Below are positions 1 to 64,000 of a DNA stretch of 64,000 nucleotides, in pieces. Both the position numbers and the translations under genes were made by a program. How positions within the stretch are numbered: position 1 is the first letter of the stretch; each line of letters opens with the position of its first letter. Source of the stretch: Labilibaculum manganireducens (GTDB taxonomy: Bacteria; Bacteroidota; Bacteroidia; Bacteroidales; Marinifilaceae); the NCBI RefSeq assembly GCF_002843385.1, contig NZ_MVDE01000007.1, forward strand, positions 62,001-126,000, given 5' to 3'. The notes beneath the pieces were generated by a model that made no database searches, was not told where the DNA came from, and worked only from the letters and a program-made list of their open reading frames with translations.

Positions 1-2
1 TT

Positions 3-554
3 ACAGAAATGTTACATTATCTTGAAATTTCTGCCAATCGGCTTCATCGCTTTGCTAAAATAAGTTTGAAAATTACCGAGTTACGCACTAAAAAACAGAC
101 CCTTCAAAAAAGTGAAATTAGATTAAGCGATTTAATTGAATCAACCAAGCTTAATCTTTCGGAACAAATTAAAGCAAAAAAGGCGAATGTAGTTTTTGAT
201 GGCAAGATTGATAATACGCACATAAATGGTGCTCAAGAACTAGTTGAATTTTGCTTTGAAAGCATTCTTGACAATGCGATCAAATATTCACCCAATGGTG
301 GGCTTGTTCGTGTGAACATAGATTCTGATATAAAAAAAACAACCTGTTCTTTTATTGATCAAGGTGAAGGCTTTACCCCACAGACACTAAAAAACAGATT
401 TAAATTATTTGCTACTAACTCCCAGTATCATGATGATCAAAATGGTCTTGATTTGGCTACAGTGAAACTTATTATGGATGCCCATAACGGAGAAATTATA
501 GCAACAAATAATGATGAGATCGGAGCTACTGTAGTATTAACTTTTCCAAACTAA
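3..554 (+). CDS. Sensor histidine kinase, C-terminal part (cut by window edge)
   Basis: The frame is open to the left edge, so the visible 183 codons are only the C-terminal part. What is seen is a helical stretch typical of the end of a dimerisation domain (residues LHYLEISANRLHRFAKIS) followed by a GHKL-type ATPase domain. The N-box is ILDNAIKYSPNGG, the G1 box is DQGEGF, and the G2 region reads GLDLATVKLIMDAHNG. Normally the G2 box is GLGLA, so one glycine is replaced by Asp, a small deviation in the ATP lid. The phosphoacceptor histidine is not visible and probably lies upstream. No receiver domain follows, because the stop comes right after the ATPase fold (VVLTFPN). Signal and partner cannot be told from this fragment. 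Confidence 0.8.
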   Translation, partial: TEMLHYLEISANRLHRFAKISLKITELRTKKQTLQKSEIRLSDLIESTKLNLSEQIKAKKANVVFDGKIDNTHINGAQELVEFCFESILDNAIKYSPNGGLVRVNIDSDIKKTTCSFIDQGEGFTPQTLKNRFKLFATNSQYHDDQNGLDLATVKLIMDAHNGEIIATNNDEIGATVVLTFPN

Positions 555-634
555 AATTAGATTGTAAATATTGAACTCAATATATGATATTAAAAATAGG
601 AAGTATACAAAGGATCATTTTCTGAGCCCGCAAC

Positions 635-660
635 AAAAAAGCCGATACTTTCGTATCGGC
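635..660 (-). terminator. Intrinsic terminator of the tRNA-Arg pair
   Basis: Read on the minus strand, an 8-bp perfect stem (GCCGATAC, loop GAAA, GTATCGGC) is followed by six T. It lies 4 bp beyond the 3' end of the second tRNA, in the direction of tRNA transcription. Confidence 0.8.
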
Positions 661-664
661 TTTG

Positions 665-739
665 TGATCCAGCCAGGGCTCGAACCTGGGACCTATAGCT
701 TAGAAGGCTATTGCTCTAATCCAACTGAGCTACTGGACC
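665..739 (-). tRNA. tRNA-Arg (TCT), second of a tandem pair
   Basis: A 75-nt cloverleaf is visible on the minus strand. The acceptor stem is GGTCCAG with CTGGATC, the anticodon loop is CTTCTAA giving anticodon TCT, the T-arm is CCAGG-TTCGAGC-CCTGG, and the discriminator base is A. CCA is not encoded. The gene is identical to its neighbour at 778-852 and is followed by an intrinsic terminator. Confidence 0.95.
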
Positions 740-777
740 GTCCTTGTTTTTTTTCTATTTTTGCCTTTAAAAATGAG

Positions 778-852
778 TGATCCAGCCAGGGCTCGAACCT
801 GGGACCTATAGCTTAGAAGGCTATTGCTCTAATCCAACTGAGCTACTGGACC
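778..852 (-). tRNA. tRNA-Arg (TCT), first of a tandem pair
   Basis: A 75-nt cloverleaf with the same sequence as the tRNA at 665-739: anticodon TCT in loop CTTCTAA, acceptor GGTCCAG/CTGGATC, no encoded CCA. Only 38 bp separate the two copies, so they are probably cotranscribed on the minus strand. Confidence 0.95.
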
Positions 853-953
853 ATTCCTTTAAAAGGCGATGCAAATATAGGTATTTATTACATTCCCAAA
901 CAAGTATTTTCGCGTTTTTTTTCAGTAAAAATCAACTACAGACCAGTAAGAGC

Positions 954-2735
954 TTATATCACAGTTCTTATCCAGTTTACAAGGCCTTTGCATTTTATTA
1001 TCTGCTGTAATTTATCGGGTAAAACAGGTATTTCGAATCGTTTTTCACCAACCTGAACGACTCCTTCCTGAAAATCAAGCACAAGCACATCATTTCTATG
1101 GTATGATTCAACAATTTCGCGGTTCACAATGAGTAATAAACCCTGATTAATTGCCGACCTGTAAAAGATCCGGTTTACCGATTTTACGATCACCGCACGT
1201 ACTCCTGCATGAGCCAATCCAACTGCAGGATGTTCTCTTGAACTGCCGCAACCAAAATTTTCCCCGGCAATCAAAATATCACCTTCCTCTACTCCATCAG
1301 CAAAAGAATCATCAAATCCTTTGAACAAATGTGGACGAATTCCATCCGGATCGGAACTCAAAACCTCGTAAGTTAAGTTTCCTGCAAACATTTGGTCGGT
1401 ATTTAAATGATCAACATCGGAGTAATCCCAAACACCATTCGATTTTCGTTGGTCTGATTCCTGAATCAGAATTGTGGCACTTTGTTCTTTCTGAAATGGA
1501 AATTTTATCTGATGGGAAGCATCTGTTCTTGGATCTGTTATTTCACCAGTGAGAGCCGAACAGGCTACCGCAGCAGGAGAAGCAAGATAAATCTGAGCAT
1601 TTTTATTGCCCATTCTACCTAAAAAATTTCGGTTCGCGGTGGAAATCACCGTAAATCCATCAGCAGGAATTCCTTGTCCGGTTCCCAAACACGGACCGCA
1701 GGAAGAACCCAAGATAGTGGCACCGGCTTTCATCAATCTGGTGATAATTCCCTCTTTAATCGCATCCAAATATATTTCTTTGGAAGCTGGAGCCACCAAC
1801 AACTGAAAACCACTGACAATCTGTTTACCATCCAGTATTTTGGAGGCAATCCGCAAATCTTCCAATCTCCCGTTCGTACAGGTTCCTATTAATCCCTGAT
1901 TTAACTTTACTCCTTTAACTTCTGATATGCTTTTTACATTGTCGACATGATGCGGCGCAGCAACCAGTGGAACTAAATCGCTTAAATTAATTTCGTATTC
2001 TTTAAAATATTGGGCACCTTCATCGGCCCAAATGCCTTTTACCTTTTGTTCATAAAAATCTTCCAACACCTTATCGGGAGGAAATACGGCATTCTTAGCG
2101 CCCATTTCAGAAGCCAGATTTGCCAATGTCATGCGATCAGAAATGGAAAGACTTTTCACTCCCTCACCATGATATTCAATAGACATGTAATTGGCTCCGG
2201 CCGAACCAATCATCCCGATAATCCATAAAGAAAGATCTTTTGCATAAACACCTTGCAGCAACTTTCCATTTAGAATGATTTTAATGGATTCGGGCACACG
2301 AAACCATGTTTCTCCCCTTTTCCACAATCCGGCAGCTTCCGTGCGGTCTATACCTGCAGCCATGGCATTAAATGCGCCGGCGGTGCATGTATGACTATCA
2401 CTGCCTACGATTATCATTCCAGGTTTGGCATGGTATGACATGATTTGATGACATATGCCTGAGCCTGCATCGTAAAACTTTTTGATTCCTTGTTTCTGAA
2501 CCAATTCACGAACCCTCTGATAATCGGTAGCCAACTTGGCATTGGTTGGCGGCGCATTGTGATCCAGAACAACCAAAAGCTGATCAGGATCTTTCACTCG
2601 ATCGCCACCCATTTTTTCAAATGTAATTTTGATACTGGCCGTATTATCATGAGTCAGAACAATATCGGGAGTTTTGAAAACAATGCTTCCACATTTTGCC
2701 CGGAATATCTTTTCAACGAAAGTTAGATTCTGCAT
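954..2735 (-). CDS. Fused isopropylmalate dehydratase/homoaconitase-family hydro-lyase (copy A)
   Basis: A 593-residue [4Fe-4S] hydro-lyase combining the catalytic large subunit (about residues 1-410) and the swivelling small-subunit domain (about 430-593), which are normally separate LeuC and LeuD chains. The cluster cysteines are visible in GTCTNGR and in GSSCGPCLG. The substrate-binding loop GSDSHTCTAGAFNAMAAG and the swivel motif GENFGCGSSREHP are also intact. The family isomerises 2-hydroxy acids by dehydration and rehydration (isopropylmalate, homocitrate, methylmalate or citrate). The frame extends upstream to a TTG at 2759, but the ATG at 2735 (MQNLTFVEKIF) matches the family N-terminus and is preferred. 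A paralogue with the same fusion lies immediately upstream. No leuA, leuB or citramalate synthase is nearby, so the substrate is not assigned. Confidence 0.85.
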   Translation of the reverse strand: MQNLTFVEKIFRAKCGSIVFKTPDIVLTHDNTASIKITFEKMGGDRVKDPDQLLVVLDHNAPPTNAKLATDYQRVRELVQKQGIKKFYDAGSGICHQIMSYHAKPGMIIVGSDSHTCTAGAFNAMAAGIDRTEAAGLWKRGETWFRVPESIKIILNGKLLQGVYAKDLSLWIIGMIGSAGANYMSIEYHGEGVKSLSISDRMTLANLASEMGAKNAVFPPDKVLEDFYEQKVKGIWADEGAQYFKEYEINLSDLVPLVAAPHHVDNVKSISEVKGVKLNQGLIGTCTNGRLEDLRIASKILDGKQIVSGFQLLVAPASKEIYLDAIKEGIITRLMKAGATILGSSCGPCLGTGQGIPADGFTVISTANRNFLGRMGNKNAQIYLASPAAVACSALTGEITDPRTDASHQIKFPFQKEQSATILIQESDQRKSNGVWDYSDVDHLNTDQMFAGNLTYEVLSSDPDGIRPHLFKGFDDSFADGVEEGDILIAGENFGCGSSREHPAVGLAHAGVRAVIVKSVNRIFYRSAINQGLLLIVNREIVESYHRNDVLVLDFQEGVVQVGEKRFEIPVLPDKLQQIIKCKGLVNWIRTVI

Positions 2736-2840
2736 AGTATTAACGTATTTTTTAACCAATAACTAACCTTAACCACTAAGTAAACTCAAAGTACTGCACA
2801 GAGAGTCCCCTAATTTTCACTTTGTGTTATCCTTCGTTTA

Positions 2841-2880
2841 CCTTTGTGGTTAAATCTTTAAATGTGTTTAACCACAAAGG
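2841..2880. repeat. Perfect 14-bp inverted repeat (CACAAAGG type)
   Basis: Arms CCTTTGTGGTTAAA and TTTAACCACAAAGG are separated by 12 nt. Degenerate copies of the same words flank it (TTAACCACTAAG near 2768 and CTTCGTGGTTAAC near 2893) in the 170-bp spacer between the two hydro-lyase genes. This resembles an interspersed intergenic repeat rather than a terminator, because no T-run follows on either strand. Confidence 0.7.
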
Positions 2881-2908
2881 ACACTCAAAATACTTCGTGG
2901 TTAACTAT

Positions 2909-4717
2909 TTAAAAGAGTCCTCCGTTTTGATAAATTTCCAGTTGAACTTCAGAGAAACGTTCTCCCTGTACCGATATATTTTTAGTTGTATTGGTGATTT
3001 TACCCGTCTCTAAATCCAAACGAATTGTATCACCATCAGTCAGGTTTAGTCTTGAAACATCAACACAAGTCATAATTGGGAAAGCTGCATTAATGGCATT
3101 CCTCTCGTAAATTGCTCCATAAGATTCGGCAAGAATACCTTGTATTCCCAATGCTTTGAAACAATCAACCGCCTGCTGCCGGGAACTGCCGCTTCCAAAG
3201 TTTTTGTGTGTAATCACAATATCGCCCGACTTGGCTTTTTGTGCAAAATCTTCGTATCCTTCCAGATTATCAAAAGTATACTGTCCCATTTCATCCGTAT
3301 CAGTAATAGAAAGATATCGATTGTGATAAATCATATCTGTATCGATATTATCCATAGGAATGTACCAAGCACGCCCTTCAATTCTCTTAGGTCTAATCAA
3401 CACCTCAGAACTTGAATGAAGTATTGTACCCACTTCTATTTCTTTTCGGGGACCAAATGTTACGGGATGCTCTGGTATTTCATCGTGCGGAACAATGCAA
3501 CCGGCAATTGCAGAAGCTACTACTGTAGCTGGTGATGCCAAATACACCTTTCCTTTTCCCTGCTTGCCTGGAAAATTTCTATTCCCGGTACTAATGGTTA
3601 CCTCTCCTTCACCATTCTGTCCCACCTGACCGGCAGCACAACCTGCGCAACCAGCATTGGAAACCATGGCTCCGGCTTCTTTAAAAATATTAATCAAGCC
3701 TTCTTTTAAACATTCATTCCAAATTTCATCGGTGGCGGGAACGATCTTAAAAACGACACCAGGAGCCACTTTTTTCCCTTTTAGGATATCCGCCACAATC
3801 CGAAAATCTTCCATTCGTCCATTGGTACAACTTCCTATAAAAGCCGAGTCTATTTTCACTCCTCTGACTTTGCTAACCGGAACAGTGTTGTGAGGTTCTC
3901 CCGGCAAGGAAACCCGGGGAACAAACTCTTCCAAATCTATTTCAAACACCTGATCGTATTCAGCATCCGGATCAGCTTTCACTACATCAAACTTCCTTCC
4001 ATTTCGAAACTGACTGTATTCCATAATGGAATCATTGGGAGTAAACAAAATGATGATACATCCCATTTCTGTAGCCATCGATGAAATTGTGATTCTTTCA
4101 TCAAGAGTAAGATGATCTACTTCCCCTCCATAAATCTCCACAGAATATCCAAGAAGAGAATTTGCTCCAAACCGGTTCAACAATTCCAAGACAATATCCT
4201 TGGCATAAATTCGCTCCGGCCGTTTTCCATTTAAATTTATTTTAACTGATTTAGGAACTTTGAACCAAACTTTTCCCTTATGAATTGCAGCGGCTATGTC
4301 TTTATCACCCATTCCTTGCCCGAATGCACCAACAGCTCCCAGAATATTGGCATGAGAATCTGTAGTTACGGCAGTAATTCCTGAATAAGCGAGACCTTGC
4401 TCAATTAAAGTATGCGTTCCTATACCTGTATTGATATCAAATACTTTTACACCATTATCCCGCGCAAACAATCGGCATATTTGTTGGTTTATAGCATATT
4501 TTTGATCAGAACCCGTAGGGTTGCAATCAAATGTAAAATAAGTCTTTTTCGGATCGGCAATTTTCAATTTATGCTCCTGGATATTTTTAACCACATTCGC
4601 TCCCCCAAAATCCCGGGCAGCACGAATGTCAATCTCAACATCAATAATATCGCCAGGCTTTACAACACTCTCTTTGGAGTGATTTGCCAAGATCTTCTCG
4701 ATTAATGTCATTCCCAT
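2909..4717 (-). CDS. Fused isopropylmalate dehydratase/homoaconitase-family hydro-lyase (copy B)
   Basis: A 602-residue paralogue of copy A with the same large-plus-swivel fusion. Visible landmarks are TTDSHANILGAVGAFGQG (substrate loop), GSCTNGRMEDFR and NAGCAGCAAG (three cluster cysteines), TGNRNFPGKQGKGKVYLASP, and the swivel motif HKNFGSGSSRQQAV. In this swivel motif Ser replaces the Cys seen in copy A (GENFGCGSSR). The frame extends to a GTG at 4771, but the ATG at 4717 (MGMTLIEKILA) fits the LeuC family start. The two copies differ enough in the substrate loops (SHT versus SHA) to suggest different substrates. One could be the leucine/isoleucine enzyme and the other a 2-methylmalate- or homoaconitate-like hydratase, but this is inference. 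Confidence 0.85.
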   Translation of the reverse strand: MGMTLIEKILANHSKESVVKPGDIIDVEIDIRAARDFGGANVVKNIQEHKLKIADPKKTYFTFDCNPTGSDQKYAINQQICRLFARDNGVKVFDINTGIGTHTLIEQGLAYSGITAVTTDSHANILGAVGAFGQGMGDKDIAAAIHKGKVWFKVPKSVKINLNGKRPERIYAKDIVLELLNRFGANSLLGYSVEIYGGEVDHLTLDERITISSMATEMGCIIILFTPNDSIMEYSQFRNGRKFDVVKADPDAEYDQVFEIDLEEFVPRVSLPGEPHNTVPVSKVRGVKIDSAFIGSCTNGRMEDFRIVADILKGKKVAPGVVFKIVPATDEIWNECLKEGLINIFKEAGAMVSNAGCAGCAAGQVGQNGEGEVTISTGNRNFPGKQGKGKVYLASPATVVASAIAGCIVPHDEIPEHPVTFGPRKEIEVGTILHSSSEVLIRPKRIEGRAWYIPMDNIDTDMIYHNRYLSITDTDEMGQYTFDNLEGYEDFAQKAKSGDIVITHKNFGSGSSRQQAVDCFKALGIQGILAESYGAIYERNAINAAFPIMTCVDVSRLNLTDGDTIRLDLETGKITNTTKNISVQGERFSEVQLEIYQNGGLF

Positions 4718-5001
4718 AGTTTCAAGTGTTTTAGATTTGATATCATCTCTTCTTATTATACTACAGCTCACATAACCAACTACTCACCTTCTAAATTTAC
4801 ACAAAATATCTTCGCCATCATCACCATTTAATTCAGTTTTACAAACAGCCCGATTGAATGCAAAAAATATAAGTTCCGTTGGCTTTACCAATAGATATAC
4901 TACTCTATATGAACGACAAAGCCATTCCATTAGCCTCTGCAAGAAATACAATGAAGATCAAATAATCAAGAATAAAGGCTTTTCTATTTCGAATGTGCGA
5001 G

Positions 5002-5009
5002 TATCTTTG
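5002..5009 (+). promoter_or_regulatory. Possible -7 box (TATCTTTG) of the MFS gene
   Basis: TATCTTTG fits the Bacteroidota -7 consensus TAnnTTTG and lies 18 bp before the MFS start codon. No convincing TTTG -33 element is seen at the expected spacing. Confidence 0.35.
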
Positions 5010-5026
5010 CAACTCAAATTGAAGCA

Positions 5027-6199
5027 ATGACAAGATCTATTTCCGGAAATATCCCCAAACTGTATTTGATTAAAATTGCCAAGTGGTTTATGCTCACCAT
5101 GCCCATTATTGTTCTCTTTTATCAGGAGAATGGTTTGAGTATGCAGGATGTGCTAACCCTTAAGGGAATTTATTCAGTAGCAGTTGTGGCTCTGGAAATT
5201 CCATCGGGGTATATTGCTGATGTTTGGGGTAGAAAAAAGTCTTTGATCTTAGGTTCTATTCTGGGTTGTTTGGGATTTGCAGTCTACTCGTTTAGCTCAG
5301 GATTTAATGGATTTTTAATTGCAGAATTAATATTGGGCGTTGGCAGCAGCTTTATATCCGGTTCCGATTCAGCTATGCTTTATGATAGTCTGCTTAAAAT
5401 GAATAAGGAAAAAGAATATCTAAAACAGGAAAGCAGAGTGATGTCGGTTGGGAATTTTGCGGAAGCTCTTGCTGGAATTGCCGGTGGCAGTTTGGCTTTA
5501 ATCAGCCTGAGAACGCCCTTCATTTTTCAATCATTCATTGCGTTCATTGCCATTCCTGCCTCCATTCTATTAGTCGATCCAAATCAGAATTCAATAAAAT
5601 TAAAAGTTGGATTCAATCATATTCTTGGCATTGTAAAATTCTCGCTTTGGGACAATGCCAAATTACGCTGGAATATTGTTTTTTCATCGGTTATTGGATG
5701 TGCAACACTAACACTTGCCTGGTTCATTCAACCCTATCTGCGGGATTTAAACATGGAAGTCAGCACCATTGGAGTAATCTGGACTCTTTTGAACCTAACC
5801 GTGGGAATTACAGCACTTTCAGCACATAAAGCGGAGGAATATCTTGGAAAAACAGGGACTTCTGTTTTTATTGTCATAGGAATCTCGGGAGGTTTTATAC
5901 TAACTGGCTGGTTCAATTCATTGATTGGTGTTGGCGTCCTTTTCTTTTTCTATTTTGTGCGTGGAATTGCAACTCCTGTTTTAAAAAACTACATCAATCA
6001 AATTACTGAATCGGAAATGAGAGCAACGGTACTCTCAGTCAGGAATTTTATCATTCGAATTTGTTTTGCCATTATTGGTCCTTTTTTGGGATGGTACACC
6101 GACCATTTCAACCTTTCATCAGCCTTACTGCTTGCTGGAACAATCTTTTTTGTTCTGGGCGGAATAAGTGTGATTTTCATGACTAAGGCGGAGAAATAG
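5027..6199 (+). CDS. MFS transporter
   Basis: A 390-residue inner-membrane transporter with about 12 hydrophobic segments. The loop after segment 2 carries the MFS motif A variant GYIADVWGRKKS. A long central cytoplasmic loop (DPNQNSIKLKVG) separates the two six-helix halves. The sequence resembles drug/metabolite efflux-type MFS proteins more than sugar symporters, but the substrate is not recognisable. It is a single gene between a minus-strand hydro-lyase and a convergent MBL hydrolase (15 bp between stops), with its own candidate -7 box. Confidence 0.8.
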   Translation: MTRSISGNIPKLYLIKIAKWFMLTMPIIVLFYQENGLSMQDVLTLKGIYSVAVVALEIPSGYIADVWGRKKSLILGSILGCLGFAVYSFSSGFNGFLIAELILGVGSSFISGSDSAMLYDSLLKMNKEKEYLKQESRVMSVGNFAEALAGIAGGSLALISLRTPFIFQSFIAFIAIPASILLVDPNQNSIKLKVGFNHILGIVKFSLWDNAKLRWNIVFSSVIGCATLTLAWFIQPYLRDLNMEVSTIGVIWTLLNLTVGITALSAHKAEEYLGKTGTSVFIVIGISGGFILTGWFNSLIGVGVLFFFYFVRGIATPVLKNYINQITESEMRATVLSVRNFIIRICFAIIGPFLGWYTDHFNLSSALLLAGTIFFVLGGISVIFMTKAEK

Positions 6200-6214
6200 A
6201 ATTCTTTCAATTAA

Positions 6215-6982
6215 TTATCCTACCTCTATCTCCAACTCGTCGTAAGCCAAAAATACATTATCAGGTAATTCAGCTTCCACCTCATCATGAAAACCCATTT
6301 GGTGACTAATGTGAGTAAAATAGGCCTTTTCAGGCTTTAGTTCTTTCACAATATCCAATGCCTCAGAAAGAGTATAGTGCGAAATGTGTGTTTCTTTTCG
6401 AAGAGCATTCAGAACCAAAACCTTTAAACCTTTTAATTTCTCTTTTTCTTCCGGAGAAATATAGTTCGCATCAGTAATGTAAGCCAAATCCCCAATTCGA
6501 AAACCATAAACAGGGAGTTTCAAGTGCTTCACCCGAATAGGTTGTATGCTTGTGCCATTAATATGAAAAGTTTCGCCAGTCACATCGATCAAGTTCATCT
6601 GAGGAATTCCCGGGTATTTAAATTCAGCAAAAACGTAAGAAAATTCTTTTTTTAAAGATTCCTGTACACGCTTTTCGGCATAAATGGAAACTGCTTTTTT
6701 ATTCACCCAGTTAAATGCACGAATATCGTCTAAACCAGCTGTGTGATCTTTGTGTTCATGCGTAAAGATAATTGCAGAAATATTCTCAACTTTTGCACGC
6801 AGCATCTGATATCTAAAATCGGGTCCGCTGTCAATCACCAAATTCTGACCATCAACATTTATCAACACTGAAGAACGCAGCCGTTTATCTTTGTGATTTT
6901 TTGACTGACAAACCGGACATTTACAGGCAATAATAGGAACCCCCTGAGAAGTTCCTGTTCCTAAAAAAGTTAATTTCACCAT
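6215..6982 (-). CDS. MBL-fold metallohydrolase, PhnP-like
   Basis: A 255-residue cytoplasmic metallo-beta-lactamase-fold protein. The N-terminus FLGTGTSQGVPIIACKCPVC, with a Cys-x-Cys-x2-Cys cluster, is typical of the PhnP / phosphoribosyl cyclic phosphodiesterase group, where it forms a structural zinc site. The metal-binding motif is THEHKDHTAGLDD, with further ligands in VIDSGPDFRYQ, ITDANY and FTHISHQMG. Such enzymes are phosphodiesterases, but no phosphonate genes are nearby, so the physiological substrate is unknown. ATG start with no signal peptide. Confidence 0.85.
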   Translation of the reverse strand: MVKLTFLGTGTSQGVPIIACKCPVCQSKNHKDKRLRSSVLINVDGQNLVIDSGPDFRYQMLRAKVENISAIIFTHEHKDHTAGLDDIRAFNWVNKKAVSIYAEKRVQESLKKEFSYVFAEFKYPGIPQMNLIDVTGETFHINGTSIQPIRVKHLKLPVYGFRIGDLAYITDANYISPEEKEKLKGLKVLVLNALRKETHISHYTLSEALDIVKELKPEKAYFTHISHQMGFHDEVEAELPDNVFLAYDELEIEVG

Positions 6983-7024
6983 ATTGTATTTCTAATTCGA
7001 ATTCCCTTACCTGATTGATCAAGA

Positions 7025-7951
7025 TTACTTACTTGAATCCCTTAACTCTTTTCGAATAGACAGATAAAGCAAATATGCCAGTACAAAAACGGCCATTACT
7101 GCTGAAGGAATTGCTGCTTCTTCTCCAAATAATGTTAAAGCCGTAACAACTGCAAAACCTGAACTTTTAATCGTAACCAAAAGATTCTGAGTTATCGCTG
7201 CCGGAGCTTTAATTCCAAGTTTACGACTAAACAGTTCATAAATCCATCCCAAACCAAAAATCCCAAGAAAAAGTACCAGAGACACCAGTAAGAGTACATC
7301 AAAATTAGAAAAAAATACTTGTCTATTTAAGCCAACAGCAGTAAAAATAATCAGAGCAAATCCCCAATCAACAATTTTACCTCTCACCTTTTCTATTGTT
7401 GGTTTAATGGGTTGCCAAAGCAGCAGTCTTGAAATTAGCAGGGGAACTAAAACAAGTTGAACCATAGTAATGAATAAATCGAGCGGATTAATCCCTCCAT
7501 CAATATTTGAAAACAAACCAACAATTAGCGGTGCAAAAAACAAGGACGAAATAAAAGCTCCTAAAGTTCCGACTATGGCATACTTTAAATCACCATCCAA
7601 TATATGTGAGAAAGGAATCACAGCAACACCTGGCGGTGTAGAAGCAATCACCACAAACCCCAGAAAAAGCTCAGGCGTTGGCATCAACCAATACGACAAT
7701 GCAATGATTACAGCTCCAAATACCACATAATTCAAAAACGATCCCATCAGCATTGGCAGTATCATCTGCTTTAAAGGAAACATGGCTTTTGTAGAAATTC
7801 CAGTGGTTGAAAAGGTCATTACGATTGCTAAAATATAAAAAGTATACTCTTTTAACAGACTCGCCCAATCGCCAATCAACAATCCTAAAACGACAGCAAG
7901 AACCAAAATAAAGTTTCGATTTAATATTATTTTACTTGCAATTTGTGTCAT
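7025..7951 (-). CDS. Bile acid:sodium symporter (BASS/ACR3-like) family transporter
   Basis: A 308-residue inner-membrane protein with roughly nine to ten hydrophobic helices. The stretch VIASTPPGVAVIPFSHILDGD, and its internal counterpart LVTIKSSGFAVVTALTLFG near the end, resemble the two crossover helices of the BASS fold. The substrate cannot be inferred. The frame can be extended to a TTG at 7981, but the ATG at 7951 (MTQIASKIILNRNF) is the more likely start. It lies 42 bp upstream of the MBL hydrolase and could be cotranscribed with it. Confidence 0.7.
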   Translation of the reverse strand: MTQIASKIILNRNFILVLAVVLGLLIGDWASLLKEYTFYILAIVMTFSTTGISTKAMFPLKQMILPMLMGSFLNYVVFGAVIIALSYWLMPTPELFLGFVVIASTPPGVAVIPFSHILDGDLKYAIVGTLGAFISSLFFAPLIVGLFSNIDGGINPLDLFITMVQLVLVPLLISRLLLWQPIKPTIEKVRGKIVDWGFALIIFTAVGLNRQVFFSNFDVLLLVSLVLFLGIFGLGWIYELFSRKLGIKAPAAITQNLLVTIKSSGFAVVTALTLFGEEAAIPSAVMAVFVLAYLLYLSIRKELRDSSK

Positions 7952-8083
7952 ATTATTATAAATATTATCAATTACCTGCAAAGATGTAATAAATCAAGAT
8001 AAGTTCAAAACTATTCAGAATGATTACAGATAACAAGATTGCATTTGACAAGCGACCATTTAAAGAGTAACAGACTTATTTTG

Positions 8084-8091
8084 TACATTTG
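8084..8091 (+). promoter_or_regulatory. Candidate -7 box (TACATTTG) of the methyltransferase gene
   Basis: TACATTTG matches TAnnTTTG exactly and is 17 bp before the ATG, implying a very short leader. No clear -33 box was identified. Confidence 0.45.
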
Positions 8092-8108
8092 CCGAAAATA
8101 TATCATTT

Positions 8109-8816
8109 ATGAAAGGCAAACTTTTTTTAATCCCAACTACTTTGGGAGATACAGAAATCGATCAGGTAATACCAAATAACATTCAACAACTGATTCCGGA
8201 TATTAAACACTTTATTGTAGAAAACATAAGGACAACACGTCGTTATCTTAAAAAAGTGAATCAGGATATCAATATCGATGAGCTTACCTTTTATGAATTA
8301 AACAAACACACCTCTCCAAAAGACATCTCAACTTATTTGGACGCTATTTCCGATCACGACATGGGGATTATTTCGGAAGCCGGATGTCCTGGTGTTGCTG
8401 ATCCCGGAGCCGATGTTGTAAAAATTGCCCATACTAAAAACATACAGGTAGTTCCATTGGTTGGACCTTCCTCCATATTACTTTCTTTAATGGCATCTGG
8501 TTTTAACGGACAAAACTTTGCCTTTAATGGATATTTACCTATCCCGAGCGACGAGAGAAGCAAGAAAATTAAACATCTGGATCACCGTTCGCTAAGTGAA
8601 GGTCAAACACAAATGTTCATTGAAACTCCTTTCCGAAACATGAAAATGCTTGAAGATTTACTTCAAAATTGCAGTCCGGCCACTAAACTTTGTATTGCTG
8701 CCGATATCACACTTGAATCGGAATACATCAAAACCATGTCGGTACAGGCATGGAAAAACAATCTGCCGGATTTACACAAAAGACCTGCTATCTTTTTGAT
8801 CCACAGAGAAAAATAA
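8109..8816 (+). CDS. SAM-dependent methyltransferase, RsmI-like tetrapyrrole-methylase fold
   Basis: A 235-residue cytoplasmic protein of the SAM-dependent tetrapyrrole methylase superfamily. Residues SEAGCPGVADPGADVV correspond to the RsmI signature SDAGTPLISDPG. GPSSILLSLMASGFNGQNFAFNGYLP corresponds to the second conserved block, and FIETPFRNMKMLEDLL to the third. It is shorter than RsmI (about 270-290 residues), lacking the C-terminal extension, and the N-terminus LIPTTLGD differs from the RsmI LVATPIGN. It is therefore probably the second, RsmI-related methylase common in this phylum rather than the 16S rRNA C1402 enzyme itself. Its true substrate is not known to me. Confidence 0.75.
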   Translation: MKGKLFLIPTTLGDTEIDQVIPNNIQQLIPDIKHFIVENIRTTRRYLKKVNQDINIDELTFYELNKHTSPKDISTYLDAISDHDMGIISEAGCPGVADPGADVVKIAHTKNIQVVPLVGPSSILLSLMASGFNGQNFAFNGYLPIPSDERSKKIKHLDHRSLSEGQTQMFIETPFRNMKMLEDLLQNCSPATKLCIAADITLESEYIKTMSVQAWKNNLPDLHKRPAIFLIHREK

Positions 8817-8851
8817 AAAAAAAACAGCGCAGATTCATTAATCTGCGCTGT
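8813..8851 (-). terminator. Terminator downstream of the DHH gene
   Basis: A 12-bp perfect stem (ACAGCGCAGATT, loop CATT, AATCTGCGCTGT at 8824-8851) sits between convergent genes. On the minus strand it is followed by a T-rich tract (complement of the A-run at 8813-8824), so it mainly ends the DHH phosphoesterase transcript. It may also slow plus-strand transcripts, since AAATTTT follows. Confidence 0.8.
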
Positions 8852-8893
8852 AAATTTTACAACTTCTTAAAACAAAAAATCAAATCAGTTTCT

Positions 8894-9922
8894 TTACAAG
8901 CTATTATAAAATTCAGGCAAAACCTTTTTGAATTGATCAATTGCTTCCTTTAATGACTTCTCGGTTCTGCCGCCAGCAGCATTTATATGCCCGCCCCCAT
9001 TAAAATAATCTCTGGCAACCCTGTTTATAGGAACATCACCTTTCGATCGGAAAGATATCTTAACGACATCATCTTTTTCAATAAAAATTACAGAAACAAG
9101 CATCCCCTGAATGGAAAGAGGATAATTCACAAATCCTTCTGTATCGCCATCCTTATAGTTAAATCGAACTAAATCTTCCTTTGTTAATGTAATAATGGCT
9201 GTATTGAATTCGGACAAAACTTCTAACCCCTGATCCAAACAATGTCCTAATAACTTCATCCTGTCCGGAGAAAAATTATCGTAGATATTCGAATGAATTT
9301 TACTTTTGTCAATTCCTTTTGCAAGTAAACTCCCCACCACCTGATAAGTTCTTGGCTGAGAGGAATTGTAACTTAAACCTCCTGTATCAGTAATAATTCC
9401 GGTATAGATACATTCCGAAATTGATTCATCAATCATGTCTTCATCACCTAAAGCTTCAATAAATTCATACATCATTTCGCAGGTAGAACACATTTGAGTA
9501 TCCGAAAACATCAAATCAACAATTTGTTCAGGTTCAGGATGATGATCAATCATGATTTTTTTTGCAGTTGCCTTCTCCAGCACTCCTTCCAAATCGCCTG
9601 AGCGCTTAAATGAATTATGGTCTACAATAAAAATAAGGTCAGATGAATTAATATACTCCTCAGCCTTTTTCTTTCCATTGGTATAAATCCAAACATCAGA
9701 ATTTCCAGGCAGCCATTTTAAGAAAACGGGATAAGCACTTGGGCTGATTATTTGTGCCTGTTTTCCTTTCTTTATCAAATACTGATGCAAGGCTAACGAA
9801 GATCCAATAGCATCACCATCGGGACCCGAATGCGGTATAATTGAAATTTTTGCACACTCATTAAGCAATATTTCCGCTTCCTTAATCAGCTCAGCATCAA
9901 TTCTATTTTGCAAATTATTCAT
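8894..9922 (-). CDS. DHH-family phosphoesterase, NrnA-like
   Basis: A 342-residue cytoplasmic enzyme of the DHH/DHHA1 superfamily, bifunctional oligoribonuclease / pAp-phosphatase type. Metal-binding motifs appear in order: IIPHSGPDGDAIGSSLALH (motif I), IVDHNSF (motif II), MIDHHPEPE (the DHH motif) and TGIITDTGGLSYNSS. The C-terminal DHHA1 domain carries SFRSKGDVPINRVARDYFNGGGHINAAGG, whose GGGH binds the substrate phosphate. NrnA-type enzymes degrade nano-RNAs and 3'-phosphoadenosine 5'-phosphate. It is divergent from ndk, and a strong terminator follows it. Confidence 0.88.
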   Translation of the reverse strand: MNNLQNRIDAELIKEAEILLNECAKISIIPHSGPDGDAIGSSLALHQYLIKKGKQAQIISPSAYPVFLKWLPGNSDVWIYTNGKKKAEEYINSSDLIFIVDHNSFKRSGDLEGVLEKATAKKIMIDHHPEPEQIVDLMFSDTQMCSTCEMMYEFIEALGDEDMIDESISECIYTGIITDTGGLSYNSSQPRTYQVVGSLLAKGIDKSKIHSNIYDNFSPDRMKLLGHCLDQGLEVLSEFNTAIITLTKEDLVRFNYKDGDTEGFVNYPLSIQGMLVSVIFIEKDDVVKISFRSKGDVPINRVARDYFNGGGHINAAGGRTEKSLKEAIDQFKKVLPEFYNSL

Positions 9923-10137
9923 TCTATTTCTCTTGTAATAATTATTATAAGCTGGTAAAGATACAATAGATCGTTAGATTTTAGATATGGAAGCAGTATA
10001 GATTTACGAATCATTTGCCGAGCATGAGGAATACTTTGAAGAATTAAATTCTCAATTACCTGTTTTGTTAAATGAACAGTTGCACAAGTGCTCAGAATCA
10101 TTATTTTTGTATTCGAAACATTTAACTATACACATAT

Positions 10138-10557
10138 ATGAGAAGCGATAGAACCTTTACCATGATAAAACCGGATGCTGTTGCAAACGGACATATCGGA
10201 GCTATTCTGGCAAAAATTAATGAAGCAGGATTCCGCATTGCTGCCATGAAATACACCAAAATAACTAAAGATCAAGCTAAGAAATTTTATGAGGTTCATC
10301 AGGAGAGACCATTTTATGAGGATCTTACCGATTTTATGAGCTCGGGAACAATTGTAGCTGCAATTCTTGAAAAAGATAACGCTGTTGCTGATTTCAGAAA
10401 ATTAATCGGTGCAACCAATCCTGCTGAAGCTGAAGAAGGAACAATTCGTAAAGAATTTGCAGAATCGATGTCGCGCAATGCCGTTCACGGATCGGACAGT
10501 GATGAAAATGCTTGTATTGAAGGAGCTTTTCATTTCTCAGGAACTGAGATATTTTAA
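10138..10557 (+). CDS. ndk: Nucleoside diphosphate kinase
   Basis: A 139-residue enzyme that moves the gamma phosphate from ATP to nucleoside diphosphates through a phosphohistidine. The catalytic His is in the hallmark NAVHGSDS near residue 118. The N-terminal [11 protein letters not shown] and the [15 protein letters not shown] segment, containing the nucleotide-binding region, are canonical. Length matches the family (about 140). The ATG at 10138 gives the normal start. It is a single gene ending at an intrinsic terminator that overlaps the 3' end of the convergent DUF721 gene. Confidence 0.98.
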
Positions 10558-10579
10558 TCTGTAAATTTTAAAAATACAG

Positions 10580-10615
10580 GGCGCATTAGGGTCATCTTAG
10601 TGCGTCTTTTCTTTT
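10580..10615 (+). terminator. ndk terminator
   Basis: A stem of about 9-10 bp with wobble pairs (GGCGCATTAGG against CTTAGTGCGTC) is followed by TTTTCTTTT. It runs into the last codon of the convergent DUF721 gene. Confidence 0.7.
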
Positions 10616-10904
10616 ACCGAACAATAATCTCATCGATAATGTTCGCCTGCACTTCCCTGTTTAAAGCTCGCATTAGGCCTTCACGAATCATTAGCAGTTC
10701 ATTTCTAATTACTGATGAGCGCACTTTTACAAATAGCTTTCGATTACGAATGTAAATATCAGTAGTAGCATTGGCAACCGTTTTACCAATCACTTTCTCC
10801 CACGAATTAACCAATTCATACTCTTTCAAGCGCCCGTCCAGATTGCTTTCCTTAAGTACCTGCCGAATTAATTCATCTATTTTTTGTGTTTGGCTTCTTC
10901 TCAT
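10614..10904 (-). CDS. DUF721 (DciA-like) protein
   Basis: A 96-residue protein with the DUF721 pattern: a helical N-terminus (IDELIRQVLKES), then LVNSWEKVIGKTVANATTDIYIRNRKLFVKVRSSVIRNELLMIREGLMRALN. The family includes DciA, the ancestral loader of replicative helicase DnaB. In this phylum the short protein commonly follows recF, as it does here with a 5-bp gap. A role in replication initiation is inferred from family and neighbourhood, not shown by the sequence alone. Confidence 0.85.
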   Translation of the reverse strand: MRRSQTQKIDELIRQVLKESNLDGRLKEYELVNSWEKVIGKTVANATTDIYIRNRKLFVKVRSSVIRNELLMIREGLMRALNREVQANIIDEIIVR

Positions 10905-10909
10905 TTTAT

Positions 10910-12010
10910 TTAGCTTACAATGGCTCCTTTATCAATTACAAACAGTTGGTACTCCTGCTCCATTCCCGAAAGTATTTCGTTCAAATGATCACGATTGGTA
11001 TCGGATATAAAGATTTGACCAAAACGATCTTCAGAAACCAATTTTACAATCTGCTCTACCCGCTGCGAATCCAATTTATCGAAAATATCATCGAGCAAAA
11101 GTATCGGATTAAATCCGGCAATTTGCTTGATAAAATCGAATTGTGCGAGTTTTAAAGCAATCAGATAAGTCTTTTGCTGTCCCTGAGAACCCATCTTTTT
11201 AATAGGATATCCACCCAGAGTTAATTCCAAATCGTCCTTATGAATTCCTACTGTGGTATACTGAGATACCTGATCTTTCCAACGGGCATTTATCAGCAGA
11301 TCACGTAATGAGTTATCATGTAAAAGTGATTTATAATCCAAATTTACAGTTTCATTCCCTAAAGAAATCATCTGATAGTACTCCTGAAAAACAGGCATTA
11401 GCTTATTCAAAAAATCCTTTCTCTTTTCATAAATAGATGTTCCCAGCACAATCATCTGTTCGTCCCAAATACTTAGAGTATCTTCATCGAATCTGCTTCC
11501 TGATGCAAAATCTTTCAGCAATTTATTTCGTTGCTGCAAAACACGATTGTAACGAATTAAATCTTCCAGGTATTTACGATCATATTGTGAAATTACACTA
11601 TCCATATACCTGCGTCGCTCCTCACTCCCATCCGTAATCAAACTGGCATCTGCCGGAGAAACCATTACAATAGGCAATAAACCAATGTGTTCCGAAAGTT
11701 TTTTATATTCCTTTTTATTCCTTTTAAAATTCTTCTTCTGCCCGCGCTTTACACCGCAATACACAAGCTCATTTAATTCTTTTCGTCGGTAAGTTCCTTC
11801 CAGCACCATAAACTGTTCATTATGATTGATATTTTGCTGATCACTCACAGAAAAATATGACTTACAGAAACTTAAATAATACACCGCATCCAGCAAATTG
11901 GTTTTTCCCATTCCATTATTCCCAATAAAACAATTGATTTTTGGTGAAAAATTCAATTCCAAATCAAGTATGTTTTTATAATTTAAGAGGGATAATTTTT
12001 CCAGATGCAT
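10910..12010 (-). CDS. recF: DNA replication and repair protein RecF
   Basis: A 366-residue SMC-like ATPase that helps load RecA at gapped DNA. The Walker A motif is FIGNNGMGKTN (about residues 28-38), the ABC-type signature is KMGSQGQQKT (about 270), and Walker B is ILLLDDIFDKLD (about 305). ISDTNRDH forms the D/H-loop region. The N-terminus MHLEKLSLLNYKNI is the classical RecF start with an ATG at 12010. It forms an operon with the DUF721 gene. Confidence 0.97.
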   Translation of the reverse strand: MHLEKLSLLNYKNILDLELNFSPKINCFIGNNGMGKTNLLDAVYYLSFCKSYFSVSDQQNINHNEQFMVLEGTYRRKELNELVYCGVKRGQKKNFKRNKKEYKKLSEHIGLLPIVMVSPADASLITDGSEERRRYMDSVISQYDRKYLEDLIRYNRVLQQRNKLLKDFASGSRFDEDTLSIWDEQMIVLGTSIYEKRKDFLNKLMPVFQEYYQMISLGNETVNLDYKSLLHDNSLRDLLINARWKDQVSQYTTVGIHKDDLELTLGGYPIKKMGSQGQQKTYLIALKLAQFDFIKQIAGFNPILLLDDIFDKLDSQRVEQIVKLVSEDRFGQIFISDTNRDHLNEILSGMEQEYQLFVIDKGAIVS

Positions 12011-12146
12011 GTATAAATGGATTTAGATGACTGTTGCAAAATTACTAAATTAAATCAATTTGGATTTACTTATTTAGTTCTATAATATTCTAAATTCCTA
12101 TCTTCATTTTTTACAGAAAAAATGTCTGATATTTCGTAAAAAAAAT

Positions 12147-12154
12147 TACATTTG
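12147..12154 (+). promoter_or_regulatory. Candidate -7 box (TACATTTG) of the TPR gene
   Basis: TACATTTG matches the Bacteroidota TAnnTTTG consensus and lies 33 bp before the ATG at 12188. The -33 position is T-rich, without a clear TTTG. Confidence 0.5.
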
Positions 12155-12187
12155 CGTTAGAAAAAATAAAACTAATAATATTTGAGC

Positions 12188-12880
12188 ATGTCAAAAAATA
12201 AAAACAATCAGGTATCTGAAGATAATTTTGAAAATTTAGAAGAAGCGTTAAGCAAAACCGAACAATATATTGAGAAAAATCAGAAAAAACTGTCCACTAT
12301 TGCTTTTGTAATAATTCTTTTGGCTGTAGGAGTTTTTGCTTATCAAAAATACTATAAAGCTCCTCTTAATGAGCGTGCTCAAAATCAGTTGTTTCAGGCT
12401 CAAAGATATTTCGAGAAGGATTCATTTAATTTTGCATTGAACGGAGATGAAAATTATCCTGGGTTTTTGGATATTATTGATGAGTTTAGCTCAACTCCGG
12501 CAGGAAATATTTCAGAATATTATGCTGGTATTTCTTATTTAAGAATGGGCGAATTCCAAAATGCAGTTGATTATTTAGAAAAATTCAGTTCGGATGATTT
12601 CTTACTTAGTGCTCTTGCAAAAGCGGCTATAGGAGATGCTTATATGGAATTAGGAGATACTAAAAAAGCAGCTTCAAATTATATGGATGCCAGTTCTTTT
12701 AATACGAATGATTTCACAACACCTATCTATTTGCAAAAAGCAGGACTTGCTTACGAAATGTTAGGTGAGTACAATAAAGCACTAACTGCTTACGAAACTA
12801 TTGAACAAGACTTTTCTAAATCAGCAGAAGCCCGTGATGTTGAAAAATACATCACAAGAGCTAAGTCGATGATAAAGTAA
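12188..12880 (+). CDS. Membrane-anchored tetratricopeptide-repeat protein
   Basis: A 230-residue protein with a charged cytoplasmic N-terminus of about 40 residues, one transmembrane helix (STIAFVIILLAVGVFAY), and a periplasmic alpha-solenoid. TPR-like repeats are visible: EYYAGISYLRMGEFQNAVDYLEKF, AKAAIGDAYMELGDTKKAASNYMDA and LQKAGLAYEMLGEYNKALTAYETI. The layout resembles YfgM, a SecYEG-associated chaperone, but with limited similarity. The frame opens with a TTG two codons upstream; the ATG at 12188 is preferred. Single gene, own -7 box and strong terminator. Confidence 0.8.
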   Translation: MSKNKNNQVSEDNFENLEEALSKTEQYIEKNQKKLSTIAFVIILLAVGVFAYQKYYKAPLNERAQNQLFQAQRYFEKDSFNFALNGDENYPGFLDIIDEFSSTPAGNISEYYAGISYLRMGEFQNAVDYLEKFSSDDFLLSALAKAAIGDAYMELGDTKKAASNYMDASSFNTNDFTTPIYLQKAGLAYEMLGEYNKALTAYETIEQDFSKSAEARDVEKYITRAKSMIK

Positions 12881-12900
12881 AACAAACTCAAAATATAAAA

Positions 12901-12933
12901 ACGGAGGCTAAACAATAGTCTCCGTTTTTTTTT
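12901..12933 (+). terminator. Terminator of the TPR gene
   Basis: A 10-bp stem with one wobble pair (ACGGAGGCTA with TAGTCTCCGT, loop AACAA) is followed by nine T. Confidence 0.9.
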
Positions 12934-13271
12934 GCTCTTTTTCTAAAATACAAACTGATAAGAATTGCTATTTACAAGAATAGAAAGCGCAGGAAAAGAC
13001 TTACAAGTATAAATCAACGTTCTGCTCCGTTCACAATTCTTTACTCTTTAAACAGCCTTAAAAGAGTACACCTCTTAATATCTCCATCAGAAAATTTACA
13101 AAAGCAAAATTAGCTTAAATTCAATTTTCAGATCGTAATAAAACCAGTCCTATTTCATAAAAAATCGACGACTCAAATTTCTAAGAGAATTATATTGAAA
13201 AAATATTTCATAGGAAATCAAACACTTACATAAATATTTCATTTTTTTTGAAAAAAAAACGCAGGCACCCC
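12934..13271. other. Intergenic region, no gene seen
   Basis: A 338-bp AT-rich stretch between the TPR terminator and the tRNA promoter. No ORF with family features, RNA gene or repeat was recognised. The last part (13230-13271) is an A/T tract that may act as an UP-like region for the strong tRNA promoter. Confidence 0.5.
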
Positions 13272-13301
13272 TTGTATTTTGTAGTAAAGCTCCTATATTT
13301 G
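13272..13301 (+). promoter_or_regulatory. tRNA operon promoter (TTG -N19- TATATTTG)
   Basis: TTG at 13272-13274 and TATATTTG at 13294-13301 are separated by exactly 19 bp, matching the Bacteroidota sigma-ABfr consensus (-33 TTTG, -7 TAnnTTTG). The first tRNA begins 43 bp later. Confidence 0.8.
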
Positions 13302-13344
13302 CATCCGCAATCAAGAAACAAAGTTCTTTACATACATTGCATTT

Positions 13345-13426
13345 GGGGAGATACCAAAGTGGCCAACTGGGGCGGACTGTAACTCCGCTGACTTCGTCTT
13401 CGTAGGTTCGAATCCTGCTCTCCCCA
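13345..13426 (+). tRNA. tRNA-Tyr (GTA), copy 1
   Basis: An 82-nt class II tRNA. The acceptor stem is GGGGAGA with TCTCCCC, the anticodon loop is CTGTAAC (GTA), there is a long variable arm (TGACTTCGTCTTCG), the T-loop is TTCGAAT, and the discriminator is A. CCA is not encoded. First gene of a five-tRNA operon. Confidence 0.95.
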
Positions 13427-13465
13427 CTTTAAATTTTAACCAAGGAACAAACGTGTTTCTTGCAT

Positions 13466-13538
13466 GCGGGAATAGCTCAGTTGATAGAGCATCAGCCTTC
13501 CAAGCTGAGGGTCGCGAGTTTGAGTCTCGTTTCCCGCT
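13466..13538 (+). tRNA. tRNA-Gly (TCC), copy 1
   Basis: A 73-nt cloverleaf. The acceptor stem is GCGGGAA with TTCCCGC, the anticodon loop is CTTCCAA (TCC), the T-arm is GCGAG-TTTGAGT-CTCGT, and the discriminator is T. Confidence 0.95.
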
Positions 13539-13561
13539 CACTTTTTTTGAAATTATTATTT

Positions 13562-13643
13562 GGGGAGATACCAAAGTGGCCAACTGGGGCGGACTGTAAC
13601 TCCGCTGACTTCGTCTTCGTAGGTTCGAATCCTGCTCTCCCCA
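13562..13643 (+). tRNA. tRNA-Tyr (GTA), copy 2
   Basis: Identical over all 82 nt to the copy at 13345-13426, while the spacers around the two copies differ. Confidence 0.95.
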
Positions 13644-13688
13644 CTTTGATTTCGATTGAGAATGCTCAATCCTTATGAGATCATTAAT

Positions 13689-13761
13689 GCGGGAATAGCT
13701 CAGTTGATAGAGCATCAGCCTTCCAAGCTGAGGGTCGCGAGTTTGAGTCTCGTTTCCCGCT
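13689..13761 (+). tRNA. tRNA-Gly (TCC), copy 2
   Basis: Identical over all 73 nt to the copy at 13466-13538. It completes a tandem Tyr-Gly duplication. Confidence 0.95.
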
Positions 13762-13772
13762 CAATTATTATT

Positions 13773-13857
13773 GGAGAGATGGCAGAGTGGTCGAATGCGG
13801 TAGTCTTGAAAACTATTGTGCGGCAACGTACCGGGGGTTCGAATCCCTCTCTCTCCG
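13773..13857 (+). tRNA. tRNA-Ser (TGA)
   Basis: An 85-nt class II tRNA. The acceptor stem is GGAGAGA with TCTCTCC, the anticodon loop is CTTGAAA (TGA), there is a long variable arm (TGTGCGGCAACGTACC region), the T-arm is GGGGG-TTCGAAT-CCCTC, and the discriminator is G. Last gene of the operon, followed by a terminator. Confidence 0.95.
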
Positions 13858-13879
13858 CAATTTGGGAATCATCCTAAAC

Positions 13880-13917
13880 TAAAAGACTGTAAATCAATTG
13901 ATTTACAGTCTTTTTTT
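13880..13917. terminator. Bidirectional terminator between tRNA operon and uxuA
   Basis: A perfect 11-bp stem (GACTGTAAATC, loop AATT, GATTTACAGTC) is flanked by an A-run on the left and a T-run on the right. It can therefore end both the plus-strand tRNA operon and the minus-strand uxuA transcript, whose stop is at 13920. Confidence 0.9.
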
Positions 13918-13919
13918 AT

Positions 13920-15125
13920 CTACTCTATAAATGATTCAATTCCTGTCATTAAACCATCTAACTCAGCCAAGCCCTTTAACCTACCAATTAATGGATAACC
14001 AGGATTGTACTGATGTTCGTAATCTGAAAGTATTTTTATTCCGTGATCGGGACGAACCGGCATGCGCACATCTTCCCGTCCTTCGGCTATCCGGCGTTTC
14101 TGCTCTTTTAATAAAGCACTAATTATTTTCACCATATTCTGGCTTCCCGAGATATGACCTGACTCATAAAAGCTGCCATCTTCAAGCATTTGAGTATTAC
14201 GCAAATGAACAAAATGAATGCGTTCTGAAAACCTCTCAATAATATGTGGTAAATCGTTTTCTCTGCGTGCTGACAAAGATCCGGCACAAAAAGTGATCCC
14301 ATTATTTACTGATTTATTTGCTTCAAAAAGCCACTCGTAATCCTCCTCTTGCCCGATAATTCGAGGAAGACCCAAAACAGGAAATGGAGGATCATCAGGA
14401 TGAATAGCAAATCGCACTCCTACTTCCTCAGCTACAGGGATAACGTCATCCAGAAACATCTTCAAATTACTGCGCATCGAATTTTTATCTTGTCCTCGAT
14501 ACTTCTCAATAAACTGCAGAAAAAGTGCTTTTGGATCCGTTACAGAACCATCAATCAAACCATCAATAAATCCTTGAGTAACTACAATAATGTTGTAAGC
14601 GAGCTCTTCGGCCTCCTCTTCCGACATTGATTCGTATGCCTTAGTTGCAGCTTCCACAATCTCTTGTGGATAATCCTTCACTGCATCGGGTCTTTTTAGG
14701 ATGTAGATATCAAAAGCTACAAAAGTGGGGAAATCAAAATACATGGATTCACCACCATTGTCCAGCTTGTAATGAAGATTAGTACGGGCCCAATCGAGCA
14801 CCGGCATGAAATTATAACAGATTGTATCAATTCCACACCCGCCCAAATTCCGAACAGATTGCTTATAATTTTCAATTAAACGGGGATAATCCTCCGAATG
14901 CAGTTTTATCCCTTCGGATACAGGTAAACTCTCTACCACACTCCATCGCATTCCTTTGGATTCTATCAATTCCTTCACTTTATGAATCTCAGCTCTTTCC
15001 CAAATTTCCCCGTTGGGGATGTGGTGTAAAGCTGTAATTACACCTTCAACCCCCATCTGAACCAACATATCCAACGTAATTGGATCTTTAACACCAAACC
15101 AACGCCAAGTTTTTTCTAATGCCAT
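13920..15125 (-). CDS. uxuA: Mannonate dehydratase
   Basis: A 401-residue cytoplasmic TIM-barrel enzyme that converts D-mannonate to 2-keto-3-deoxy-D-gluconate in glucuronate catabolism. UxuA-type features include the N-terminus KTWRWFGVKDPITLDMLVQMGVEGVITALHHIPNGEIW, the block NLGGCGIDTICYNFMPVLDWARTN, and metal-site residues in IHPDDPP, ITFCAGSLSARRENDLP, FVHLRNTQ and VRPDHG. Length matches the family (about 390-400). It lies 10 bp downstream of an SDR gene predicted to make its substrate, and an NrtR-like operator precedes the pair. It is the cytoplasmic end-point for glucuronic acid released by the xylan enzymes downstream in the window. Confidence 0.95.
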   Translation of the reverse strand: MALEKTWRWFGVKDPITLDMLVQMGVEGVITALHHIPNGEIWERAEIHKVKELIESKGMRWSVVESLPVSEGIKLHSEDYPRLIENYKQSVRNLGGCGIDTICYNFMPVLDWARTNLHYKLDNGGESMYFDFPTFVAFDIYILKRPDAVKDYPQEIVEAATKAYESMSEEEAEELAYNIIVVTQGFIDGLIDGSVTDPKALFLQFIEKYRGQDKNSMRSNLKMFLDDVIPVAEEVGVRFAIHPDDPPFPVLGLPRIIGQEEDYEWLFEANKSVNNGITFCAGSLSARRENDLPHIIERFSERIHFVHLRNTQMLEDGSFYESGHISGSQNMVKIISALLKEQKRRIAEGREDVRMPVRPDHGIKILSDYEHQYNPGYPLIGRLKGLAELDGLMTGIESFIE

Positions 15126-15135
15126 AATCTACGAT

Positions 15136-15942
15136 TTATACACCACTGAATGAGCTAAAACCTCCATCAACAGGCAATATCACACCTGTGATAAAGGATG
15201 CTGCATCAGAGCATAAAAATTGAACTGCTCCATTTAATTCTTTAATATCCCCAAATCGTCCCATTGGCGTGCGTGCCAATACTTTCTCACTTCTTTCAGT
15301 ATATGAACCATCCGGGTTAATTAATACATTCCGGTTTTGATCTCCAATAAAGAAACCCGGGGCAATTGCATTTACACGAATTTTTTCGCTGAACTTCGTT
15401 GCCATTTCCATGGCCATCCACTGAGTGAAAATATTGATTCCTGTTTTAGCTACGGAATATCCCAAAACACGGGTAATTGCAGAATAAGTTGCCATTGATG
15501 AAATGGTTATGATACTGCCTTCCCCTTGTTCAGACATTGCTTCGCCAAAAACAAGACTTGGATACACAGTTCCATTCATATTGAGGTTATTTACTTTCTC
15601 AAAATCCTCAATTTTCATATCGAAAACAGTTTGTTGCTCGGTAAGTGTTGCTCCGGGCAAATTACCACCAGCTGCATTTACTAAAATGTCAACCTTTCCC
15701 CATTTTTTAATGATTATTTCCCGAGCTTGTTTGAGCTCATCCATGCTTAAAACACTGGATACAAAACCAATGGCCTCACCACCCAATTCTTCCAACTCCT
15801 TTACCCGGTTGTTTACATTTTCTTCCCGGATATCCAGTATGGCAACTTTTACCCCTGCATTAATTAAACTACGGGCAATACTTCCTCCTAATACGCCCCC
15901 TCCACCGGTTACTACGGCAACTTTTCCTTTAATTTCAAACAT
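15136..15942 (-). CDS. SDR oxidoreductase, probable D-mannonate oxidoreductase (UxuB role)
   Basis: A 268-residue short-chain dehydrogenase. The Rossmann cofactor motif is VTGGGGVLGGSIA (about residues 11-23), NAAGG follows strand 4, and the catalytic Ser plus Tyr-x3-Lys are in TISSMAT and LGYSVAKTG. Placement directly before uxuA, with a 10-bp gap, indicates it reduces D-fructuronate to D-mannonate, replacing the unrelated UxuB of enterobacteria. This role is inferred from context; SDR sequence alone does not fix the substrate. Confidence 0.8.
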   Translation of the reverse strand: MFEIKGKVAVVTGGGGVLGGSIARSLINAGVKVAILDIREENVNNRVKELEELGGEAIGFVSSVLSMDELKQAREIIIKKWGKVDILVNAAGGNLPGATLTEQQTVFDMKIEDFEKVNNLNMNGTVYPSLVFGEAMSEQGEGSIITISSMATYSAITRVLGYSVAKTGINIFTQWMAMEMATKFSEKIRVNAIAPGFFIGDQNRNVLINPDGSYTERSEKVLARTPMGRFGDIKELNGAVQFLCSDAASFITGVILPVDGGFSSFSGV

Positions 15943-15957
15943 CGTTTAATTTATTTT

Positions 15958-15976
15958 TAACGTATATTGTACGTTA
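15958..15976. promoter_or_regulatory. Palindromic operator before the SDR-uxuA operon
   Basis: Arms TAACGTA and TACGTTA are separated by TATTG, 16 bp upstream of the SDR start. The 14-nt core CGTACAATATACGT, read on the minus strand, also occurs in front of the adjacent regulator gene (16651-16664). This marks both as likely binding sites of that regulator. Confidence 0.7.
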
Positions 15977-15996
15977 TATCATTTGTATAAATTTTT

Positions 15997-16635
15997 TTAG
16001 CTATTTTCTTTTAATCGATATAAAAAAGCAGGACGCTGTTTTCCACCAATTGTTTTTTCATTCAGTTTTTCAACCAGTCCCTGAACCATTACTTTTTTTC
16101 TGAAATTTCTATTGTCAATTGTCTGCTGCAGAAAAGTTTCATACAAGTCCTGCATTTGATTGAGCGGAAATTTTTCAGGCAATAAATTAACTAAAATTGG
16201 TTTTCTCCAAATTTCGTCCTTTAACCACTTTAAAGAATATGCTATCATTGCATTGTGGTCGAAAGGCAATTTTTTAAGATTATTCGTTTTACTCCACTTG
16301 ATTCTTTTCGCATGCGCTCCTGCTATCAATTCAAACTGCTCAGGTTTTACCAAAGCACAATACAATATTGAAATAACTCTGCGATCAGGATACCGATTGG
16401 TTTCACCAAACAAGCCTACTTGTGATAAAAAAAGATTTAACATACCCGTTAACTCGTTAAGTAACCTATGGGCAGCATCATCAATATTTTCATCGATATA
16501 AATATTTCCACCCGGAAGTGACCATTCATTATATTCAGGCTCCTTATCTCTTTTTATTAATAAGACCTTCAATTCTCCATTCACGTAACCAAATATGGCA
16601 CAATCAATTGAAACATTTAATAATATATCCCGCAT
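15997..16635 (-). CDS. NrtR-type (Nudix-like) transcriptional regulator
   Basis: A 212-residue protein with an N-terminal Nudix-fold domain (about residues 1-135) and a C-terminal winged helix (about 150-212, containing FRKKVMVQGLVEKLNEKTIGGKQRPAFLYRL). The Nudix box starts correctly (GGNIYIDE) but continues RLLNELTGM instead of REUxEExGU, so key catalytic glutamates are lost. It is probably a ligand sensor rather than a hydrolase. NrtR-family members, such as AraR of Bacteroides, regulate sugar catabolism in this phylum. Shared palindromes before this gene and before the SDR-uxuA operon suggest control of glucuronate catabolism plus autoregulation. The effector is unknown. Confidence 0.85.
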   Translation of the reverse strand: MRDILLNVSIDCAIFGYVNGELKVLLIKRDKEPEYNEWSLPGGNIYIDENIDDAAHRLLNELTGMLNLFLSQVGLFGETNRYPDRRVISILYCALVKPEQFELIAGAHAKRIKWSKTNNLKKLPFDHNAMIAYSLKWLKDEIWRKPILVNLLPEKFPLNQMQDLYETFLQQTIDNRNFRKKVMVQGLVEKLNEKTIGGKQRPAFLYRLKENS

Positions 16636-16650
16636 GAAATAATTAGTTTG

Positions 16651-16671
16651 CGTACAATATACGTATATTGT
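16651..16671. promoter_or_regulatory. Palindromic operator before the NrtR-type regulator
   Basis: Contains an 18-bp perfect palindrome, ACAATATACGTATATTGT (16654-16671). It overlaps CGTACAATATACGT (16651-16664), which is shared in inverted orientation with the site at 15958-15976. The centre lies about 27 bp from the regulator start codon, which suits promoter occlusion. Confidence 0.7.
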
Positions 16672-16843
16672 TTGAATTTTTTAGAGACTCTCTAAAAAAA
16701 ATAGCTATACCATTAGTAATGTGATTAATATAGCAACAACAATTACTCAACATAAAAAAATGGTTGTCCGCAGAACAACGAACAACCATACATTTTTAAA
16801 ATTGAAATATTTGACAGAATCAATACAATTGACAGATTGCCAA

Positions 16844-18469
16844 CTACTTTGCATCATACTCAAACCAATCAAATTCAGCCTTATTTGTTGACTCATGACC
16901 ATTACTGCTGGTATAAAACCCAAGCATAGGCCCGGTAAAATCGGTACCGCTCTGACTAGCATTTACCGTAGCGTCCTGAATATCGCCAATAGGCTGAAGC
17001 GAGGTTTTATCCTTGCCAAAATAAAACTGATATTTTAATTTATTTGCTTTTAAACCCAAAATTAAATCCCCAGACATAACATTCTCTGTTGCAACCAGCA
17101 TCTCTTCGCCCTCTTTAACACGATATAGTTTCACAACATTTTTACCCTGTTCTGATGTTTTTACTAATCTGAAATTACGTGCATTATTATAAACTGCGAC
17201 AAAACCAGCCTCTTCATTATCGTTGGCAGGATTAAAATTCACTTTTGTAAAAGAATCAAAAGAAAATTCACTGATTCGCTGTGCCAATAATGAAGGTTGC
17301 TCAAGTTTAGTCATCATTTGAGGACGAGTATCCAAAGTAATTTTGCCTTTTGAAATATCAAACCATTTCTCATACGGCGTGCGCAGAAAAACCCATTTCA
17401 AAGCCAAATTATCATCATCAAAATCATCACGGACTGGATACGACTCAACTGGTGTCCAGGGTAAGTTTGGTCGTTTTTCCTCGAAACGTACTTTACCAAC
17501 TCCACGATTAAACAATGGCCAACCATCTTCAAATTCCATTGGCACAAGATAAGTTTCACGACCCAACAAATTTTTTCCCCCGCACGAACGAACAGCTAAC
17601 ATTACAGCCCACCACTCATTATTTTGCGTTTGAACAATATCGCAGTGTCCAACTGCAGAAATGGGATAATCGCGTCCTAAATTACGATGTGTTAATACCG
17701 GATTAATGTTTGATGGTGTATATTTACCGTTTACTTTATCACTCTCAAAAACCGTAATGGCATGATTAAAACTTGTGCCACCTTCGGCAATCATCAACAG
17801 ATAACGATCATTTATTTTATAAAGGTGTGGTCCTTCGCCCCAAACTGCATTTGTGGCATGACCAAAAGTGGCCTGAACCGGCTCACCTACAAGTTGTTTT
17901 GTCTCCAAATCGAGCTGCTGAATAAAAACGCCATTCTGACCTTCCCATTCACGTTTCCCTGAAATATTATGAGCTCCAACGTACCAACATGTACCATCAT
18001 CATCCCAGAAAAGAGTAGGATCTATTCCTGGTGTATTTAACCAAACAGGATTACTCCAAAGTCCTGCCGGATCTTTTGCCGTAACGTAAAAATTACCTTT
18101 GCAACCTACACAAGTCGTTATCATGTAAAATAAACCATCGTGATAACGCAATGTAGGCGCAAAAATTCCTCTTGATGCACCCAAGCCTTCATTCAATTGC
18201 AATTGCTCCGGCCTATCCAACACATGGCCTATTTGTTTCCAGTTCACCAAATCTTTACTATGAAAAATCGGTACTCCGGGAAACCATTCAAAGGAAGAAT
18301 TGACCAAATAGTAATCATCATCTACCCGACAAATTGATGGATCGGGGTAAAATCCTCTTAAAATTGGGTTCTCGTAAGTTTTATTCGTTTCTGTGGTATT
18401 TTCTTGTGCTCTAAGTCCTGTAATTACGAGCAAAAATAATATCATCAGTGAAAATACATTTTTCTTCAT
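16844..18469 (-). CDS. GH43 beta-xylosidase / alpha-L-arabinofuranosidase (secreted)
   Basis: A 541-residue exported glycosidase; the ATG at 18469 gives the signal peptide MKKNVFSLMILFLLVITGLRAQ. The five-bladed propeller shows the GH43 triad: Asp base in GFYPDPSICR, Asp in GIDPTLFWDDDG, and acid Glu in WGEGPHLYK. A C-terminal beta-sandwich domain (about residues 340-541) is typical of the xylosidase-rich GH43 subfamilies with this opening (NSSFEWFPGVPIFHSKDLVNW). It should trim xylose or arabinose from xylan oligosaccharides in the periplasm; subfamily and exact specificity are uncertain. Last gene of the operon that starts with the GPH symporter. Confidence 0.88.
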   Translation of the reverse strand: MKKNVFSLMILFLLVITGLRAQENTTETNKTYENPILRGFYPDPSICRVDDDYYLVNSSFEWFPGVPIFHSKDLVNWKQIGHVLDRPEQLQLNEGLGASRGIFAPTLRYHDGLFYMITTCVGCKGNFYVTAKDPAGLWSNPVWLNTPGIDPTLFWDDDGTCWYVGAHNISGKREWEGQNGVFIQQLDLETKQLVGEPVQATFGHATNAVWGEGPHLYKINDRYLLMIAEGGTSFNHAITVFESDKVNGKYTPSNINPVLTHRNLGRDYPISAVGHCDIVQTQNNEWWAVMLAVRSCGGKNLLGRETYLVPMEFEDGWPLFNRGVGKVRFEEKRPNLPWTPVESYPVRDDFDDDNLALKWVFLRTPYEKWFDISKGKITLDTRPQMMTKLEQPSLLAQRISEFSFDSFTKVNFNPANDNEEAGFVAVYNNARNFRLVKTSEQGKNVVKLYRVKEGEEMLVATENVMSGDLILGLKANKLKYQFYFGKDKTSLQPIGDIQDATVNASQSGTDFTGPMLGFYTSSNGHESTNKAEFDWFEYDAK

Positions 18470-18509
18470 CAGCTTAATTTTGGTGATTAAAATTCTCAAC
18501 ATGTATCAA

Positions 18510-20450
18510 CTACCAAGTATCTGTTCTAAAAGGAGAAGCAGGCAATTTCTCTTTATTAAACAAATTTGCACTCTCAGGATTATCTGCCCAAGCATATCGT
18601 ACAGCTAATGGTTTTTTAACCTTATCGCTCCATACAATAACCTTATTGTCAACAATTTTTGCTTTTGCCCATACAAACTTTTTATCTTTTCCAGCAATAG
18701 CAAACTCCTTAAGCTCTCCTCCTCCTTTTACGATCAAACCGCTTCCAATTTGGTCAAAAGAAAGAATTACCTTGTTTTTTTCAACCTTCATAGATCGATA
18801 CATGGGACCTGAATAAATAACATGATCGTCGCCATAAGCAATCCTTTTTGCAGCAAGAACCAATCTTTCACCTACATCCTTCTTATTAAGCGGATGAATA
18901 TCATTCCACTCTCCAATATCAATAGTTACAGCCATTCCTGTATTTGGAACTGATAATGCTTTGAACTGAGCTTCTCTTAGCATTGCCCAATTACTCTCTG
19001 ACGGCTGATCTTTAGGTGACATAAAATTAGGTAACTGAACACATAAAAAAGGAAAATCACCTTGCCCCCATTGCTTCCTCCAGTTTTTAATAAGAGATGA
19101 TAACAGATGTTCATACTCATTGGGGCGACCAGTATTAGACTCTCCCTGATACCATACCGCACCTTTAATTTTGTAGTTCAATAATGGAGCAATCATTGCA
19201 TTGTATAAGCCTCCTGATTTCCATCTGATAAAAGTTGGTCCTTGTAAAGGCTCCATTGCCACTCCCAGTTTGTACTTCCATTCTCCTTTAAGATCTATTT
19301 GAAAATCATCGAATACGATTTGATATGGCTTACCGTCTACAAAACCACCTCTTCCACCATTACTGATCACACGAATCGAAAGCGTATTTTTTCCTTCAAC
19401 CAATATTCCTGCAGGAATAGTATATCGACGTGGTGGGTATTGATAGCTGGTTGTTCCTATAAATTTTCCGTTTACAAAGACTGAATCAGCATCAATAATT
19501 CTCCCCATATTTAGTAAGCCCTCTTTGTTACAATATTCAGCAGGAATCTCAATTTCCTTTCGAAACCAAACTACACCATTCACATATCCCAACTTCCCAT
19601 CAGCCCAATAACCAGGAATGGTCATGCTGCTCCAATCTGAGGTATTACTACCTTTAGCCCGCCAGTTTCCTTTCTGACCTTCGTCATTTACTGTTGATTT
19701 TTGATACCAATTGTTACTTCTACTATTATCACTTTGCTCAATTGAATCAATTACAGCTTGATTTTTAAATTTTTGCAATTCAGCATCATAAGACGGAAAC
19801 TCTTTAAGTGCCTCCTCATTTAACCAAGCTTGCGCCGGAGAGCCACCTAAACTGCTGTTAATTATCCCAATAGGCACATTATATTCTGAATTTAATTTTT
19901 GGGCGAAAAAATAAGATACTGCAGAAATATTATTAATCGTGTTCTTATTAATATCTACCCAATTTCCATTTTGCAAATCATTTTTAACCGTGTTGAAATT
20001 ATATTTCTTCGGCACTTCAAAATATCTGATGTTCCTGTTATCGGCTTTTGCAATCTCTTCCTTGTAAAGAGGACTCACTCTTCGCATAGGCAATTCCATA
20101 TTGGACTGACCTGAACAAACCCAAACATCACCAACTAAAATATTTTTAAGATGAATCGTATCGCTTGCGCAGATATTCATTGCATAAGGGCCACCGGCTT
20201 TCTGTATCGGAAGCATAACAAACCATTCCCCTTTATCATTGGCAATGGTTTTATACAGAGAATCTCTGTAATTAACTGATACCTTCTCATTTTTCGCACT
20301 CCATCCCCAAATTTTGACTTCTGCACCGCGTTGAAGCACCAAACCATTTGAGATCAGTTTAGGCAAACGCAACTGCGCTGATACCATAAAAGGCATCAAA
20401 AACAGACTACCCAAAAGAATAAAAGAAAGAGCTCTTCGATTAAAATACAT
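18510..20450 (-). CDS. SGNH acetylesterase (sialate O-acetylesterase family) with inserted jelly-roll
   Basis: A 646-residue secreted esterase with an N-terminal signal peptide ending near VSAQ. The SGNH catalytic domain shows the nucleophile in CSGQSNMELPM and the Asp/His pair in WNDIHPLNKKDVGERL. WYQGESNTGR is the conserved second block. Between them lies an insertion of about 130 residues (NWRAKGSNTSDWSS to YQIVFDDFQIDLKG) that looks like a GH2-type sugar-binding jelly-roll, including RIIDADSVFVNGKFIG. Related proteins in carbohydrate esterase family 20 have this split architecture and deacetylate hemicellulose oligosaccharides. In this operon the likely substrate is acetylated xylan. The sialic acid name is inherited and improbable here. 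Confidence 0.85.
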   Translation of the reverse strand: MYFNRRALSFILLGSLFLMPFMVSAQLRLPKLISNGLVLQRGAEVKIWGWSAKNEKVSVNYRDSLYKTIANDKGEWFVMLPIQKAGGPYAMNICASDTIHLKNILVGDVWVCSGQSNMELPMRRVSPLYKEEIAKADNRNIRYFEVPKKYNFNTVKNDLQNGNWVDINKNTINNISAVSYFFAQKLNSEYNVPIGIINSSLGGSPAQAWLNEEALKEFPSYDAELQKFKNQAVIDSIEQSDNSRSNNWYQKSTVNDEGQKGNWRAKGSNTSDWSSMTIPGYWADGKLGYVNGVVWFRKEIEIPAEYCNKEGLLNMGRIIDADSVFVNGKFIGTTSYQYPPRRYTIPAGILVEGKNTLSIRVISNGGRGGFVDGKPYQIVFDDFQIDLKGEWKYKLGVAMEPLQGPTFIRWKSGGLYNAMIAPLLNYKIKGAVWYQGESNTGRPNEYEHLLSSLIKNWRKQWGQGDFPFLCVQLPNFMSPKDQPSESNWAMLREAQFKALSVPNTGMAVTIDIGEWNDIHPLNKKDVGERLVLAAKRIAYGDDHVIYSGPMYRSMKVEKNKVILSFDQIGSGLIVKGGGELKEFAIAGKDKKFVWAKAKIVDNKVIVWSDKVKKPLAVRYAWADNPESANLFNKEKLPASPFRTDTW

Positions 20451-20518
20451 GCTGTAATTTTTTTTAACTTTATTTAGAAATTCAATTCTGTAATCTTGCT
20501 GCGATACAAATCATATGG

Positions 20519-21490
20519 TTATTCGGCCATTCCATCGATCGTTTTAATAGAACCATCTTCATTGTATTCCAACTCTGTAACTTTCATGCTGCGAAGCCAT
20601 GTTTTTCCTCCAGAAGGTTTACTATCGTGATGAAACAGGTACCATTTCCCTTTAAATTCGCAAATAGAATGATGCGTAGTCCAGCCTACTACAGGTGTAA
20701 GAATCACTCCCTTGTAAGTAAAAGGGCCATAAGGTGAATCACCTACAGCATAACAAAGTAAGTGAGTATTTCCGGTTGAGTAGGAGAAATAATATTTACC
20801 ATTGTACTTATGCATCCACGATGCTTCGAAGAAGCGACGATCATGATCTCCGGCTTTTAAAGGCTCTCCATTTTCATCCAAGATAACAAGGCTTTTAGGT
20901 TCTTCAGCAAATTCCAACAAATCATCAGACATTTTTACAACCCGAGCCGGTAATGAAGGCTCATCATCGGCAGGTTTGAAACCACACTCCTGTGCTTTAT
21001 TGTTTAGGTAACGTTGCAACTGTCCTCCCCAAAGACCACCAAAATACATATAATGCTGACCATCCTCATCTTCAAAAACGGCAGGATCTATACTGTAACT
21101 TCCTATAATAGGGTGTCTTTCAGGAATAAAAGGTCCTTCGGGCTTATCGCTTACTGCAGCACCAATGCGGAAAATATCTGTTTTATCTTTTACCGGAAAA
21201 TACAAATAATACTTACCGTTCTTATGAGCAACATCAGTATCCCACATCTGGCGACCGGCCCAAGGCACATCTTCCACATCCAAAGCCACTCCATGATCTG
21301 TTACTTCACCATCAATATCATCCATTGAGAATACATGATAATCGCGCATATCAAAATGATCACCATTATCATTTTCAGGAATACCTGATTCGATATCGTG
21401 AGATGGATAAATATATAGTTTTCCGTTAAATACGTGTGCTGATGGATCTGCGGTATATAAACCATCAACTAAATACCTTGGGTTCTTCAT
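20519..21490 (-). CDS. GH43 glycosidase without signal peptide (probable cytoplasmic xylosidase)
   Basis: A 323-residue single-domain GH43 enzyme. The Asp base is in LYTADPSAHVF, the second Asp in SIDPAVFEDEDG, and the acid Glu in RFFEASWMHKYNG. The start is the ATG at 21490 (MKNPRYLVDG); the frame runs on to a TTG at 21520 that adds nothing recognisable. There is no signal peptide, so it probably works in the cytoplasm on short xylo-oligosaccharides brought in by the GPH symporter of the same operon. It resembles GH43 subfamily 1 xylosidases, but the specificity (beta-xylosidase versus arabinofuranosidase) is inferred. Confidence 0.85.
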   Translation of the reverse strand: MKNPRYLVDGLYTADPSAHVFNGKLYIYPSHDIESGIPENDNGDHFDMRDYHVFSMDDIDGEVTDHGVALDVEDVPWAGRQMWDTDVAHKNGKYYLYFPVKDKTDIFRIGAAVSDKPEGPFIPERHPIIGSYSIDPAVFEDEDGQHYMYFGGLWGGQLQRYLNNKAQECGFKPADDEPSLPARVVKMSDDLLEFAEEPKSLVILDENGEPLKAGDHDRRFFEASWMHKYNGKYYFSYSTGNTHLLCYAVGDSPYGPFTYKGVILTPVVGWTTHHSICEFKGKWYLFHHDSKPSGGKTWLRSMKVTELEYNEDGSIKTIDGMAE

Positions 21491-21611
21491 TATCTTATTT
21501 TTTTCAAGCTTTTTTACCAAGCTCTATTCATATTATTAAATCAATAGAATACGTGTATCGAATTCTTATTTAAATGACACTTTGGGATCAACTCTTTAAC
21601 CAATAAACCGA

Positions 21612-22745
21612 TTACAGATCTTCGTTAATTATTTTTTCAACAATTGGTTTTGCTTTATACTCTCTGTCAAATAAAAGAGGGAAATCAGTACGTCCTTTAA
21701 CAGGCCAATAATTGCGCCATGACTGAGCATCAGCAACTCCCCAAAGGGTAACACGGCTAATTTTATCGCTATGTTTATAAAACAATTTGAAAAAATCCTG
21801 ATAGCGCTCTGTAATTTTTATACTCATAGAATCAGGCAGTCCATTTGCATATGGGTCCAACTCCTTCTGAAATTCGAAATTTAAAGCTATATCGGCCCCA
21901 GCATTCATATTTGGCATAGGAAGAACAGTCAAATCCAGCTCAGTAACCATCACTTGAACACCCAATTCGGAAAAAGCCACTATGCTTTTCTCAAAATCCT
22001 CAATCGTAGGATCATCCATTGAGATGTGTCCTTGCATGCCAATACCATCAATTCTTACTCCTTGTTCCTGCAATGATTTCACCATAGCCACAACTCCTTC
22101 TCTTTTGCCCTTTTTCGCCATCGAGTAATCATTGTAGTAAAGCTCAGCTTCCGGATCTGCTTCATGTGCAAATTCAAATGCTAACTTAACAAAGTCTGCA
22201 CCAATTATTTCGTAAAATTTACTTTTACGCCAGGTTCCATCATCCAAAACAGCTTCATTAACAACATCCCAGCCTTTTATAATTCCTTTATAACGACCTA
22301 CCACTGTGTGTATATGACTTCTCATTCTTTCAATAAGAACATCTCTTGAGACATCATTTCCCTGCTTATCTACGAAAAGCCAATCTGGTGCCTGAGAATG
22401 CCAGATTAGAGTATGCCCCGTTATAAACAGCTTATTATCAAGTCCAAACCGGACAAATTTATCAGCCATATTAAAATCAAACTCACCTTCAATAGGTTGA
22501 ACCACTTCACTTTTCATCACATTTTCAGCTACAACAGCATTAAAATGTTGTTTTATGATTTTTATGGCAGAGGTGTCAGCACCAACTATTTGGTCACTAT
22601 TTAATGCTGTGCCTATATAAAACCTATCGCCAACAGCCATTTTTAATGATACTGGCTTTACTTCTGTTTTTGAACAACCATACAACATACTCAGTAGTAA
22701 AACCGAAAAAAAACCATAAATGCAAATTCGCCTTAATTGACTCAT
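21612..22745 (-). CDS. GH10 endo-beta-1,4-xylanase (lipoprotein)
   Basis: A 377-residue xylanase with a lipoprotein signal (LSMLYGC), so probably anchored in a membrane. The TIM barrel carries the GH10 acid/base Glu near residue 164 (WDVVNEAVLDDG) and the nucleophile Glu near 269 (VMVTELDLTVLP). The conserved HTLIWHSQAPDW and GIGMQGHIS are present. No accessory binding module is seen, unlike the second GH10 enzyme at 25056. Its place beside a symporter and exo-enzymes suggests it cuts imported oligosaccharides in the periplasm. Second gene of its operon. Confidence 0.95.
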   Translation of the reverse strand: MSQLRRICIYGFFSVLLLSMLYGCSKTEVKPVSLKMAVGDRFYIGTALNSDQIVGADTSAIKIIKQHFNAVVAENVMKSEVVQPIEGEFDFNMADKFVRFGLDNKLFITGHTLIWHSQAPDWLFVDKQGNDVSRDVLIERMRSHIHTVVGRYKGIIKGWDVVNEAVLDDGTWRKSKFYEIIGADFVKLAFEFAHEADPEAELYYNDYSMAKKGKREGVVAMVKSLQEQGVRIDGIGMQGHISMDDPTIEDFEKSIVAFSELGVQVMVTELDLTVLPMPNMNAGADIALNFEFQKELDPYANGLPDSMSIKITERYQDFFKLFYKHSDKISRVTLWGVADAQSWRNYWPVKGRTDFPLLFDREYKAKPIVEKIINEDL

Positions 22746-22840
22746 AAATTGTTTATTTTTTTATTTTTCATAAGCAAATAAAAACATCAACAGTTCTTAT
22801 TGCCCGATACAATTAACCTGCCAGCAGACAATGTTAAAAA

Positions 22841-24310
22841 CTATAATTCATTTCTTCGTTTGCTTAACGCATCCTCAATTTCTACTTCCTTCTTTTTATC
22901 AATCTTGTAGAAAAACAAGCATCCAATTGCAATAAAAAATGTAATAGTTGGGAATACGCTTAAAGAAAGTTTTATTCCATTAATTGTTTCAGGACTTTGA
23001 ACATCAAGTAGATGACTATATCCATAACTTGCTAAAATTCCGGCCACTAAAGCTCCACCTACGCTCAAACCTGCCTTTAAACCAAATATCATTGCGGAAA
23101 AAATAATTGCAGTTGCCCTACGGTTATTTTTCCATTCGGAATAATCAGCCACATCGGCAATCATTGCCCATAACAGCGGTGTGGTAATGCCATAAAAGAA
23201 ACCATGCAGTAACTGACTTATAAATACCAAAGCTATAGATTCCGGAGAATAAAAATAAAATAAAAGCAAACATAAAGTGGCAAGAAAAAGACTCACTCCA
23301 AATACATCCCTTTTGCCATATTTATCGGCCAAGCCCTTTGAAAACATAATACCAATAATCATGAAAATGATTCCTCCGGCATTAAAAAGACTAAAACCTG
23401 ATGTTGCAACATCTTCGGGCCACAAGAAGCCCACAAAGCCCATATTTGACAACAGATTATTTAAACCACTAATAAAAGAATTAAAGCCAATATCATTTAA
23501 AAAAACCGCTAAATGTTGTTCACTTAAATAATTTTCGAAATAAAACACATACATACCGCCTTTCAGCGACAGCGTAATAAATACGAATACAGTAACAACA
23601 AGCATTACAATCCACGGCCTGTTTTTCATCAAATCTTTAACATCTTGTTTTACCGATGTTGTTTCTGTCTGAGTTGAAACCACACGTTCCTTTGTTGTTA
23701 AAAAAGTGATGATAAAAAAGACAATACCAACAAGTGCAAAAACTCCCATTACATTTTCAAAGCCTTTTGCCTTATCGCCGTCACCAAATATTAACACCAA
23801 TGGCAATAATAAACCTTGAACTATGAACTGAGCTACCATTACTGCAGTAAAACGATATGATGAAATACTGTTGCGTTCTGCCATATTTCCTGTTAAAACG
23901 CCACTCAGAGCCGAGTAAGGTAAGTTATTGGCACTATAAAGTAGTACTAATAAGATATAAGTAATAAATGCGTATGCAATTTTACCTCCCGGACCAAACT
24001 GCGGCGTACTAAAGGCCAACAAGGCCATAAGCCCAAAAGGGATTGATGTCCAAAGAATCCATGGACGAAATTTCCCCCACCTTGTTTTGGTACGATCAGC
24101 AATAACACCCATTATCGGGTTAAAGCATGCTCCAATCATACCTCCCGAAAAAATAATTACGGAGGCTGTTCCTGCCGGAATCTTATACACATCGGTATAA
24201 AAGAAGGCCAAAAACGTCATCAACGTTTGAAAAATGAGGTTAGCAGCAAGGTCTCCTAAACTGTAGCCAATCTTTTCAACTACCGATACTTTATCTGATT
24301 TTAATGTCAT
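22841..24310 (-). CDS. GPH-family (MFS) glycoside:cation symporter
   Basis: A 489-residue inner-membrane transporter with about 12 helices. The signature of the glycoside-pentoside-hexuronide family is visible: KIGYSLGDLAANLIFQ at the N-terminus, then ADRTKTRWGKFRPWILW and NNLPYSALSGVLTGNMAERNSISSYR. Relatives import xylosides, melibiose or hexuronides with Na+ or H+. As first gene of an operon with GH10 and GH43 enzymes it most likely takes up xylo-oligosaccharides or aldouronates. A four-repeat GTTAC array and a TATTTTTG -7 box lie upstream. Confidence 0.9.
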   Translation of the reverse strand: MTLKSDKVSVVEKIGYSLGDLAANLIFQTLMTFLAFFYTDVYKIPAGTASVIIFSGGMIGACFNPIMGVIADRTKTRWGKFRPWILWTSIPFGLMALLAFSTPQFGPGGKIAYAFITYILLVLLYSANNLPYSALSGVLTGNMAERNSISSYRFTAVMVAQFIVQGLLLPLVLIFGDGDKAKGFENVMGVFALVGIVFFIITFLTTKERVVSTQTETTSVKQDVKDLMKNRPWIVMLVVTVFVFITLSLKGGMYVFYFENYLSEQHLAVFLNDIGFNSFISGLNNLLSNMGFVGFLWPEDVATSGFSLFNAGGIIFMIIGIMFSKGLADKYGKRDVFGVSLFLATLCLLLFYFYSPESIALVFISQLLHGFFYGITTPLLWAMIADVADYSEWKNNRRATAIIFSAMIFGLKAGLSVGGALVAGILASYGYSHLLDVQSPETINGIKLSLSVFPTITFFIAIGCLFFYKIDKKKEVEIEDALSKRRNEL

Positions 24311-24411
24311 TTTGTAATATTTAATACTGACTTTATTATTCGATGTTATTTATTAAAAAAGTGGCTCGTTATAAACTTCAATTGCTGTGCGAACCACCCA
24401 AAACTGTTAAC

Positions 24412-24519
24412 CAAAAATACTTGTATTGAAATAAACTCTCGTAATGCTGTGTTACACAAATTTGTTAGTTTGTTACATCGTTTTCATTCCCGTTACATTT
24501 AATTTCATTTTGGTTACAT
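24412..24519 (-). promoter_or_regulatory. HTCS-type repeat array A and promoter of the symporter-GH10-GH43 operon
   Basis: Four GTTAC-type repeats (plus-strand orientation) start at 24451 (GTTACAC), 24472, 24492 and 24513 (all GTTACAT), at steps of 21, 20 and 21 bp. A -7 box, TATTTTTG on the minus strand, lies at 24412-24419. Its upstream edge is 32 bp from the nearest repeat, placing that repeat around -40 where a directly contacting activator would bind. The same layout recurs at 33740-33847 and 42385-42493. Confidence 0.75.
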
Positions 24520-24985
24520 CCTGTTTGTGGAACTTCTTTAAAGATCAAATTGTATAACTATTCACTGTCTGTTTGCAATATATTATATGCATAAAGTTCT
24601 TCCCGACATCGCTAATTTCAATTGGTACAACAATTGTGATTATTCAGTAAAAAAACCTATCTATCTTTTCCAGACATAGAAAAATCCGGTCTTTATAATT
24701 CCTGATTTTTGCCTGTCCAAGCCCTTTAGGCTTATTATGATGACCTTTAAGTTTATTGAATGTTATGCCTGCGATGTATTATTAATTTAGGCTGACTATC
24801 CGTTTAATAAAACAATTAATCACAATCTTCGTCGTACAGTAATATTCTTCTCCCATTCAAACAATCAATAAAAAGATCAAAAAAAAAGAATACTGAATCC
24901 AATTCGGTTATTGTTCATTTTAATTCCTTCTATCATTCCAGAATCAACTCACTTATTACTTACACTATTGGACACAGATTTATAG
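24520..24985. other. Intergenic region, no gene seen
   Basis: About 465 bp of AT-rich DNA between the array A promoter and the hairpin after the second GH10 gene. No ORF with family features and no repeat related to the arrays was recognised. Confidence 0.5.
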
Positions 24986-25034
24986 AATCCCCTCACAATC
25001 AGCATGTTAAGATACACATTGATTGTGAGGGATT
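24986..25034 (-). terminator. Long stem-loop at the end of the SusCD operon
   Basis: AATCCCCTCACAATCA and TGATTGTGAGGGATT pair over 15 bp with one bulged C around an 18-nt loop, 21 bp past the GH10 stop on the minus strand. No T-run follows, so it may protect the mRNA 3' end or act as a weak terminator. Confidence 0.55.
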
Positions 25035-25055
25035 ACAATGAATTAATATTAGAAA

Positions 25056-27242
25056 TTAGTATTCTAGTTCACCCGAGAAATCTTCACTTACATCGCGTCC
25101 TGCAAGACCATCACACACTCCCTTAAAAGCATGTTTTCGATTGTAATCCGCATCCCAAAGATTAGGTGATTCATCTGGAAGCCAATATTGATGTTCATCC
25201 TCATTATCGGAAACACCCCATATCGTTACTCCATATTGCTGTGCTGCAGGAATGTATTTCATGTACATATCCAAAACATATTGATACATGTCTGCCTGAG
25301 AAGCTTGTTGTGCTACCGTTGGATTCTTAGTTCCCAATCTCACATCCAGCTCCGAGACTTTAATCAATTTTCCACTAGCTGCTAGCTTTTGGAACATTTC
25401 TGCAATCTTATCACGATCGCTATTAATAGATATGTGCATTTGAGTTCCAATACCATCAACGATTGCCCCCTGGCTTTCAATGTACTCTACATAATCGATC
25501 AACCCTTCACATTTGGATATGCTAGACTCGAGATTATAATCATTGATAAAAAGCTTATCTGTTGCATTACCATTTTGGCGAGCTAAATTAAATGCAGTTA
25601 CAGCATAGTCTTTTCCAAGGTATTTTACCCATGAGAAGTAATCACTTTCAGGATCAGTTTTATTCCCATCTCTAAGTGTTCCATCTTCTTTCATTGGTTC
25701 GTTCACTACATCCCATGCATGAATATTGTTTTTGTAATGAGTGACCATTCCGGTAATCCAATCTTCCATTGCATTTCCAATGATTTCCGATTTTTCCTCA
25801 TCTGTTTTTTCAATGATAGTTGGGCCTGAATTACCTCCATCAGTAGCTCCTGTAGTAACAACTACATTATCTACATAATAAGTACCTTCAACACCTCCCA
25901 AATCAAAATTTAAACCTGTTTCTCCACCATCGGCAGTAAATACCCATTCTACATATTGCCATGTTGGAGATGTAGCTTGATCGCTCTGGTAATGTGCTGA
26001 ACCAGTTGTAGAACAACGAACAGAACCTGCAGCTTCAGATTTTATAAAATAAGAAATAGTATATTCTTCGCCTGCAGTTAAGTTTGCAGTAAAATCAGAA
26101 TGAATTTGTGTTTTCCACTGGCCTCCTGCACCACTATTAGCAGCATCAGCAATTATTTTCATAGCACCATTGCCTTCGTAAGCATCAGCAACATCAGCAA
26201 GACTTAATGCTGTATCACCACCATTCCACTTTGCCCATCCATCAATGCCTCCGTCAAATGTTCCATTAGCAATCATATTTACAACTTCAGGCACTGCATC
26301 CTGATCCACTACCTTAATATTATCAACATCAATTAAATATGTAACACCAGGCAAATAACCTAAATCAAAATTCACTTTGAATGTTACACCTGTAAAATCG
26401 TTCACAGTAAATTTCACCTGTTGCCATTGAGAGGTTGTTTCAAAAGCTTCTGTCCAACTACCACCTGTGTTATACCAATCCTTATAAGGATAGTTATTCT
26501 CTAAGCCGCTAAAAGAGATGCGGCCTTTACCTGCCTGATCTGATTTGATATAGAAAGAAACCTCATAAGTATGTCCACTTACAACAGGAATTTCTGGTGT
26601 TATTAGCTGTAGTTCATATGCTTGAGCAGATGAAGAACTTGCAATCATTTTAACCGCTTGTGAACTACTGGATAAACCAGAACCATCCTCAACAGTAATT
26701 CCATCTCCACTATTCCAGGCACCCCAACCTGCGAGCGTTCCATCTTTTAAACCTGATAAATCGAGTGAATTACTCCCTCCGGAAGCAGGGATTACTGTCG
26801 CTGCTATTAAACCATTCAAATAACTTGCATCTTGATTAGCATGCCAAACCAAGGTATGACCAAATACTGAAAGTCCGTTTCCAGTCACTTCTTCAAGAAA
26901 TGAGTCAACCTTTTCAAATTGTATTTCTCCTTTAGCATCAACCATTGGTCCATGTTTCATATCGTATCCAACGGTAATTTCATCAAAGTTTGCATTTGTC
27001 AAATTATGATATGCTTCATTCTCCAGATACTGATTAAGACCGATTCCAACTCCAAGAGTAAATTCAGTATAGGTATTTAAGGCGTCATAACGGCTAATTT
27101 TTTCTACCAATCCCAAAGGCAGTTCCTCTGTTGTAACTTCACCATGTGTTGAATCTTTTTTCCAGTCCATTATTTGATCATCGCATGATGAAAAGACCGT
27201 TAAAACCACAGCGATTATAGGTAATAATTTTATGTATTTCAT
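25056..27242 (-). CDS. GH10 xylanase with two CBM4-like modules inserted in the catalytic domain
   Basis: A 728-residue lipoprotein (lipobox region TVFSSC). The GH10 barrel is interrupted: the first part (about residues 45-145) ends at FGHTLVWHANQDASYLNG. Two beta-sandwich modules follow (about 155-312 and 318-470, each ending in a YxIDVDNIKV or YYVDNVVV strand). The barrel then resumes with the acid/base Glu near residue 515 (WDVVNEPMKEDG) and the nucleophile near 631 (KVSELDVRL). This architecture is known for surface xylanases of gut Bacteroidetes, where the inserted CBM4-type modules grip xylan. It closes the SusC-SusD-surface-protein operon, so it is probably the outer-surface enzyme that makes oligosaccharides for import. 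Confidence 0.92.
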   Translation of the reverse strand: MKYIKLLPIIAVVLTVFSSCDDQIMDWKKDSTHGEVTTEELPLGLVEKISRYDALNTYTEFTLGVGIGLNQYLENEAYHNLTNANFDEITVGYDMKHGPMVDAKGEIQFEKVDSFLEEVTGNGLSVFGHTLVWHANQDASYLNGLIAATVIPASGGSNSLDLSGLKDGTLAGWGAWNSGDGITVEDGSGLSSSSQAVKMIASSSSAQAYELQLITPEIPVVSGHTYEVSFYIKSDQAGKGRISFSGLENNYPYKDWYNTGGSWTEAFETTSQWQQVKFTVNDFTGVTFKVNFDLGYLPGVTYLIDVDNIKVVDQDAVPEVVNMIANGTFDGGIDGWAKWNGGDTALSLADVADAYEGNGAMKIIADAANSGAGGQWKTQIHSDFTANLTAGEEYTISYFIKSEAAGSVRCSTTGSAHYQSDQATSPTWQYVEWVFTADGGETGLNFDLGGVEGTYYVDNVVVTTGATDGGNSGPTIIEKTDEEKSEIIGNAMEDWITGMVTHYKNNIHAWDVVNEPMKEDGTLRDGNKTDPESDYFSWVKYLGKDYAVTAFNLARQNGNATDKLFINDYNLESSISKCEGLIDYVEYIESQGAIVDGIGTQMHISINSDRDKIAEMFQKLAASGKLIKVSELDVRLGTKNPTVAQQASQADMYQYVLDMYMKYIPAAQQYGVTIWGVSDNEDEHQYWLPDESPNLWDADYNRKHAFKGVCDGLAGRDVSEDFSGELEY

Positions 27243-27324
27243 TTTTCTTTGTTTTAGAATAACACGATTTATCTAAGCATTATCTCAACTTGACAAATTC
27301 ATGGTTATTATCGCTTAAATATGT

Positions 27325-28710
27325 TTATTCTTCATCTTCAGGAAAATCACTATAAGTTGGTGTTTCCAAAGAAACGATTCTCCAATTATCAGTATAAACA
27401 CTAACAGATGTAGCCACGGAAGTGAATTCTGTTTCGCTGTCACTATCATTGCCTGTAATATTCGCTAGAGTAAAATCTGTGTTTTCGAAGTAAAATCCAA
27501 AGTTCTTATAATTGGCTGTTTCCCGATAAGTCAATATATCTTCAAAAGTGAAACCGTCTTCTGAATAATCATAAATCATATTCAGAGGAATGGTTGCAGT
27601 AGTCCAACCCGTTGTTTGAAAAGCTTCCGCCTCGCCATTAACGATCCATGGTACGTAATTGTAACAGGCACCAGCCCATTCACCTCCATTAAATCCATTT
27701 ACTAAACATATTTTTAAAAATCCTGTCTCGGACCATGCTTCAGGTACATAAATATCAAACTGCAATGCCACTTCGGAAAGAGGTGTTGTTGCCGGAATAT
27801 ATGGCGTTAACTGACCACGCCAGTCATCTGTGCCATTTCCTGCTGTCCATACTTCTGAACAACGAGGTGTTGCTGGATCAAATGATGCTATACGGGAAGG
27901 ACGATGCGGCACATAGATTCCCTGAGAAATATTTTCGGTACCTATAGAAGCAGATTCCAAATCCTCATCCATAATCATACTTGTTGCGCTCCCCCAAAAA
28001 CCATGCGTTCCAATTCCATCAAAATCAAGTATTACCCCTTTTTTGAAATTGAAATAGGCTGGAGAATAAGCACCTCCATTAGAACATTCAATCAGTAAAG
28101 AACCACCTTCATCTGAAACGCCCTCAGGAACAATTACTGTAAAAAATTCTCCTCCAACATCAGAAGTAATTCCTTCTGTTACTTCAACATTACCAGGAAA
28201 AACAACTTTACTGACTTCAACTAAACCAAAACCATTTACAGTAATAGTTTCACCTGCTAATGGTAAAGTATGCGAGATACTTGTTATAGATGGTGCTGCT
28301 GAGCGAATTTCAAATGAAAACGTAGCTTCATTGCCATCCTTTGTCATTCGAATGATATTTCGAACATCGGCTTCGGCTTCAACTGTAGGTGTATTTTTGG
28401 AAACACTAACTAACATTGAATTATCCGAAACATATACTGGATTAAAATAAGATGAAAGTCCATTAATGTAAACTTTCCTTAGCCCCATAAAACCCGAACC
28501 TTCAATTCGAATCATTTGTCCCAAACGGGCAAATGTTACTTCTCTGTCAGGTACCGATGAATTCACATCTTCTAAATATATTTTACTTATCGTAATTGGG
28601 CCAGTACTCAAATCCTCATCATCACAAGCTGTAAACAACATTGCAACAAGCATTATTCCAAGGAATGCGACAGATGTCCAACGATTTTTATTTAAATTAT
28701 TTTTCTTCAT
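27325..28710 (-). CDS. Surface glycan-binding lipoprotein (SusE-position, IPT/TIG domains)
   Basis: A 461-residue lipoprotein with lipobox [10 protein letters not shown]. Two tandem IPT/TIG-like immunoglobulin domains (about residues 40-140 and 142-225; [15 protein letters not shown] and [16 protein letters not shown]) precede a C-terminal domain of about 230 residues resembling the glycan-binding domain of SGBP-B proteins. It has no catalytic motif. It lies directly after SusD, the usual place for such an auxiliary binding protein. The ATG at 28710 gives a standard signal peptide; the frame upstream to a TTG at 28734 is ignored. Binding of xylan is inferred from context. Confidence 0.85.
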
Positions 28711-28753
28711 GTTAATTGATATTTTAAATTCCAATTCACTTACTGTGAGAATA

Positions 28754-30385
28754 TTAGAATAAATCAGTTATTTTTTCTTCAGTAAACTCATACGATACAG
28801 GTGATGCTTTCAACAATGGATTTTGCACAACTTCTGATTCTGGATAAGGTAACAGAAAGATCGTTTCATCCACATTACCAATAGAGCGAGAAGATCTAGT
28901 ACGGGTTTCATCTTCAGTGGCAGTATTTATTGCAGTATCATAAGTAAAAGGAACAATAGTGCCACGATCCTGACTTGTAATATAATTGACTACCTCCTGT
29001 TGTTGGTAATACGATCGGCGAACCAAATCATACCAGTACTGACCTTCCATGCATAATTCAACTCTTCTTTCATGAATAATATCTTCATAAGTAAGACTGC
29101 TTTTATCTTCAAGTCCTGCTCGGGAACGAAGCTTATTTATATATAGTAAAGCTGTTGCATCAGAAGTGCTTGCAGTATTACCTAAAACAGCCTCTGTGTA
29201 GTTCAAATAAACTTCAGCCAAACGTAACATATTAGTATTTAGAGCAGAGTTTTGTTTTGAAATTTTCGGGTTATCTTTTGTAGAGCCTACTACACCCTTT
29301 TTTACATTTAAAGCTTCGTGTGATTTTTCATAGGTATATCCACCATTAGCTTTACTAATTTCAGGATAAAAGTCACCATATCCCATCCAGGTAGCTTTAC
29401 GACGAGCATCTGCAGATTCATACTCCTTTAGTACATCATAGGAAGCTCTTGTCCAGTATCCCCATGCCGCATCATCGCCGGTAATTTCAGATCCTGCTGC
29501 AAAATAAGCTTGCTGCGTATTGGTCACACCATAGTCGCCATTTGGAACCCATTGCAATGCAAACATCGACTCTGAGTTGTTGTTATTTTCTATCATGAAT
29601 AAATCAGCATAATCATCCATTAATTCATAAGGACCTTTATCCATAACCATTTCAGCAGCTTTTTTAGCTAAATCAAGATATTCCTGATTACGTATTCCAC
29701 TGTTTGGATCCTCACTTAAGCCAGAATATGATAAATAAATACGAGATAGCATCCCAAATGCGCTGTATTTTGTTACACGACCACCTTGAGCAGCCTGCTC
29801 AGGTAAATATTTAGCCGCATATTCTAAATCCCGCATTACAAATTCATACACATCTGTTATCGGATTGGTGTTTACAATTGGATTATTTACCAATGTTCCG
29901 GGATCTTCAGAAATGATTACATCTCCCCATAACGAAGCCATATACCAGTAAGCTGTTCCCCTCATAAAGCGTGCTTCCGCGATATATTGTTTTTGAATAT
30001 CAGCATCAACATTACTTCCTTTTATACCAATAATTACTTTATTGGATTGTTGAATTACATTGTAAAATGATTGCCATGCCGAAACCAAAGGTCCGGTCAG
30101 ACCCGTTTCCGTTAAATCACTAAACGGATAAACGTAGTCAGAGTATGGAGCGTATAAATTGTAAGAACGTCCATCGCCCAATCCGTAATAAAATTTGTCA
30201 TTGAATTCGAACCAAACTTTGTTGTAAAGTGGTGCCGTTGCTGCTTTAAAATCCTCTTCTGACTGATAGAAATTCTCACTGGTGATTTGATCTTGAGGCT
30301 GTACCTCTAAAAAATCACTGCAACCGGTCCAAATAATGGGGAAAACCATCAACAGAACCGTATATATAATATATTTTGTTTTCAT
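28754..30385 (-). CDS. susD: SusD/RagB-family nutrient-binding lipoprotein
   Basis: A 543-residue outer-membrane lipoprotein (signal [22 protein letters not shown], then [27 protein letters not shown], the standard SusD N-terminus). The C-terminal half has the RagB/SusD pattern with [26 protein letters not shown] and [22 protein letters not shown]. SusD lids the SusC channel and captures oligosaccharides. It follows susC by 59 bp. The ATG at 30385 was chosen over upstream in-frame starts because it gives the signal peptide. The substrate is xylan-derived by context. Confidence 0.95.
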
Positions 30386-30444
30386 CTGTATCATATTTTT
30401 ATTACTTATGCTAGCTATTCGTTTCATCTTCAGAACATTTTCAT

Positions 30445-33400
30445 TTAAAATGAAACATTTACCCCAAATGTATAGATCTGAGGGGAAGGATAACGAGCAT
30501 TATCAATACCTGTTAAAAGTGCATCCTGATTGGTTGATCCAATTTCGGGATCATAACCAGAATATTTTGTGAAAGTATATACGTTTTGTAAGTTGGTATA
30601 AACTTTAAGATTTTGAATCCCTAATCGAGAAACTAGTTTACGTGGAAGGTTATAACCAAAAGAAATACTTTGAATTCTTAAATAAGAACCGTCCTCCACA
30701 AACTTATTACTGTAACGATAGTTAGAAGTTGAAGAAGCTGAAGAAGCACCTATTCGTGGCATATTTGAAGCTCCTCCTGCGATTTGTACGTTACGGTAAT
30801 CATTTGGTCCGTTTGGATCGATTAACGACAATTGCGCATACCCCAATGCAGATTTCAACAAGTTAGTATTTGCACGTGGATTTTCTAACCAGCGACGTTG
30901 GTAGTTTACTACTTCATTTCCATATGAACCAGATAGAAAGATATTCAAATCAAATCCTTTATAAGAAAAGGAATTACCAATTCCGAAGGTAAAATCAGCC
31001 TCAGGATTCCCAATATAACCTCGGTCTTCCTCGTTGATTACACCATCCTTATTTATATCCTCAAAAATATAATCTCCAATCCAAACACTATTTTCACCAA
31101 TATCCATTCCTTCTGGTAAGGCTGTTGGTACTACATCTCCGGCACTGTTCTTGTAATAAAAATCAGTAGCCTTCTCGAAACGTCCAATCACTTTATATCC
31201 GTAGTATTGACCAATTGCTTTGCCAACTGCAGTTCGGGTAACTATTGTATTATCAGATCCCTGTTGAATATTTCTGTTTAATATTCCGGTTTCAGTATTG
31301 AGAGACAACACTTTATTTCTATTAACGGAAAAAACAAAATTAGAGCGCCAAAGGAAATCTCCTTTATCTATATTAACGGTATTCAATGTTAATTCAATTC
31401 CCTTATTTTCAAGAGAACCAACATTTACCCATGGTGCTGATGTTGCTCCTACCCCTGATGTACCAACGTAAGCAGGTAACGGCAACTGCAATAATAAATT
31501 CTTCGTTTTCTTATAGTAAATATCAGCAATAAACTCAATGCGATTGTTAAAAAGATTTAGGTCAACTCCTGCATTACTTGAATAAGTAGTTTCCCATTGC
31601 AGATCTTCATTTGCAGTATTAGCTGCAAGTAATCCAGTTCCCCAATTTGTAGCTGATGCTGCATAAGTTGAGGTATAAGCATAATTAGGTACGTTTTGAT
31701 TACCCACTGTACCCCATCCCAAACGAAGTTTCAAATTATTGATAATATCATTATCTTTCAGGAAATTTTCATTGGATACTTTCCAGGCTATTGCCGCCGA
31801 AGGAAACCATCCCCATCGGTTATCTTTATGAAATTTTGATGAACCATCGTAACGCAGAGTTGCTGTTAATAAATATTTATCATCAAAAGAGTAGAACATT
31901 CTACCAAAATAGGAACTAATTGAGCTAACACCACTACCGTTTGAGTTTTTGGCTGTAGTAGCGTCACCGGCATTTAAATCTGTCGCTCCATTGGTTAAAT
32001 ATCCTGAACGGTAACCGTAAAGATTTTCCCAATGAGATTCCTGCATTTCCTGTCCTAACATCATTTTGATATTATGAATACCAAATTCACAATTGTAAGT
32101 CAGAATATTTTTCCAATTCCAATACTTATTGTATGACTTTGTTCGTGATCCTTCGCGTACTTCGTTAACAAGAGCTCCAAAAGTATAGGATGGATTAAAT
32201 GTATAAGCATTGCCAAAACCATAATCCAATGAATATTCTGTTTTAAATGTAAGCCCTTTTATCAGTGTCGCTTCTGCAAAAGTGGAGGCTCTTATTCCAG
32301 CCTTTTCATTTCGGTTGTCTTTGATCATAGCCAAACCAACTGGATTGTTCTGAACGTACTCGTCAGTATCCGGTCCATCAAAAGATCCATCTGCATTACG
32401 AACTGCTACATTAGGAGTTTGCTTAAGAGCTGTTAGAATTAATGATGCGTCAGAAACAGTCGTTTTTTGTTTAGAATTACTAAATGCAAAATTCACCCCA
32501 ACTTTCAAAAAATCTTTCACCTGAGAATCGAAAGTTCCCCTTAGGTTAAATCGCTCGAATGCTGAACCAATAGCAATACCATCTTGATCAAGATAGCCTA
32601 CTCCCATGGCATAAGTACTCTTATCTGTACCTCCGGAAACTGACAAGTTATGACTTTGCATCATTGCATGAGTAAACATCTCATCTTGCCAATCAGTACC
32701 TTCCCCTAACAGATCAGGACGAACAAAACTATTATCACGCATTACAATACCCATGTCTGCACGAGTATTTTTATGTATCGCATACTCTTGCAAATTAAGT
32801 AAATCAAGCTTTTTAGGCATCTCCTGCCATCCCATATAACCATCGTAAGTTATAGTAGCTTCACCTTTCTTTCCACGCTTGGTGGTAATAATAATAACTC
32901 CATTTGCAGCTCTAGATCCGTAAATCGCAGTTGCCGAAGCATCTTTCAAAACATCCATAGAAACAATATCTGATGGATTTATTGAAGAAAGAGCATTTTC
33001 GGTTCCAGAACCTGTAGCCCCATCAATAATTATCCCATCAATAACAAAAATTGGTTCATTTGACCCATTAAGAGAACTGATACCGCGAATGCGAATAGAA
33101 GAACCGGCACCCGGCGCTCCACTGTTTTGCTGCACCTGTACTCCTGCTGCACGCCCTTGTAAAACCTGATCGATAGACGTGGTAACCGATTGATTAATTG
33201 CTTCGCTTGAAACAGAAACCACTGATCCTGTTAAGTCGGAACGCTTCATTTGTCCATAACCAACTATAACGACCTCATCAAGAGATTGTACATCCTCAAC
33301 CATTACAACATTAATGGTGTTTTTATTATTCACTTCAATCGTTTGTGTATTGAAACCAATAAAATTAAAAGTAAGCTTGGCATTTGAAGGTACATCCATA

Positions 33401-33600
33401 CTGTAAACACCATCAATATTAGTAATAGTACCCTGGGTTGTACCTAAAATAACAATATTAACACCAGGTAAGGATTCTCCTCCTGAGTCAGTTACTTTAC
33501 CAGTTACTCTTATCGTCTGGGCTAATGTTACCAAAGGCACAGCGATTAAAAGGAGCAATAGTAATATCCCCTTTTTTGTTCGAACATAGCATTTTTTCAT
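30445..33600 (-). CDS. susC: SusC/RagA-family TonB-dependent transporter
   Basis: A 1051-residue outer-membrane importer. In order: signal peptide (ends VTLAQ); a carboxypeptidase-like regulatory domain (about residues 28-105; VTGKVTDSGGESLPGVNIVILGTTQGT); a SusC-type segment LDEVVIVGYGQMKRSDLTGSV; the plug (to about 235, with LQGRAAGVQV, IRIRGISSLNG and ASATAIYGSRAANGVIIITTKRG); and a barrel ending in the aromatic VNVSF. It should move xylan oligosaccharides into the periplasm with SusD. First gene of its operon, with array B upstream. Confidence 0.97.
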   Translation of the reverse strand: MKKCYVRTKKGILLLLLLIAVPLVTLAQTIRVTGKVTDSGGESLPGVNIVILGTTQGTITNIDGVYSMDVPSNAKLTFNFIGFNTQTIEVNNKNTINVVMVEDVQSLDEVVIVGYGQMKRSDLTGSVVSVSSEAINQSVTTSIDQVLQGRAAGVQVQQNSGAPGAGSSIRIRGISSLNGSNEPIFVIDGIIIDGATGSGTENALSSINPSDIVSMDVLKDASATAIYGSRAANGVIIITTKRGKKGEATITYDGYMGWQEMPKKLDLLNLQEYAIHKNTRADMGIVMRDNSFVRPDLLGEGTDWQDEMFTHAMMQSHNLSVSGGTDKSTYAMGVGYLDQDGIAIGSAFERFNLRGTFDSQVKDFLKVGVNFAFSNSKQKTTVSDASLILTALKQTPNVAVRNADGSFDGPDTDEYVQNNPVGLAMIKDNRNEKAGIRASTFAEATLIKGLTFKTEYSLDYGFGNAYTFNPSYTFGALVNEVREGSRTKSYNKYWNWKNILTYNCEFGIHNIKMMLGQEMQESHWENLYGYRSGYLTNGATDLNAGDATTAKNSNGSGVSSISSYFGRMFYSFDDKYLLTATLRYDGSSKFHKDNRWGWFPSAAIAWKVSNENFLKDNDIINNLKLRLGWGTVGNQNVPNYAYTSTYAASATNWGTGLLAANTANEDLQWETTYSSNAGVDLNLFNNRIEFIADIYYKKTKNLLLQLPLPAYVGTSGVGATSAPWVNVGSLENKGIELTLNTVNIDKGDFLWRSNFVFSVNRNKVLSLNTETGILNRNIQQGSDNTIVTRTAVGKAIGQYYGYKVIGRFEKATDFYYKNSAGDVVPTALPEGMDIGENSVWIGDYIFEDINKDGVINEEDRGYIGNPEADFTFGIGNSFSYKGFDLNIFLSGSYGNEVVNYQRRWLENPRANTNLLKSALGYAQLSLIDPNGPNDYRNVQIAGGASNMPRIGASSASSTSNYRYSNKFVEDGSYLRIQSISFGYNLPRKLVSRLGIQNLKVYTNLQNVYTFTKYSGYDPEIGSTNQDALLTGIDNARYPSPQIYTFGVNVSF

Positions 33601-33739
33601 AGATTTAAAATTTGTAGTATTTAATTCTGATTTAATTACTAACTGCTTAAGTATTAAAAACAGTGGTTCTATATGTGGTGGTTTTATTGATTCCTTAGTG
33701 AATTATAATATAAATATGAAAACACTTAAATTTGTTGAT

Positions 33740-33847
33740 TAAAAATACCTCTATTGAAATAAACTAACATGCCTGCATGTTACCAATAATTGTTTGTTTG
33801 TTACATCGTTTGCGCACCCGTTACATTTTATTTTATTTTGGTTACAT
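33740..33847 (-). promoter_or_regulatory. HTCS-type repeat array B and promoter of the SusCD operon
   Basis: Repeats start at 33779 (GTTACCA), 33800, 33820 and 33841 (GTTACAT), at steps of 21, 20 and 21 bp, exactly as in array A. A -7-like TATTTTTA on the minus strand (33740-33747) is again 32 bp from the nearest repeat. The block TATTGAAATAAACT between box and repeats is shared with array A. The array lies 179 bp upstream of the susC start. Confidence 0.75.
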
Positions 33848-34153
33848 TGACGGCTTAATTGCTTGTATTTAACCATTTTCAAGCCACCTAAAAACATTTT
33901 CAACATTTTATATTTATCTTTTAGTAAAGAACTTCGGATCAAGCTAAGCTTCATTGAATATGAATATAAATTCTCATAATTACTCGGAAAATGAAATACA
34001 GATATTGAAGGCTAAATTGAATTTCACTCTAACAAAATAATTCCAACATATAAAGATCAGACAATCGTACACTACGCATTTAAACCGATTCTTTACTTCC
34101 GAAATACAGCCCGCTAAATGATGTCAAAAAATCCCTTAACTCGATTCGTTTTT
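33848..34153. other. Intergenic region, no gene seen
   Basis: About 306 bp between array B and the GH2 stop. It is AT-rich, without a clear terminator hairpin, ORF or RNA gene. Confidence 0.45.
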
Positions 34154-36907
34154 CTATTTTACCTGAACAGTCGTTGCAATTTTCCGGATACCTTCTGATT
34201 CTGCAATCACTTTAATTGTTCCGGCCTCTCCTTGCTTTGCCTTAACAATTACCAATGCCAGTCCGTTAAATGCTTTGCGTTCATGAGAAGAAAATATTTC
34301 CAGATCGGATGGATCTCCATTATCTGTGGCAACAATCTCTCCCGGGCCTTCAATGCTGAATTTTATCAGATTATTTGAACGAGGCACCACAATTCCTTCC
34401 TGATCGCACACACTAACTGTAATAAAGGATAAATCTTTTCCATCACCTGTAATATAATTTCTATCCGCAGAAAGTTTTAATTGGCTTGCCTTTCCTGTTG
34501 TTTTCACGATCTCTTCAGCCCACTTTTCTCCATTTTTGTAAGCAATAGCTTTCAACTCTCCCGGAGTATATTTCACTTCGTCCCAACGAAAACGGTATTC
34601 TCCATCTATTTTTTTCTGATGTCCAAGCGATTTTCCGTTTAAAAACAATTCTACCTCATCACCTGAAGTTACAACATGTACCGGAGTGAGCTTTCCTACT
34701 CTTTCGGGCCAGTTCCAGTGCGGGAAAATATGTGCCATTGGTAAATCAGGGAGCCATCGTGCCTGGTAAAGGTAAAACCTGTCTTTTTTAAAGCCTGCCA
34801 AATCGATAATTCCTGAATACGAACTGCGTGAAAGATAATATGGTGTTGGTTCGCCAATATAATCCCAGCCCGACCAAACAAATTCACCGGCAACATAGGG
34901 GTGTTTATCCTGAGTAGCGAATACCTTATCGGCCGACGAGCCAAACGGAGCAGTATACAATTCGTAGGAACTTACATATTTCGTATTAGGATCACCACCA
35001 GAACCATCCATAGCAGGTGCACTGCTTCCTGCAAATACCGGAAACAAATAAGTTCCCCGGGTACTTAATGCTGATGCCGTTTCACTACTCACAATAAGCT
35101 TACCGGGATATTTCTCATGGAAATCTGGATAAAGCGGATGTGTATGAATTCCTTTCATCGCAACATAAGCGGGTGCATTCCGAATCCCTTCTCCCTGATA
35201 ATTTAAACTGATTACATCCGGCACTTCAGAAAACGGCATATCTGGTTTTGCAAAATTCATAGATGCCGTTGCAGGTCGTGAAGGATCTTCCTCTTTTACA
35301 ATATCGCGTAGACGTTTTGAAATTGAAGCGCCTTCTTTATCTGTATATTGTTCTCCTACTTCGTTGCCATAACTCCACATGATAACTGAAGGGCAATTTC
35401 TGTCTCTGCGCACAAATGCGCGTGTATCCTGCTCATACCAGTCCGGAAAAATCAGATGAAAATCAAGCGGTGTTTTCTTTCTTTCCCATACATCAAAAAT
35501 CTCATCAACCACCAAAAATCCCATTCTATCAGTCAATTCAAGTAATTCAGGTGCCGGAGGATTATGCGACAAACGAATAGCATTACAACCCAATTCATGC
35601 AATATTTCCAACTGGCGCTCAGCTGCACGTTTGTTAAAAGCAGCTCCCAAAGCTCCTAAATCGTGATGCTGATTTACACCTTTAATTCTTATTGCTTCTC
35701 CATTCACCACAATACCCTTCTCTGGATCAAACTCCATGGAGCGAATACCAAATCGGGTTTCATAAGTATCGATAATCTTTCCCTCTTTTTGTATTGAACT
35801 TACCGCCAAATACAAATTTGGAATTTGTGTTGGAAGTGGTCCCCATAAAGCTGGTTTGTCAATTACTACAGAGTTTTTAATTTCAGTTTTTCCCAAAGCG
35901 GAAACTATAACTTTTTCCGGAGAAAAACGGGCAACAGGATCACCTGTTTGAACACCATTTTTGTCCAAAGCATAAACAGTTGTATTCACTTCAATATGGG
36001 CTTCAGACTTGCTGTCATTATCAACAGTTACAACTAAATCTACTTCAGCTGATTTTTCGGAAACATTGTGAGTTGTAACAACTGTTCCCCACTGACCGAC
36101 ATGAACCGGATTTGTTTTTGTTAGCCAAACACTACGGTACAATCCTCCACCAGGATACCATCGGGCAGAGTTCGGTGGATTATCAATTCGGATTGCCAAT
36201 TGGTTCACTCCACCGGGAATAATGTAAGGCGTTAAATCAACCTGCCAGGAATTATAACCGTAAGGCCATCCTCCCACCAAATTTCCATTTAACCATACAA
36301 TTGCATATGACATAGCACCTTCTATTTCCAGAAAAATTGATTTTCCGGCATCATCAGATAAAATATCAAGTTTCCTGCGATACCATGCTACTCCATGACT
36401 CGCCAAACGTCCCATTCCTCCTCCAACTTCAGACTCCCAACCTTCCTGAAATGGTTCTTCAATACCCCAATCATGAGGTAAATTCAATTTTCTCCAGGAA
36501 CTATCATCAAAATCAGCCTGAACAAAAGGAAAATCACTTCCAGGATTTCCTTCCGGACGAATGAGACGCTTTTCAGAATCCTTAATAAAATGATTTCCTG
36601 TTGGTAAAACCCAAGCTTTCAGTACAGTTTGCTTTGCATCAACACGAACCGCTTCTGTTGGTTTCGAATCTGCAACCTTATCATCCTTACTATCGTTCAC
36701 TTCAGGACGCACATCATAAATAAGACTATCTGCATCTGCCTGCGAAGCATACTTAAAAAAATACCAATCGCTGTTGATTAAAATCCGTTCACGGGAATTT
36801 GTTTCGCTATTTTTTGTTTTCGAACATGACAGGAAAATTGAACATCCCAAAAGCACAAAAAGGCTCCTTGCTATCCAATTCTTAAATGATCTTATATTTG
36901 CTCTCAT
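34154..36907 (-). CDS. GH2 glycosidase (beta-galactosidase-like lipoprotein)
   Basis: A 917-residue lipoprotein (SIFLSCSK). Domains in order: a jelly-roll sugar-binding domain (about 120-280; NLPHDWGIEEPF, GGGLYRSVWL), an immunoglobulin-like domain, then the TIM barrel (about 400-690) with the acid/base Glu near 516 (IMWSYGNEVGE) and the nucleophile near 609 (VSSETASALS). Two further C-terminal beta domains of the DUF4982 / invasin-like type follow (VEKLTP-like start VGKLTPVHVVTSGDEVELFLNGKSLG). The family cleaves beta-galactosides and related sugars. In this operon, with GH67 and GH115, it probably removes a beta-linked side-chain sugar from glucuronoxylan, but specificity is not proven. Confidence 0.88.
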   Translation of the reverse strand: MRANIRSFKNWIARSLFVLLGCSIFLSCSKTKNSETNSRERILINSDWYFFKYASQADADSLIYDVRPEVNDSKDDKVADSKPTEAVRVDAKQTVLKAWVLPTGNHFIKDSEKRLIRPEGNPGSDFPFVQADFDDSSWRKLNLPHDWGIEEPFQEGWESEVGGGMGRLASHGVAWYRRKLDILSDDAGKSIFLEIEGAMSYAIVWLNGNLVGGWPYGYNSWQVDLTPYIIPGGVNQLAIRIDNPPNSARWYPGGGLYRSVWLTKTNPVHVGQWGTVVTTHNVSEKSAEVDLVVTVDNDSKSEAHIEVNTTVYALDKNGVQTGDPVARFSPEKVIVSALGKTEIKNSVVIDKPALWGPLPTQIPNLYLAVSSIQKEGKIIDTYETRFGIRSMEFDPEKGIVVNGEAIRIKGVNQHHDLGALGAAFNKRAAERQLEILHELGCNAIRLSHNPPAPELLELTDRMGFLVVDEIFDVWERKKTPLDFHLIFPDWYEQDTRAFVRRDRNCPSVIMWSYGNEVGEQYTDKEGASISKRLRDIVKEEDPSRPATASMNFAKPDMPFSEVPDVISLNYQGEGIRNAPAYVAMKGIHTHPLYPDFHEKYPGKLIVSSETASALSTRGTYLFPVFAGSSAPAMDGSGGDPNTKYVSSYELYTAPFGSSADKVFATQDKHPYVAGEFVWSGWDYIGEPTPYYLSRSSYSGIIDLAGFKKDRFYLYQARWLPDLPMAHIFPHWNWPERVGKLTPVHVVTSGDEVELFLNGKSLGHQKKIDGEYRFRWDEVKYTPGELKAIAYKNGEKWAEEIVKTTGKASQLKLSADRNYITGDGKDLSFITVSVCDQEGIVVPRSNNLIKFSIEGPGEIVATDNGDPSDLEIFSSHERKAFNGLALVIVKAKQGEAGTIKVIAESEGIRKIATTVQVK

Positions 36908-37023
36908 ACTCTTTTGTTTTTATGTTGATTGTTTAACTCTTACTATCAGCATCTCGTTTTTACCAATAAAATCTTTTCTGTAAAAGGATATGCTCCAACA
37001 AATACTACATTAGTTAGTATTCA

Positions 37024-39912
37024 TTAGTACAATTTACTCTCAGAAGGTCCCAAATAAGATGGTTTGAGTCCACCATTATCAATCATCAATTTTTGAAGCA
37101 CAATTCCCGGATCAATCAACCAATATTTCACAGTATGGGTTTCTGTATTATTCAGTTTGTGTTTTGACTTTCTTACTAATTTATTATCGGATACCGCTGT
37201 ACACCACCATTCTGCGTAATTCCAATCCTTACCTGCACAACCTTCATGCAGGTTAATAATTTGTGGTTCTTCATCATCTACAGATACCGCATATTTTAAT
37301 CCGTCTTTATTTTTAAAATCCTGCGTTGGTGCCAAACTCATGAAAAGAGTAATGGAATCATTTTTAGGTTTGTTAATCAATGTGAATGTATATTCCAAAT
37401 GTGAATTGTCCTTACTAAACTCCTGATAACCTTTATTTACCGGCAATGATGTTACACCTCCTTTTGTATTCCCCAAACCATTTATCACTTCCCAATCAAA
37501 TCCCTGACTGGTACTGCTTGAATTAAAGTCTGCAGCTTCAATGCTTACCACTCCATCGTTCTCAATAAATCCTTGTAACTTCTTTTGATTCAGATCAATT
37601 TTATCTGCAATAACGCCTAGTTCAATCACCTGACCATTAGCAGATACAGAAATTGTTCCTGCTGAATTACCGACAGGAAGCTGATCCCAGTTAACAGAAA
37701 CAAAATGTCGCTCTTCCTCTTTCAAATTATTTTCACATTCACTGATTTTCATCCACTTAGGAGTTTCAATTTTATAATCTATTGCTCTTTTTCCAGTATT
37801 GAAAAGCTCAAAATAAATTTCCTGCTGATTGATATTATCGAAGATTGAAAGATTCGCAGTAGAATCATGCTTTGTCCAAATTTTATCTTTCCCTTCAATC
37901 TTTATACAAAGCTGTCCTACTTCCGGTACTTTCAAATAGGTTACCTGAGGCATCGTATTACTGTCCGGCTGATTCCAATATGTATAACCAATATGCTGCT
38001 GTGCCATCATATGATTCCACTTACCATCTGCTAATTCCGTATGAAACTCAAGAGTAAGCAACGAATCACGCTTAAAAAGTTCAACTACTTTATCTGCCAT
38101 TAAGTTAGTTGCAACTCTTTTTTCTTTAGCATACTGCTTATTTTTAGCCACATACCAATACATTTCATTCAGATTGGCACAAATTCTTACTGGAAAATAA
38201 ACCAACTGATAAAAGGAATCTTTTTGATCCTCATCTATGATATCATAAAGACTTTTAGCTCTTTGTGCTAAACGGTTGTAATCCTCAACTACTTTTTCAA
38301 ATTCCCGGTAATGAATCAAACTATAGGTATGATTGTCCAATAATTCGGGTGTGCGACGCCTGTTATATTTTGTATATAAATCCAGCAGTTCAGCAATTTC
38401 TTTAGCATATTTTCCAGAGAATTGTTCTGATGCCCAATTCGTTGTATATTCTGATAATTCATTTACAGTAACCGACTCAGGATTCCATGCATAGTCGAAG
38501 AAAAATGAAATAGGTAACTCCATTGGTTTCAAGTCACCAACATTCACAATCCAAATGCGATCAACTCCGTGTTCATAGGTTAATCTCAATTGCTCCCAAA
38601 CCCGTGGTAAGGAATTCGTATTGAGCCACTTGTAATTACGCGGACCTCCAACATAATCAAAATGATAATACATACCGTAACCTCCCGAACGTTCAGCAGA
38701 TTCTGGTTCCGGCAATACCCTAACATTTCCCCAGTTGTCATCACAAAACAATAGTGTAACATCATCAGGTACTTTCATTCCCTTGTCATAATATTCCTGA
38801 ACTTCTTTGTATAAAGCCCAAACCTGAGGTGTTTCATTAGCAGGCTTCTGAGTTACCTCTTCTATAATTTTTCGTTGATTGGCAACGATATCTTCCAGTA
38901 GTTCGATGTTGGTTCCTTCTTCCATGGCTTCGTCGCCATCTCCTCTCATAGCCAGAGTAACAACACTTTCCTTATTCCCCATTCGTTCAATTCCCTCTTT
39001 CCAGAAAGCATCCAACTGATTTTTATTTTTTTTATAATTCCATTTTTTTCCACCGTATGGTTTCCATTCTGCATGTGCTCTCATCATCGGTTCATGGTGC
39101 GATGTGCTCATCACAATCCCATATTCATCTGCCAATTTAGCATTTAAAGGATCATCACTATTAAAACCAGCCCACCACATAGCAGGCCACAAGAAGTTGC
39201 CTTTTAAGCGTAAAATCAATTCGAAAACATGCTCATACATTTGATGATTGAATCCGCCGTAATTCTCAACCGCCCATCTTCCCAAAGCTGGTTCCTCATC
39301 GTTTAAAAAAATACCGCGATATTTAACTTTAGGTTCACCCAAATTATATCTACCTGGTTTAATAAATACTTCGGAATGCTTTTTTACAGGTACATCAGCC
39401 CAAAAATACCAAGGAGAAACTCCCATTTTACGACTAATATCGAACATGCCGTAAATTGTACCTCTTTTATCACTCCCGGCAATCACCAAGGCTCTATCAA
39501 CATTTGGTAAAGGATTCTCAACTACTTCAATTAAACTATTATCCCATTTCCCATTTACATCATCTGCGATTAACTTACCAGACTTAATTAATCCGTCTAT
39601 CAATTGACTTTTTCCAATTGTTCCTATAATGATAACAGTACCCTGAGGATTTTTTCCAATATGCAAAGGACTAGTTACTCCTGTTACTTTTCCGATGTCT
39701 TTTTGAAATAATTCAGCGACTTTGATTACACCTGAATAGTCTTTATCATCAATATATATGGGAGTGCCTTTTTGAGATTTTACTATCGGGAAATTGTTCT
39801 CATTTACTGAAAAAGACACAAGTTTATTCTCACTTAATTCCTTCCCAGTATCATTTTTACAAGAGATTATACTGAACAAGACAATCAACTCTAACACAAT
39901 AAATCTTATCAT
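37024..39912 (-). CDS. GH115 xylan alpha-1,2-glucuronidase
   Basis: A 962-residue lipoprotein when started at the ATG at 39912 (MIRFIVLELIVLFSIISC); in-frame starts further upstream add a tail that would bury the signal peptide. GH115 hallmarks are strong: GVSPWYFWADVPVKK, YRGIFLNDEEPALGRWAVENYGGFNHQMYEHVFELILRLKGNFLWPAMW, STSHHEPMMRAHAEW and VTLAMRGDGDEAM. A C-terminal beta-sandwich (GFDWEVINGLGNTKGGVTSLP) is present. GH115 removes (4-O-methyl)glucuronic acid from internal xylose residues of polymeric or long xylan. It lies between GH2 and GH67 in one operon. Confidence 0.95.
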   Translation of the reverse strand: MIRFIVLELIVLFSIISCKNDTGKELSENKLVSFSVNENNFPIVKSQKGTPIYIDDKDYSGVIKVAELFQKDIGKVTGVTSPLHIGKNPQGTVIIIGTIGKSQLIDGLIKSGKLIADDVNGKWDNSLIEVVENPLPNVDRALVIAGSDKRGTIYGMFDISRKMGVSPWYFWADVPVKKHSEVFIKPGRYNLGEPKVKYRGIFLNDEEPALGRWAVENYGGFNHQMYEHVFELILRLKGNFLWPAMWWAGFNSDDPLNAKLADEYGIVMSTSHHEPMMRAHAEWKPYGGKKWNYKKNKNQLDAFWKEGIERMGNKESVVTLAMRGDGDEAMEEGTNIELLEDIVANQRKIIEEVTQKPANETPQVWALYKEVQEYYDKGMKVPDDVTLLFCDDNWGNVRVLPEPESAERSGGYGMYYHFDYVGGPRNYKWLNTNSLPRVWEQLRLTYEHGVDRIWIVNVGDLKPMELPISFFFDYAWNPESVTVNELSEYTTNWASEQFSGKYAKEIAELLDLYTKYNRRRTPELLDNHTYSLIHYREFEKVVEDYNRLAQRAKSLYDIIDEDQKDSFYQLVYFPVRICANLNEMYWYVAKNKQYAKEKRVATNLMADKVVELFKRDSLLTLEFHTELADGKWNHMMAQQHIGYTYWNQPDSNTMPQVTYLKVPEVGQLCIKIEGKDKIWTKHDSTANLSIFDNINQQEIYFELFNTGKRAIDYKIETPKWMKISECENNLKEEERHFVSVNWDQLPVGNSAGTISVSANGQVIELGVIADKIDLNQKKLQGFIENDGVVSIEAADFNSSSTSQGFDWEVINGLGNTKGGVTSLPVNKGYQEFSKDNSHLEYTFTLINKPKNDSITLFMSLAPTQDFKNKDGLKYAVSVDDEEPQIINLHEGCAGKDWNYAEWWCTAVSDNKLVRKSKHKLNNTETHTVKYWLIDPGIVLQKLMIDNGGLKPSYLGPSESKLY

Positions 39913-40083
39913 ATTGATTTTATTTGTTTTTATCATTAAACTGAAACACATCACCTCGGGCTGCATAAATTGGCTGTTTTCACTCACAATCTCAGCTGAA
40001 GTTCAATAAAACTTAAATTTCTAAAGTCCTTCTCCAGTCATTTTAAAAAAAACATTTATCATCCATTTGGTTATTGTTAATCA

Positions 40084-42228
40084 TTAATTATGGTGAGTCT
40101 TTAAAAATTTAAGTTCCTTAAGATCTTCCAATTTAGATTTAGGTTGATCCAGTTGAGAAGGAATTGGTCTGTGAGAGAAAGTTTGAAAATAAAGCAAACA
40201 CGCATCCCTCCACCAGATAGCTTCCTTTAATTGTATTGCTAATTTATTTTGCACATCATTAAACCTATTTTTATCTACTTTTGATTGAAGAGAATTCCAG
40301 GTGCATTGAAAATATTTTACCTGTTCAACTCCCATGCTGTATCTGTAACACAATTCTGACCATAAATCTCTGCCATTAATCAATTCATAATTCCATGGTA
40401 AATGATGAAACCACAGCAAAAGTTCTTCCGGGCAAAGTGCAGGATCGTTATAAACTGAAAGCAAAGGTTCTGCATACTGACTGACAGCATTACTTCCGCT
40501 TGATGATCGGTTAAATCCAACACCTATGCTATCTGCCTTATGGTAATAAGTTGGCAACCAGTCTGGTCTTGCTCCGGAAATCTCACACCAGGGTTCCGGA
40601 CCATAATGATGGCCCCACCCCATTAAATGATGTAATCCCAGTGGTGTCATATAATTTACGGTGGCTTCTCTCGATTCCATCATGACACCTGACATTTGAT
40701 TCAAAAAATCCTGATCGTGTGAAAAGGTTTGCATTAACCACTCCTTTGCAATTTTCCGGGCAGATAATTGATGATTCCAGGCCAAACGACCAAAAGCATA
40801 CCAATTGGCCTGAGCAAAATGATGTCCGCACCAATTACTGTCTAAACCGATATTAGCTACTCCGGCAACAGCGGTTATGGAGTCATCGTAAACAGATCCG
40901 TCAGTAATCCGGGATACTGTTGAGTTTCTTCCATTTGTGTAGGTATCTGAGTTTAAAAACTCCTTAAACAGTGTTCCCAAATAAACCAAGTGATCCGAAA
41001 AACCCAAATATTCTTGTGTTATCTGTAATTCCGGCATCAGGGTAGTGTGCTGCATTGCACCAAACAAAGGACTGAATGGCTCTCTGGGCTGAAAGTCAAC
41101 AGGACCATTTTTCACTTGAAGGATTACATTCTTGCGAAATTTTCCGTCGAGAGGTTTAAATTCATTGTAAGCCTGCTTAGCGCGATCGTTTCCGTTAGGA
41201 TTGTAAACAAAAGCACGCCACATTATAATTCCACCGTAAGATTCTAAAACATCGGCGAGCATATTCGCTCCATCAGCATGAGTACGCCCAAAATCCTGAG
41301 GTCCCGGCAGTCCTTCCGAATTTGCCTTCACAACAAAACCTCCAAAATCAGGAATCAGAGAATAGATTTGTTTTGCTTTATCCTGCCACCAGATTCTTAC
41401 ATCCTTATTAAGAGGATCTGCTGTTGTAAGCCCACCCAGAACAGAAGGAGAAGAAAAATTTATGGACAAATAAACCTTAATCCCATAAGGACGAAAAATA
41501 TCAGCCAACGTCTTTACTTTTTTAAGATATTCAATACTTAAAACAGCCGGATTTGCATTTACATTATTCAAAACGGTTCCATTAATGCCAATGGAAGCAT
41601 TTGCCCGTGCATATTCTATATATCCGGGGCTTATTTTTTGAGGCAAATCCTTCCATTGCCAAATTGAATGACCAGCGTATCCTCTTTCAACCGTGCCGTC
41701 TAAATTATCCCAATGATTCAGAATTCTTCGTTGGTATGATGGTACTTCTACAATGTCAAAATTTGCTTTATGTGTATTATCAGTTTGTAAGTATCTTAAA
41801 TAATGATAGGTACCATATAATGCTCCTAAATCTGTATTTGCAATAATAATGGTCACATTATTGCCTGTTGTTCTTATGATATAACCGTCATTCCCTAATA
41901 CACTCAACTCTTCTTTCTTAAAGTAAGATGATAAATCTTTTTGGCTGGATGTGCCAACGCATAAACCATTTGAATTCAATCGGCTTACATCCTTCACCTC
42001 CCTATTATACAATTTATTAAGACCACTTTTGAGTTCTTTGTGAATGATGGTAAAAGTTGGAGATGATTGTGGTATCCAAATAAAAGATGGGCAGGCAAAC
42101 GACGCGCTTTCAATCGTTTCCATATGTGTAAACCACAATTCTGAACCATCCAATTTATTTTGACCTGAAGCCCATTGCGTTCCAGTAATAAAATACAAAA
42201 ATATGATCAAGAAATATTTAGTAAGCAT
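40084..42228 (-). CDS. GH67 alpha-glucuronidase
   Basis: A 714-residue exported enzyme; the ATG at 42228 gives the signal MLTKYFLIIFLYFITGTQWASGQ, while the frame start at 42267 is a TTG. GH67 blocks are evident: LGALYGTYHYLRYLQT, LNHWDNLDGTVERGYAGHSIWQW, YARANASIGINGTVLNNVNA, FVVKANSEGLPGPQDFGRTHADGANMLADVL (with Glu near residue 305 and the following Asp), and HWYAF-type WCGHHFAQANWYAFGRLAWN. GH67 cleaves glucuronic acid from the non-reducing terminal xylose of short aldouronates, complementing GH115. First gene of the GH67-GH115-GH2 operon, preceded by array C. Confidence 0.96.
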   Translation of the reverse strand: MLTKYFLIIFLYFITGTQWASGQNKLDGSELWFTHMETIESASFACPSFIWIPQSSPTFTIIHKELKSGLNKLYNREVKDVSRLNSNGLCVGTSSQKDLSSYFKKEELSVLGNDGYIIRTTGNNVTIIIANTDLGALYGTYHYLRYLQTDNTHKANFDIVEVPSYQRRILNHWDNLDGTVERGYAGHSIWQWKDLPQKISPGYIEYARANASIGINGTVLNNVNANPAVLSIEYLKKVKTLADIFRPYGIKVYLSINFSSPSVLGGLTTADPLNKDVRIWWQDKAKQIYSLIPDFGGFVVKANSEGLPGPQDFGRTHADGANMLADVLESYGGIIMWRAFVYNPNGNDRAKQAYNEFKPLDGKFRKNVILQVKNGPVDFQPREPFSPLFGAMQHTTLMPELQITQEYLGFSDHLVYLGTLFKEFLNSDTYTNGRNSTVSRITDGSVYDDSITAVAGVANIGLDSNWCGHHFAQANWYAFGRLAWNHQLSARKIAKEWLMQTFSHDQDFLNQMSGVMMESREATVNYMTPLGLHHLMGWGHHYGPEPWCEISGARPDWLPTYYHKADSIGVGFNRSSSGSNAVSQYAEPLLSVYNDPALCPEELLLWFHHLPWNYELINGRDLWSELCYRYSMGVEQVKYFQCTWNSLQSKVDKNRFNDVQNKLAIQLKEAIWWRDACLLYFQTFSHRPIPSQLDQPKSKLEDLKELKFLKTHHN

Positions 42229-42384
42229 ATGTATCGGTTTTGGCTTTATTAAAATATATTTTCGCAATTGCTAAAAACATATTAGGGTTAACAAATCAGA
42301 TTCTTTATTTTTATCAAATTCACTTTTTTACCTCAGCCATAGAATATGGCATTAAGCATTACAAGTGTTAATTTCTTTGGACTA

Positions 42385-42493
42385 CAAGATACATATAGTC
42401 TCTTCTTGAACTAAAACACTCTTGTTACCAACTATTTTCTGTTAGTTACTGCGAATTACATATTTGTTACATTATCTTTCCTATTGGTTACAT
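42385..42493 (-). promoter_or_regulatory. HTCS-type repeat array C and promoter of the GH67-GH115-GH2 operon
   Basis: Repeats start at 42424 (GTTACCA), 42445 (GTTACTG), 42466 and 42487 (GTTACAT), all at 21-bp steps. They have the same strand orientation as arrays A and B, which points to the minus-strand GH67 gene. A -7-like TATCTTG (minus strand, about 42385-42391) is 33 bp from the nearest repeat. The array ends 75 bp before the divergent HTCS gene, so it may also affect HTCS expression. Confidence 0.7.
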
Positions 42494-42568
42494 TGTGCTG
42501 TTAGGCTTAAATTAAGGCTTGTAATTTTCACACTCTTTAGTATTTTTTAATATTTTTAGACACCGTTA

Positions 42569-45500
42569 ATGAAAACTGACAAAACTATGCGCCCGAAACA
42601 ATATCTCACTCTTCTTCTTCTCTTATTCTCAATATCCGCTTTTTCTCAAAAAAAAAAATTATTCGACTATAACGAAGGGTTATCCAATAGTCTTATTAAT
42701 AAGGTTTACCAAGATCATTTAAATTTTTTATGGATCGCTACCGAAGATGGATTAAATCGATTTGATGGAATCAAATTTAAGTCGTACGCAAATAATATAA
42801 ATTTTAGCAACTCATTAAAAAACAACTTTGTAACTGCATTAACTGAAGATAAAAAGGGAAATTTATGGGTTGCTCAAATAAATGGATTGCAAATATACAA
42901 TCATGAAACAGAATCTTTCCATGAAATAGAATTAGCTCTGTCTCATCAAAAAGATCATCTGTTTATATCCTGTATGATAACATTATCAAATGGTGACATT
43001 TGGTTGGCAACAACAGGGCATGGATTGATTCGAATCGATAAAAACACCCTAAAACCAGATTATTGTGAAAAGCTAAATGAACAATTTGGCAAACATAGTC
43101 TGATAGATATTTTTGAAGACAAAGAAGGAATATTATGGATCGCTTCCAACCAGAGTTTAAATTCTTTTGATCCGGACACGAAAGAAATTAAGAATTTCAC
43201 CTTATCCAAAAACAATCAAACATTCTTCTTGAACAAAGAAATTTCATGTATCTGTGAAGGAGATCAGGACATTATATATATAGGGTTTTTAAACGGTGGA
43301 TTAGCTCAATTAAATAAACAAACCGGAGTTGTAAAACCAATCAACTGTGCAAACCAAAATGAAGACAATCTTCCGGTAAAAGATATTCTTTTTGATTCAA
43401 AAAACAGGCTGTGGGTAGGAACAGATGGTTTTGGCTTAAAGCTATTGAACAAAGAATCAAATCTATTGGAAAACTATACCACCGTGAATGCCTCTTTCGA
43501 TTTTTTAAAGAGTAAAATTCATTCTATTATTGAAGATAAAACTGGTAATATTTGGTTGGGTATTTTTCAAAAAGGCATTTATTTACTGCCCGAATCACAG
43601 GAAACGTTTAAAACCTATGGGTATAAAGCCTTTGATCAAAATAGTATCGGGTCGAGCTGCATAACGGCAATTGACGGAAATGGCAAAGAACTTTGGATTG
43701 CAACAGATGGAGATGGCCTGTATTATTTGAACCGATCAACTAAAAAAGTTAAACACATCCCTTTAAAAAATGAAAGTGGAATTTTTGTTGGAGAGAATAT
43801 TCTTACTCTGTATAATGATACAAACGACTATCTGTGGTTAGGCAGATATATTAATGGTCTTATCAGATATGATAAGAAAAACGGAAGCTTTAAGACCTTT
43901 ACTACTAAAAAGAACAACACTTCAGGTAAAACTTATAATAAAATCACGTCAATCACAAAAAACAAGCAGAACGAATTGATTATAGGAACCTTAGATGATG
44001 GCATATGTAGGTTTGACACTCAAAAAGAATTGTTCTACGACGGACTAGACATTCCCAAATCGCTGAATGAAAAAATTCCTAAATGGATTCTTTGCGTTTA
44101 CATTGATAAAGCTCAAAATTTATGGATCGGCACCTACGTAGGACTCTTTCATATTAACCTAAAAACAAAATCACTAACTCAGTATTCGAAAGAAAACGGA
44201 CTGCTAAAAAATAACACCGTCGACTGTATTCTTTCCGATAGTGAAAATAACATATGGGTTGGTACCTACGAGGGATTGGTGAAAATAAACGGTGATAGCT
44301 CCAGCTTTTATGATATCAACGATGGCTTATGCAACAATGTGATCTGTTCAATAGTTGAAGATGAATACAACCAATTATGGATTGGAACACATAACGGATT
44401 GTCCAGATTCAATCCAAAAGATGAGTCTTTTACCAATTATTATTCCTACGATGGTATTCAGGCCAATGAATTCTCGAGAAATGCGGCTTTTAAATCGGAT
44501 AAACAAGAACTGTTTTTTGGTGGTATAAATGGAATAACGCAAATCAGCAAAGATTATGCAACTATCAGCAGGGAAGTAAGAGATGTAATGCTTACTGAAT
44601 TTTTAAGTTTCGATAAACCGGTGAAAATTGGTGATAAATCGGGTAAGCATGTTATACTGGATAAATCAATAGTTCTTGCAGATACAATCAGGCTTCGCGA
44701 ACAGGATAATGTATTTTCGATTGGATTTACTTCAACGGATTTTGCCAATCAAACAGCTGTTTCTTACGAATATTTAATGGAAGGCTTTGATTTAAGCTGG
44801 AACGTAACCAGCTCGACAAATAAAAGGGCTACCTACACCAATTTAAATCATGGTACTTATACCTTTTCGGTGCGTGCCGTTGATAAAAAGAACCTGTCAA
44901 CGCCAAGAAAACTTACCATCATTATCTTCCCTCCCTGGTATAAAATGATTTGGGCAAAAATTTTATGGACTCTGTTAATCGGCTCTTTATTCTATGGAAT
45001 ATTTATGTTATACATGGAGAAAGTAAAACGCCTGAATGCGGAAAAAGTGAATGAAATGAAAATGCAGTTTTTCATCAATATATCTCACGAAATTAAAACC
45101 CCTTTATCGTTAATATTAGATCCCTTAGAAAAATTAATCAAACAAAATTTTGATGAGAAAAACTCGAGACTGTTCTTTATTATGCAGCAAAATGCCAATA
45201 GAATATACCGTTTGGTTAGCCAAATGATGGATGTGAGACGAATTGACAAAGGACAGATCCTTATAAAATTTCAACAAACAAACATCTACAGCTTTATTAA
45301 GGAGATAGCTCAATCTTTCGAACTGTTAGCCAACGATAAAAACATATCTTTCAGTATAACTACCAGCGATCCGGATATTGAGGTATGGATAGATCCTCTG
45401 AATTTTGAAAAGGTTGTTTTCAACCTATTATCAAATGCTTTTAAATTTACACTTTCAGGAGGTGAAATAGAATTAAGTATTACAAAAGAAACCATTGGAA

Positions 45501-46645
45501 AAGGAAATCATCAACATGAACAGGTAAAAATAACTGTCAGCGATACAGGTGTAGGACTTAAGGAAAGTGAAATTGAGCGAATTTTTGATCGCTTTTACCA
45601 AGTTTATTCTCCGGATACAAAACAATCAACAGGTACAGGCATTGGTTTGCATCTTTCCCGTTCATTGGTTAGTTTACACAAAGGTAAACTGTTGGCCGAA
45701 AACCGTAATGACCAAACCGGGAGTCGATTCATTATTACACTTCCTCTTGGAAATGAGCATCTTTCCCCAAAAGATCTTATCACAGAAAAAACAGCTTTTC
45801 AGGCTCCGTCGCATAAATATATTTCGCAGGTATCAAAAGAGAACATCCAAACTCCTATTGATAAAAGTGTAAAACGCAAAACCAATTACAAGATTATGAT
45901 TGTTGATGATGAAGTTGACATCAGAAACTATCTGTACAATGAATTATCTGCCTGTTATAAAGTAGTGGCGTGTGAAAATGGTAAAAAAGCTCATGAAATT
46001 TTATTGGACGAAAAACCAGATCTGATTATTAGTGATATTATGATGCCGGAAATGGATGGTATCACTTTGTGCAAAAAAATAAAAACAAATATTCTAACCA
46101 ACCATATTCCTGTTATTTTACTTACGGCACTTTCTAAGGAAGAAAATGAAACAGAAGGCATTGAAACGGGTGCCGACATGTATTTGGTAAAACCTTTCAA
46201 AAGTGAATTTATCCTTAAAATGATTTCTAATATTTTAGAAAACCGGAAAAAGATATATAGCAAATTACAGACTAAGAAAGAGCATGAAATAGAAAATATA
46301 GAAATAAAATCGCACGACGAAATATTGATGCAAAAAGTAATGGCAATTATTAAAGATAACATCTCTAACAGTGAGCTAAATGTTGAAATGCTGGCCGATG
46401 GTGTTGGAATCAGCAGAGTACATATGCATCGAAAATTAAAAGAACTAACCAATCAGTCGGCCCGTGATTTCATCAAAAACATTCGGATGAAACAGGCAGC
46501 CTATCTGCTTACAACAAGTAAAATTAACATCGGAGAAATAGGTTATGCGATCGGGTATTCCAATTTATCACATTTTTCAAAATCTTTTAAAGCTTATTAT
46601 GGTGTATCACCTAAAGAATATTCATCAAAGCAACACGAGAGTTGA
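42569..46645 (+). CDS. Hybrid two-component system regulator (HTCS)
   Basis: A 1358-residue one-protein signalling system. Domains in order: signal peptide (to about residue 26); a two-bladed-propeller sensor of Reg_prop repeats (about 30-670; WIATEDGLNRFDG, WVGTDGFGLKLL, WIGTHNGLSRFNP); a Y_Y_Y domain (about 725-790); and a TM helix (about 795-815). The cytoplasmic part has a histidine kinase (phospho-His near 840 in NISHEIKTPLSL; N-box NLLSNAFKF; DTGVGL; GTGIGLHLS), a receiver (Asp near 1155 in LIISDIMMPEMDG; VKPF), and a C-terminal AraC-type HTH (about 1270-1355). It should sense a xylan oligosaccharide and activate the operons carrying the GTTAC arrays. A TATTTTTA at 42551-42558 may be its own -7 box. 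Confidence 0.96.
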   Translation: MKTDKTMRPKQYLTLLLLLFSISAFSQKKKLFDYNEGLSNSLINKVYQDHLNFLWIATEDGLNRFDGIKFKSYANNINFSNSLKNNFVTALTEDKKGNLWVAQINGLQIYNHETESFHEIELALSHQKDHLFISCMITLSNGDIWLATTGHGLIRIDKNTLKPDYCEKLNEQFGKHSLIDIFEDKEGILWIASNQSLNSFDPDTKEIKNFTLSKNNQTFFLNKEISCICEGDQDIIYIGFLNGGLAQLNKQTGVVKPINCANQNEDNLPVKDILFDSKNRLWVGTDGFGLKLLNKESNLLENYTTVNASFDFLKSKIHSIIEDKTGNIWLGIFQKGIYLLPESQETFKTYGYKAFDQNSIGSSCITAIDGNGKELWIATDGDGLYYLNRSTKKVKHIPLKNESGIFVGENILTLYNDTNDYLWLGRYINGLIRYDKKNGSFKTFTTKKNNTSGKTYNKITSITKNKQNELIIGTLDDGICRFDTQKELFYDGLDIPKSLNEKIPKWILCVYIDKAQNLWIGTYVGLFHINLKTKSLTQYSKENGLLKNNTVDCILSDSENNIWVGTYEGLVKINGDSSSFYDINDGLCNNVICSIVEDEYNQLWIGTHNGLSRFNPKDESFTNYYSYDGIQANEFSRNAAFKSDKQELFFGGINGITQISKDYATISREVRDVMLTEFLSFDKPVKIGDKSGKHVILDKSIVLADTIRLREQDNVFSIGFTSTDFANQTAVSYEYLMEGFDLSWNVTSSTNKRATYTNLNHGTYTFSVRAVDKKNLSTPRKLTIIIFPPWYKMIWAKILWTLLIGSLFYGIFMLYMEKVKRLNAEKVNEMKMQFFINISHEIKTPLSLILDPLEKLIKQNFDEKNSRLFFIMQQNANRIYRLVSQMMDVRRIDKGQILIKFQQTNIYSFIKEIAQSFELLANDKNISFSITTSDPDIEVWIDPLNFEKVVFNLLSNAFKFTLSGGEIELSITKETIGKGNHQHEQVKITVSDTGVGLKESEIERIFDRFYQVYSPDTKQSTGTGIGLHLSRSLVSLHKGKLLAENRNDQTGSRFIITLPLGNEHLSPKDLITEKTAFQAPSHKYISQVSKENIQTPIDKSVKRKTNYKIMIVDDEVDIRNYLYNELSACYKVVACENGKKAHEILLDEKPDLIISDIMMPEMDGITLCKKIKTNILTNHIPVILLTALSKEENETEGIETGADMYLVKPFKSEFILKMISNILENRKKIYSKLQTKKEHEIENIEIKSHDEILMQKVMAIIKDNISNSELNVEMLADGVGISRVHMHRKLKELTNQSARDFIKNIRMKQAAYLLTTSKINIGEIGYAIGYSNLSHFSKSFKAYYGVSPKEYSSKQHES

Positions 46646-46672
46646 AAAATCTTAATTCATTTTAATAAAATA

Positions 46673-46702
46673 AAAAAGATGAACCGTTGAGTTCATCTTT
46701 TT
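46673..46702. terminator. Bidirectional terminator between HTCS and rhamnose operon
   Basis: Stem GATGAAC/GTTCATC, loop CGTTGA, is extended by AAAAA and TTTTT on the two sides. It lies between the convergent HTCS (+) and aldolase (-) genes. Confidence 0.8.
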
Positions 46703-46723
46703 GCTATATAAAACTAATTCAAA

Positions 46724-48025
46724 TTAACTTAAGAATTTCTTTCTCAAATCTTCAACCTGCTCATCATTAATAGGAACCATTTTGCCAAGAGGAGCACCAA
46801 TCACTAAAGATTTAGCACTAAACTCAGCTACTTCCAGTCGGTCGAATGCCTGCATCATAGAGCCACCAGTTACCAAAAATGAGTTGTTTGCAACCAAAAC
46901 AGCAGGAACTGTATCGCAAATCATTTCGGGAATTGTAGTATTCCCCTGAAATTGTGTTTCAATTGGCAAACAAGGTACATCTTGTAAGAAAATCCAGCTT
47001 TCTGGTATCGTTCTTACATCAAATTTAACGCCTGTTGTACCGTAAGCCATTAAATAGGGAGACTGAGTAATAATGATTGTATTCACATTTGGATTTTGCT
47101 CATAAATCATCTGATGCAACTTGGTTGAACGGCTTGGTGTTTTGCCTTCCTCCGGTTTACCATCTTTAATCTGAACAATGTCCTCAGTTTTAAGATCCCA
47201 TCGGGCTATTCCTGTTGGAGTAATCAAAAAATCGTTTCCTTCGGCACGCATCGAGATTGTTCCAAAAGAACTGATCATTAAATTTTGACGACAAGCACGG
47301 TGAACAAATTCAACAATCTCCGATCGAAGCGCTTTTTCGATGCTTGTATTTACCACATTGGTATTACAGTCTTTAACTTCGGGCATTTGAGCTTCGTAGG
47401 CTTTAATTTGCTCATCGGTTAAGTAAGTTGGATTCCCAATTCCCTTAGCGTTAATGATGGTCTGACAGCAGAACTCCAATGTTTCAAAACGAGTATAAGC
47501 ATCCAGCATATCTGTACCACCCAAAACAGTACCGTGATTTTCCATAATTACGGCCATATAATCGCTGCCAATAAATTGTTTCGCGATTACTGCTCCCAAA
47601 GCCTCACTGCCCGGCAATTCATATTCTGCATAACCTATTTTTCCGCATACTTTTTTAGCCTGAGGAATAATATTGGTATTTGGTATTTCCCGAACAATAC
47701 TGAAAGAAACCAATGCCGGCGGATGCGCGTGAATTACTGCTTTTATTTCAGGACGAGCATCATATATTGCCTTGTGAAAAGGATATTCCGACGAAGGTTT
47801 GTGCTTGCCAACAATCGATCCATCCTTTTTTACACAAATAATGTCATCTTCGGTCAATTTGCCTTTATCAATAGCCGATGGGGTTACCCACATGTCGCCA
47901 TTTTCATCCATGATAGAAATATTCCCTCCTGATGTGGTGGTCATTCCATCTCTGTAAATTTTACCAATAACTTGTGTTAACTGAGTTTTTGGATGTAATA
48001 AATTCGGATTAAAATTTTTCATCAT
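46724..48025 (-). CDS. Two-domain class II aldolase, probable rhamnulose-1-phosphate aldolase
   Basis: A 433-residue cytoplasmic protein made of two class II aldolase/adducin domains. The N-terminal domain (about 1-215) keeps the active site: TTSGGNISI (phosphate loop), catalytic Glu in SSEYPFHKAIY, and zinc histidines in IHAHPPALVSF and MENHGTVLGG. The C-terminal domain (about 225-433) has the same fold, but the corresponding positions read SRSTKLHQMIY, ITQSPYLMAYG and VANNSFLVTGG, so the metal site is lost. It is the last gene of the rhamnose operon and should split L-rhamnulose-1-phosphate into DHAP and L-lactaldehyde. The fuculose-type reaction is an alternative. Start is the ATG at 48025 (MMKNFNPN). 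Confidence 0.85.
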   Translation of the reverse strand: MMKNFNPNLLHPKTQLTQVIGKIYRDGMTTTSGGNISIMDENGDMWVTPSAIDKGKLTEDDIICVKKDGSIVGKHKPSSEYPFHKAIYDARPEIKAVIHAHPPALVSFSIVREIPNTNIIPQAKKVCGKIGYAEYELPGSEALGAVIAKQFIGSDYMAVIMENHGTVLGGTDMLDAYTRFETLEFCCQTIINAKGIGNPTYLTDEQIKAYEAQMPEVKDCNTNVVNTSIEKALRSEIVEFVHRACRQNLMISSFGTISMRAEGNDFLITPTGIARWDLKTEDIVQIKDGKPEEGKTPSRSTKLHQMIYEQNPNVNTIIITQSPYLMAYGTTGVKFDVRTIPESWIFLQDVPCLPIETQFQGNTTIPEMICDTVPAVLVANNSFLVTGGSMMQAFDRLEVAEFSAKSLVIGAPLGKMVPINDEQVEDLRKKFLS

Positions 48026-48037
48026 TTTATAAGTTAG

Positions 48038-48065
48038 TATCAAGACGCAAATATCAAGACACAAG
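48038..48065. repeat. Two tandem 14-bp repeats (TATCAAGACRCAA)
   Basis: TATCAAGACGCAA at 48038 and TATCAAGACACAA at 48052 are spaced 14 bp apart in the spacer before the aldolase gene. It looks like a short interspersed intergenic repeat rather than an operator. Confidence 0.5.
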
Positions 48066-48082
48066 ATTTAAATAATTTCTTT

Positions 48083-49237
48083 TTAGTATGCTGCTTCGTA
48101 AATCTTAATGGTCTCTTCCAAGGAAACTTCTCTTGGGTTACCTCCAGTACAAACATCTGCCATCGCATTTTTCGCCATCGCTTCAAAGTCCTTCGGATCA
48201 ACATTCAATTCTTTTAATCCTGCAGGAATGCCAACATCTTTCGACAATTTTTTAATAGCTGCAATAGCCGCTTTCTTCTTTTCATCTACCGACATGCCTG
48301 TTGTATCAGCACCCAAAGCTTCTGCTACCTTACCCAATTTTTCGCCACATACCTCTGCATTAAATTCTTCTACATAAGGCAAAAGAATTGCATTACAAAC
48401 ACCATGAGGCAAATCGTACATTCCGCCCAGCTGGTGAGCCATAGAGTGTACATAGCCTAATCCACAATTTGAAAATGCTTGTCCGGCAATGAATTGTCCC
48501 CAAGCCATTTTAGTTCTTGCTTCAATATTCTGTCCATCTTTTACCGCATCCCTTAAACTACTGCCGATTAGCTCTATCGACTTTAATGCAAGCGTATCTG
48601 ACCATTCAAAAGCACCAACAGTTACGTAAGCTTCAATTGCGTGAGTTAAGGCATCCATTCCTGTTGCGGCTGTTAAAGAGGCAGGTTTATTTAGCATTAA
48701 CATACTATCATTAACTGCAATATCTACCAAACAGTTTTTATCAACCATCACCATTTTTACTTTACGCTTTTCGTCGGTGATCACATAGTTGATCGTAATT
48801 TCACTTGCAGTACCAGCAGTTGTATTGATTGCAATTATCGGTAAAGATTTCTTTTTTGAAACATGAATTCCTTCATATTCTTCAACAGAACCGCCATTGG
48901 TTGCTAAAATACCAACAGCTTTACCACAATCCTGAGGAGAACCACCACCTAAGGTAATGATACAATCACATTTATTTTCTGTTAAAATAGCTAAACCTTC
49001 CTTTACGTTTTCGGTATTTGGATTTTGCTTTACACTACTGTAAGTCACATAATCCAGGCCAGCTCCTTTTAGTACATCTTCCACTTTTTCTGCTACACCA
49101 ATCTTCACCAAAACCTCATCTGTTACAAATAAAGCTTTTGTAAAACCTCTGGCGGCCAGTTCATCTTTTAATTCCAGTAAAGCATTTGGGCCTACCAAAC
49201 TTAAAGGTGGTAAGTAAATTCGTCTGCAAGTATTCAT
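48083..49237 (-). CDS. fucO: Lactaldehyde reductase (iron-containing alcohol dehydrogenase)
   Basis: A 384-residue cytoplasmic group III alcohol dehydrogenase. The NAD-binding region has LGGGSPQDCGKAVG and TTAGTASEIT. Metal ligands appear in TAATGMDALTHAIEAYV and GYVHSMAHQLGGMYDLPHGVCNAILLP. It should reduce the L-lactaldehyde made by the neighbouring aldolase to 1,2-propanediol, recycling NADH during anaerobic rhamnose use. Length and motifs match FucO-type enzymes. It lies between rhamnulokinase (27-bp gap) and aldolase genes. Confidence 0.9.
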   Translation of the reverse strand: MNTCRRIYLPPLSLVGPNALLELKDELAARGFTKALFVTDEVLVKIGVAEKVEDVLKGAGLDYVTYSSVKQNPNTENVKEGLAILTENKCDCIITLGGGSPQDCGKAVGILATNGGSVEEYEGIHVSKKKSLPIIAINTTAGTASEITINYVITDEKRKVKMVMVDKNCLVDIAVNDSMLMLNKPASLTAATGMDALTHAIEAYVTVGAFEWSDTLALKSIELIGSSLRDAVKDGQNIEARTKMAWGQFIAGQAFSNCGLGYVHSMAHQLGGMYDLPHGVCNAILLPYVEEFNAEVCGEKLGKVAEALGADTTGMSVDEKKKAAIAAIKKLSKDVGIPAGLKELNVDPKDFEAMAKNAMADVCTGGNPREVSLEETIKIYEAAY

Positions 49238-49264
49238 TTTTGTTTATTTTGAGATTGTTATGTT

Positions 49265-50626
49265 TTATTTTGATTCTAATTCAATTTTATTGGTCGTAAA
49301 ACCCTCTATATTTCCGGCAATTACCAGAGCCGCTCCAAGTGCACTTGCATTATCAATTTCAGAAGTACGAACTTTTTTATCCGTAAAGTAATTGGTAAGA
49401 AGACTTACAAATATTTTATTTCGCGAAAAACCTCCTGATACGTAAATCGTTTTTGTTGTATCCTTTTTCGGAATAACAAGTTCTATAGAACAAACACACA
49501 ACCGGGTTAATTCCATTACCAAGCGAGTGTATGCCTCATCATAATCTGCGAAAACAGATAAATCCACTTTTTCGAGTCCTTCACTAAATTTTTCAATTCC
49601 TTCGGGGAAAAACAATAAAGCCCTACCGAATTTTAAGTTGATGGAATTTACTGCATCTTCACAATAATCAATATTTTGAAAATACTTATCACTTGCATTA
49701 AAATGATGATTGAGCCTGGCAATACACGTTTCATGAAAATGCCCCATAAATAATCGTGATGACTTCACCTGTCGCTTTTCAGGAGTCAGAAAACACAAAC
49801 AATCGTTCTTTAATTGTTCGCTTGTTAAAGGCTCATCGTTAAATGGATTCATGCTAATGCACCACGTTCCGGTGGAAACAAGAATAAAATCTTCTTTTGA
49901 GTTGTGAAGATAAGGAACCAAGGATGCGGAGCTATCGTGAATACCAACTCCTGTTTTAATTTCTTTTCCTTTAATCAGAGCAGGATAAACCTGATCGTTA
50001 TTAACAGGTTTTGGCAATTTTAAGCCTTCCTTTTTTAGCCATGGGTGATATTGCATTTTATCGAAATCCCACATAAAAGTGTGACAGCCAATAGAGGTTG
50101 GTTCAGAAGTGATCTGTCTGGTTAAAACAAAAGAAAGATATTGTGGAAAATGAAGTGCATTCTCCACCTTTTCCCAAATATCTTGTTTTTCTTTTTTTAA
50201 CCAAAGTGCTTGAATTCCGGAATTTAAAAGCAATCCCAAAGCCGGGCTGGCCGTTTGACGGCAAAACTCATCCATTCCACCGTATTCTTGAAATAGTGAT
50301 TCCTGAATTTCAGGATTTACTTGCTTTAGGTAGTTGTAAATTGGCTTTACTAATTTACCTTCTTTGTTTAAAAAGGCAAGAGATGCACCATAAGTTGAGA
50401 AATTAATGGCCTGAATATCGAACTTTCCTTCCTCAACAAGAACACTCAAAGTATTCACCATCCAATTTTGAATCAATTGAATATCATCACATTCAAAGCC
50501 ATCTTCGTCAACGGTAGTCGAAAATTTCTCTTCGTATTGATAAACTAAATTAAACACCTGATCGAATAGAAGAATCTTTTTATTGGTTTTGCCAATATCA
50601 AAAACTGCGATTACTTTAATCTCCAT
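49265..50626 (-). CDS. rhaB: Rhamnulokinase (FGGY family)
   Basis: A 453-residue cytoplasmic sugar kinase. The N-terminal phosphate loop is AVFDIGKTNKKILLFD, the catalytic Asp region contains TGVGIHDSSASLVPYL, the second ATP motif is ILVSTGTWCISMNP, and the C-terminal motif is TIYVSGGFSRNKIFVSLL with NASALGAALV. Phosphorylates L-rhamnulose. Assignment to rhamnulose rather than another ketose rests on its position between rhaA and the aldolase/fucO genes. Confidence 0.9.
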   Translation of the reverse strand: MEIKVIAVFDIGKTNKKILLFDQVFNLVYQYEEKFSTTVDEDGFECDDIQLIQNWMVNTLSVLVEEGKFDIQAINFSTYGASLAFLNKEGKLVKPIYNYLKQVNPEIQESLFQEYGGMDEFCRQTASPALGLLLNSGIQALWLKKEKQDIWEKVENALHFPQYLSFVLTRQITSEPTSIGCHTFMWDFDKMQYHPWLKKEGLKLPKPVNNDQVYPALIKGKEIKTGVGIHDSSASLVPYLHNSKEDFILVSTGTWCISMNPFNDEPLTSEQLKNDCLCFLTPEKRQVKSSRLFMGHFHETCIARLNHHFNASDKYFQNIDYCEDAVNSINLKFGRALLFFPEGIEKFSEGLEKVDLSVFADYDEAYTRLVMELTRLCVCSIELVIPKKDTTKTIYVSGGFSRNKIFVSLLTNYFTDKKVRTSEIDNASALGAALVIAGNIEGFTTNKIELESK

Positions 50627-50661
50627 CCATTGTAATTTTTATTCTATAAAAAAGCGAACCA

Positions 50662-50689
50662 GATAATGAAACAAATGTGTTTCATCATC
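50662..50689. promoter_or_regulatory. Inverted repeat in the rhaA-rhaB spacer
   Basis: ATGAAACA and TGTTTCAT surround AATG (50666-50685), and one mismatch outward the pairing continues with GAT/ATC. Related words (GATAATATGAAACACAAATG) occur at 53188-53207 in front of rhaT. It could be an operator of the AraC-type regulator or an intercistronic RNA hairpin; there is no T-run. Confidence 0.45.
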
Positions 50690-50702
50690 CAGCTCCTTCT
50701 AC

Positions 50703-51968
50703 TTATCTTTTAGATAAAACTTCTTTTTCGTAAGCTTGTATTTCTGCGATATAATCCTCGCTAACAGGTACACCTTCTTGTAAACAGTAGTAATCCCAAA
50801 CAGCACCAAATGGCTTTGTTTTCAACTCCTCAAGAAGTGCTAAACGTTCAAAATTCTGCCCGTTTTCTTCATATTTCACTAATGTAGAAGTAGGCTCCAA
50901 CATAGCAATCATAAACGCTTTTTGTGCTGCACGTGTTCCTACTACATAAGCACCAATACGATTGATGGAAGCGTCAAAAAAGTCAAGACCTACATTTACA
51001 CGACTGATAAAATCATTACGTACGATTTCAGAAGCAATTGTTTGTACTTCTTCGTTAAGTGTTACCACGTGATCAGAATCCCAACGAACAGGACGTGTCA
51101 CGTGAAGTAATACTTCGTCTACAAATTGAAGACACGAAGAAATCTTATCGCCTACAACCTCTGTTGGATGGAAATGACCATTATCCAAACAAATCATTTT
51201 GTTGTTCTTGATAGCATATCCCAGGTAATAATCGTGTGAACCTACAGTCATAGACTCAGCACCAATACCAAATACTTTACTCTCAACAGCATCCTTCATG
51301 TATTCTTTTGGAAATTCTGCTGCGAAACCTTCATCAAGAGATTTAGTCAACTGTGAACGCATTCCGTTACGATCAACCGGGGTATCTTTAGATCCATCAG
51401 GAATCCAGGTATTCAATACACAAGGGCTTTTTAGTTGTTTACCAACTTCAGCAGCAATTTCGCGTGTACGCTTAAGGTGTTCTACCCAAAATTTACGTAC
51501 TTCTTCATCTTTAGAAGATAAGGTAAATCCACTGTCAGCCTTAGGGTGAGAGAAGAATGAACCATTAAAGTCCATACCAATACCTTGCTTTTTACACCAA
51601 TCTATCCAGCCTTGGAAATGCTTTACTTCAATAGCATCACGATCAGCAGCTCCACCAGAGAAGTCACCGTATAAAGCATGTACGTTTACGCGTTGCTTAC
51701 CTGGCAGCAATGACATTACCTTTTCCAGGTCAGCCATAATTTCAGTTATATTACGTGCTTTTCCAGGATAATTACCTGTAGCCTGAATACCTCCGGAAAG
51801 TTGACCGTCAGGATTCTCAGTACCCGATACATCATCAGTTTGCCAACAGTGAAGACTGATTTTAATTTCATTGATTTTATTCAATACAGCTTCAGTATCA
51901 ACACCTAAAGCAGCATACTGCTCCTTGGCCAACTCATAGGCCTTTTTAATCATTTCTTTATTTGCCAT
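50703..51968 (-). CDS. rhaA: L-rhamnose isomerase
   Basis: A 421-residue cytoplasmic isomerase converting L-rhamnose to L-rhamnulose. Typical RhaA segments: ISLHCWQTDDVSGTENPDGQLSGGIQATGNYPGKARN near the N-terminus, GMDFNGSFFSHPKADSGFTLSS, NTWIPDGSKDTPVDR, and metal-site residues in CLDNGHFHPTEVVGDKISS and RWDSDHVV. Length fits the family (about 418). ATG start at 51968. Second gene of the rhaT-rhaA-rhaB-fucO-aldolase operon. Confidence 0.97.
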   Translation of the reverse strand: MANKEMIKKAYELAKEQYAALGVDTEAVLNKINEIKISLHCWQTDDVSGTENPDGQLSGGIQATGNYPGKARNITEIMADLEKVMSLLPGKQRVNVHALYGDFSGGAADRDAIEVKHFQGWIDWCKKQGIGMDFNGSFFSHPKADSGFTLSSKDEEVRKFWVEHLKRTREIAAEVGKQLKSPCVLNTWIPDGSKDTPVDRNGMRSQLTKSLDEGFAAEFPKEYMKDAVESKVFGIGAESMTVGSHDYYLGYAIKNNKMICLDNGHFHPTEVVGDKISSCLQFVDEVLLHVTRPVRWDSDHVVTLNEEVQTIASEIVRNDFISRVNVGLDFFDASINRIGAYVVGTRAAQKAFMIAMLEPTSTLVKYEENGQNFERLALLEELKTKPFGAVWDYYCLQEGVPVSEDYIAEIQAYEKEVLSKR

Positions 51969-52065
51969 AACACGTATATATTCTAAATAAAATACTTCTT
52001 CTAATTCAACAGAAACAGGTGAATCATCTGAATTAATATTCTCTAAAACTTAAAAAAAATGTCAT

Positions 52066-53136
52066 TTACATTGCATTCCCCAAACCAACAATCACCACGG
52101 AAACAATAATTACGGCAATACCGATAGTTATCGTCCATTTGGTTTTAGGGGCTACTCCTTTCCATTCATTTCGGTAGATTCCCCACATGTTAGCGGTTAG
52201 AATGATGGTGGACATATGTAGAATCCAGGAACTTGCACCATTCCCAAGCTTGCTCTCGCCCATTCCGTAAAAGAAAAACTGAAGAAACCATGTAGTTCCG
52301 GCCAGTGCTGAAAACAAGATGTTATTTCGGATAGGTGTCGATTTATTTCCAAAATCTTTATATGACTTATTTTTTAAGCTTAAAATGGTAGTCCATATTA
52401 AATTGGTTGTTAAACCACCCCAAAGAATCACTACAAATGATACATTGTTTTGAAACAAGTGACTTGAACCTTCGAATAAATAATCGGGTAATAAGGCTGC
52501 CGATTCGGCCATGGTTTTACCTGCTTCAATACCAAAATTAAAGAATGAACTAAGGATACCAGATAAAATAGCGATCACTAAACCTTTCACCAAACTAAAC
52601 TCTGCAACACTCTTTTTTTGATCCTCTTCGCTTAACTCACCTTCTTTCAACATTCCTGCATAACCACACAAGGCAATACCAACAAGACAAACAACTACTC
52701 CAACTAACACTAATTGTCCTCCTGAAGAAGCCAACATATCGGTAAAAGAAACCTTCCCCGCTGTTGGATTAATATTGTAATATATAGAAGGAACGATTGC
52801 GCCAAAAGCTGAACAAAATCCAAGAACCACCGAATTCCCCAATGACATGCCTAAATAACGAACACCTAAACCATAAGTAAGGCCGCCAATTCCCCAACAA
52901 AGACCTAAAACAAATGTAAGAGCAAAAATCTGGGATGAACTGGCTAAGATAATGTCAAAAAAGCCTGGGATCGTTAAATATGCTGCTATTGGTGGTACAA
53001 TTAACCATGAGAATAAACCGCCAACAATCCAAAAGCTTTCCCATGCCCAGCCTTTTACTTTGTTAAAAGGCATGTAAAAACTACCTGATGCGACTCCACC
53101 TAATGAATGATAAATAATTCCTAATAACGCGTGCAT
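52066..53136 (-). CDS. rhaT: L-rhamnose:H+ symporter
   Basis: A 356-residue inner-membrane protein with about ten helices and the RhaT-specific start LGIIYHSLGGVASGSFYMPFNKVKGWAWESFWIVGG. Other matching parts are WGIGGLTYGLGVRYLGMSLGNSVVLGFCSAFGAIVP and ILSGILSSFFNFGIEAGKTMAESA. Imports L-rhamnose. First gene of the rhamnose operon, with a recognisable promoter in the divergent spacer shared with the AraC-type regulator. Confidence 0.95.
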   Translation of the reverse strand: MHALLGIIYHSLGGVASGSFYMPFNKVKGWAWESFWIVGGLFSWLIVPPIAAYLTIPGFFDIILASSSQIFALTFVLGLCWGIGGLTYGLGVRYLGMSLGNSVVLGFCSAFGAIVPSIYYNINPTAGKVSFTDMLASSGGQLVLVGVVVCLVGIALCGYAGMLKEGELSEEDQKKSVAEFSLVKGLVIAILSGILSSFFNFGIEAGKTMAESAALLPDYLFEGSSHLFQNNVSFVVILWGGLTTNLIWTTILSLKNKSYKDFGNKSTPIRNNILFSALAGTTWFLQFFFYGMGESKLGNGASSWILHMSTIILTANMWGIYRNEWKGVAPKTKWTITIGIAVIIVSVVIVGLGNAM

Positions 53137-53187
53137 ATTTTCGGATTTAGTTTGATTTAATTGGTATTTTTGTTTTTGTTATATTCT

Positions 53188-53255
53188 GATAATATGAAAC
53201 ACAAATGTATATTGACACCTACATAATTTCAATACACAAACTGGCGTTTCATTTG
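53188..53255 (-). promoter_or_regulatory. Rhamnose operon promoter with flanking GAAAC/GTTTC words
   Basis: On the minus strand, TTG (53232-53230) and TACATTTG (53209-53202) are 20 bp apart, a good match to the Bacteroidota promoter consensus. TGAAAC (53195-53200) lies just downstream of the -7 box, and GTTTCA (53246-53251) lies upstream of the -33. They form an inverted pair and resemble the inverted repeat at 50662-50689. Confidence 0.6.
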
Positions 53256-53272
53256 CACTTTTTGGACCAATA

Positions 53273-54148
53273 ATGGAAGATTTTTTCAAATACATATCTG
53301 CAAGTGAAGAAGACAAGGATTGGGGACTCTATTTAAATGTGGCCGGAAAATCAAAAGTCCCCTCAGGAATCAGCTATCCCTCTGCAGAACATCCCAGTGG
53401 ATATCACTTTTCATGGACCAAAGGGCGCACTCTAAATGAATATCAGATTAACTACATTACAAAAGGAACAGGGACACTCGAAAACGCCCGGGGAAAATTT
53501 GCGGTTAAGCCTGGTTCATTACTAATTATCCGAAAAGGGGAATGGCATCGCTACAGACCTACCAAAAATGAAGGTTGGCTTGAACATTACATTGGTTTTG
53601 ACGGCATGTTTGCGAACCACTTTTTGCAGGAAAATCAAATTCTGCAAGGACAATCGGTTATTCATTGCGGTGTGCGCGAAGATTTTATTGATACTTACTA
53701 CAAAATTTTCGAGCTGGTTCGAAATGAAGATCCAGGAAACCAGCACATTGCTGCCGGACTGGTGATTAAATTACTGGGATGTATAGTTGCCTGGGAAAAG
53801 CAAAAAAACTTCTCAGGAAAACCTATTGAAAAGCTGATTCAGGAAGCTCGTTTTTACATGCGGGAACATATTGAACAAGAGGTAGATCTTCAAAAACTTG
53901 CAGAAGATAATTGCATTGGATATTCCTACTTTCGAAAGATGTTTAAAAAATATACAGGGATCTCCCCCCACCAATATCATTTGGATTTAAAAATCATGAG
54001 ATCAAAAGAACTGATTCTAACAACCAATAAATCGATGAAAGAAATCAGTTACGAACTCGGCTTTCAGTCTATTCATTATTTTAGCCGGATATTTAAGAAA
54101 AAAGTAGGACAAAATCCGTCAGAACTGCGTGGAACCGTTACAAAATAG
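53273..54148 (+). CDS. AraC-family regulator of rhamnose genes (RhaR-like)
   Basis: A 291-residue transcription factor. The N-terminal cupin domain (about 30-160) contains the sugar-pocket patterns EYQINYITKGTGTLENARGKFAVKPGSLLIIRKGEWHRYRP. The C-terminal AraC/XylS domain (about 185-288) has two helix-turn-helix units: VDLQKLAEDNCIGYSYFRKMFKKYTG, and KEISYELGFQSIHYFSRIFKKKVGQNPSELR. It is divergent from the rhamnose operon (136-bp spacer), which makes an L-rhamnose-responsive activator the best inference. It could also act on the pectin genes that follow. Confidence 0.88.
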   Translation: MEDFFKYISASEEDKDWGLYLNVAGKSKVPSGISYPSAEHPSGYHFSWTKGRTLNEYQINYITKGTGTLENARGKFAVKPGSLLIIRKGEWHRYRPTKNEGWLEHYIGFDGMFANHFLQENQILQGQSVIHCGVREDFIDTYYKIFELVRNEDPGNQHIAAGLVIKLLGCIVAWEKQKNFSGKPIEKLIQEARFYMREHIEQEVDLQKLAEDNCIGYSYFRKMFKKYTGISPHQYHLDLKIMRSKELILTTNKSMKEISYELGFQSIHYFSRIFKKKVGQNPSELRGTVTK

Positions 54149-54156
54149 TTGAAAAC

Positions 54157-54196
54157 AAAAAAGAGACCATCTATTTAAGACAGCCTCTTTTCCTTT
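54157..54196 (+). terminator. Weak terminator after the AraC-type gene
   Basis: AAAAGAG and CTCTTTT enclose a 19-nt loop with little internal pairing, followed by CCTTT. It lies just past the stop, between convergent genes. Confidence 0.4.
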
Positions 54197-54237
54197 ACTT
54201 AGATATACTAAAAGCTAAATCCATTGTGTATAGCAAC

Positions 54238-55677
54238 TTAGTTTTTAATACTTACATCTTTATTATTGCTAAGTTTTAACTTATTTTCTTTTACTCCCCG
54301 CACTTTAAAATCAGTAAACTTCCAGTTTCTTGCAAAGGATATATTTCCTGCATTCTCACCTTCGAAGCTAACATTCTTAAACTGAAAATTATCAATGGTA
54401 CTTTCCTCCATACCGGTTACCTTTATGCACGTTTGAGCATTAATTGCATGTACATTCTCAAAAAACACATTTTTGAATTTAGGCATGCCTTTTTCAGGTG
54501 GTACTACCCCTAATAATTTTTTCCAATGAATCGGTAACTCCTCATAATTATAACCCTCTGGCAATTTTGAATTGCTATAGGATGGATTCCAATTTAAGTT
54601 CACAACAAACGGATCCCTTACCCCATCCATTTGGATGTTATACATGTAAATATTTTCGATTGTACCCCCTCTTTGCGAAGTACTTTTAAAACGCAAACCA
54701 TATTTAGTTCCTAATCCTTTCATATTGTATATCAGTACATTTCTGATACTCCCTGAGGTCTCGCTTCCGCAAGTAAACAAACCATCGCCTCGGCCGGCAA
54801 TACAATCACGAATCACAATATATTCACACGGACGATTTACTTTTAAACCATCAGAATCCCGGCCTGCTTTTAAGCAAAAATTATCGTCGTTACAATTTAT
54901 ATAGCAATTTTGCACCAGAATTCTGCTTGATGAATCAATATCAACTCCGTCGGTACTAGGTCCTTTCCCTTCAATGTTATTATTAATTGTCATCCCCTGA
55001 ACAGTTACATACTCCGAATACAAAATATGAACAGACCAGAAACCAGCCTGATACAATACAAAATCTTTCAGCGTTACATCTTTTGAATTCTCAATAATGA
55101 TACCTCTTGGTCTTTTGCAATCGTAATCAACAACCCAACGCAAACCTTTCGGGTTATACTCGTCCCGCATGCTGTGATATTTGTCCCAAAATACTTTACC
55201 CTTTCCATGTACCACACCATCACCAGTAATGGCCACATTATGCTGATCAATAATATTAATTAATCCTGCCGGCCAATCCATTTCAATACCTGCCACTCTT
55301 GTTGGAATTTCTTTATAGTCTTTAAGATCCTGACTTCCTGAAATCTGCACTCCTTTAGGAATATCGAGAATTACGTTTGATTTTAAAAATACCGATCCTG
55401 AAAGGTAGATACCTGTTTTAAATCGAACAACACCACCTCCCGATTCAGCACATTTATCGATGCATGCCTGTATGGATTTGGTACACAACGTTACTCCATC
55501 TCCAACGGCTCCAAAATCAGAAGGATTGTAGATTACTCCTCTTGAAACTGGTTGTGTTCTAGCCCCTACATCAGTAATCCAATCGCACTTCGAAAGATCT
55601 GGCTCAAAATCCTGCCCCATACTTGAAATAGATATCATCAGGAATATTCCTATTAAACTTATTTGTTTCCAACTCAT
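54238..55677 (-). CDS. GH28-family glycosidase (atypical active-site region)
   Basis: A 479-residue secreted protein (signal MSWKQISLIGIFLMISISSMGQ) with the right-handed beta-helix of GH28. The helix starts at NPSDFGAVGDGVTLCTKSIQACIDKCAESGGGVVRF. Catalytic-region motifs are PSTDGVDIDSS (for NTD), CNDDNFCLKAGRDSDG (Asp-Asp pair kept) and LRFKS (for RIK). The usual GHG is replaced by GRGDGLFTCGSE. GH28 enzymes hydrolyse galacturonan or rhamnogalacturonan; sequences of this type occur beside rhamnose and GH105 genes, so an exo-acting rhamnogalacturonan enzyme is likely. Last gene of the pectin operon visible here. Confidence 0.85.
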   Translation of the reverse strand: MSWKQISLIGIFLMISISSMGQDFEPDLSKCDWITDVGARTQPVSRGVIYNPSDFGAVGDGVTLCTKSIQACIDKCAESGGGVVRFKTGIYLSGSVFLKSNVILDIPKGVQISGSQDLKDYKEIPTRVAGIEMDWPAGLINIIDQHNVAITGDGVVHGKGKVFWDKYHSMRDEYNPKGLRWVVDYDCKRPRGIIIENSKDVTLKDFVLYQAGFWSVHILYSEYVTVQGMTINNNIEGKGPSTDGVDIDSSSRILVQNCYINCNDDNFCLKAGRDSDGLKVNRPCEYIVIRDCIAGRGDGLFTCGSETSGSIRNVLIYNMKGLGTKYGLRFKSTSQRGGTIENIYMYNIQMDGVRDPFVVNLNWNPSYSNSKLPEGYNYEELPIHWKKLLGVVPPEKGMPKFKNVFFENVHAINAQTCIKVTGMEESTIDNFQFKNVSFEGENAGNISFARNWKFTDFKVRGVKENKLKLSNNKDVSIKN

Positions 55678-55722
55678 CTGTCTGTTTTTCTAATTATTAA
55701 TTGATTTTCTATTCTATTAATA

Positions 55723-57378
55723 TCAGTTCTTCAATTCAATTTTATCTTTTGGAAAACTGCCTGTTATTCCCTTAATCTGATTGATGTCAGTATTCCAGAT
55801 TTCCAATCCTGTTTTCAAACTATCAGGATATGAAACATTATCAAACTCTATGTTTGAAACATTTTCGACGGTTACAGCCGGTCCCGAAAGCGGCGAAATA
55901 GAAACATTTTTCAAGCTAATATTTTCCGCTTCACAGAATTTACCACCCAATTGAGCCGACATATAAACATTCTCAATTTGAATACCACTGATTTTCATTT
56001 CCGGCAGACCATTAAAAAACATAGCCCGTCGTGAATTTACAGAAACAATATCCTTAAAATAAAGATTACGGAAACTTGGCGTTTCTTCATTTACACTAGG
56101 GATATTTGTTGCTTCCACATCAGACTTTTTGTCTCCTATGAGCTCTGCAGAGGGTGAATTTCCGCCATAATATAAATTGAAAGAAAGCGCATCGGTAACA
56201 ATATTTTGCATGCTAATGTTTGAAACATATATGTTCTCAACAACACCGCCTCTTCCTCTTCGGCTTTTAAAACGCAATCCAACATCAGTACCTAAAAACG
56301 AGCAGTTACTAACTTTAATATTTTTAACCCCGCCGGACATTTCACTACCAACCACAAAACCACCGTGGCCTTTATACACAAAACAATTATCAACAATCAC
56401 ATTTTCGGTCGGAATTCCACGTTTGCGTCCATCTTCATCTTTTCCCGATTTAATGCAGATACCATCATCACCAACATCAAATTTACTATTTACAATAATG
56501 GTATTTTCGCAGGATTCCAAATCAAGTCCATCACCATTTTGCGCAAACGATGGATTTCTTACCGTTATGTCGTCAATAATTATATTTTTGCATTGTAACG
56601 GATGTATATTCCAACTTGGAGAGTTTGAAAAGCTGACTCCCTGCAAAAGCACATTTTCACATTCAATCAAACTAATCATAACCGGACGCAGAAAATCTTT
56701 AATGGATTGCCATTCTTCCTCTGTCTTTAAGTTCCTAGGAACATTCATATTGCTTACACCATCACCTTTAAGCGATTTTTCACTGGGAAACCAATAATCA
56801 CTTCTTTTATAAGCGCCTCCTTTTGCTGTTATTTTTTTCCACAGACTCTCTGTAACCTTTTGTTTTTTTACTGGTCGCCAAGCATCTCCGGATCCGTCAA
56901 TGCATCCTTGTCCTGTTATCGCAATATTTTTAAGATTCTTTCCTGATACAGGTGATTGACAACGACGTGTATCAAGTCCCTCAAAACTGGTTTCCACCAA
57001 TGGATAATCGTTAAAGTCCCGGCTAAACTGAATCAAAGCTCCTTTTTCAAGACGAAGATTAATATTGCTCTTCAGTTCAATTGGTCCTGTTAACCATATC
57101 CCTTGAGGAACAAGCAAAGTTCCACCACCTTTTTCAGCCAAATCATCAATGGCCTTTTTAAATGCCACTGTATTTTTGAATTGCCCGTTACCAATACCTC
57201 CAAAGGAGGTAATGTTTATTTCCTGATCGGGAAACTGCGGTGCATAAACGAAAGGCATGTTAAAAGGTAAATTTTCATACAAATATGAAAATCTATAAGA
57301 CTCATTTTCTGGCTTTTGTCCCCCCATGGAACAACCCGCTAAAAGTATAAACCAGATATATTTCGTGAATAATTTCAT
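55723..57378 (-). CDS. GH28-family glycosidase (probable exo-polygalacturonase, lipoprotein)
   Basis: A 551-residue lipoprotein (ILLAGCSMGG). The beta-helix begins at NITSFGGIGNGQFKNTVAFKKAIDDLAEKGGGTLLVPQGIWLTGPIEL. All GH28 active-site motifs are in place: QNGDGLDLESC, VGDDGICIKSGKDEDGRK, YKGHGGFVVGSEMSGG and VGLRFKSRRGRGG. An insertion of about 70 residues (KKQKVTESLWKKITAKGG to LKTEEEWQSIKDFLRP) is typical of exo-acting Bacteroidetes members. It likely removes galacturonic acid from pectic oligosaccharides in the periplasm. It lies between the other GH28 (45-bp gap) and GH105 (21-bp gap). Confidence 0.92.
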   Translation of the reverse strand: MKLFTKYIWFILLAGCSMGGQKPENESYRFSYLYENLPFNMPFVYAPQFPDQEINITSFGGIGNGQFKNTVAFKKAIDDLAEKGGGTLLVPQGIWLTGPIELKSNINLRLEKGALIQFSRDFNDYPLVETSFEGLDTRRCQSPVSGKNLKNIAITGQGCIDGSGDAWRPVKKQKVTESLWKKITAKGGAYKRSDYWFPSEKSLKGDGVSNMNVPRNLKTEEEWQSIKDFLRPVMISLIECENVLLQGVSFSNSPSWNIHPLQCKNIIIDDITVRNPSFAQNGDGLDLESCENTIIVNSKFDVGDDGICIKSGKDEDGRKRGIPTENVIVDNCFVYKGHGGFVVGSEMSGGVKNIKVSNCSFLGTDVGLRFKSRRGRGGVVENIYVSNISMQNIVTDALSFNLYYGGNSPSAELIGDKKSDVEATNIPSVNEETPSFRNLYFKDIVSVNSRRAMFFNGLPEMKISGIQIENVYMSAQLGGKFCEAENISLKNVSISPLSGPAVTVENVSNIEFDNVSYPDSLKTGLEIWNTDINQIKGITGSFPKDKIELKN

Positions 57379-57399
57379 TTTATTTTTTTTAGTGATTCT

Positions 57400-58551
57400 T
57401 TATTTCTCCAACTCCAGACATCCCATTATAAATGGCCCAGTGGCTTTGCTGTCGTTATCTCTAATTCTTTCGTTGACATAGTAATTGAAGCTGCCATCTC
57501 GATATGGTTTTCCGCCCAAACCAGCAACGGCACAACATTTGGTTAAGCTTAATGTGCCATCCTCATTTTTTACAATCAGGTTTTTCATCAAGCCATTGTA
57601 AGCTTTAAGTGCTGTTTTTCGGTATTTTTTATCGATGTAGCCTTTATTTACAGCTTTTGCATAACCGTACATATACATCGAAGAAGCAGAAGCTTCCAAA
57701 TAATTTCCTTCTCTATGTCCCTGATCCAAAACCTGATACCATAATCCTGTTTCATCCTGATAATTCGACAGTGCTTCGGCCACACCATCAATAATATTCA
57801 GTAAGTTTTTTCTTTGCGGATGATTTTCAGGAACGTAATCCAATACATCAACCAGAGCCATAAACCACCAGCCCATACTTCTTCCCCAAAAATTTGGTGA
57901 CTGACCGGTTATTTTATCAGCCCACTTCTGATTATGACTCTCATCCCATGCATGGTAATACAAACCTGTTTTCGCATCTCGGGTGTGTTTGGCGCATATT
58001 ACAAACTGATTAATAGCATCATCCAACAAATCCGGTTGGTCAAAAGTAACAGCATACTGAGCTAAAAAAGGAGCTCCCATATATAAACCATCCAACCAAA
58101 CCTGATGCTGATAAATAAGCTTGTGCCAAAAAGCTCCTTCGTGTGTTCGGGGATGCATCTTTAGTTGTTGAATTAGCCGATCCATGGCTAATTTATATTT
58201 CTCATTTCCAGTCTCTTTATATACATCAAAAAGAATTTTCCCGGAATTAATGTAGTCGATGTTATACGATTCAACTTTGTATAAATGAATCTCTCCATTT
58301 TCATTTATAAGCGAATCGGCCCATTTGATGACATAATCGAGGTATTTTCTGTTGCCGGTTGCCTTCCATACTTTCAACATTGCAAGGCATCCCAAGCCCT
58401 GCGAATAACCAAAATACAATCTCTTACCATGATCCAACTGCCAGGCTTCCGGAAATCGTTTCATCTCCGAATCGGCAAACTGAACAGCTGTTGATTGTGC
58501 TTGTGTAAGCTGACTTATCAGGAGTAGTGAATAAAGAATTATTGTTCTCAT
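57400..58551 (-). CDS. GH105 unsaturated rhamnogalacturonyl hydrolase
   Basis: A 383-residue exported (alpha/alpha)6-barrel enzyme (signal ends near LTQAQ). GH105 features: FGYSQGLGCLAMLKVWKATG, the catalytic Asp in QHQVWLDGLYMGAPFLAQYA, YYHAWDE, SPNFWGRSMGWWFMALVDVLDYVPENHP, LEASASSMYMYGYAKAVNKGY and the conserved end ATGPFIMGCLELEK. It removes the delta-4,5-unsaturated uronic acid left by pectate or rhamnogalacturonan lyases. Its presence implies that a polysaccharide lyase acts upstream; none is visible in the window. Confidence 0.95.
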   Translation of the reverse strand: MRTIILYSLLLISQLTQAQSTAVQFADSEMKRFPEAWQLDHGKRLYFGYSQGLGCLAMLKVWKATGNRKYLDYVIKWADSLINENGEIHLYKVESYNIDYINSGKILFDVYKETGNEKYKLAMDRLIQQLKMHPRTHEGAFWHKLIYQHQVWLDGLYMGAPFLAQYAVTFDQPDLLDDAINQFVICAKHTRDAKTGLYYHAWDESHNQKWADKITGQSPNFWGRSMGWWFMALVDVLDYVPENHPQRKNLLNIIDGVAEALSNYQDETGLWYQVLDQGHREGNYLEASASSMYMYGYAKAVNKGYIDKKYRKTALKAYNGLMKNLIVKNEDGTLSLTKCCAVAGLGGKPYRDGSFNYYVNERIRDNDSKATGPFIMGCLELEK

Positions 58552-58569
58552 ATTGTAATAATTATTGTT

Positions 58570-60090
58570 TTATTTTGTAGTGTCAGTTCTAAAAGGAGAT
58601 GCAGGCAGTCCTTCTATATTGTATAAATCAGCCCTAAAAAAATTGTCCCATCCATACCTTACATTTTCAATTTTATTTACCTGTTCTGATGATACAATGA
58701 TCTTTCCCCCATTTATTGTCGCCTTGGCAGGATAAAAAACACCATTGGAAGATGCTGCCGTAAAACCTTTTATGGAATCATTTGGGCACATAAGTCCGTT
58801 ATTGCAAAAATCAAAAGACAGTACAGCCTGATGGTTTTTTATTTTCATGGATACAAATCTTGGTCCTGAATAGGGTATTTTCTTTTTATATGTTTTTGCC
58901 AGAGCCCAGTTTGCCAAACGCTCTCCTGGAATTTGTTTGTTACGCGGATGAATATTAATTGAATCTCCGGCATCGGTTATCACTACCATTCCTGTGTTGT
59001 TTACTGATTGCCATGCTTTTAACTGAGCTTCACGAATTTGTGGCGGTTGTTTGTAATGGGGTGCAATTTGTACAAAGTAAAAAGGCATTTCCGGCAGCTG
59101 CCATTCTGTACGCCAACTTTTAATCATTTTGGTGAACACATGCTGATAATCATTATATCTGATGGAGTTGGATTCGCCCTGATACCAAACCACACCTTTT
59201 ATGGAATAGTTAATAATTGGATGGATCATCCCGTTCCATAATGTTGAAAGAGCCTTGTTGTGATAGATACCTTTGGGTTTGGATGGTTTCTTTATCTTTT
59301 TATCCGTATTATCAGAAGCTAATTTGGCAACTTCCAGCTCATAGTTTTTTAGATTTGTTTCGTATTGCTGTAGGTCTTCGGGGTAATGATCTCTCGAAGA
59401 ATAAAATTCTTTAATTAAAGCGGCATAAACAGAATCATGTTCCATCACCTCCATTTTTGTCCATGCTTCGGCAGGAGTTCCTCCCCATGTAGATTGAATT
59501 AGACCTATTGGAGTACCGAGGTTTTGGTAAAGTTTACGTCCAAAAAAGTAGCCCACAGCAGAAAACGTTTTTACGGATTCACTATTGCAAATGTCCCAAT
59601 GCCCATTACAGCTATCCAATTCATGCTCGGGTGATAATTTTTGATCGATATGAAATAATCTGATCTCAGGATAATTGGCTTCCTGAACAACTTCCTCATA
59701 GTTGACGACCCCTGTTTGCCATCTGAGTTTTTTGTCTACCGGAAAATCCATATTTGATTGCCCGCTGCATAACCATACTTCACCAATTAATACGTTTTTA
59801 ATAACAATGGTATTTTCACCTTTTATGGTAATGGTTTGGTTGATTGATGCTTTGGGCGTTTTTATAATAAGACTCCATTTTTCATCTTTGCCACTTGTGG
59901 TAAAGTAATTTTTTCCCCAACTGGTGTTTATATTTATTTTTTCTCCAAATGAGGCTTTGCCCCACAATTTAACTTCTGATTGTTGCTGCAATACCATATT
60001 ATCTGAAATAATTGCCGGCAAAAACACTTTTGCCGAAGTATTAAAGAATGCAAAAAGCAAAAGAAAAGTGCATAATAAACTGTATTTCAT
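58570..60090 (-). CDS. SGNH acetylesterase (sialate O-acetylesterase family), compact form
   Basis: A 506-residue secreted esterase. The ATG at 60090 gives the signal MKYSLLCTFLLLFAFFNTSAK; the frame continues upstream without a recognisable addition. The N-terminal beta domain (FLPAIISDNMVLQQQSEVKLWG) precedes the SGNH domain with nucleophile Ser in CSGQSNMDFPV, WYQGESNSIRYND and the His motif INIHPRNKQIPGERLANWAL. Unlike the paralogue at 18510-20450 it lacks the inserted jelly-roll; a Lys-rich linker (DNTDKKIKKPSKPKG) sits at the equivalent place. In a rhamnogalacturonan operon it probably removes acetyl groups from pectin. Confidence 0.87.
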   Translation of the reverse strand: MKYSLLCTFLLLFAFFNTSAKVFLPAIISDNMVLQQQSEVKLWGKASFGEKININTSWGKNYFTTSGKDEKWSLIIKTPKASINQTITIKGENTIVIKNVLIGEVWLCSGQSNMDFPVDKKLRWQTGVVNYEEVVQEANYPEIRLFHIDQKLSPEHELDSCNGHWDICNSESVKTFSAVGYFFGRKLYQNLGTPIGLIQSTWGGTPAEAWTKMEVMEHDSVYAALIKEFYSSRDHYPEDLQQYETNLKNYELEVAKLASDNTDKKIKKPSKPKGIYHNKALSTLWNGMIHPIINYSIKGVVWYQGESNSIRYNDYQHVFTKMIKSWRTEWQLPEMPFYFVQIAPHYKQPPQIREAQLKAWQSVNNTGMVVITDAGDSINIHPRNKQIPGERLANWALAKTYKKKIPYSGPRFVSMKIKNHQAVLSFDFCNNGLMCPNDSIKGFTAASSNGVFYPAKATINGGKIIVSSEQVNKIENVRYGWDNFFRADLYNIEGLPASPFRTDTTK

Positions 60091-60125
60091 TTGTCTAAAT
60101 TTGTTTTTTATTACCATATAGCCTG

Positions 60126-60144
60126 TCCCGAACTTGTTTCGGGA
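60126..60144. repeat. Short hairpin TCCCGAA-CTTGT-TTCGGGA
   Basis: A perfect 7-bp stem with a 5-nt loop, 36 bp upstream of the acetylesterase start in a 221-bp spacer. It is a common type of palindromic intergenic unit and no T-run follows. Confidence 0.5.
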
Positions 60145-60311
60145 GAATTCGCCAATTTAGTCATCCTCGTGTGTTAGAAAAGTCTTCTCATGGCTCGTTT
60201 CATCTGTTTATAATTTTAATTTTTTGTCAGGTAGAACTTACTATATAATCATTTCCCTGTGTGTGAAAATTCTATACATGGACGTTTCAAATCTCATTTC
60301 ATCGTGTGAAC

Positions 60312-63300
60312 TTATTTTAATAAAGTAATTCCCATTAATCCGATAACAACATCGTTTGCCAAACTTTCCAAGCTTATGCTTTGCAATTCTTTCGATGAAT
60401 TTAAAGGCAAATCAATGAAAATACCTGCACCGCCATCTATCCCACGACCATATACCTCGTCTTTGCTTATCCCTAATTCTTCACCCAAATTCCTGCTGAC
60501 AATTCCCGTTTTAAAAGCTATTCGGTATGGAGCTGGTCGTTTCAAAGCAAAAGCGTGATCATCTACATACAAATCCTGCTCTATTGGCAACCAATTATCC
60601 GGATTCACTAAATTCAATTCTTCGTGAGTGCCATCAGTATAATGAACTTTTATGAGTCCATTTGGGATATGACATTGCATGTGGTTTGTGCTTCCAGCCA
60701 TCATAAAATAGGCATGTCGTGCCTTTCCTGATACCGGAATATCCACTTTCGTTGGATAATTATCCCACAAACTGGTAAAAACAATGTTTTTCCTTTCTAA
60801 ATCACAAATCGTGCGAAACGGAACATGAAATGGTGTATTTAGAAGGCTATTTTTAGCAGAAGCTCTTAACCCACTGTCATCAATTTCTGCTGTATGGGTC
60901 GGATGACACCATTCGCCAATTCCCTGTGTTGGAATTTGCAAAGTGGTATAAGGCGATCTTGGCGACAAATATTCTTGCTTAAATATATCCGATACAGATG
61001 CATTAAAAAATTGATCCATATTCACCATTTTATAATTACCGGAATTTGCTTTCACATTCCAATTGGTGATTGTTTTTTGAAACAAACACTTATCATCATT
61101 CAAAATTTGAAGACGATTACTGCCAAATACAGCACAAGTATCCGGAATTTTAATTAAAGCTGATGTTTGTCCTGCTTCTACTGACAACGGAATTGAAAAC
61201 TGATTTACCATCACATTGCCCGAAAATAACTTGTTGCCATTGTTGGTGATTGAAAAGGCCAGTTCTTCATCTTCGGCATTGTAAGAAATATCAAATGCAT
61301 CTTTAATTTCAATATTTACCGGTTCCCACCAATTCATTTGACCTTGTTCTAATTGTACGAATAAAGTCCGGTTTCCTACTTCACCCACTAATTGTCCCGA
61401 AATGGATTTGGATTTCACAGATGCCTGATTCAATACATTTTGAGGATCGTAAATAGCTGCAATTTTATTTGTTGTGCTAAATTTCCATTGATCATCAGCC
61501 ACTCCTATTTTTTGGTAATCTGATTTTTTAAGATTTTTACCCTTCCAAATGATTTGAACCTGCGCACTATCTTTTAGTTCAGCATTAATTTGAATCAAAG
61601 GACTTCCAATATTTTCAACAAGCAACCATGATTTTGATTCTCCATTAACCAAAACCTCTGAAATTTGATCTCTTACTGCCAACACCTTTAATTCCAGATT
61701 TACCTTTTCAGCCAGTTTATTTCTGATCAAGTAAGTATCCGTTTCTTCTTCCCTATCGAATTTCAAAGTAATATCAGCAGTAGTAATACTTGCATGCTCC
61801 CATCCGGAAGGAAATCCGGGACGAAGCTCCAGCCGGTTGTTTAATAAATCCGGATGAATTCCAAATAATCCTTCTACCAATACTCTGGAATACATTCCAA
61901 CAGGATCACCAAAATCGCGGTAGCATTCTCCGCGGGCTTTATCGTAATAACTAATTTGTCCGATATTACCGGGACTGCTTCCCATGTACATTCCGTCTAA
62001 AACAGAGCTTTTGAACAGTTTAAAACCTTCATTGTATCTACCTGCCTGCCAATAAGAAAGTGCGGTATGAGCCACCTCAGCAAAGGCCACATTATTAATT
62101 GACCATGAATACGGAAACCAATGCGTTGTTGAAATGATTTCATAATTGATTCCATCATTCAATCCCTTGGCTTTAACAGGAATGTGAGGAATTTCAGTAT
62201 CGATATACCTTGTGGCCTGATAAGCCTGAAATATATCTGATACATCAGAATCCAAAGCATGATAAATTGTCCAAACACCTGCATTGGGATGAACATTTTT
62301 ATTCCCCATTAAATCAACGTATTCTGCCCACCATCCTTTCTCAGTCAACCAAAGTTTTGAGTTAAGTGCTTTCATTATTTTTTCAGATTCAACAATGTAA
62401 GCTTGCGGATCGTCTCCAATTTTTGAAGCTATTAATGCTGCCATTTTATTTGCCCTGTAATTGTATGCCGAAGAATGAGTAACTGCACCACTGTTGTAAT
62501 AAAGAGCATCACTTGCCCAAATGCTTGCATAAGCATCATATAGGCCATCGTTATCGGGATCAAAATTTAATTTTTCCCATTTCAGATGGCGCTTGATAAC
62601 CGGCCAAACTATTTTAGCATATTCCCAATCGCCTGTCCAGTTCAAATGCCAAAGCAACTCATCAATATAACACAGGTTCATGTCGTAATGATGCATTTTT
62701 GTTGTCTGATTTGGATTTCGGCAAATGTAACCATTGCTATACATTGGCGTCCCCCATTTTTTTTCAGCTCTTGCCAAATTCAAAGAGGAATCCTGAGCCG
62801 GATGAGGAATTGATGGTTCTATATCGGTTATTTGCGATGCTGCATAATTATCGAAATGCTGCCTGGCTTTGTGATGCCAGCCAACACAATCTCCAACATA
62901 AGCAGCCCGCCAGCCATTAAGCGGCATCCTCCAACCAATGGCTCCATGCATCCAGCAATTGTCCCAAATGGCATCGGCAGCAGTACTCAATACACCGCCC
63001 AATGGATTAATAAAAGAATCCGGCGTTTCTATTTGAACTGCATTTGCAATTTCTTTTCTTCTTCCTTCTGCCTGATCGTACCATTCCGTTAAATCACTAT
63101 AATTTAAAGACTTATCACTCTTCAACTGAATACACACAAACTTTTTTACCGAATTTTCCAACGGTATTTTTGCCACCAAAACAGATTTATTATCAGATAC
63201 TTTAGAGTTCCAAACCTGCATGGGAGAATCTAAAGAGAACGGAGATCCTGTTTTTAGCTTTGAATCTGCAGGAAAACAAGCTTCAATAGATCTGGGGTTT

Positions 63301-63917
63301 TTAGTGTTCTGTCCATAGTCCAACGAAAAACAGTTCTTGTAAATGCTATAATCATTACCTAAACAATCATCGGCATGCAAATCAAAACAGTCCGGTTTAT
63401 CCACACCAAGATCCCCATTTCGCGAAAACCGTTTATTGCTTGCCCCGCCATACATCAATAAAAGTTCAATACCTTCAGGGATGTTCTCAGTTTCAATTTT
63501 CATGATCATCCCATCAGAATCTGCCAAAGCCAATACCGCAAGTTTTATAATACCATTACTGATAAAAGAATCCTGTATTTCGTAAATTCGACATCCCGGA
63601 TAATAAGTACTTTTAATTTGAGAAGCACTATTTAACCAGACGCTGTTTTGCCCGTTCACAAAACCCAATTGAAGATTTCCACCCATATTTGGCATAAAAA
63701 AACCAAACTCAGGCACATCTCCGGTCTCTACACGAAATGCACTGTGTCCTCCATAAAGTGCCCGATTAAATTTTTTATTCCCGTTAAGGATAACAAAACC
63801 ATCATTGTCCGGTTGGTATCGAAGGTCCCGTTCCAATTTATTATTTGCATCAGATTTATACTGAGCTGTTGCACAGATAAATGAAAGGGATAATATTGCT
63901 GTTAAGAATAATCTCAT
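60312..63917 (-). CDS. DUF4450-type large secreted protein with six-hairpin glycosidase-like core
   Basis: A 1201-residue exported protein (signal MRLFLTAILSLSFICATAQ). The N-terminal beta-rich part (LRYQPDNDGFVILNGNKKFNRALYGGHSAFRVETGDVPEFGFFMPNMGGNLQLG) matches what I recall of DUF4450. The middle (about residues 300-700) is an (alpha/alpha)-barrel-like region with GWRAAYVGDCVGWHHKARQHFDNYAASQI, GDWEYAKIVWPVIKRHLKWE, FDPDNDGLYDAYASIWASDALYYNSGAVTHSSAYNYRANKMAALIA and WFPYSWSINNVAFAEVAHTALSYWQAGRYNEGF. This resembles six-hairpin glycosidases such as GH78-like enzymes. The C-terminus (about 700-1201) is beta-sandwich-like. Acidic residues in the DPDNDGLYDAY and YVGDCVGWHH segments are candidate catalytic residues. 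A role on rhamnogalacturonan side chains is inferred from the operon. Confidence 0.7.
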   Translation of the reverse strand: MRLFLTAILSLSFICATAQYKSDANNKLERDLRYQPDNDGFVILNGNKKFNRALYGGHSAFRVETGDVPEFGFFMPNMGGNLQLGFVNGQNSVWLNSASQIKSTYYPGCRIYEIQDSFISNGIIKLAVLALADSDGMIMKIETENIPEGIELLLMYGGASNKRFSRNGDLGVDKPDCFDLHADDCLGNDYSIYKNCFSLDYGQNTKNPRSIEACFPADSKLKTGSPFSLDSPMQVWNSKVSDNKSVLVAKIPLENSVKKFVCIQLKSDKSLNYSDLTEWYDQAEGRRKEIANAVQIETPDSFINPLGGVLSTAADAIWDNCWMHGAIGWRMPLNGWRAAYVGDCVGWHHKARQHFDNYAASQITDIEPSIPHPAQDSSLNLARAEKKWGTPMYSNGYICRNPNQTTKMHHYDMNLCYIDELLWHLNWTGDWEYAKIVWPVIKRHLKWEKLNFDPDNDGLYDAYASIWASDALYYNSGAVTHSSAYNYRANKMAALIASKIGDDPQAYIVESEKIMKALNSKLWLTEKGWWAEYVDLMGNKNVHPNAGVWTIYHALDSDVSDIFQAYQATRYIDTEIPHIPVKAKGLNDGINYEIISTTHWFPYSWSINNVAFAEVAHTALSYWQAGRYNEGFKLFKSSVLDGMYMGSSPGNIGQISYYDKARGECYRDFGDPVGMYSRVLVEGLFGIHPDLLNNRLELRPGFPSGWEHASITTADITLKFDREEETDTYLIRNKLAEKVNLELKVLAVRDQISEVLVNGESKSWLLVENIGSPLIQINAELKDSAQVQIIWKGKNLKKSDYQKIGVADDQWKFSTTNKIAAIYDPQNVLNQASVKSKSISGQLVGEVGNRTLFVQLEQGQMNWWEPVNIEIKDAFDISYNAEDEELAFSITNNGNKLFSGNVMVNQFSIPLSVEAGQTSALIKIPDTCAVFGSNRLQILNDDKCLFQKTITNWNVKANSGNYKMVNMDQFFNASVSDIFKQEYLSPRSPYTTLQIPTQGIGEWCHPTHTAEIDDSGLRASAKNSLLNTPFHVPFRTICDLERKNIVFTSLWDNYPTKVDIPVSGKARHAYFMMAGSTNHMQCHIPNGLIKVHYTDGTHEELNLVNPDNWLPIEQDLYVDDHAFALKRPAPYRIAFKTGIVSRNLGEELGISKDEVYGRGIDGGAGIFIDLPLNSSKELQSISLESLANDVVIGLMGITLLK

Positions 63918-63944
63918 TTAATTTTTTTTGTTTTTCATTCCTGA

Positions 63945-64000
63945 TTAAGGCATTACAGCCAAATCCTCCCATACCACATTCCAGGTTCCATCCTTAGGAA
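63945..64000 (-). CDS. 3' end of a further minus-strand gene (cut by window edge)
   Basis: The only open minus-strand frame reading out of the right edge ends PKDGTWNVVWEDLAVMP and a TAA stop. It lies 27 bp upstream of the DUF4450 gene in the same direction, so it is probably the preceding gene of the pectin operon. Family not identifiable from 17 residues. Confidence 0.5.
   Translation of the reverse strand, partial: PKDGTWNVVWEDLAVMP

Follow-up and report, generated by a model that had tools for sequence, protein, structure and literature searches.

The xylan locus and its three repeat arrays

The window, the whole 64-kb stretch of DNA that was analysed, carries a xylan locus whose products were assigned by Pfam. 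The gene at 42569..46645 on the plus strand encodes an HTCS with Reg_prop propeller, Y_Y_Y, HisKA, HATPase_c, receiver and AraC-type HTH_18 domains; the parts that define an HTCS (propeller, HisKA, HATPase, receiver and AraC-type HTH) follow one another in this order in one chain. This protein, with the recognition helix SRVHMHRKLKELTNQSARD, is the presumed binder of the arrays described below. The enzyme and transport genes are located on the minus strand in three groups. The first comprises GH67 (40084..42267), GH115 (37024..39987) and a GH2-family enzyme (34154..36907), which probably belongs to this operon as judged by strand and spacing. The second encodes a SusC-like TonB-dependent receptor (30445..33600), a SusD-like protein (28754..30427), a surface glycan-binding protein (SGBP_B_XBD; 27325..28734) and a GH10 xylanase-family protein with CBM4_9 modules (25056..27242). 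In the third, an MFS_2 sugar transporter (22841..24310) is followed by a GH10 xylanase-family protein (21612..22745) and by GH43, SASA-type esterase and GH43 with GH43_C2 (16844..21520), presumed from spacing and strand to be part of the MFS_2 operon. The gene of an NrtR-family (XylR/AraR-like) regulator lies beside this operon (15997-16635).

A four-copy array precedes the first gene of each group. Array A (24451..24519, minus strand; copies at 24451, 24472, 24492 and 24513) precedes the MFS_2 group, array B (33779..33847, minus strand; 33779, 33800, 33820 and 33841) precedes the SusC group, and array C (42424..42493, minus strand; 42424, 42445, 42466 and 42487) sits between GH67 and the divergent HTCS gene; they are kept in 5, 3 and 6 genomes of the genus, respectively. 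The positions and steps reported in the earlier note were exact, with GTTAC found at 12/12 coordinates and steps of 21-20-21 bp in A and B and 21-21-21 bp in C. Its description of each array as four GTTACAT repeats was true of the GTTAC core (4/4 copies in every array) but not of the complete heptamer, which occurs in 3/4 copies of A, 3/4 of B and only 2/4 of C. In all three arrays the promoter-proximal copy is a variant (GTTACAC in A, GTTACCA in B and C), and the second copy of array C reads GTTACTG. The spacers differ between copies within each array, agreement being limited to the cores and to AAA boxes.

The distance from the start of copy 1 to the called ORF start (24310, 33600 and 42267) is 141, 179 and 157 bp for A, B and C, within the 140-180 bp proposed; the 157 bp figure depends on a TTG call for GH67, whose real start may be further in. 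As had also been claimed, all arrays have the same orientation. GTTAC is on the plus strand and the regulated genes on the minus strand, hence the promoters read ATGTAAC.

The pattern GTTAC-N14-17-GTTAC-N14-17-GTTAC matched 6 times, with overlaps, in the window and always inside arrays A-C, whereas 100 dinucleotide shuffles gave a mean of 0.00. Over all 97 contigs of the genome (5,319,962 bases) there were 9 matches, and 0 for the pattern read backwards. Outside tandem repeats the genome-wide scan suggested in the earlier note thus found the three xylan arrays only, but the 3 matches beyond the 6 in A-C lie in GTTACTT-type tandem repeats. The two-copy pattern was less selective, with 13 matches genome-wide, of which 8 belong to the arrays and 5 are isolated pairs, and 12 when read backwards.

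Recurrence beside one HTCS clade

Within the genus, the HTCS orthologue (89-100% identity) and the arrays are present in the identical 6/9 genomes. In the alignments four copies are retained in all three promoter types, apart from a single core base that differs in one genome, and the flanks diverge just past copy 4, so that conservation ends near the array edge. The NrtR orthologue (93-95%) is distributed over the same six genomes, and the co-occurrence of HTCS and arrays could therefore mirror inheritance of the whole locus. The NrtR-family regulator, rather than the HTCS, might bind the arrays: its gene adjoins the operon of array A, the core TGTWACA is nearly palindromic, and Bacteroides AraR is described as having 21-bp tandem semipalindromic sites (PMC4666351). 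However, the tandem AraR sites given there are separated by 3 bp or 42 nt and do not form continuous 21-bp steps. Further, a search of the 31 order-level loci, each spanning up to 20 kb and 12 having arrays, found no NrtR homologue (E<=1e-10), although one may be encoded elsewhere in those genomes, and the arrays adjoin the xylan HTCS clade and not other HTCSs. Binding by the NrtR-family protein is considered improbable.

Beyond the genus, loci were picked by the HTCS protein alone; L161 and L180, which the array itself had found, are excluded from the counts of 29 and 30 below and from the motif-free scan. At the order level an array scoring >=38 within 1.5 kb was present in 13/29 loci; of the 16/29 without one at this score and distance, 10 have an SRVH-type helix. 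In the Bacteroides set, where near-identity of L387-L390 makes the 30 loci partly non-independent, 27/30 were positive by score (>=38, 1.5 kb) and 27/30 by a scan anchored at the -7 box, and every anchored match falls in an HTCS flank. Beside other HTCSs the array was found in 0/41 rows by score and 0/41 by the anchored scan, the 41 rows being 40 loci since L096 and L105 are the same locus. Across the 31 order-level loci (up to 20 kb) there were 23 matches, equal to 15 distinct arrays in 12 loci, against 0 in reversed sequence. GH10, GH43, GH115, MFS, esterase and SusC genes lie behind the arrays elsewhere. A motif-free scan of xylan-type flank pieces gave 12/58 at >=12 for steps of 20-22 bp, whereas seven windows of other step lengths gave 0-2/58; Labilibaculum accounts for six of the 12 positives. 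In the Bacteroides set, G541 and G543 carry phased arrays without an HTCS at the chosen threshold, and the strict three-copy pattern is absent from 15/44 genomes with the HTCS.

The recognition helix of the HTCS was also compared. Its His is present in 17/17 array-type HTCSs vs 5% of 41 others, and Gln at position 42 of the aligned stretch in 17/17 vs 0% of the 41, the 17 including the array-found L161 and L180. Arrays were seen with 0/5 SRSQ-type orthologues vs 13/23 of the SRVH/SRGH type (Fisher p 0.04; helix classes read by eye, with L266 omitted as a truncated protein). On this comparative evidence, i.e. 13/29 and 27/30 vs 0/41 together with the helix signature, the motif goes with the DNA-binding domain of its own HTCS. 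The receiver lock of the xylan HTCS clade is also altered, often reading NHIP where S/CHIP is usual.

Phasing to the promoter and spacing of the copies

A -7-like box is located downstream of each array on the minus strand. At array A it is TATTTTTG (24412..24419; 6/6 of TAnnTTTG) at 31 bp from copy 1, and at array B TATTTTTA (33740..33747; 5/6), also at 31 bp. Array C has the weak box TATCTTGT (42384..42391) at 32 bp, and its score of only 4/6 is a point against reading the arrays as operators. In a table of 16 arrays, which left out the weak and untypical L292 and L295, a box of >=5/6 lies at 31/32 bp from the proximal core in 13/16 (strand chosen by the analyst). The anchored scan of 61 loci gave 46 matches vs 1 in reversed sequence; with the anchor shifted to 26/27 and 36/37 bp, 17 matches were still obtained, both windows summed, vs 46 at the proper anchor. 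Among pattern loci of the Bacteroides set and related ones, 37/47 rows have the box in one of five allowed positions, duplicates and previously known loci being counted.

The pattern was also searched in all species. Of the >=117 stretches obtained, 80 were listed as loci. In 29 of the 80, chosen by the analyst and inspected for phasing, 12 have a box of >=5/6 at 31/32 or 52/53 bp. Eleven of the 12 are Bacteroidales; the twelfth, L191 (Chryseobacterium), has a weak box and no xylan relative seen nearby. Behind the phased arrays L136, L160, L166, L186 and L191, all found by pattern, no more than a weak SusC relative was seen, or there was no xylan relative in view. The remaining 17/29 are mostly tandem repeats. 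Many genomes contain period-21 GTTACAT tandem repeats, which make up a large share of the all-species matches listed, and arrays A-C could likewise be short tandem duplications (minisatellites) devoid of a regulatory role. Near-identical whole units are not what is seen here, however, since the spacers differ and agreement between copies is confined to cores and AAA boxes. The design recurs in three separate promoters, conservation ceases at about the array edge, and in A and B the -7 box is at 31/32 bp, a phasing which the inspected simple tandem repeats mostly do not have. A minisatellite origin is very unlikely.

Across arrays the core is TGTWAC(A), in four copies at steps of 20-22 bp. The earlier note took GTTACAT to be the complete cis-code; the heptamer is part of it, but the third base of the GTTAC motif is T or A, its last T varies, and the AAA boxes and the distance to the -7 box probably belong to the code as well. 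The AAA boxes lie between the cores, about one helical turn away, and recur at about 21-bp spacing. Such a recurrence would also be expected of phased A-tracts, curvature elements or nucleoid-protein sites aiding any xylan promoter, but the cores are sequence-specific, the arrays are limited to one HTCS clade, and they occupy only three places in the genome. This explanation is very unlikely.

Over the 46 anchored matches the distal step is 21 bp in 40/46, whereas the middle step is 21 bp in 23 and 20 bp in 20, and the proximal step 21 bp in 31 and 22 bp in 10. A strict rule, with both pairs at exactly 21 bp and the middle step alone variable, had first fitted 13/15 distinct arrays but was weaker over the 46 matches and was rejected. 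That the distal pair is nearly rigid is the sole spacing rule retained.

The copies are not equal in strength. In the 16-array table copy 1 holds 5.7 bits and copies 2-4 hold 8.4-9.5 bits, and copy 1 is scarcely recognisable in several Bacteroides promoters (ATTTCAG, GATTCAG). The degenerate copy 1, and the two-site direct repeats described as HTCS motifs (PMC3878776), would be compatible with a single HTCS dimer on two adjacent copies, the other two being spare, auxiliary or alternative. Against this, copies 2, 3 and 4 are about equally strong across genera, and all four persist in three promoter types over the aligned genus genomes. A single dimer is therefore rather unlikely, though it deserves more weight than the other alternatives. 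The earlier note spoke of an AraC-type HTH in a dimerised HTCS; the HTCS part of this reading is upheld by the comparisons, but four copies suggest two dimers instead of one.

A predicted operator of the xylan HTCS

Arrays A-C very probably serve the neighbouring xylan-type HTCS as its operator and are predicted to be bound by it as an upstream activator array. This reading, already proposed in the earlier note for the divergent HTCS, is favoured by the identical distribution in the genus, the recurrence beside protein-picked orthologues but not beside other HTCSs, the shared recognition helix, the phasing to the -7 box and the AAA boxes. The same evidence supports the suggestions that all copies face one side of the DNA and that the arrays mark a xylan regulon. 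In this genome we infer a regulon of three operons, MFS/GH10/GH43, SusCD/SGBP/GH10 and GH67/GH115/GH2.

As a possible mechanism, the periplasmic propeller would sense xylo-oligosaccharide, and autophosphorylation with transfer to the receiver would free the AraC-type DNA-binding domains. One helix-turn-helix of each domain could read a core and the other one the adjacent AAA. Two HTCS dimers would then occupy the four sites on one DNA face, immediately before the -33 region, and would stimulate RNA polymerase through contact. The proximal copy, which is the weakest and the nearest to the polymerase, would be filled cooperatively.

A comparable arrangement is that of AraC at araI1-I2 in E. coli, where direct-repeat half-sites 21 bp apart lie beside the promoter and each is read by two HTH motifs; AraC differs in having two half-sites and in being a soluble, ligand-binding activator. 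The steps of 20-21 bp in the window and 20-22 bp in most relatives agree with the spacing of about 21 bp of HTCS direct repeats upstream of PUL operons. For 16 B. thetaiotaomicron HTCSs, two-copy, 21-bp direct repeats have been predicted as operators (Ravcheev 2013, PMC3878776), so that the direct-repeat principle is not new. These repeats, averaging 21 bp before PUL operons, were explained by AraC-type HTCS dimers that sit on a single face of the DNA, and similar HTCS DNA-binding domains went with similar motifs (PMC3878776). As far as that account goes, they differ in having two conserved sites with a non-conserved spacer, and it gives no xylan HTCS motif and no -7 spacing (PMC3878776); here there are four sites, AAA boxes and a fixed phasing. 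Because of the four copies and of spacers with conserved AAA/TTT, arrays A-C are a variant form of the HTCS direct-repeat operator rather than members of the two-site family itself.

In Bacteroides xylanisolvens, knock-out of the xylan HTCS BXY_29350 lowers a xylan PUL and, at a second locus, the genes for GH67, GH10, GH2 and transport; these kinds of genes match those found here, and cross-control between PUL 43 and rPUL 70 is reported (PMC4855328). The part of that study available to us (Despres et al. 2016) differs in that it describes no operator, and its authors leave direct vs indirect action open (PMC4855328). ChIP-seq of BT0366 and BT1754 indicates that HTCSs which are intact and membrane-bound attach to DNA at the PULs under their control, but these are arabinan and fructan systems, and the terms 'motif' and 'direct repeat' are absent from the text (PMC3404733). 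Tentatively, and with the odds somewhat against it, the xylan HTCS clade of Bacteroidales might consist of membrane-tethered proteins that act as two dimers and have to occupy all four sites of an operator rigidly coupled to its promoter, with 21 bp in the distal pair, 20-22 bp in the remaining steps and a distance of 31/32 bp to the -7 box. A single grammar of this kind would join xylan loci that lie apart into one regulon, in genomes as different as those of Labilibaculum and gut Bacteroides, and would explain the cross-control in B. xylanisolvens; the NHIP receiver lock may accompany such a cooperative four-site mode.

No description of such an array was found in the titles and abstract openings of the open-licence literature. 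The heptamer GTTACAT is part of a shuffled control oligo in the text seen of PMC4666351, and its letters occur once in that of PMC7531118. Within the literature searched, what appears to be new is the construction from four sites, together with the phasing, the xylan motif and the reach across Bacteroidales. To our knowledge, few HTCS operators are known. Among the glycan sensors of Bacteroides, HTCSs form a major class (PMC11253607), and the predicted operator, with its grammar of cores, AAA boxes and -7 distance, would allow the regulons of the xylan clade to be predicted across genomes, including separate xylan loci of gut Bacteroides. It also raises the question whether HTCSs work as pairs of dimers.

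Flanks of the other HTCSs were scanned free of any motif. With four copies, 4/64 pieces reached >=12 at steps of 20-22 bp vs 0-1 at seven other windows; three copies gave 2/64 at 20-22 bp, yet 3/64 at 23-25 bp, and two copies 0/64 at any step window. Anchored at a -7 box, 3/64 reached >=10 vs 0-1; in some xylan-type loci this anchored scan settled on an incorrect strand or box, and nothing else was drawn from it. Four-copy arrays as a general HTCS feature are thus unsupported, and only L111 (ATCCCC-type), perhaps also L105, look real.

Arrays of the xylan locus and their conservation in the genus

The twelve GTTAC copies of arrays A (24451..24519), B (33779..33847) and C (42424..42493) were found in the window sequence exactly at the positions claimed for them. 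By Pfam assignment, array A lies ahead of an MFS_2 transporter gene and GH10/GH43/esterase/GH43 genes, array B ahead of SusC/SusD/SGBP/GH10, and array C ahead of GH67/GH115/GH2, divergent from the complete HTCS (42569..46645, plus strand). The three-copy pattern gave six matches in the window, all within the three arrays, and none in 100 dinucleotide shuffles. Genome-wide (5.32 Mb in 97 contigs) it has nine matches, and the three outside the arrays are GTTACTT-type tandem repeats. The two-copy pattern matched 13 times in the same genome (eight inside arrays, five lone pairs) and the backward pattern 12 times. No description of the exact array was found in searches of the open-access literature, in line with the earlier note. 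Downstream of the HTCS, a putative L-rhamnose catabolic operon (46724-53136, minus strand) was recognized from translations alone, with aldolase, alcohol dehydrogenase, kinase, isomerase and transporter genes.

The HTCS is present at 89-100% identity in six of nine genus genomes, and window-type arrays occur in the identical six; both are absent from the remaining three. The pattern does match in two genomes without the HTCS (G027, G030), and on visual inspection these matches were taken for repeats of another kind. GTTACGGAAG-type repeats with steps of about 21 bp, perhaps in-frame coding repeats, were caught by the same pattern in G027, G030, G049 and G050. In alignments of array A from five genomes, B from three and C from six, all four copies form conserved islands, and the sole core change is one base in copy 1, the promoter-proximal copy, of array B in genome G031. 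Species flanks diverge directly beyond copy 4 at array A and a few bases beyond it at array C. Genome G033, where GH67 is followed by SusC and SusD, has kept arrays A and C and has no separate B promoter; G032 and G034 resemble it, by array content alone.

Array anatomy and phasing with the -7 box

In the promoter direction the unit reads ATGTWAC. Over 64 copies from 16 arrays, GTWACA is nearly fixed (G 57, T 62, T/A 62, A 55, C 63, A 57), and the seven core positions carry less information in copy 1 (5.7 bits) than in copies 2, 3 and 4 (8.4, 9.5 and 8.4 bits, respectively). In the spacers of copies 1-2 and 3-4 there is an AAA box (TTT on the opposite strand) at a distance of 11-13 bases from the G of the proximal core, and each of its bases is present in 10-16 of the 16 arrays. 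In the spacer of copies 2-3 the box is displaced by 1-2 bases, and none was seen on the outer side of copy 4 or of copy 1.

TAnnTTTG is the Bacteroidota -7 consensus. In 13 of the 16 arrays, copy 1 and a box of this type (at least 5/6) are 31 or 32 bp apart, a count that leans toward the reading, as the strand of double-strand matches was chosen by downstream gene and box; when L269, a locus whose copy 1 was positioned by the box, is set aside, 12 of 15 arrays are phased. The chance of a box match is about 1.2% per position. Within the window, the -7-like boxes score 6/6 (A), 5/6 (B) and 4/6 (C). A -7-anchored scan with strand and steps free yielded 46 matches; reversed sequence gave one, and shifting the anchor to 26/27 or 36/37 bp gave 17.

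The arrays are best read as upstream sites from which the xylan HTCS would activate transcription. Two HTCS dimers would probably occupy the four sites, and the array would stand just upstream of the -33 region, a geometry resembling that of AraC at araI. In earlier studies, intact HTCSs BT0366 and BT1754 bind DNA at their own PULs in ChIP-seq (PMC3404733), and BT4124 and BT4663 bind promoter DNA in EMSA (PMC11253607). For 16 HTCSs of B. thetaiotaomicron, Ravcheev et al. predicted operators made of two sites in 21-bp direct repeat, and no xylan HTCS is named in the sections consulted (PMC3878776). Despres et al. showed that in B. xylanisolvens two loci are under the control of a single xylan HTCS, and left direct versus indirect action open (PMC4855328).

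Recurrence beside xylan-type HTCSs

Relatives of the HTCS were chosen by protein alone from 393 genomes of the order; leaving aside the own genome, 28 genomes contributed 31 matches with 33-54% identity. A four-copy GTTACAT array (score at least 38) was present within 1.5 kb of the HTCS at 13 of 29 order-level loci, whereas none was found by the same criterion in 41 rows (40 distinct) of other, non-xylan-type HTCS loci, where the top score was 36 (Fisher p 1.4e-6). In a motif-free scan with steps of 20-22 bp, 12 of 58 xylan-type HTCS flank pieces scored at least 12, six of them from Labilibaculum; seven other step windows gave 0-2 pieces of 58. Across 31 loci, each covering 20 kb at most, 23 matches represent 15 distinct arrays in 12 loci, with no array matches in reversed sequence and 0, 1, 2 and 0 in four other step windows. 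Many arrays matched on both strands because the core is nearly palindromic; at such order-level arrays the opposite side is occupied by the HTCS gene. Relatives of SusC, GH43, GH115 and esterase are among the neighbours.

These loci also bear on whether the arrays serve an NrtR-family regulator instead of the HTCS. Such a gene (15997-16635) adjoins the array A operon, and an orthologue (93-95%) occurs in the xylan locus's six genus genomes; however, the 31 order-level loci contain no NrtR relative, and this assignment appears unlikely.

The matches listed from an all-species scan with the pattern include B. oleiciplenus, B. timonensis, B. luti, Parabacteroides, Tannerella, Phocaeicola and others, and also many tandem repeats from unrelated phyla. 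Of 29 inspected loci from the matches listed, 12 (11 from Bacteroidales) have a phased -7 box. Neighbours in some listed loci are GH10, GH43 with GH115 and MFS, SusC (60%) and HTCS (40-44% identity); others have a weak SusC relative alone or no relative nearby. In B. timonensis, GH3, GH8 and aldose epimerase genes follow the array. In 99 genomes of its genus, the three-copy pattern occurs in 38, the backward pattern in four and an HTCS match in 44; the pattern is present in 29 of the 44 with the HTCS vs nine of the 55 without (Fisher p 9e-7). Where both occur, 19 of 22 examined loci are in phase with the -7 box; two of the nine with the pattern and without an HTCS match (G541, G543) are also in phase.

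A stronger test than this co-occurrence is provided by 30 Bacteroides HTCS loci fetched by protein alone, which come from 30 of the 44 genomes and encode HTCSs 37-45% identical to that of the window. The -7-anchored array was found in 27 of the 30, always in an HTCS flank, and the unanchored score was likewise passed by 27 of 30; the 41 rows of other HTCSs gave none by either criterion. Reversed sequence gave no matches in Bacteroides loci and one in the others.

Different repeats were noticed in the own genome. Candidate four-copy arrays, ATCCCC-type on contig C10 (L111, ~5537-5607, steps 22-20-22) and TTCCC-like on C19 (L105, ~5322-5390), lie between another HTCS and the next operon. Intergenic series of more than four repeats with steps of ~20-22 bp comprise CGAGTA-like units on C2 (L106, ~13249-13380) and CCAATAG/GCAATAG-like units on C14 (L115, ~18554-18690).

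Features of the HTCS protein

Array-type HTCSs share a common first recognition helix, SRVH-(M/L)-(H/Y)-RKL, with SRGH in locus L263. The recognition-helix His is present in 17 of 17 array-type HTCSs vs 5% of 41 others, and Gln at position 42 of the aligned stretch in 17 of 17 vs 0%, the 17 including two (L161, L180) found through the array itself. With classes read by eye, the array accompanies none of five SRSQ orthologues vs 13 of 23 with SRVH/SRGH (Fisher p 0.04). AraC-family proteins have two adjacent helix-turn-helix motifs, by which the core and the box one turn away could be read.

In its receiver, the window HTCS has NHIP where S/CHIP is usual. According to one study, S/CHIP is found in most Bacteroides HTCSs and deviations may loosen an inhibitory lock (PMC11253607). 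NHIP was read at 28 loci, each of which has a xylan-type HTCS, and at none of the 18 other-HTCS loci (of L075-L097) in which the motif was matched; many loci gave no match.
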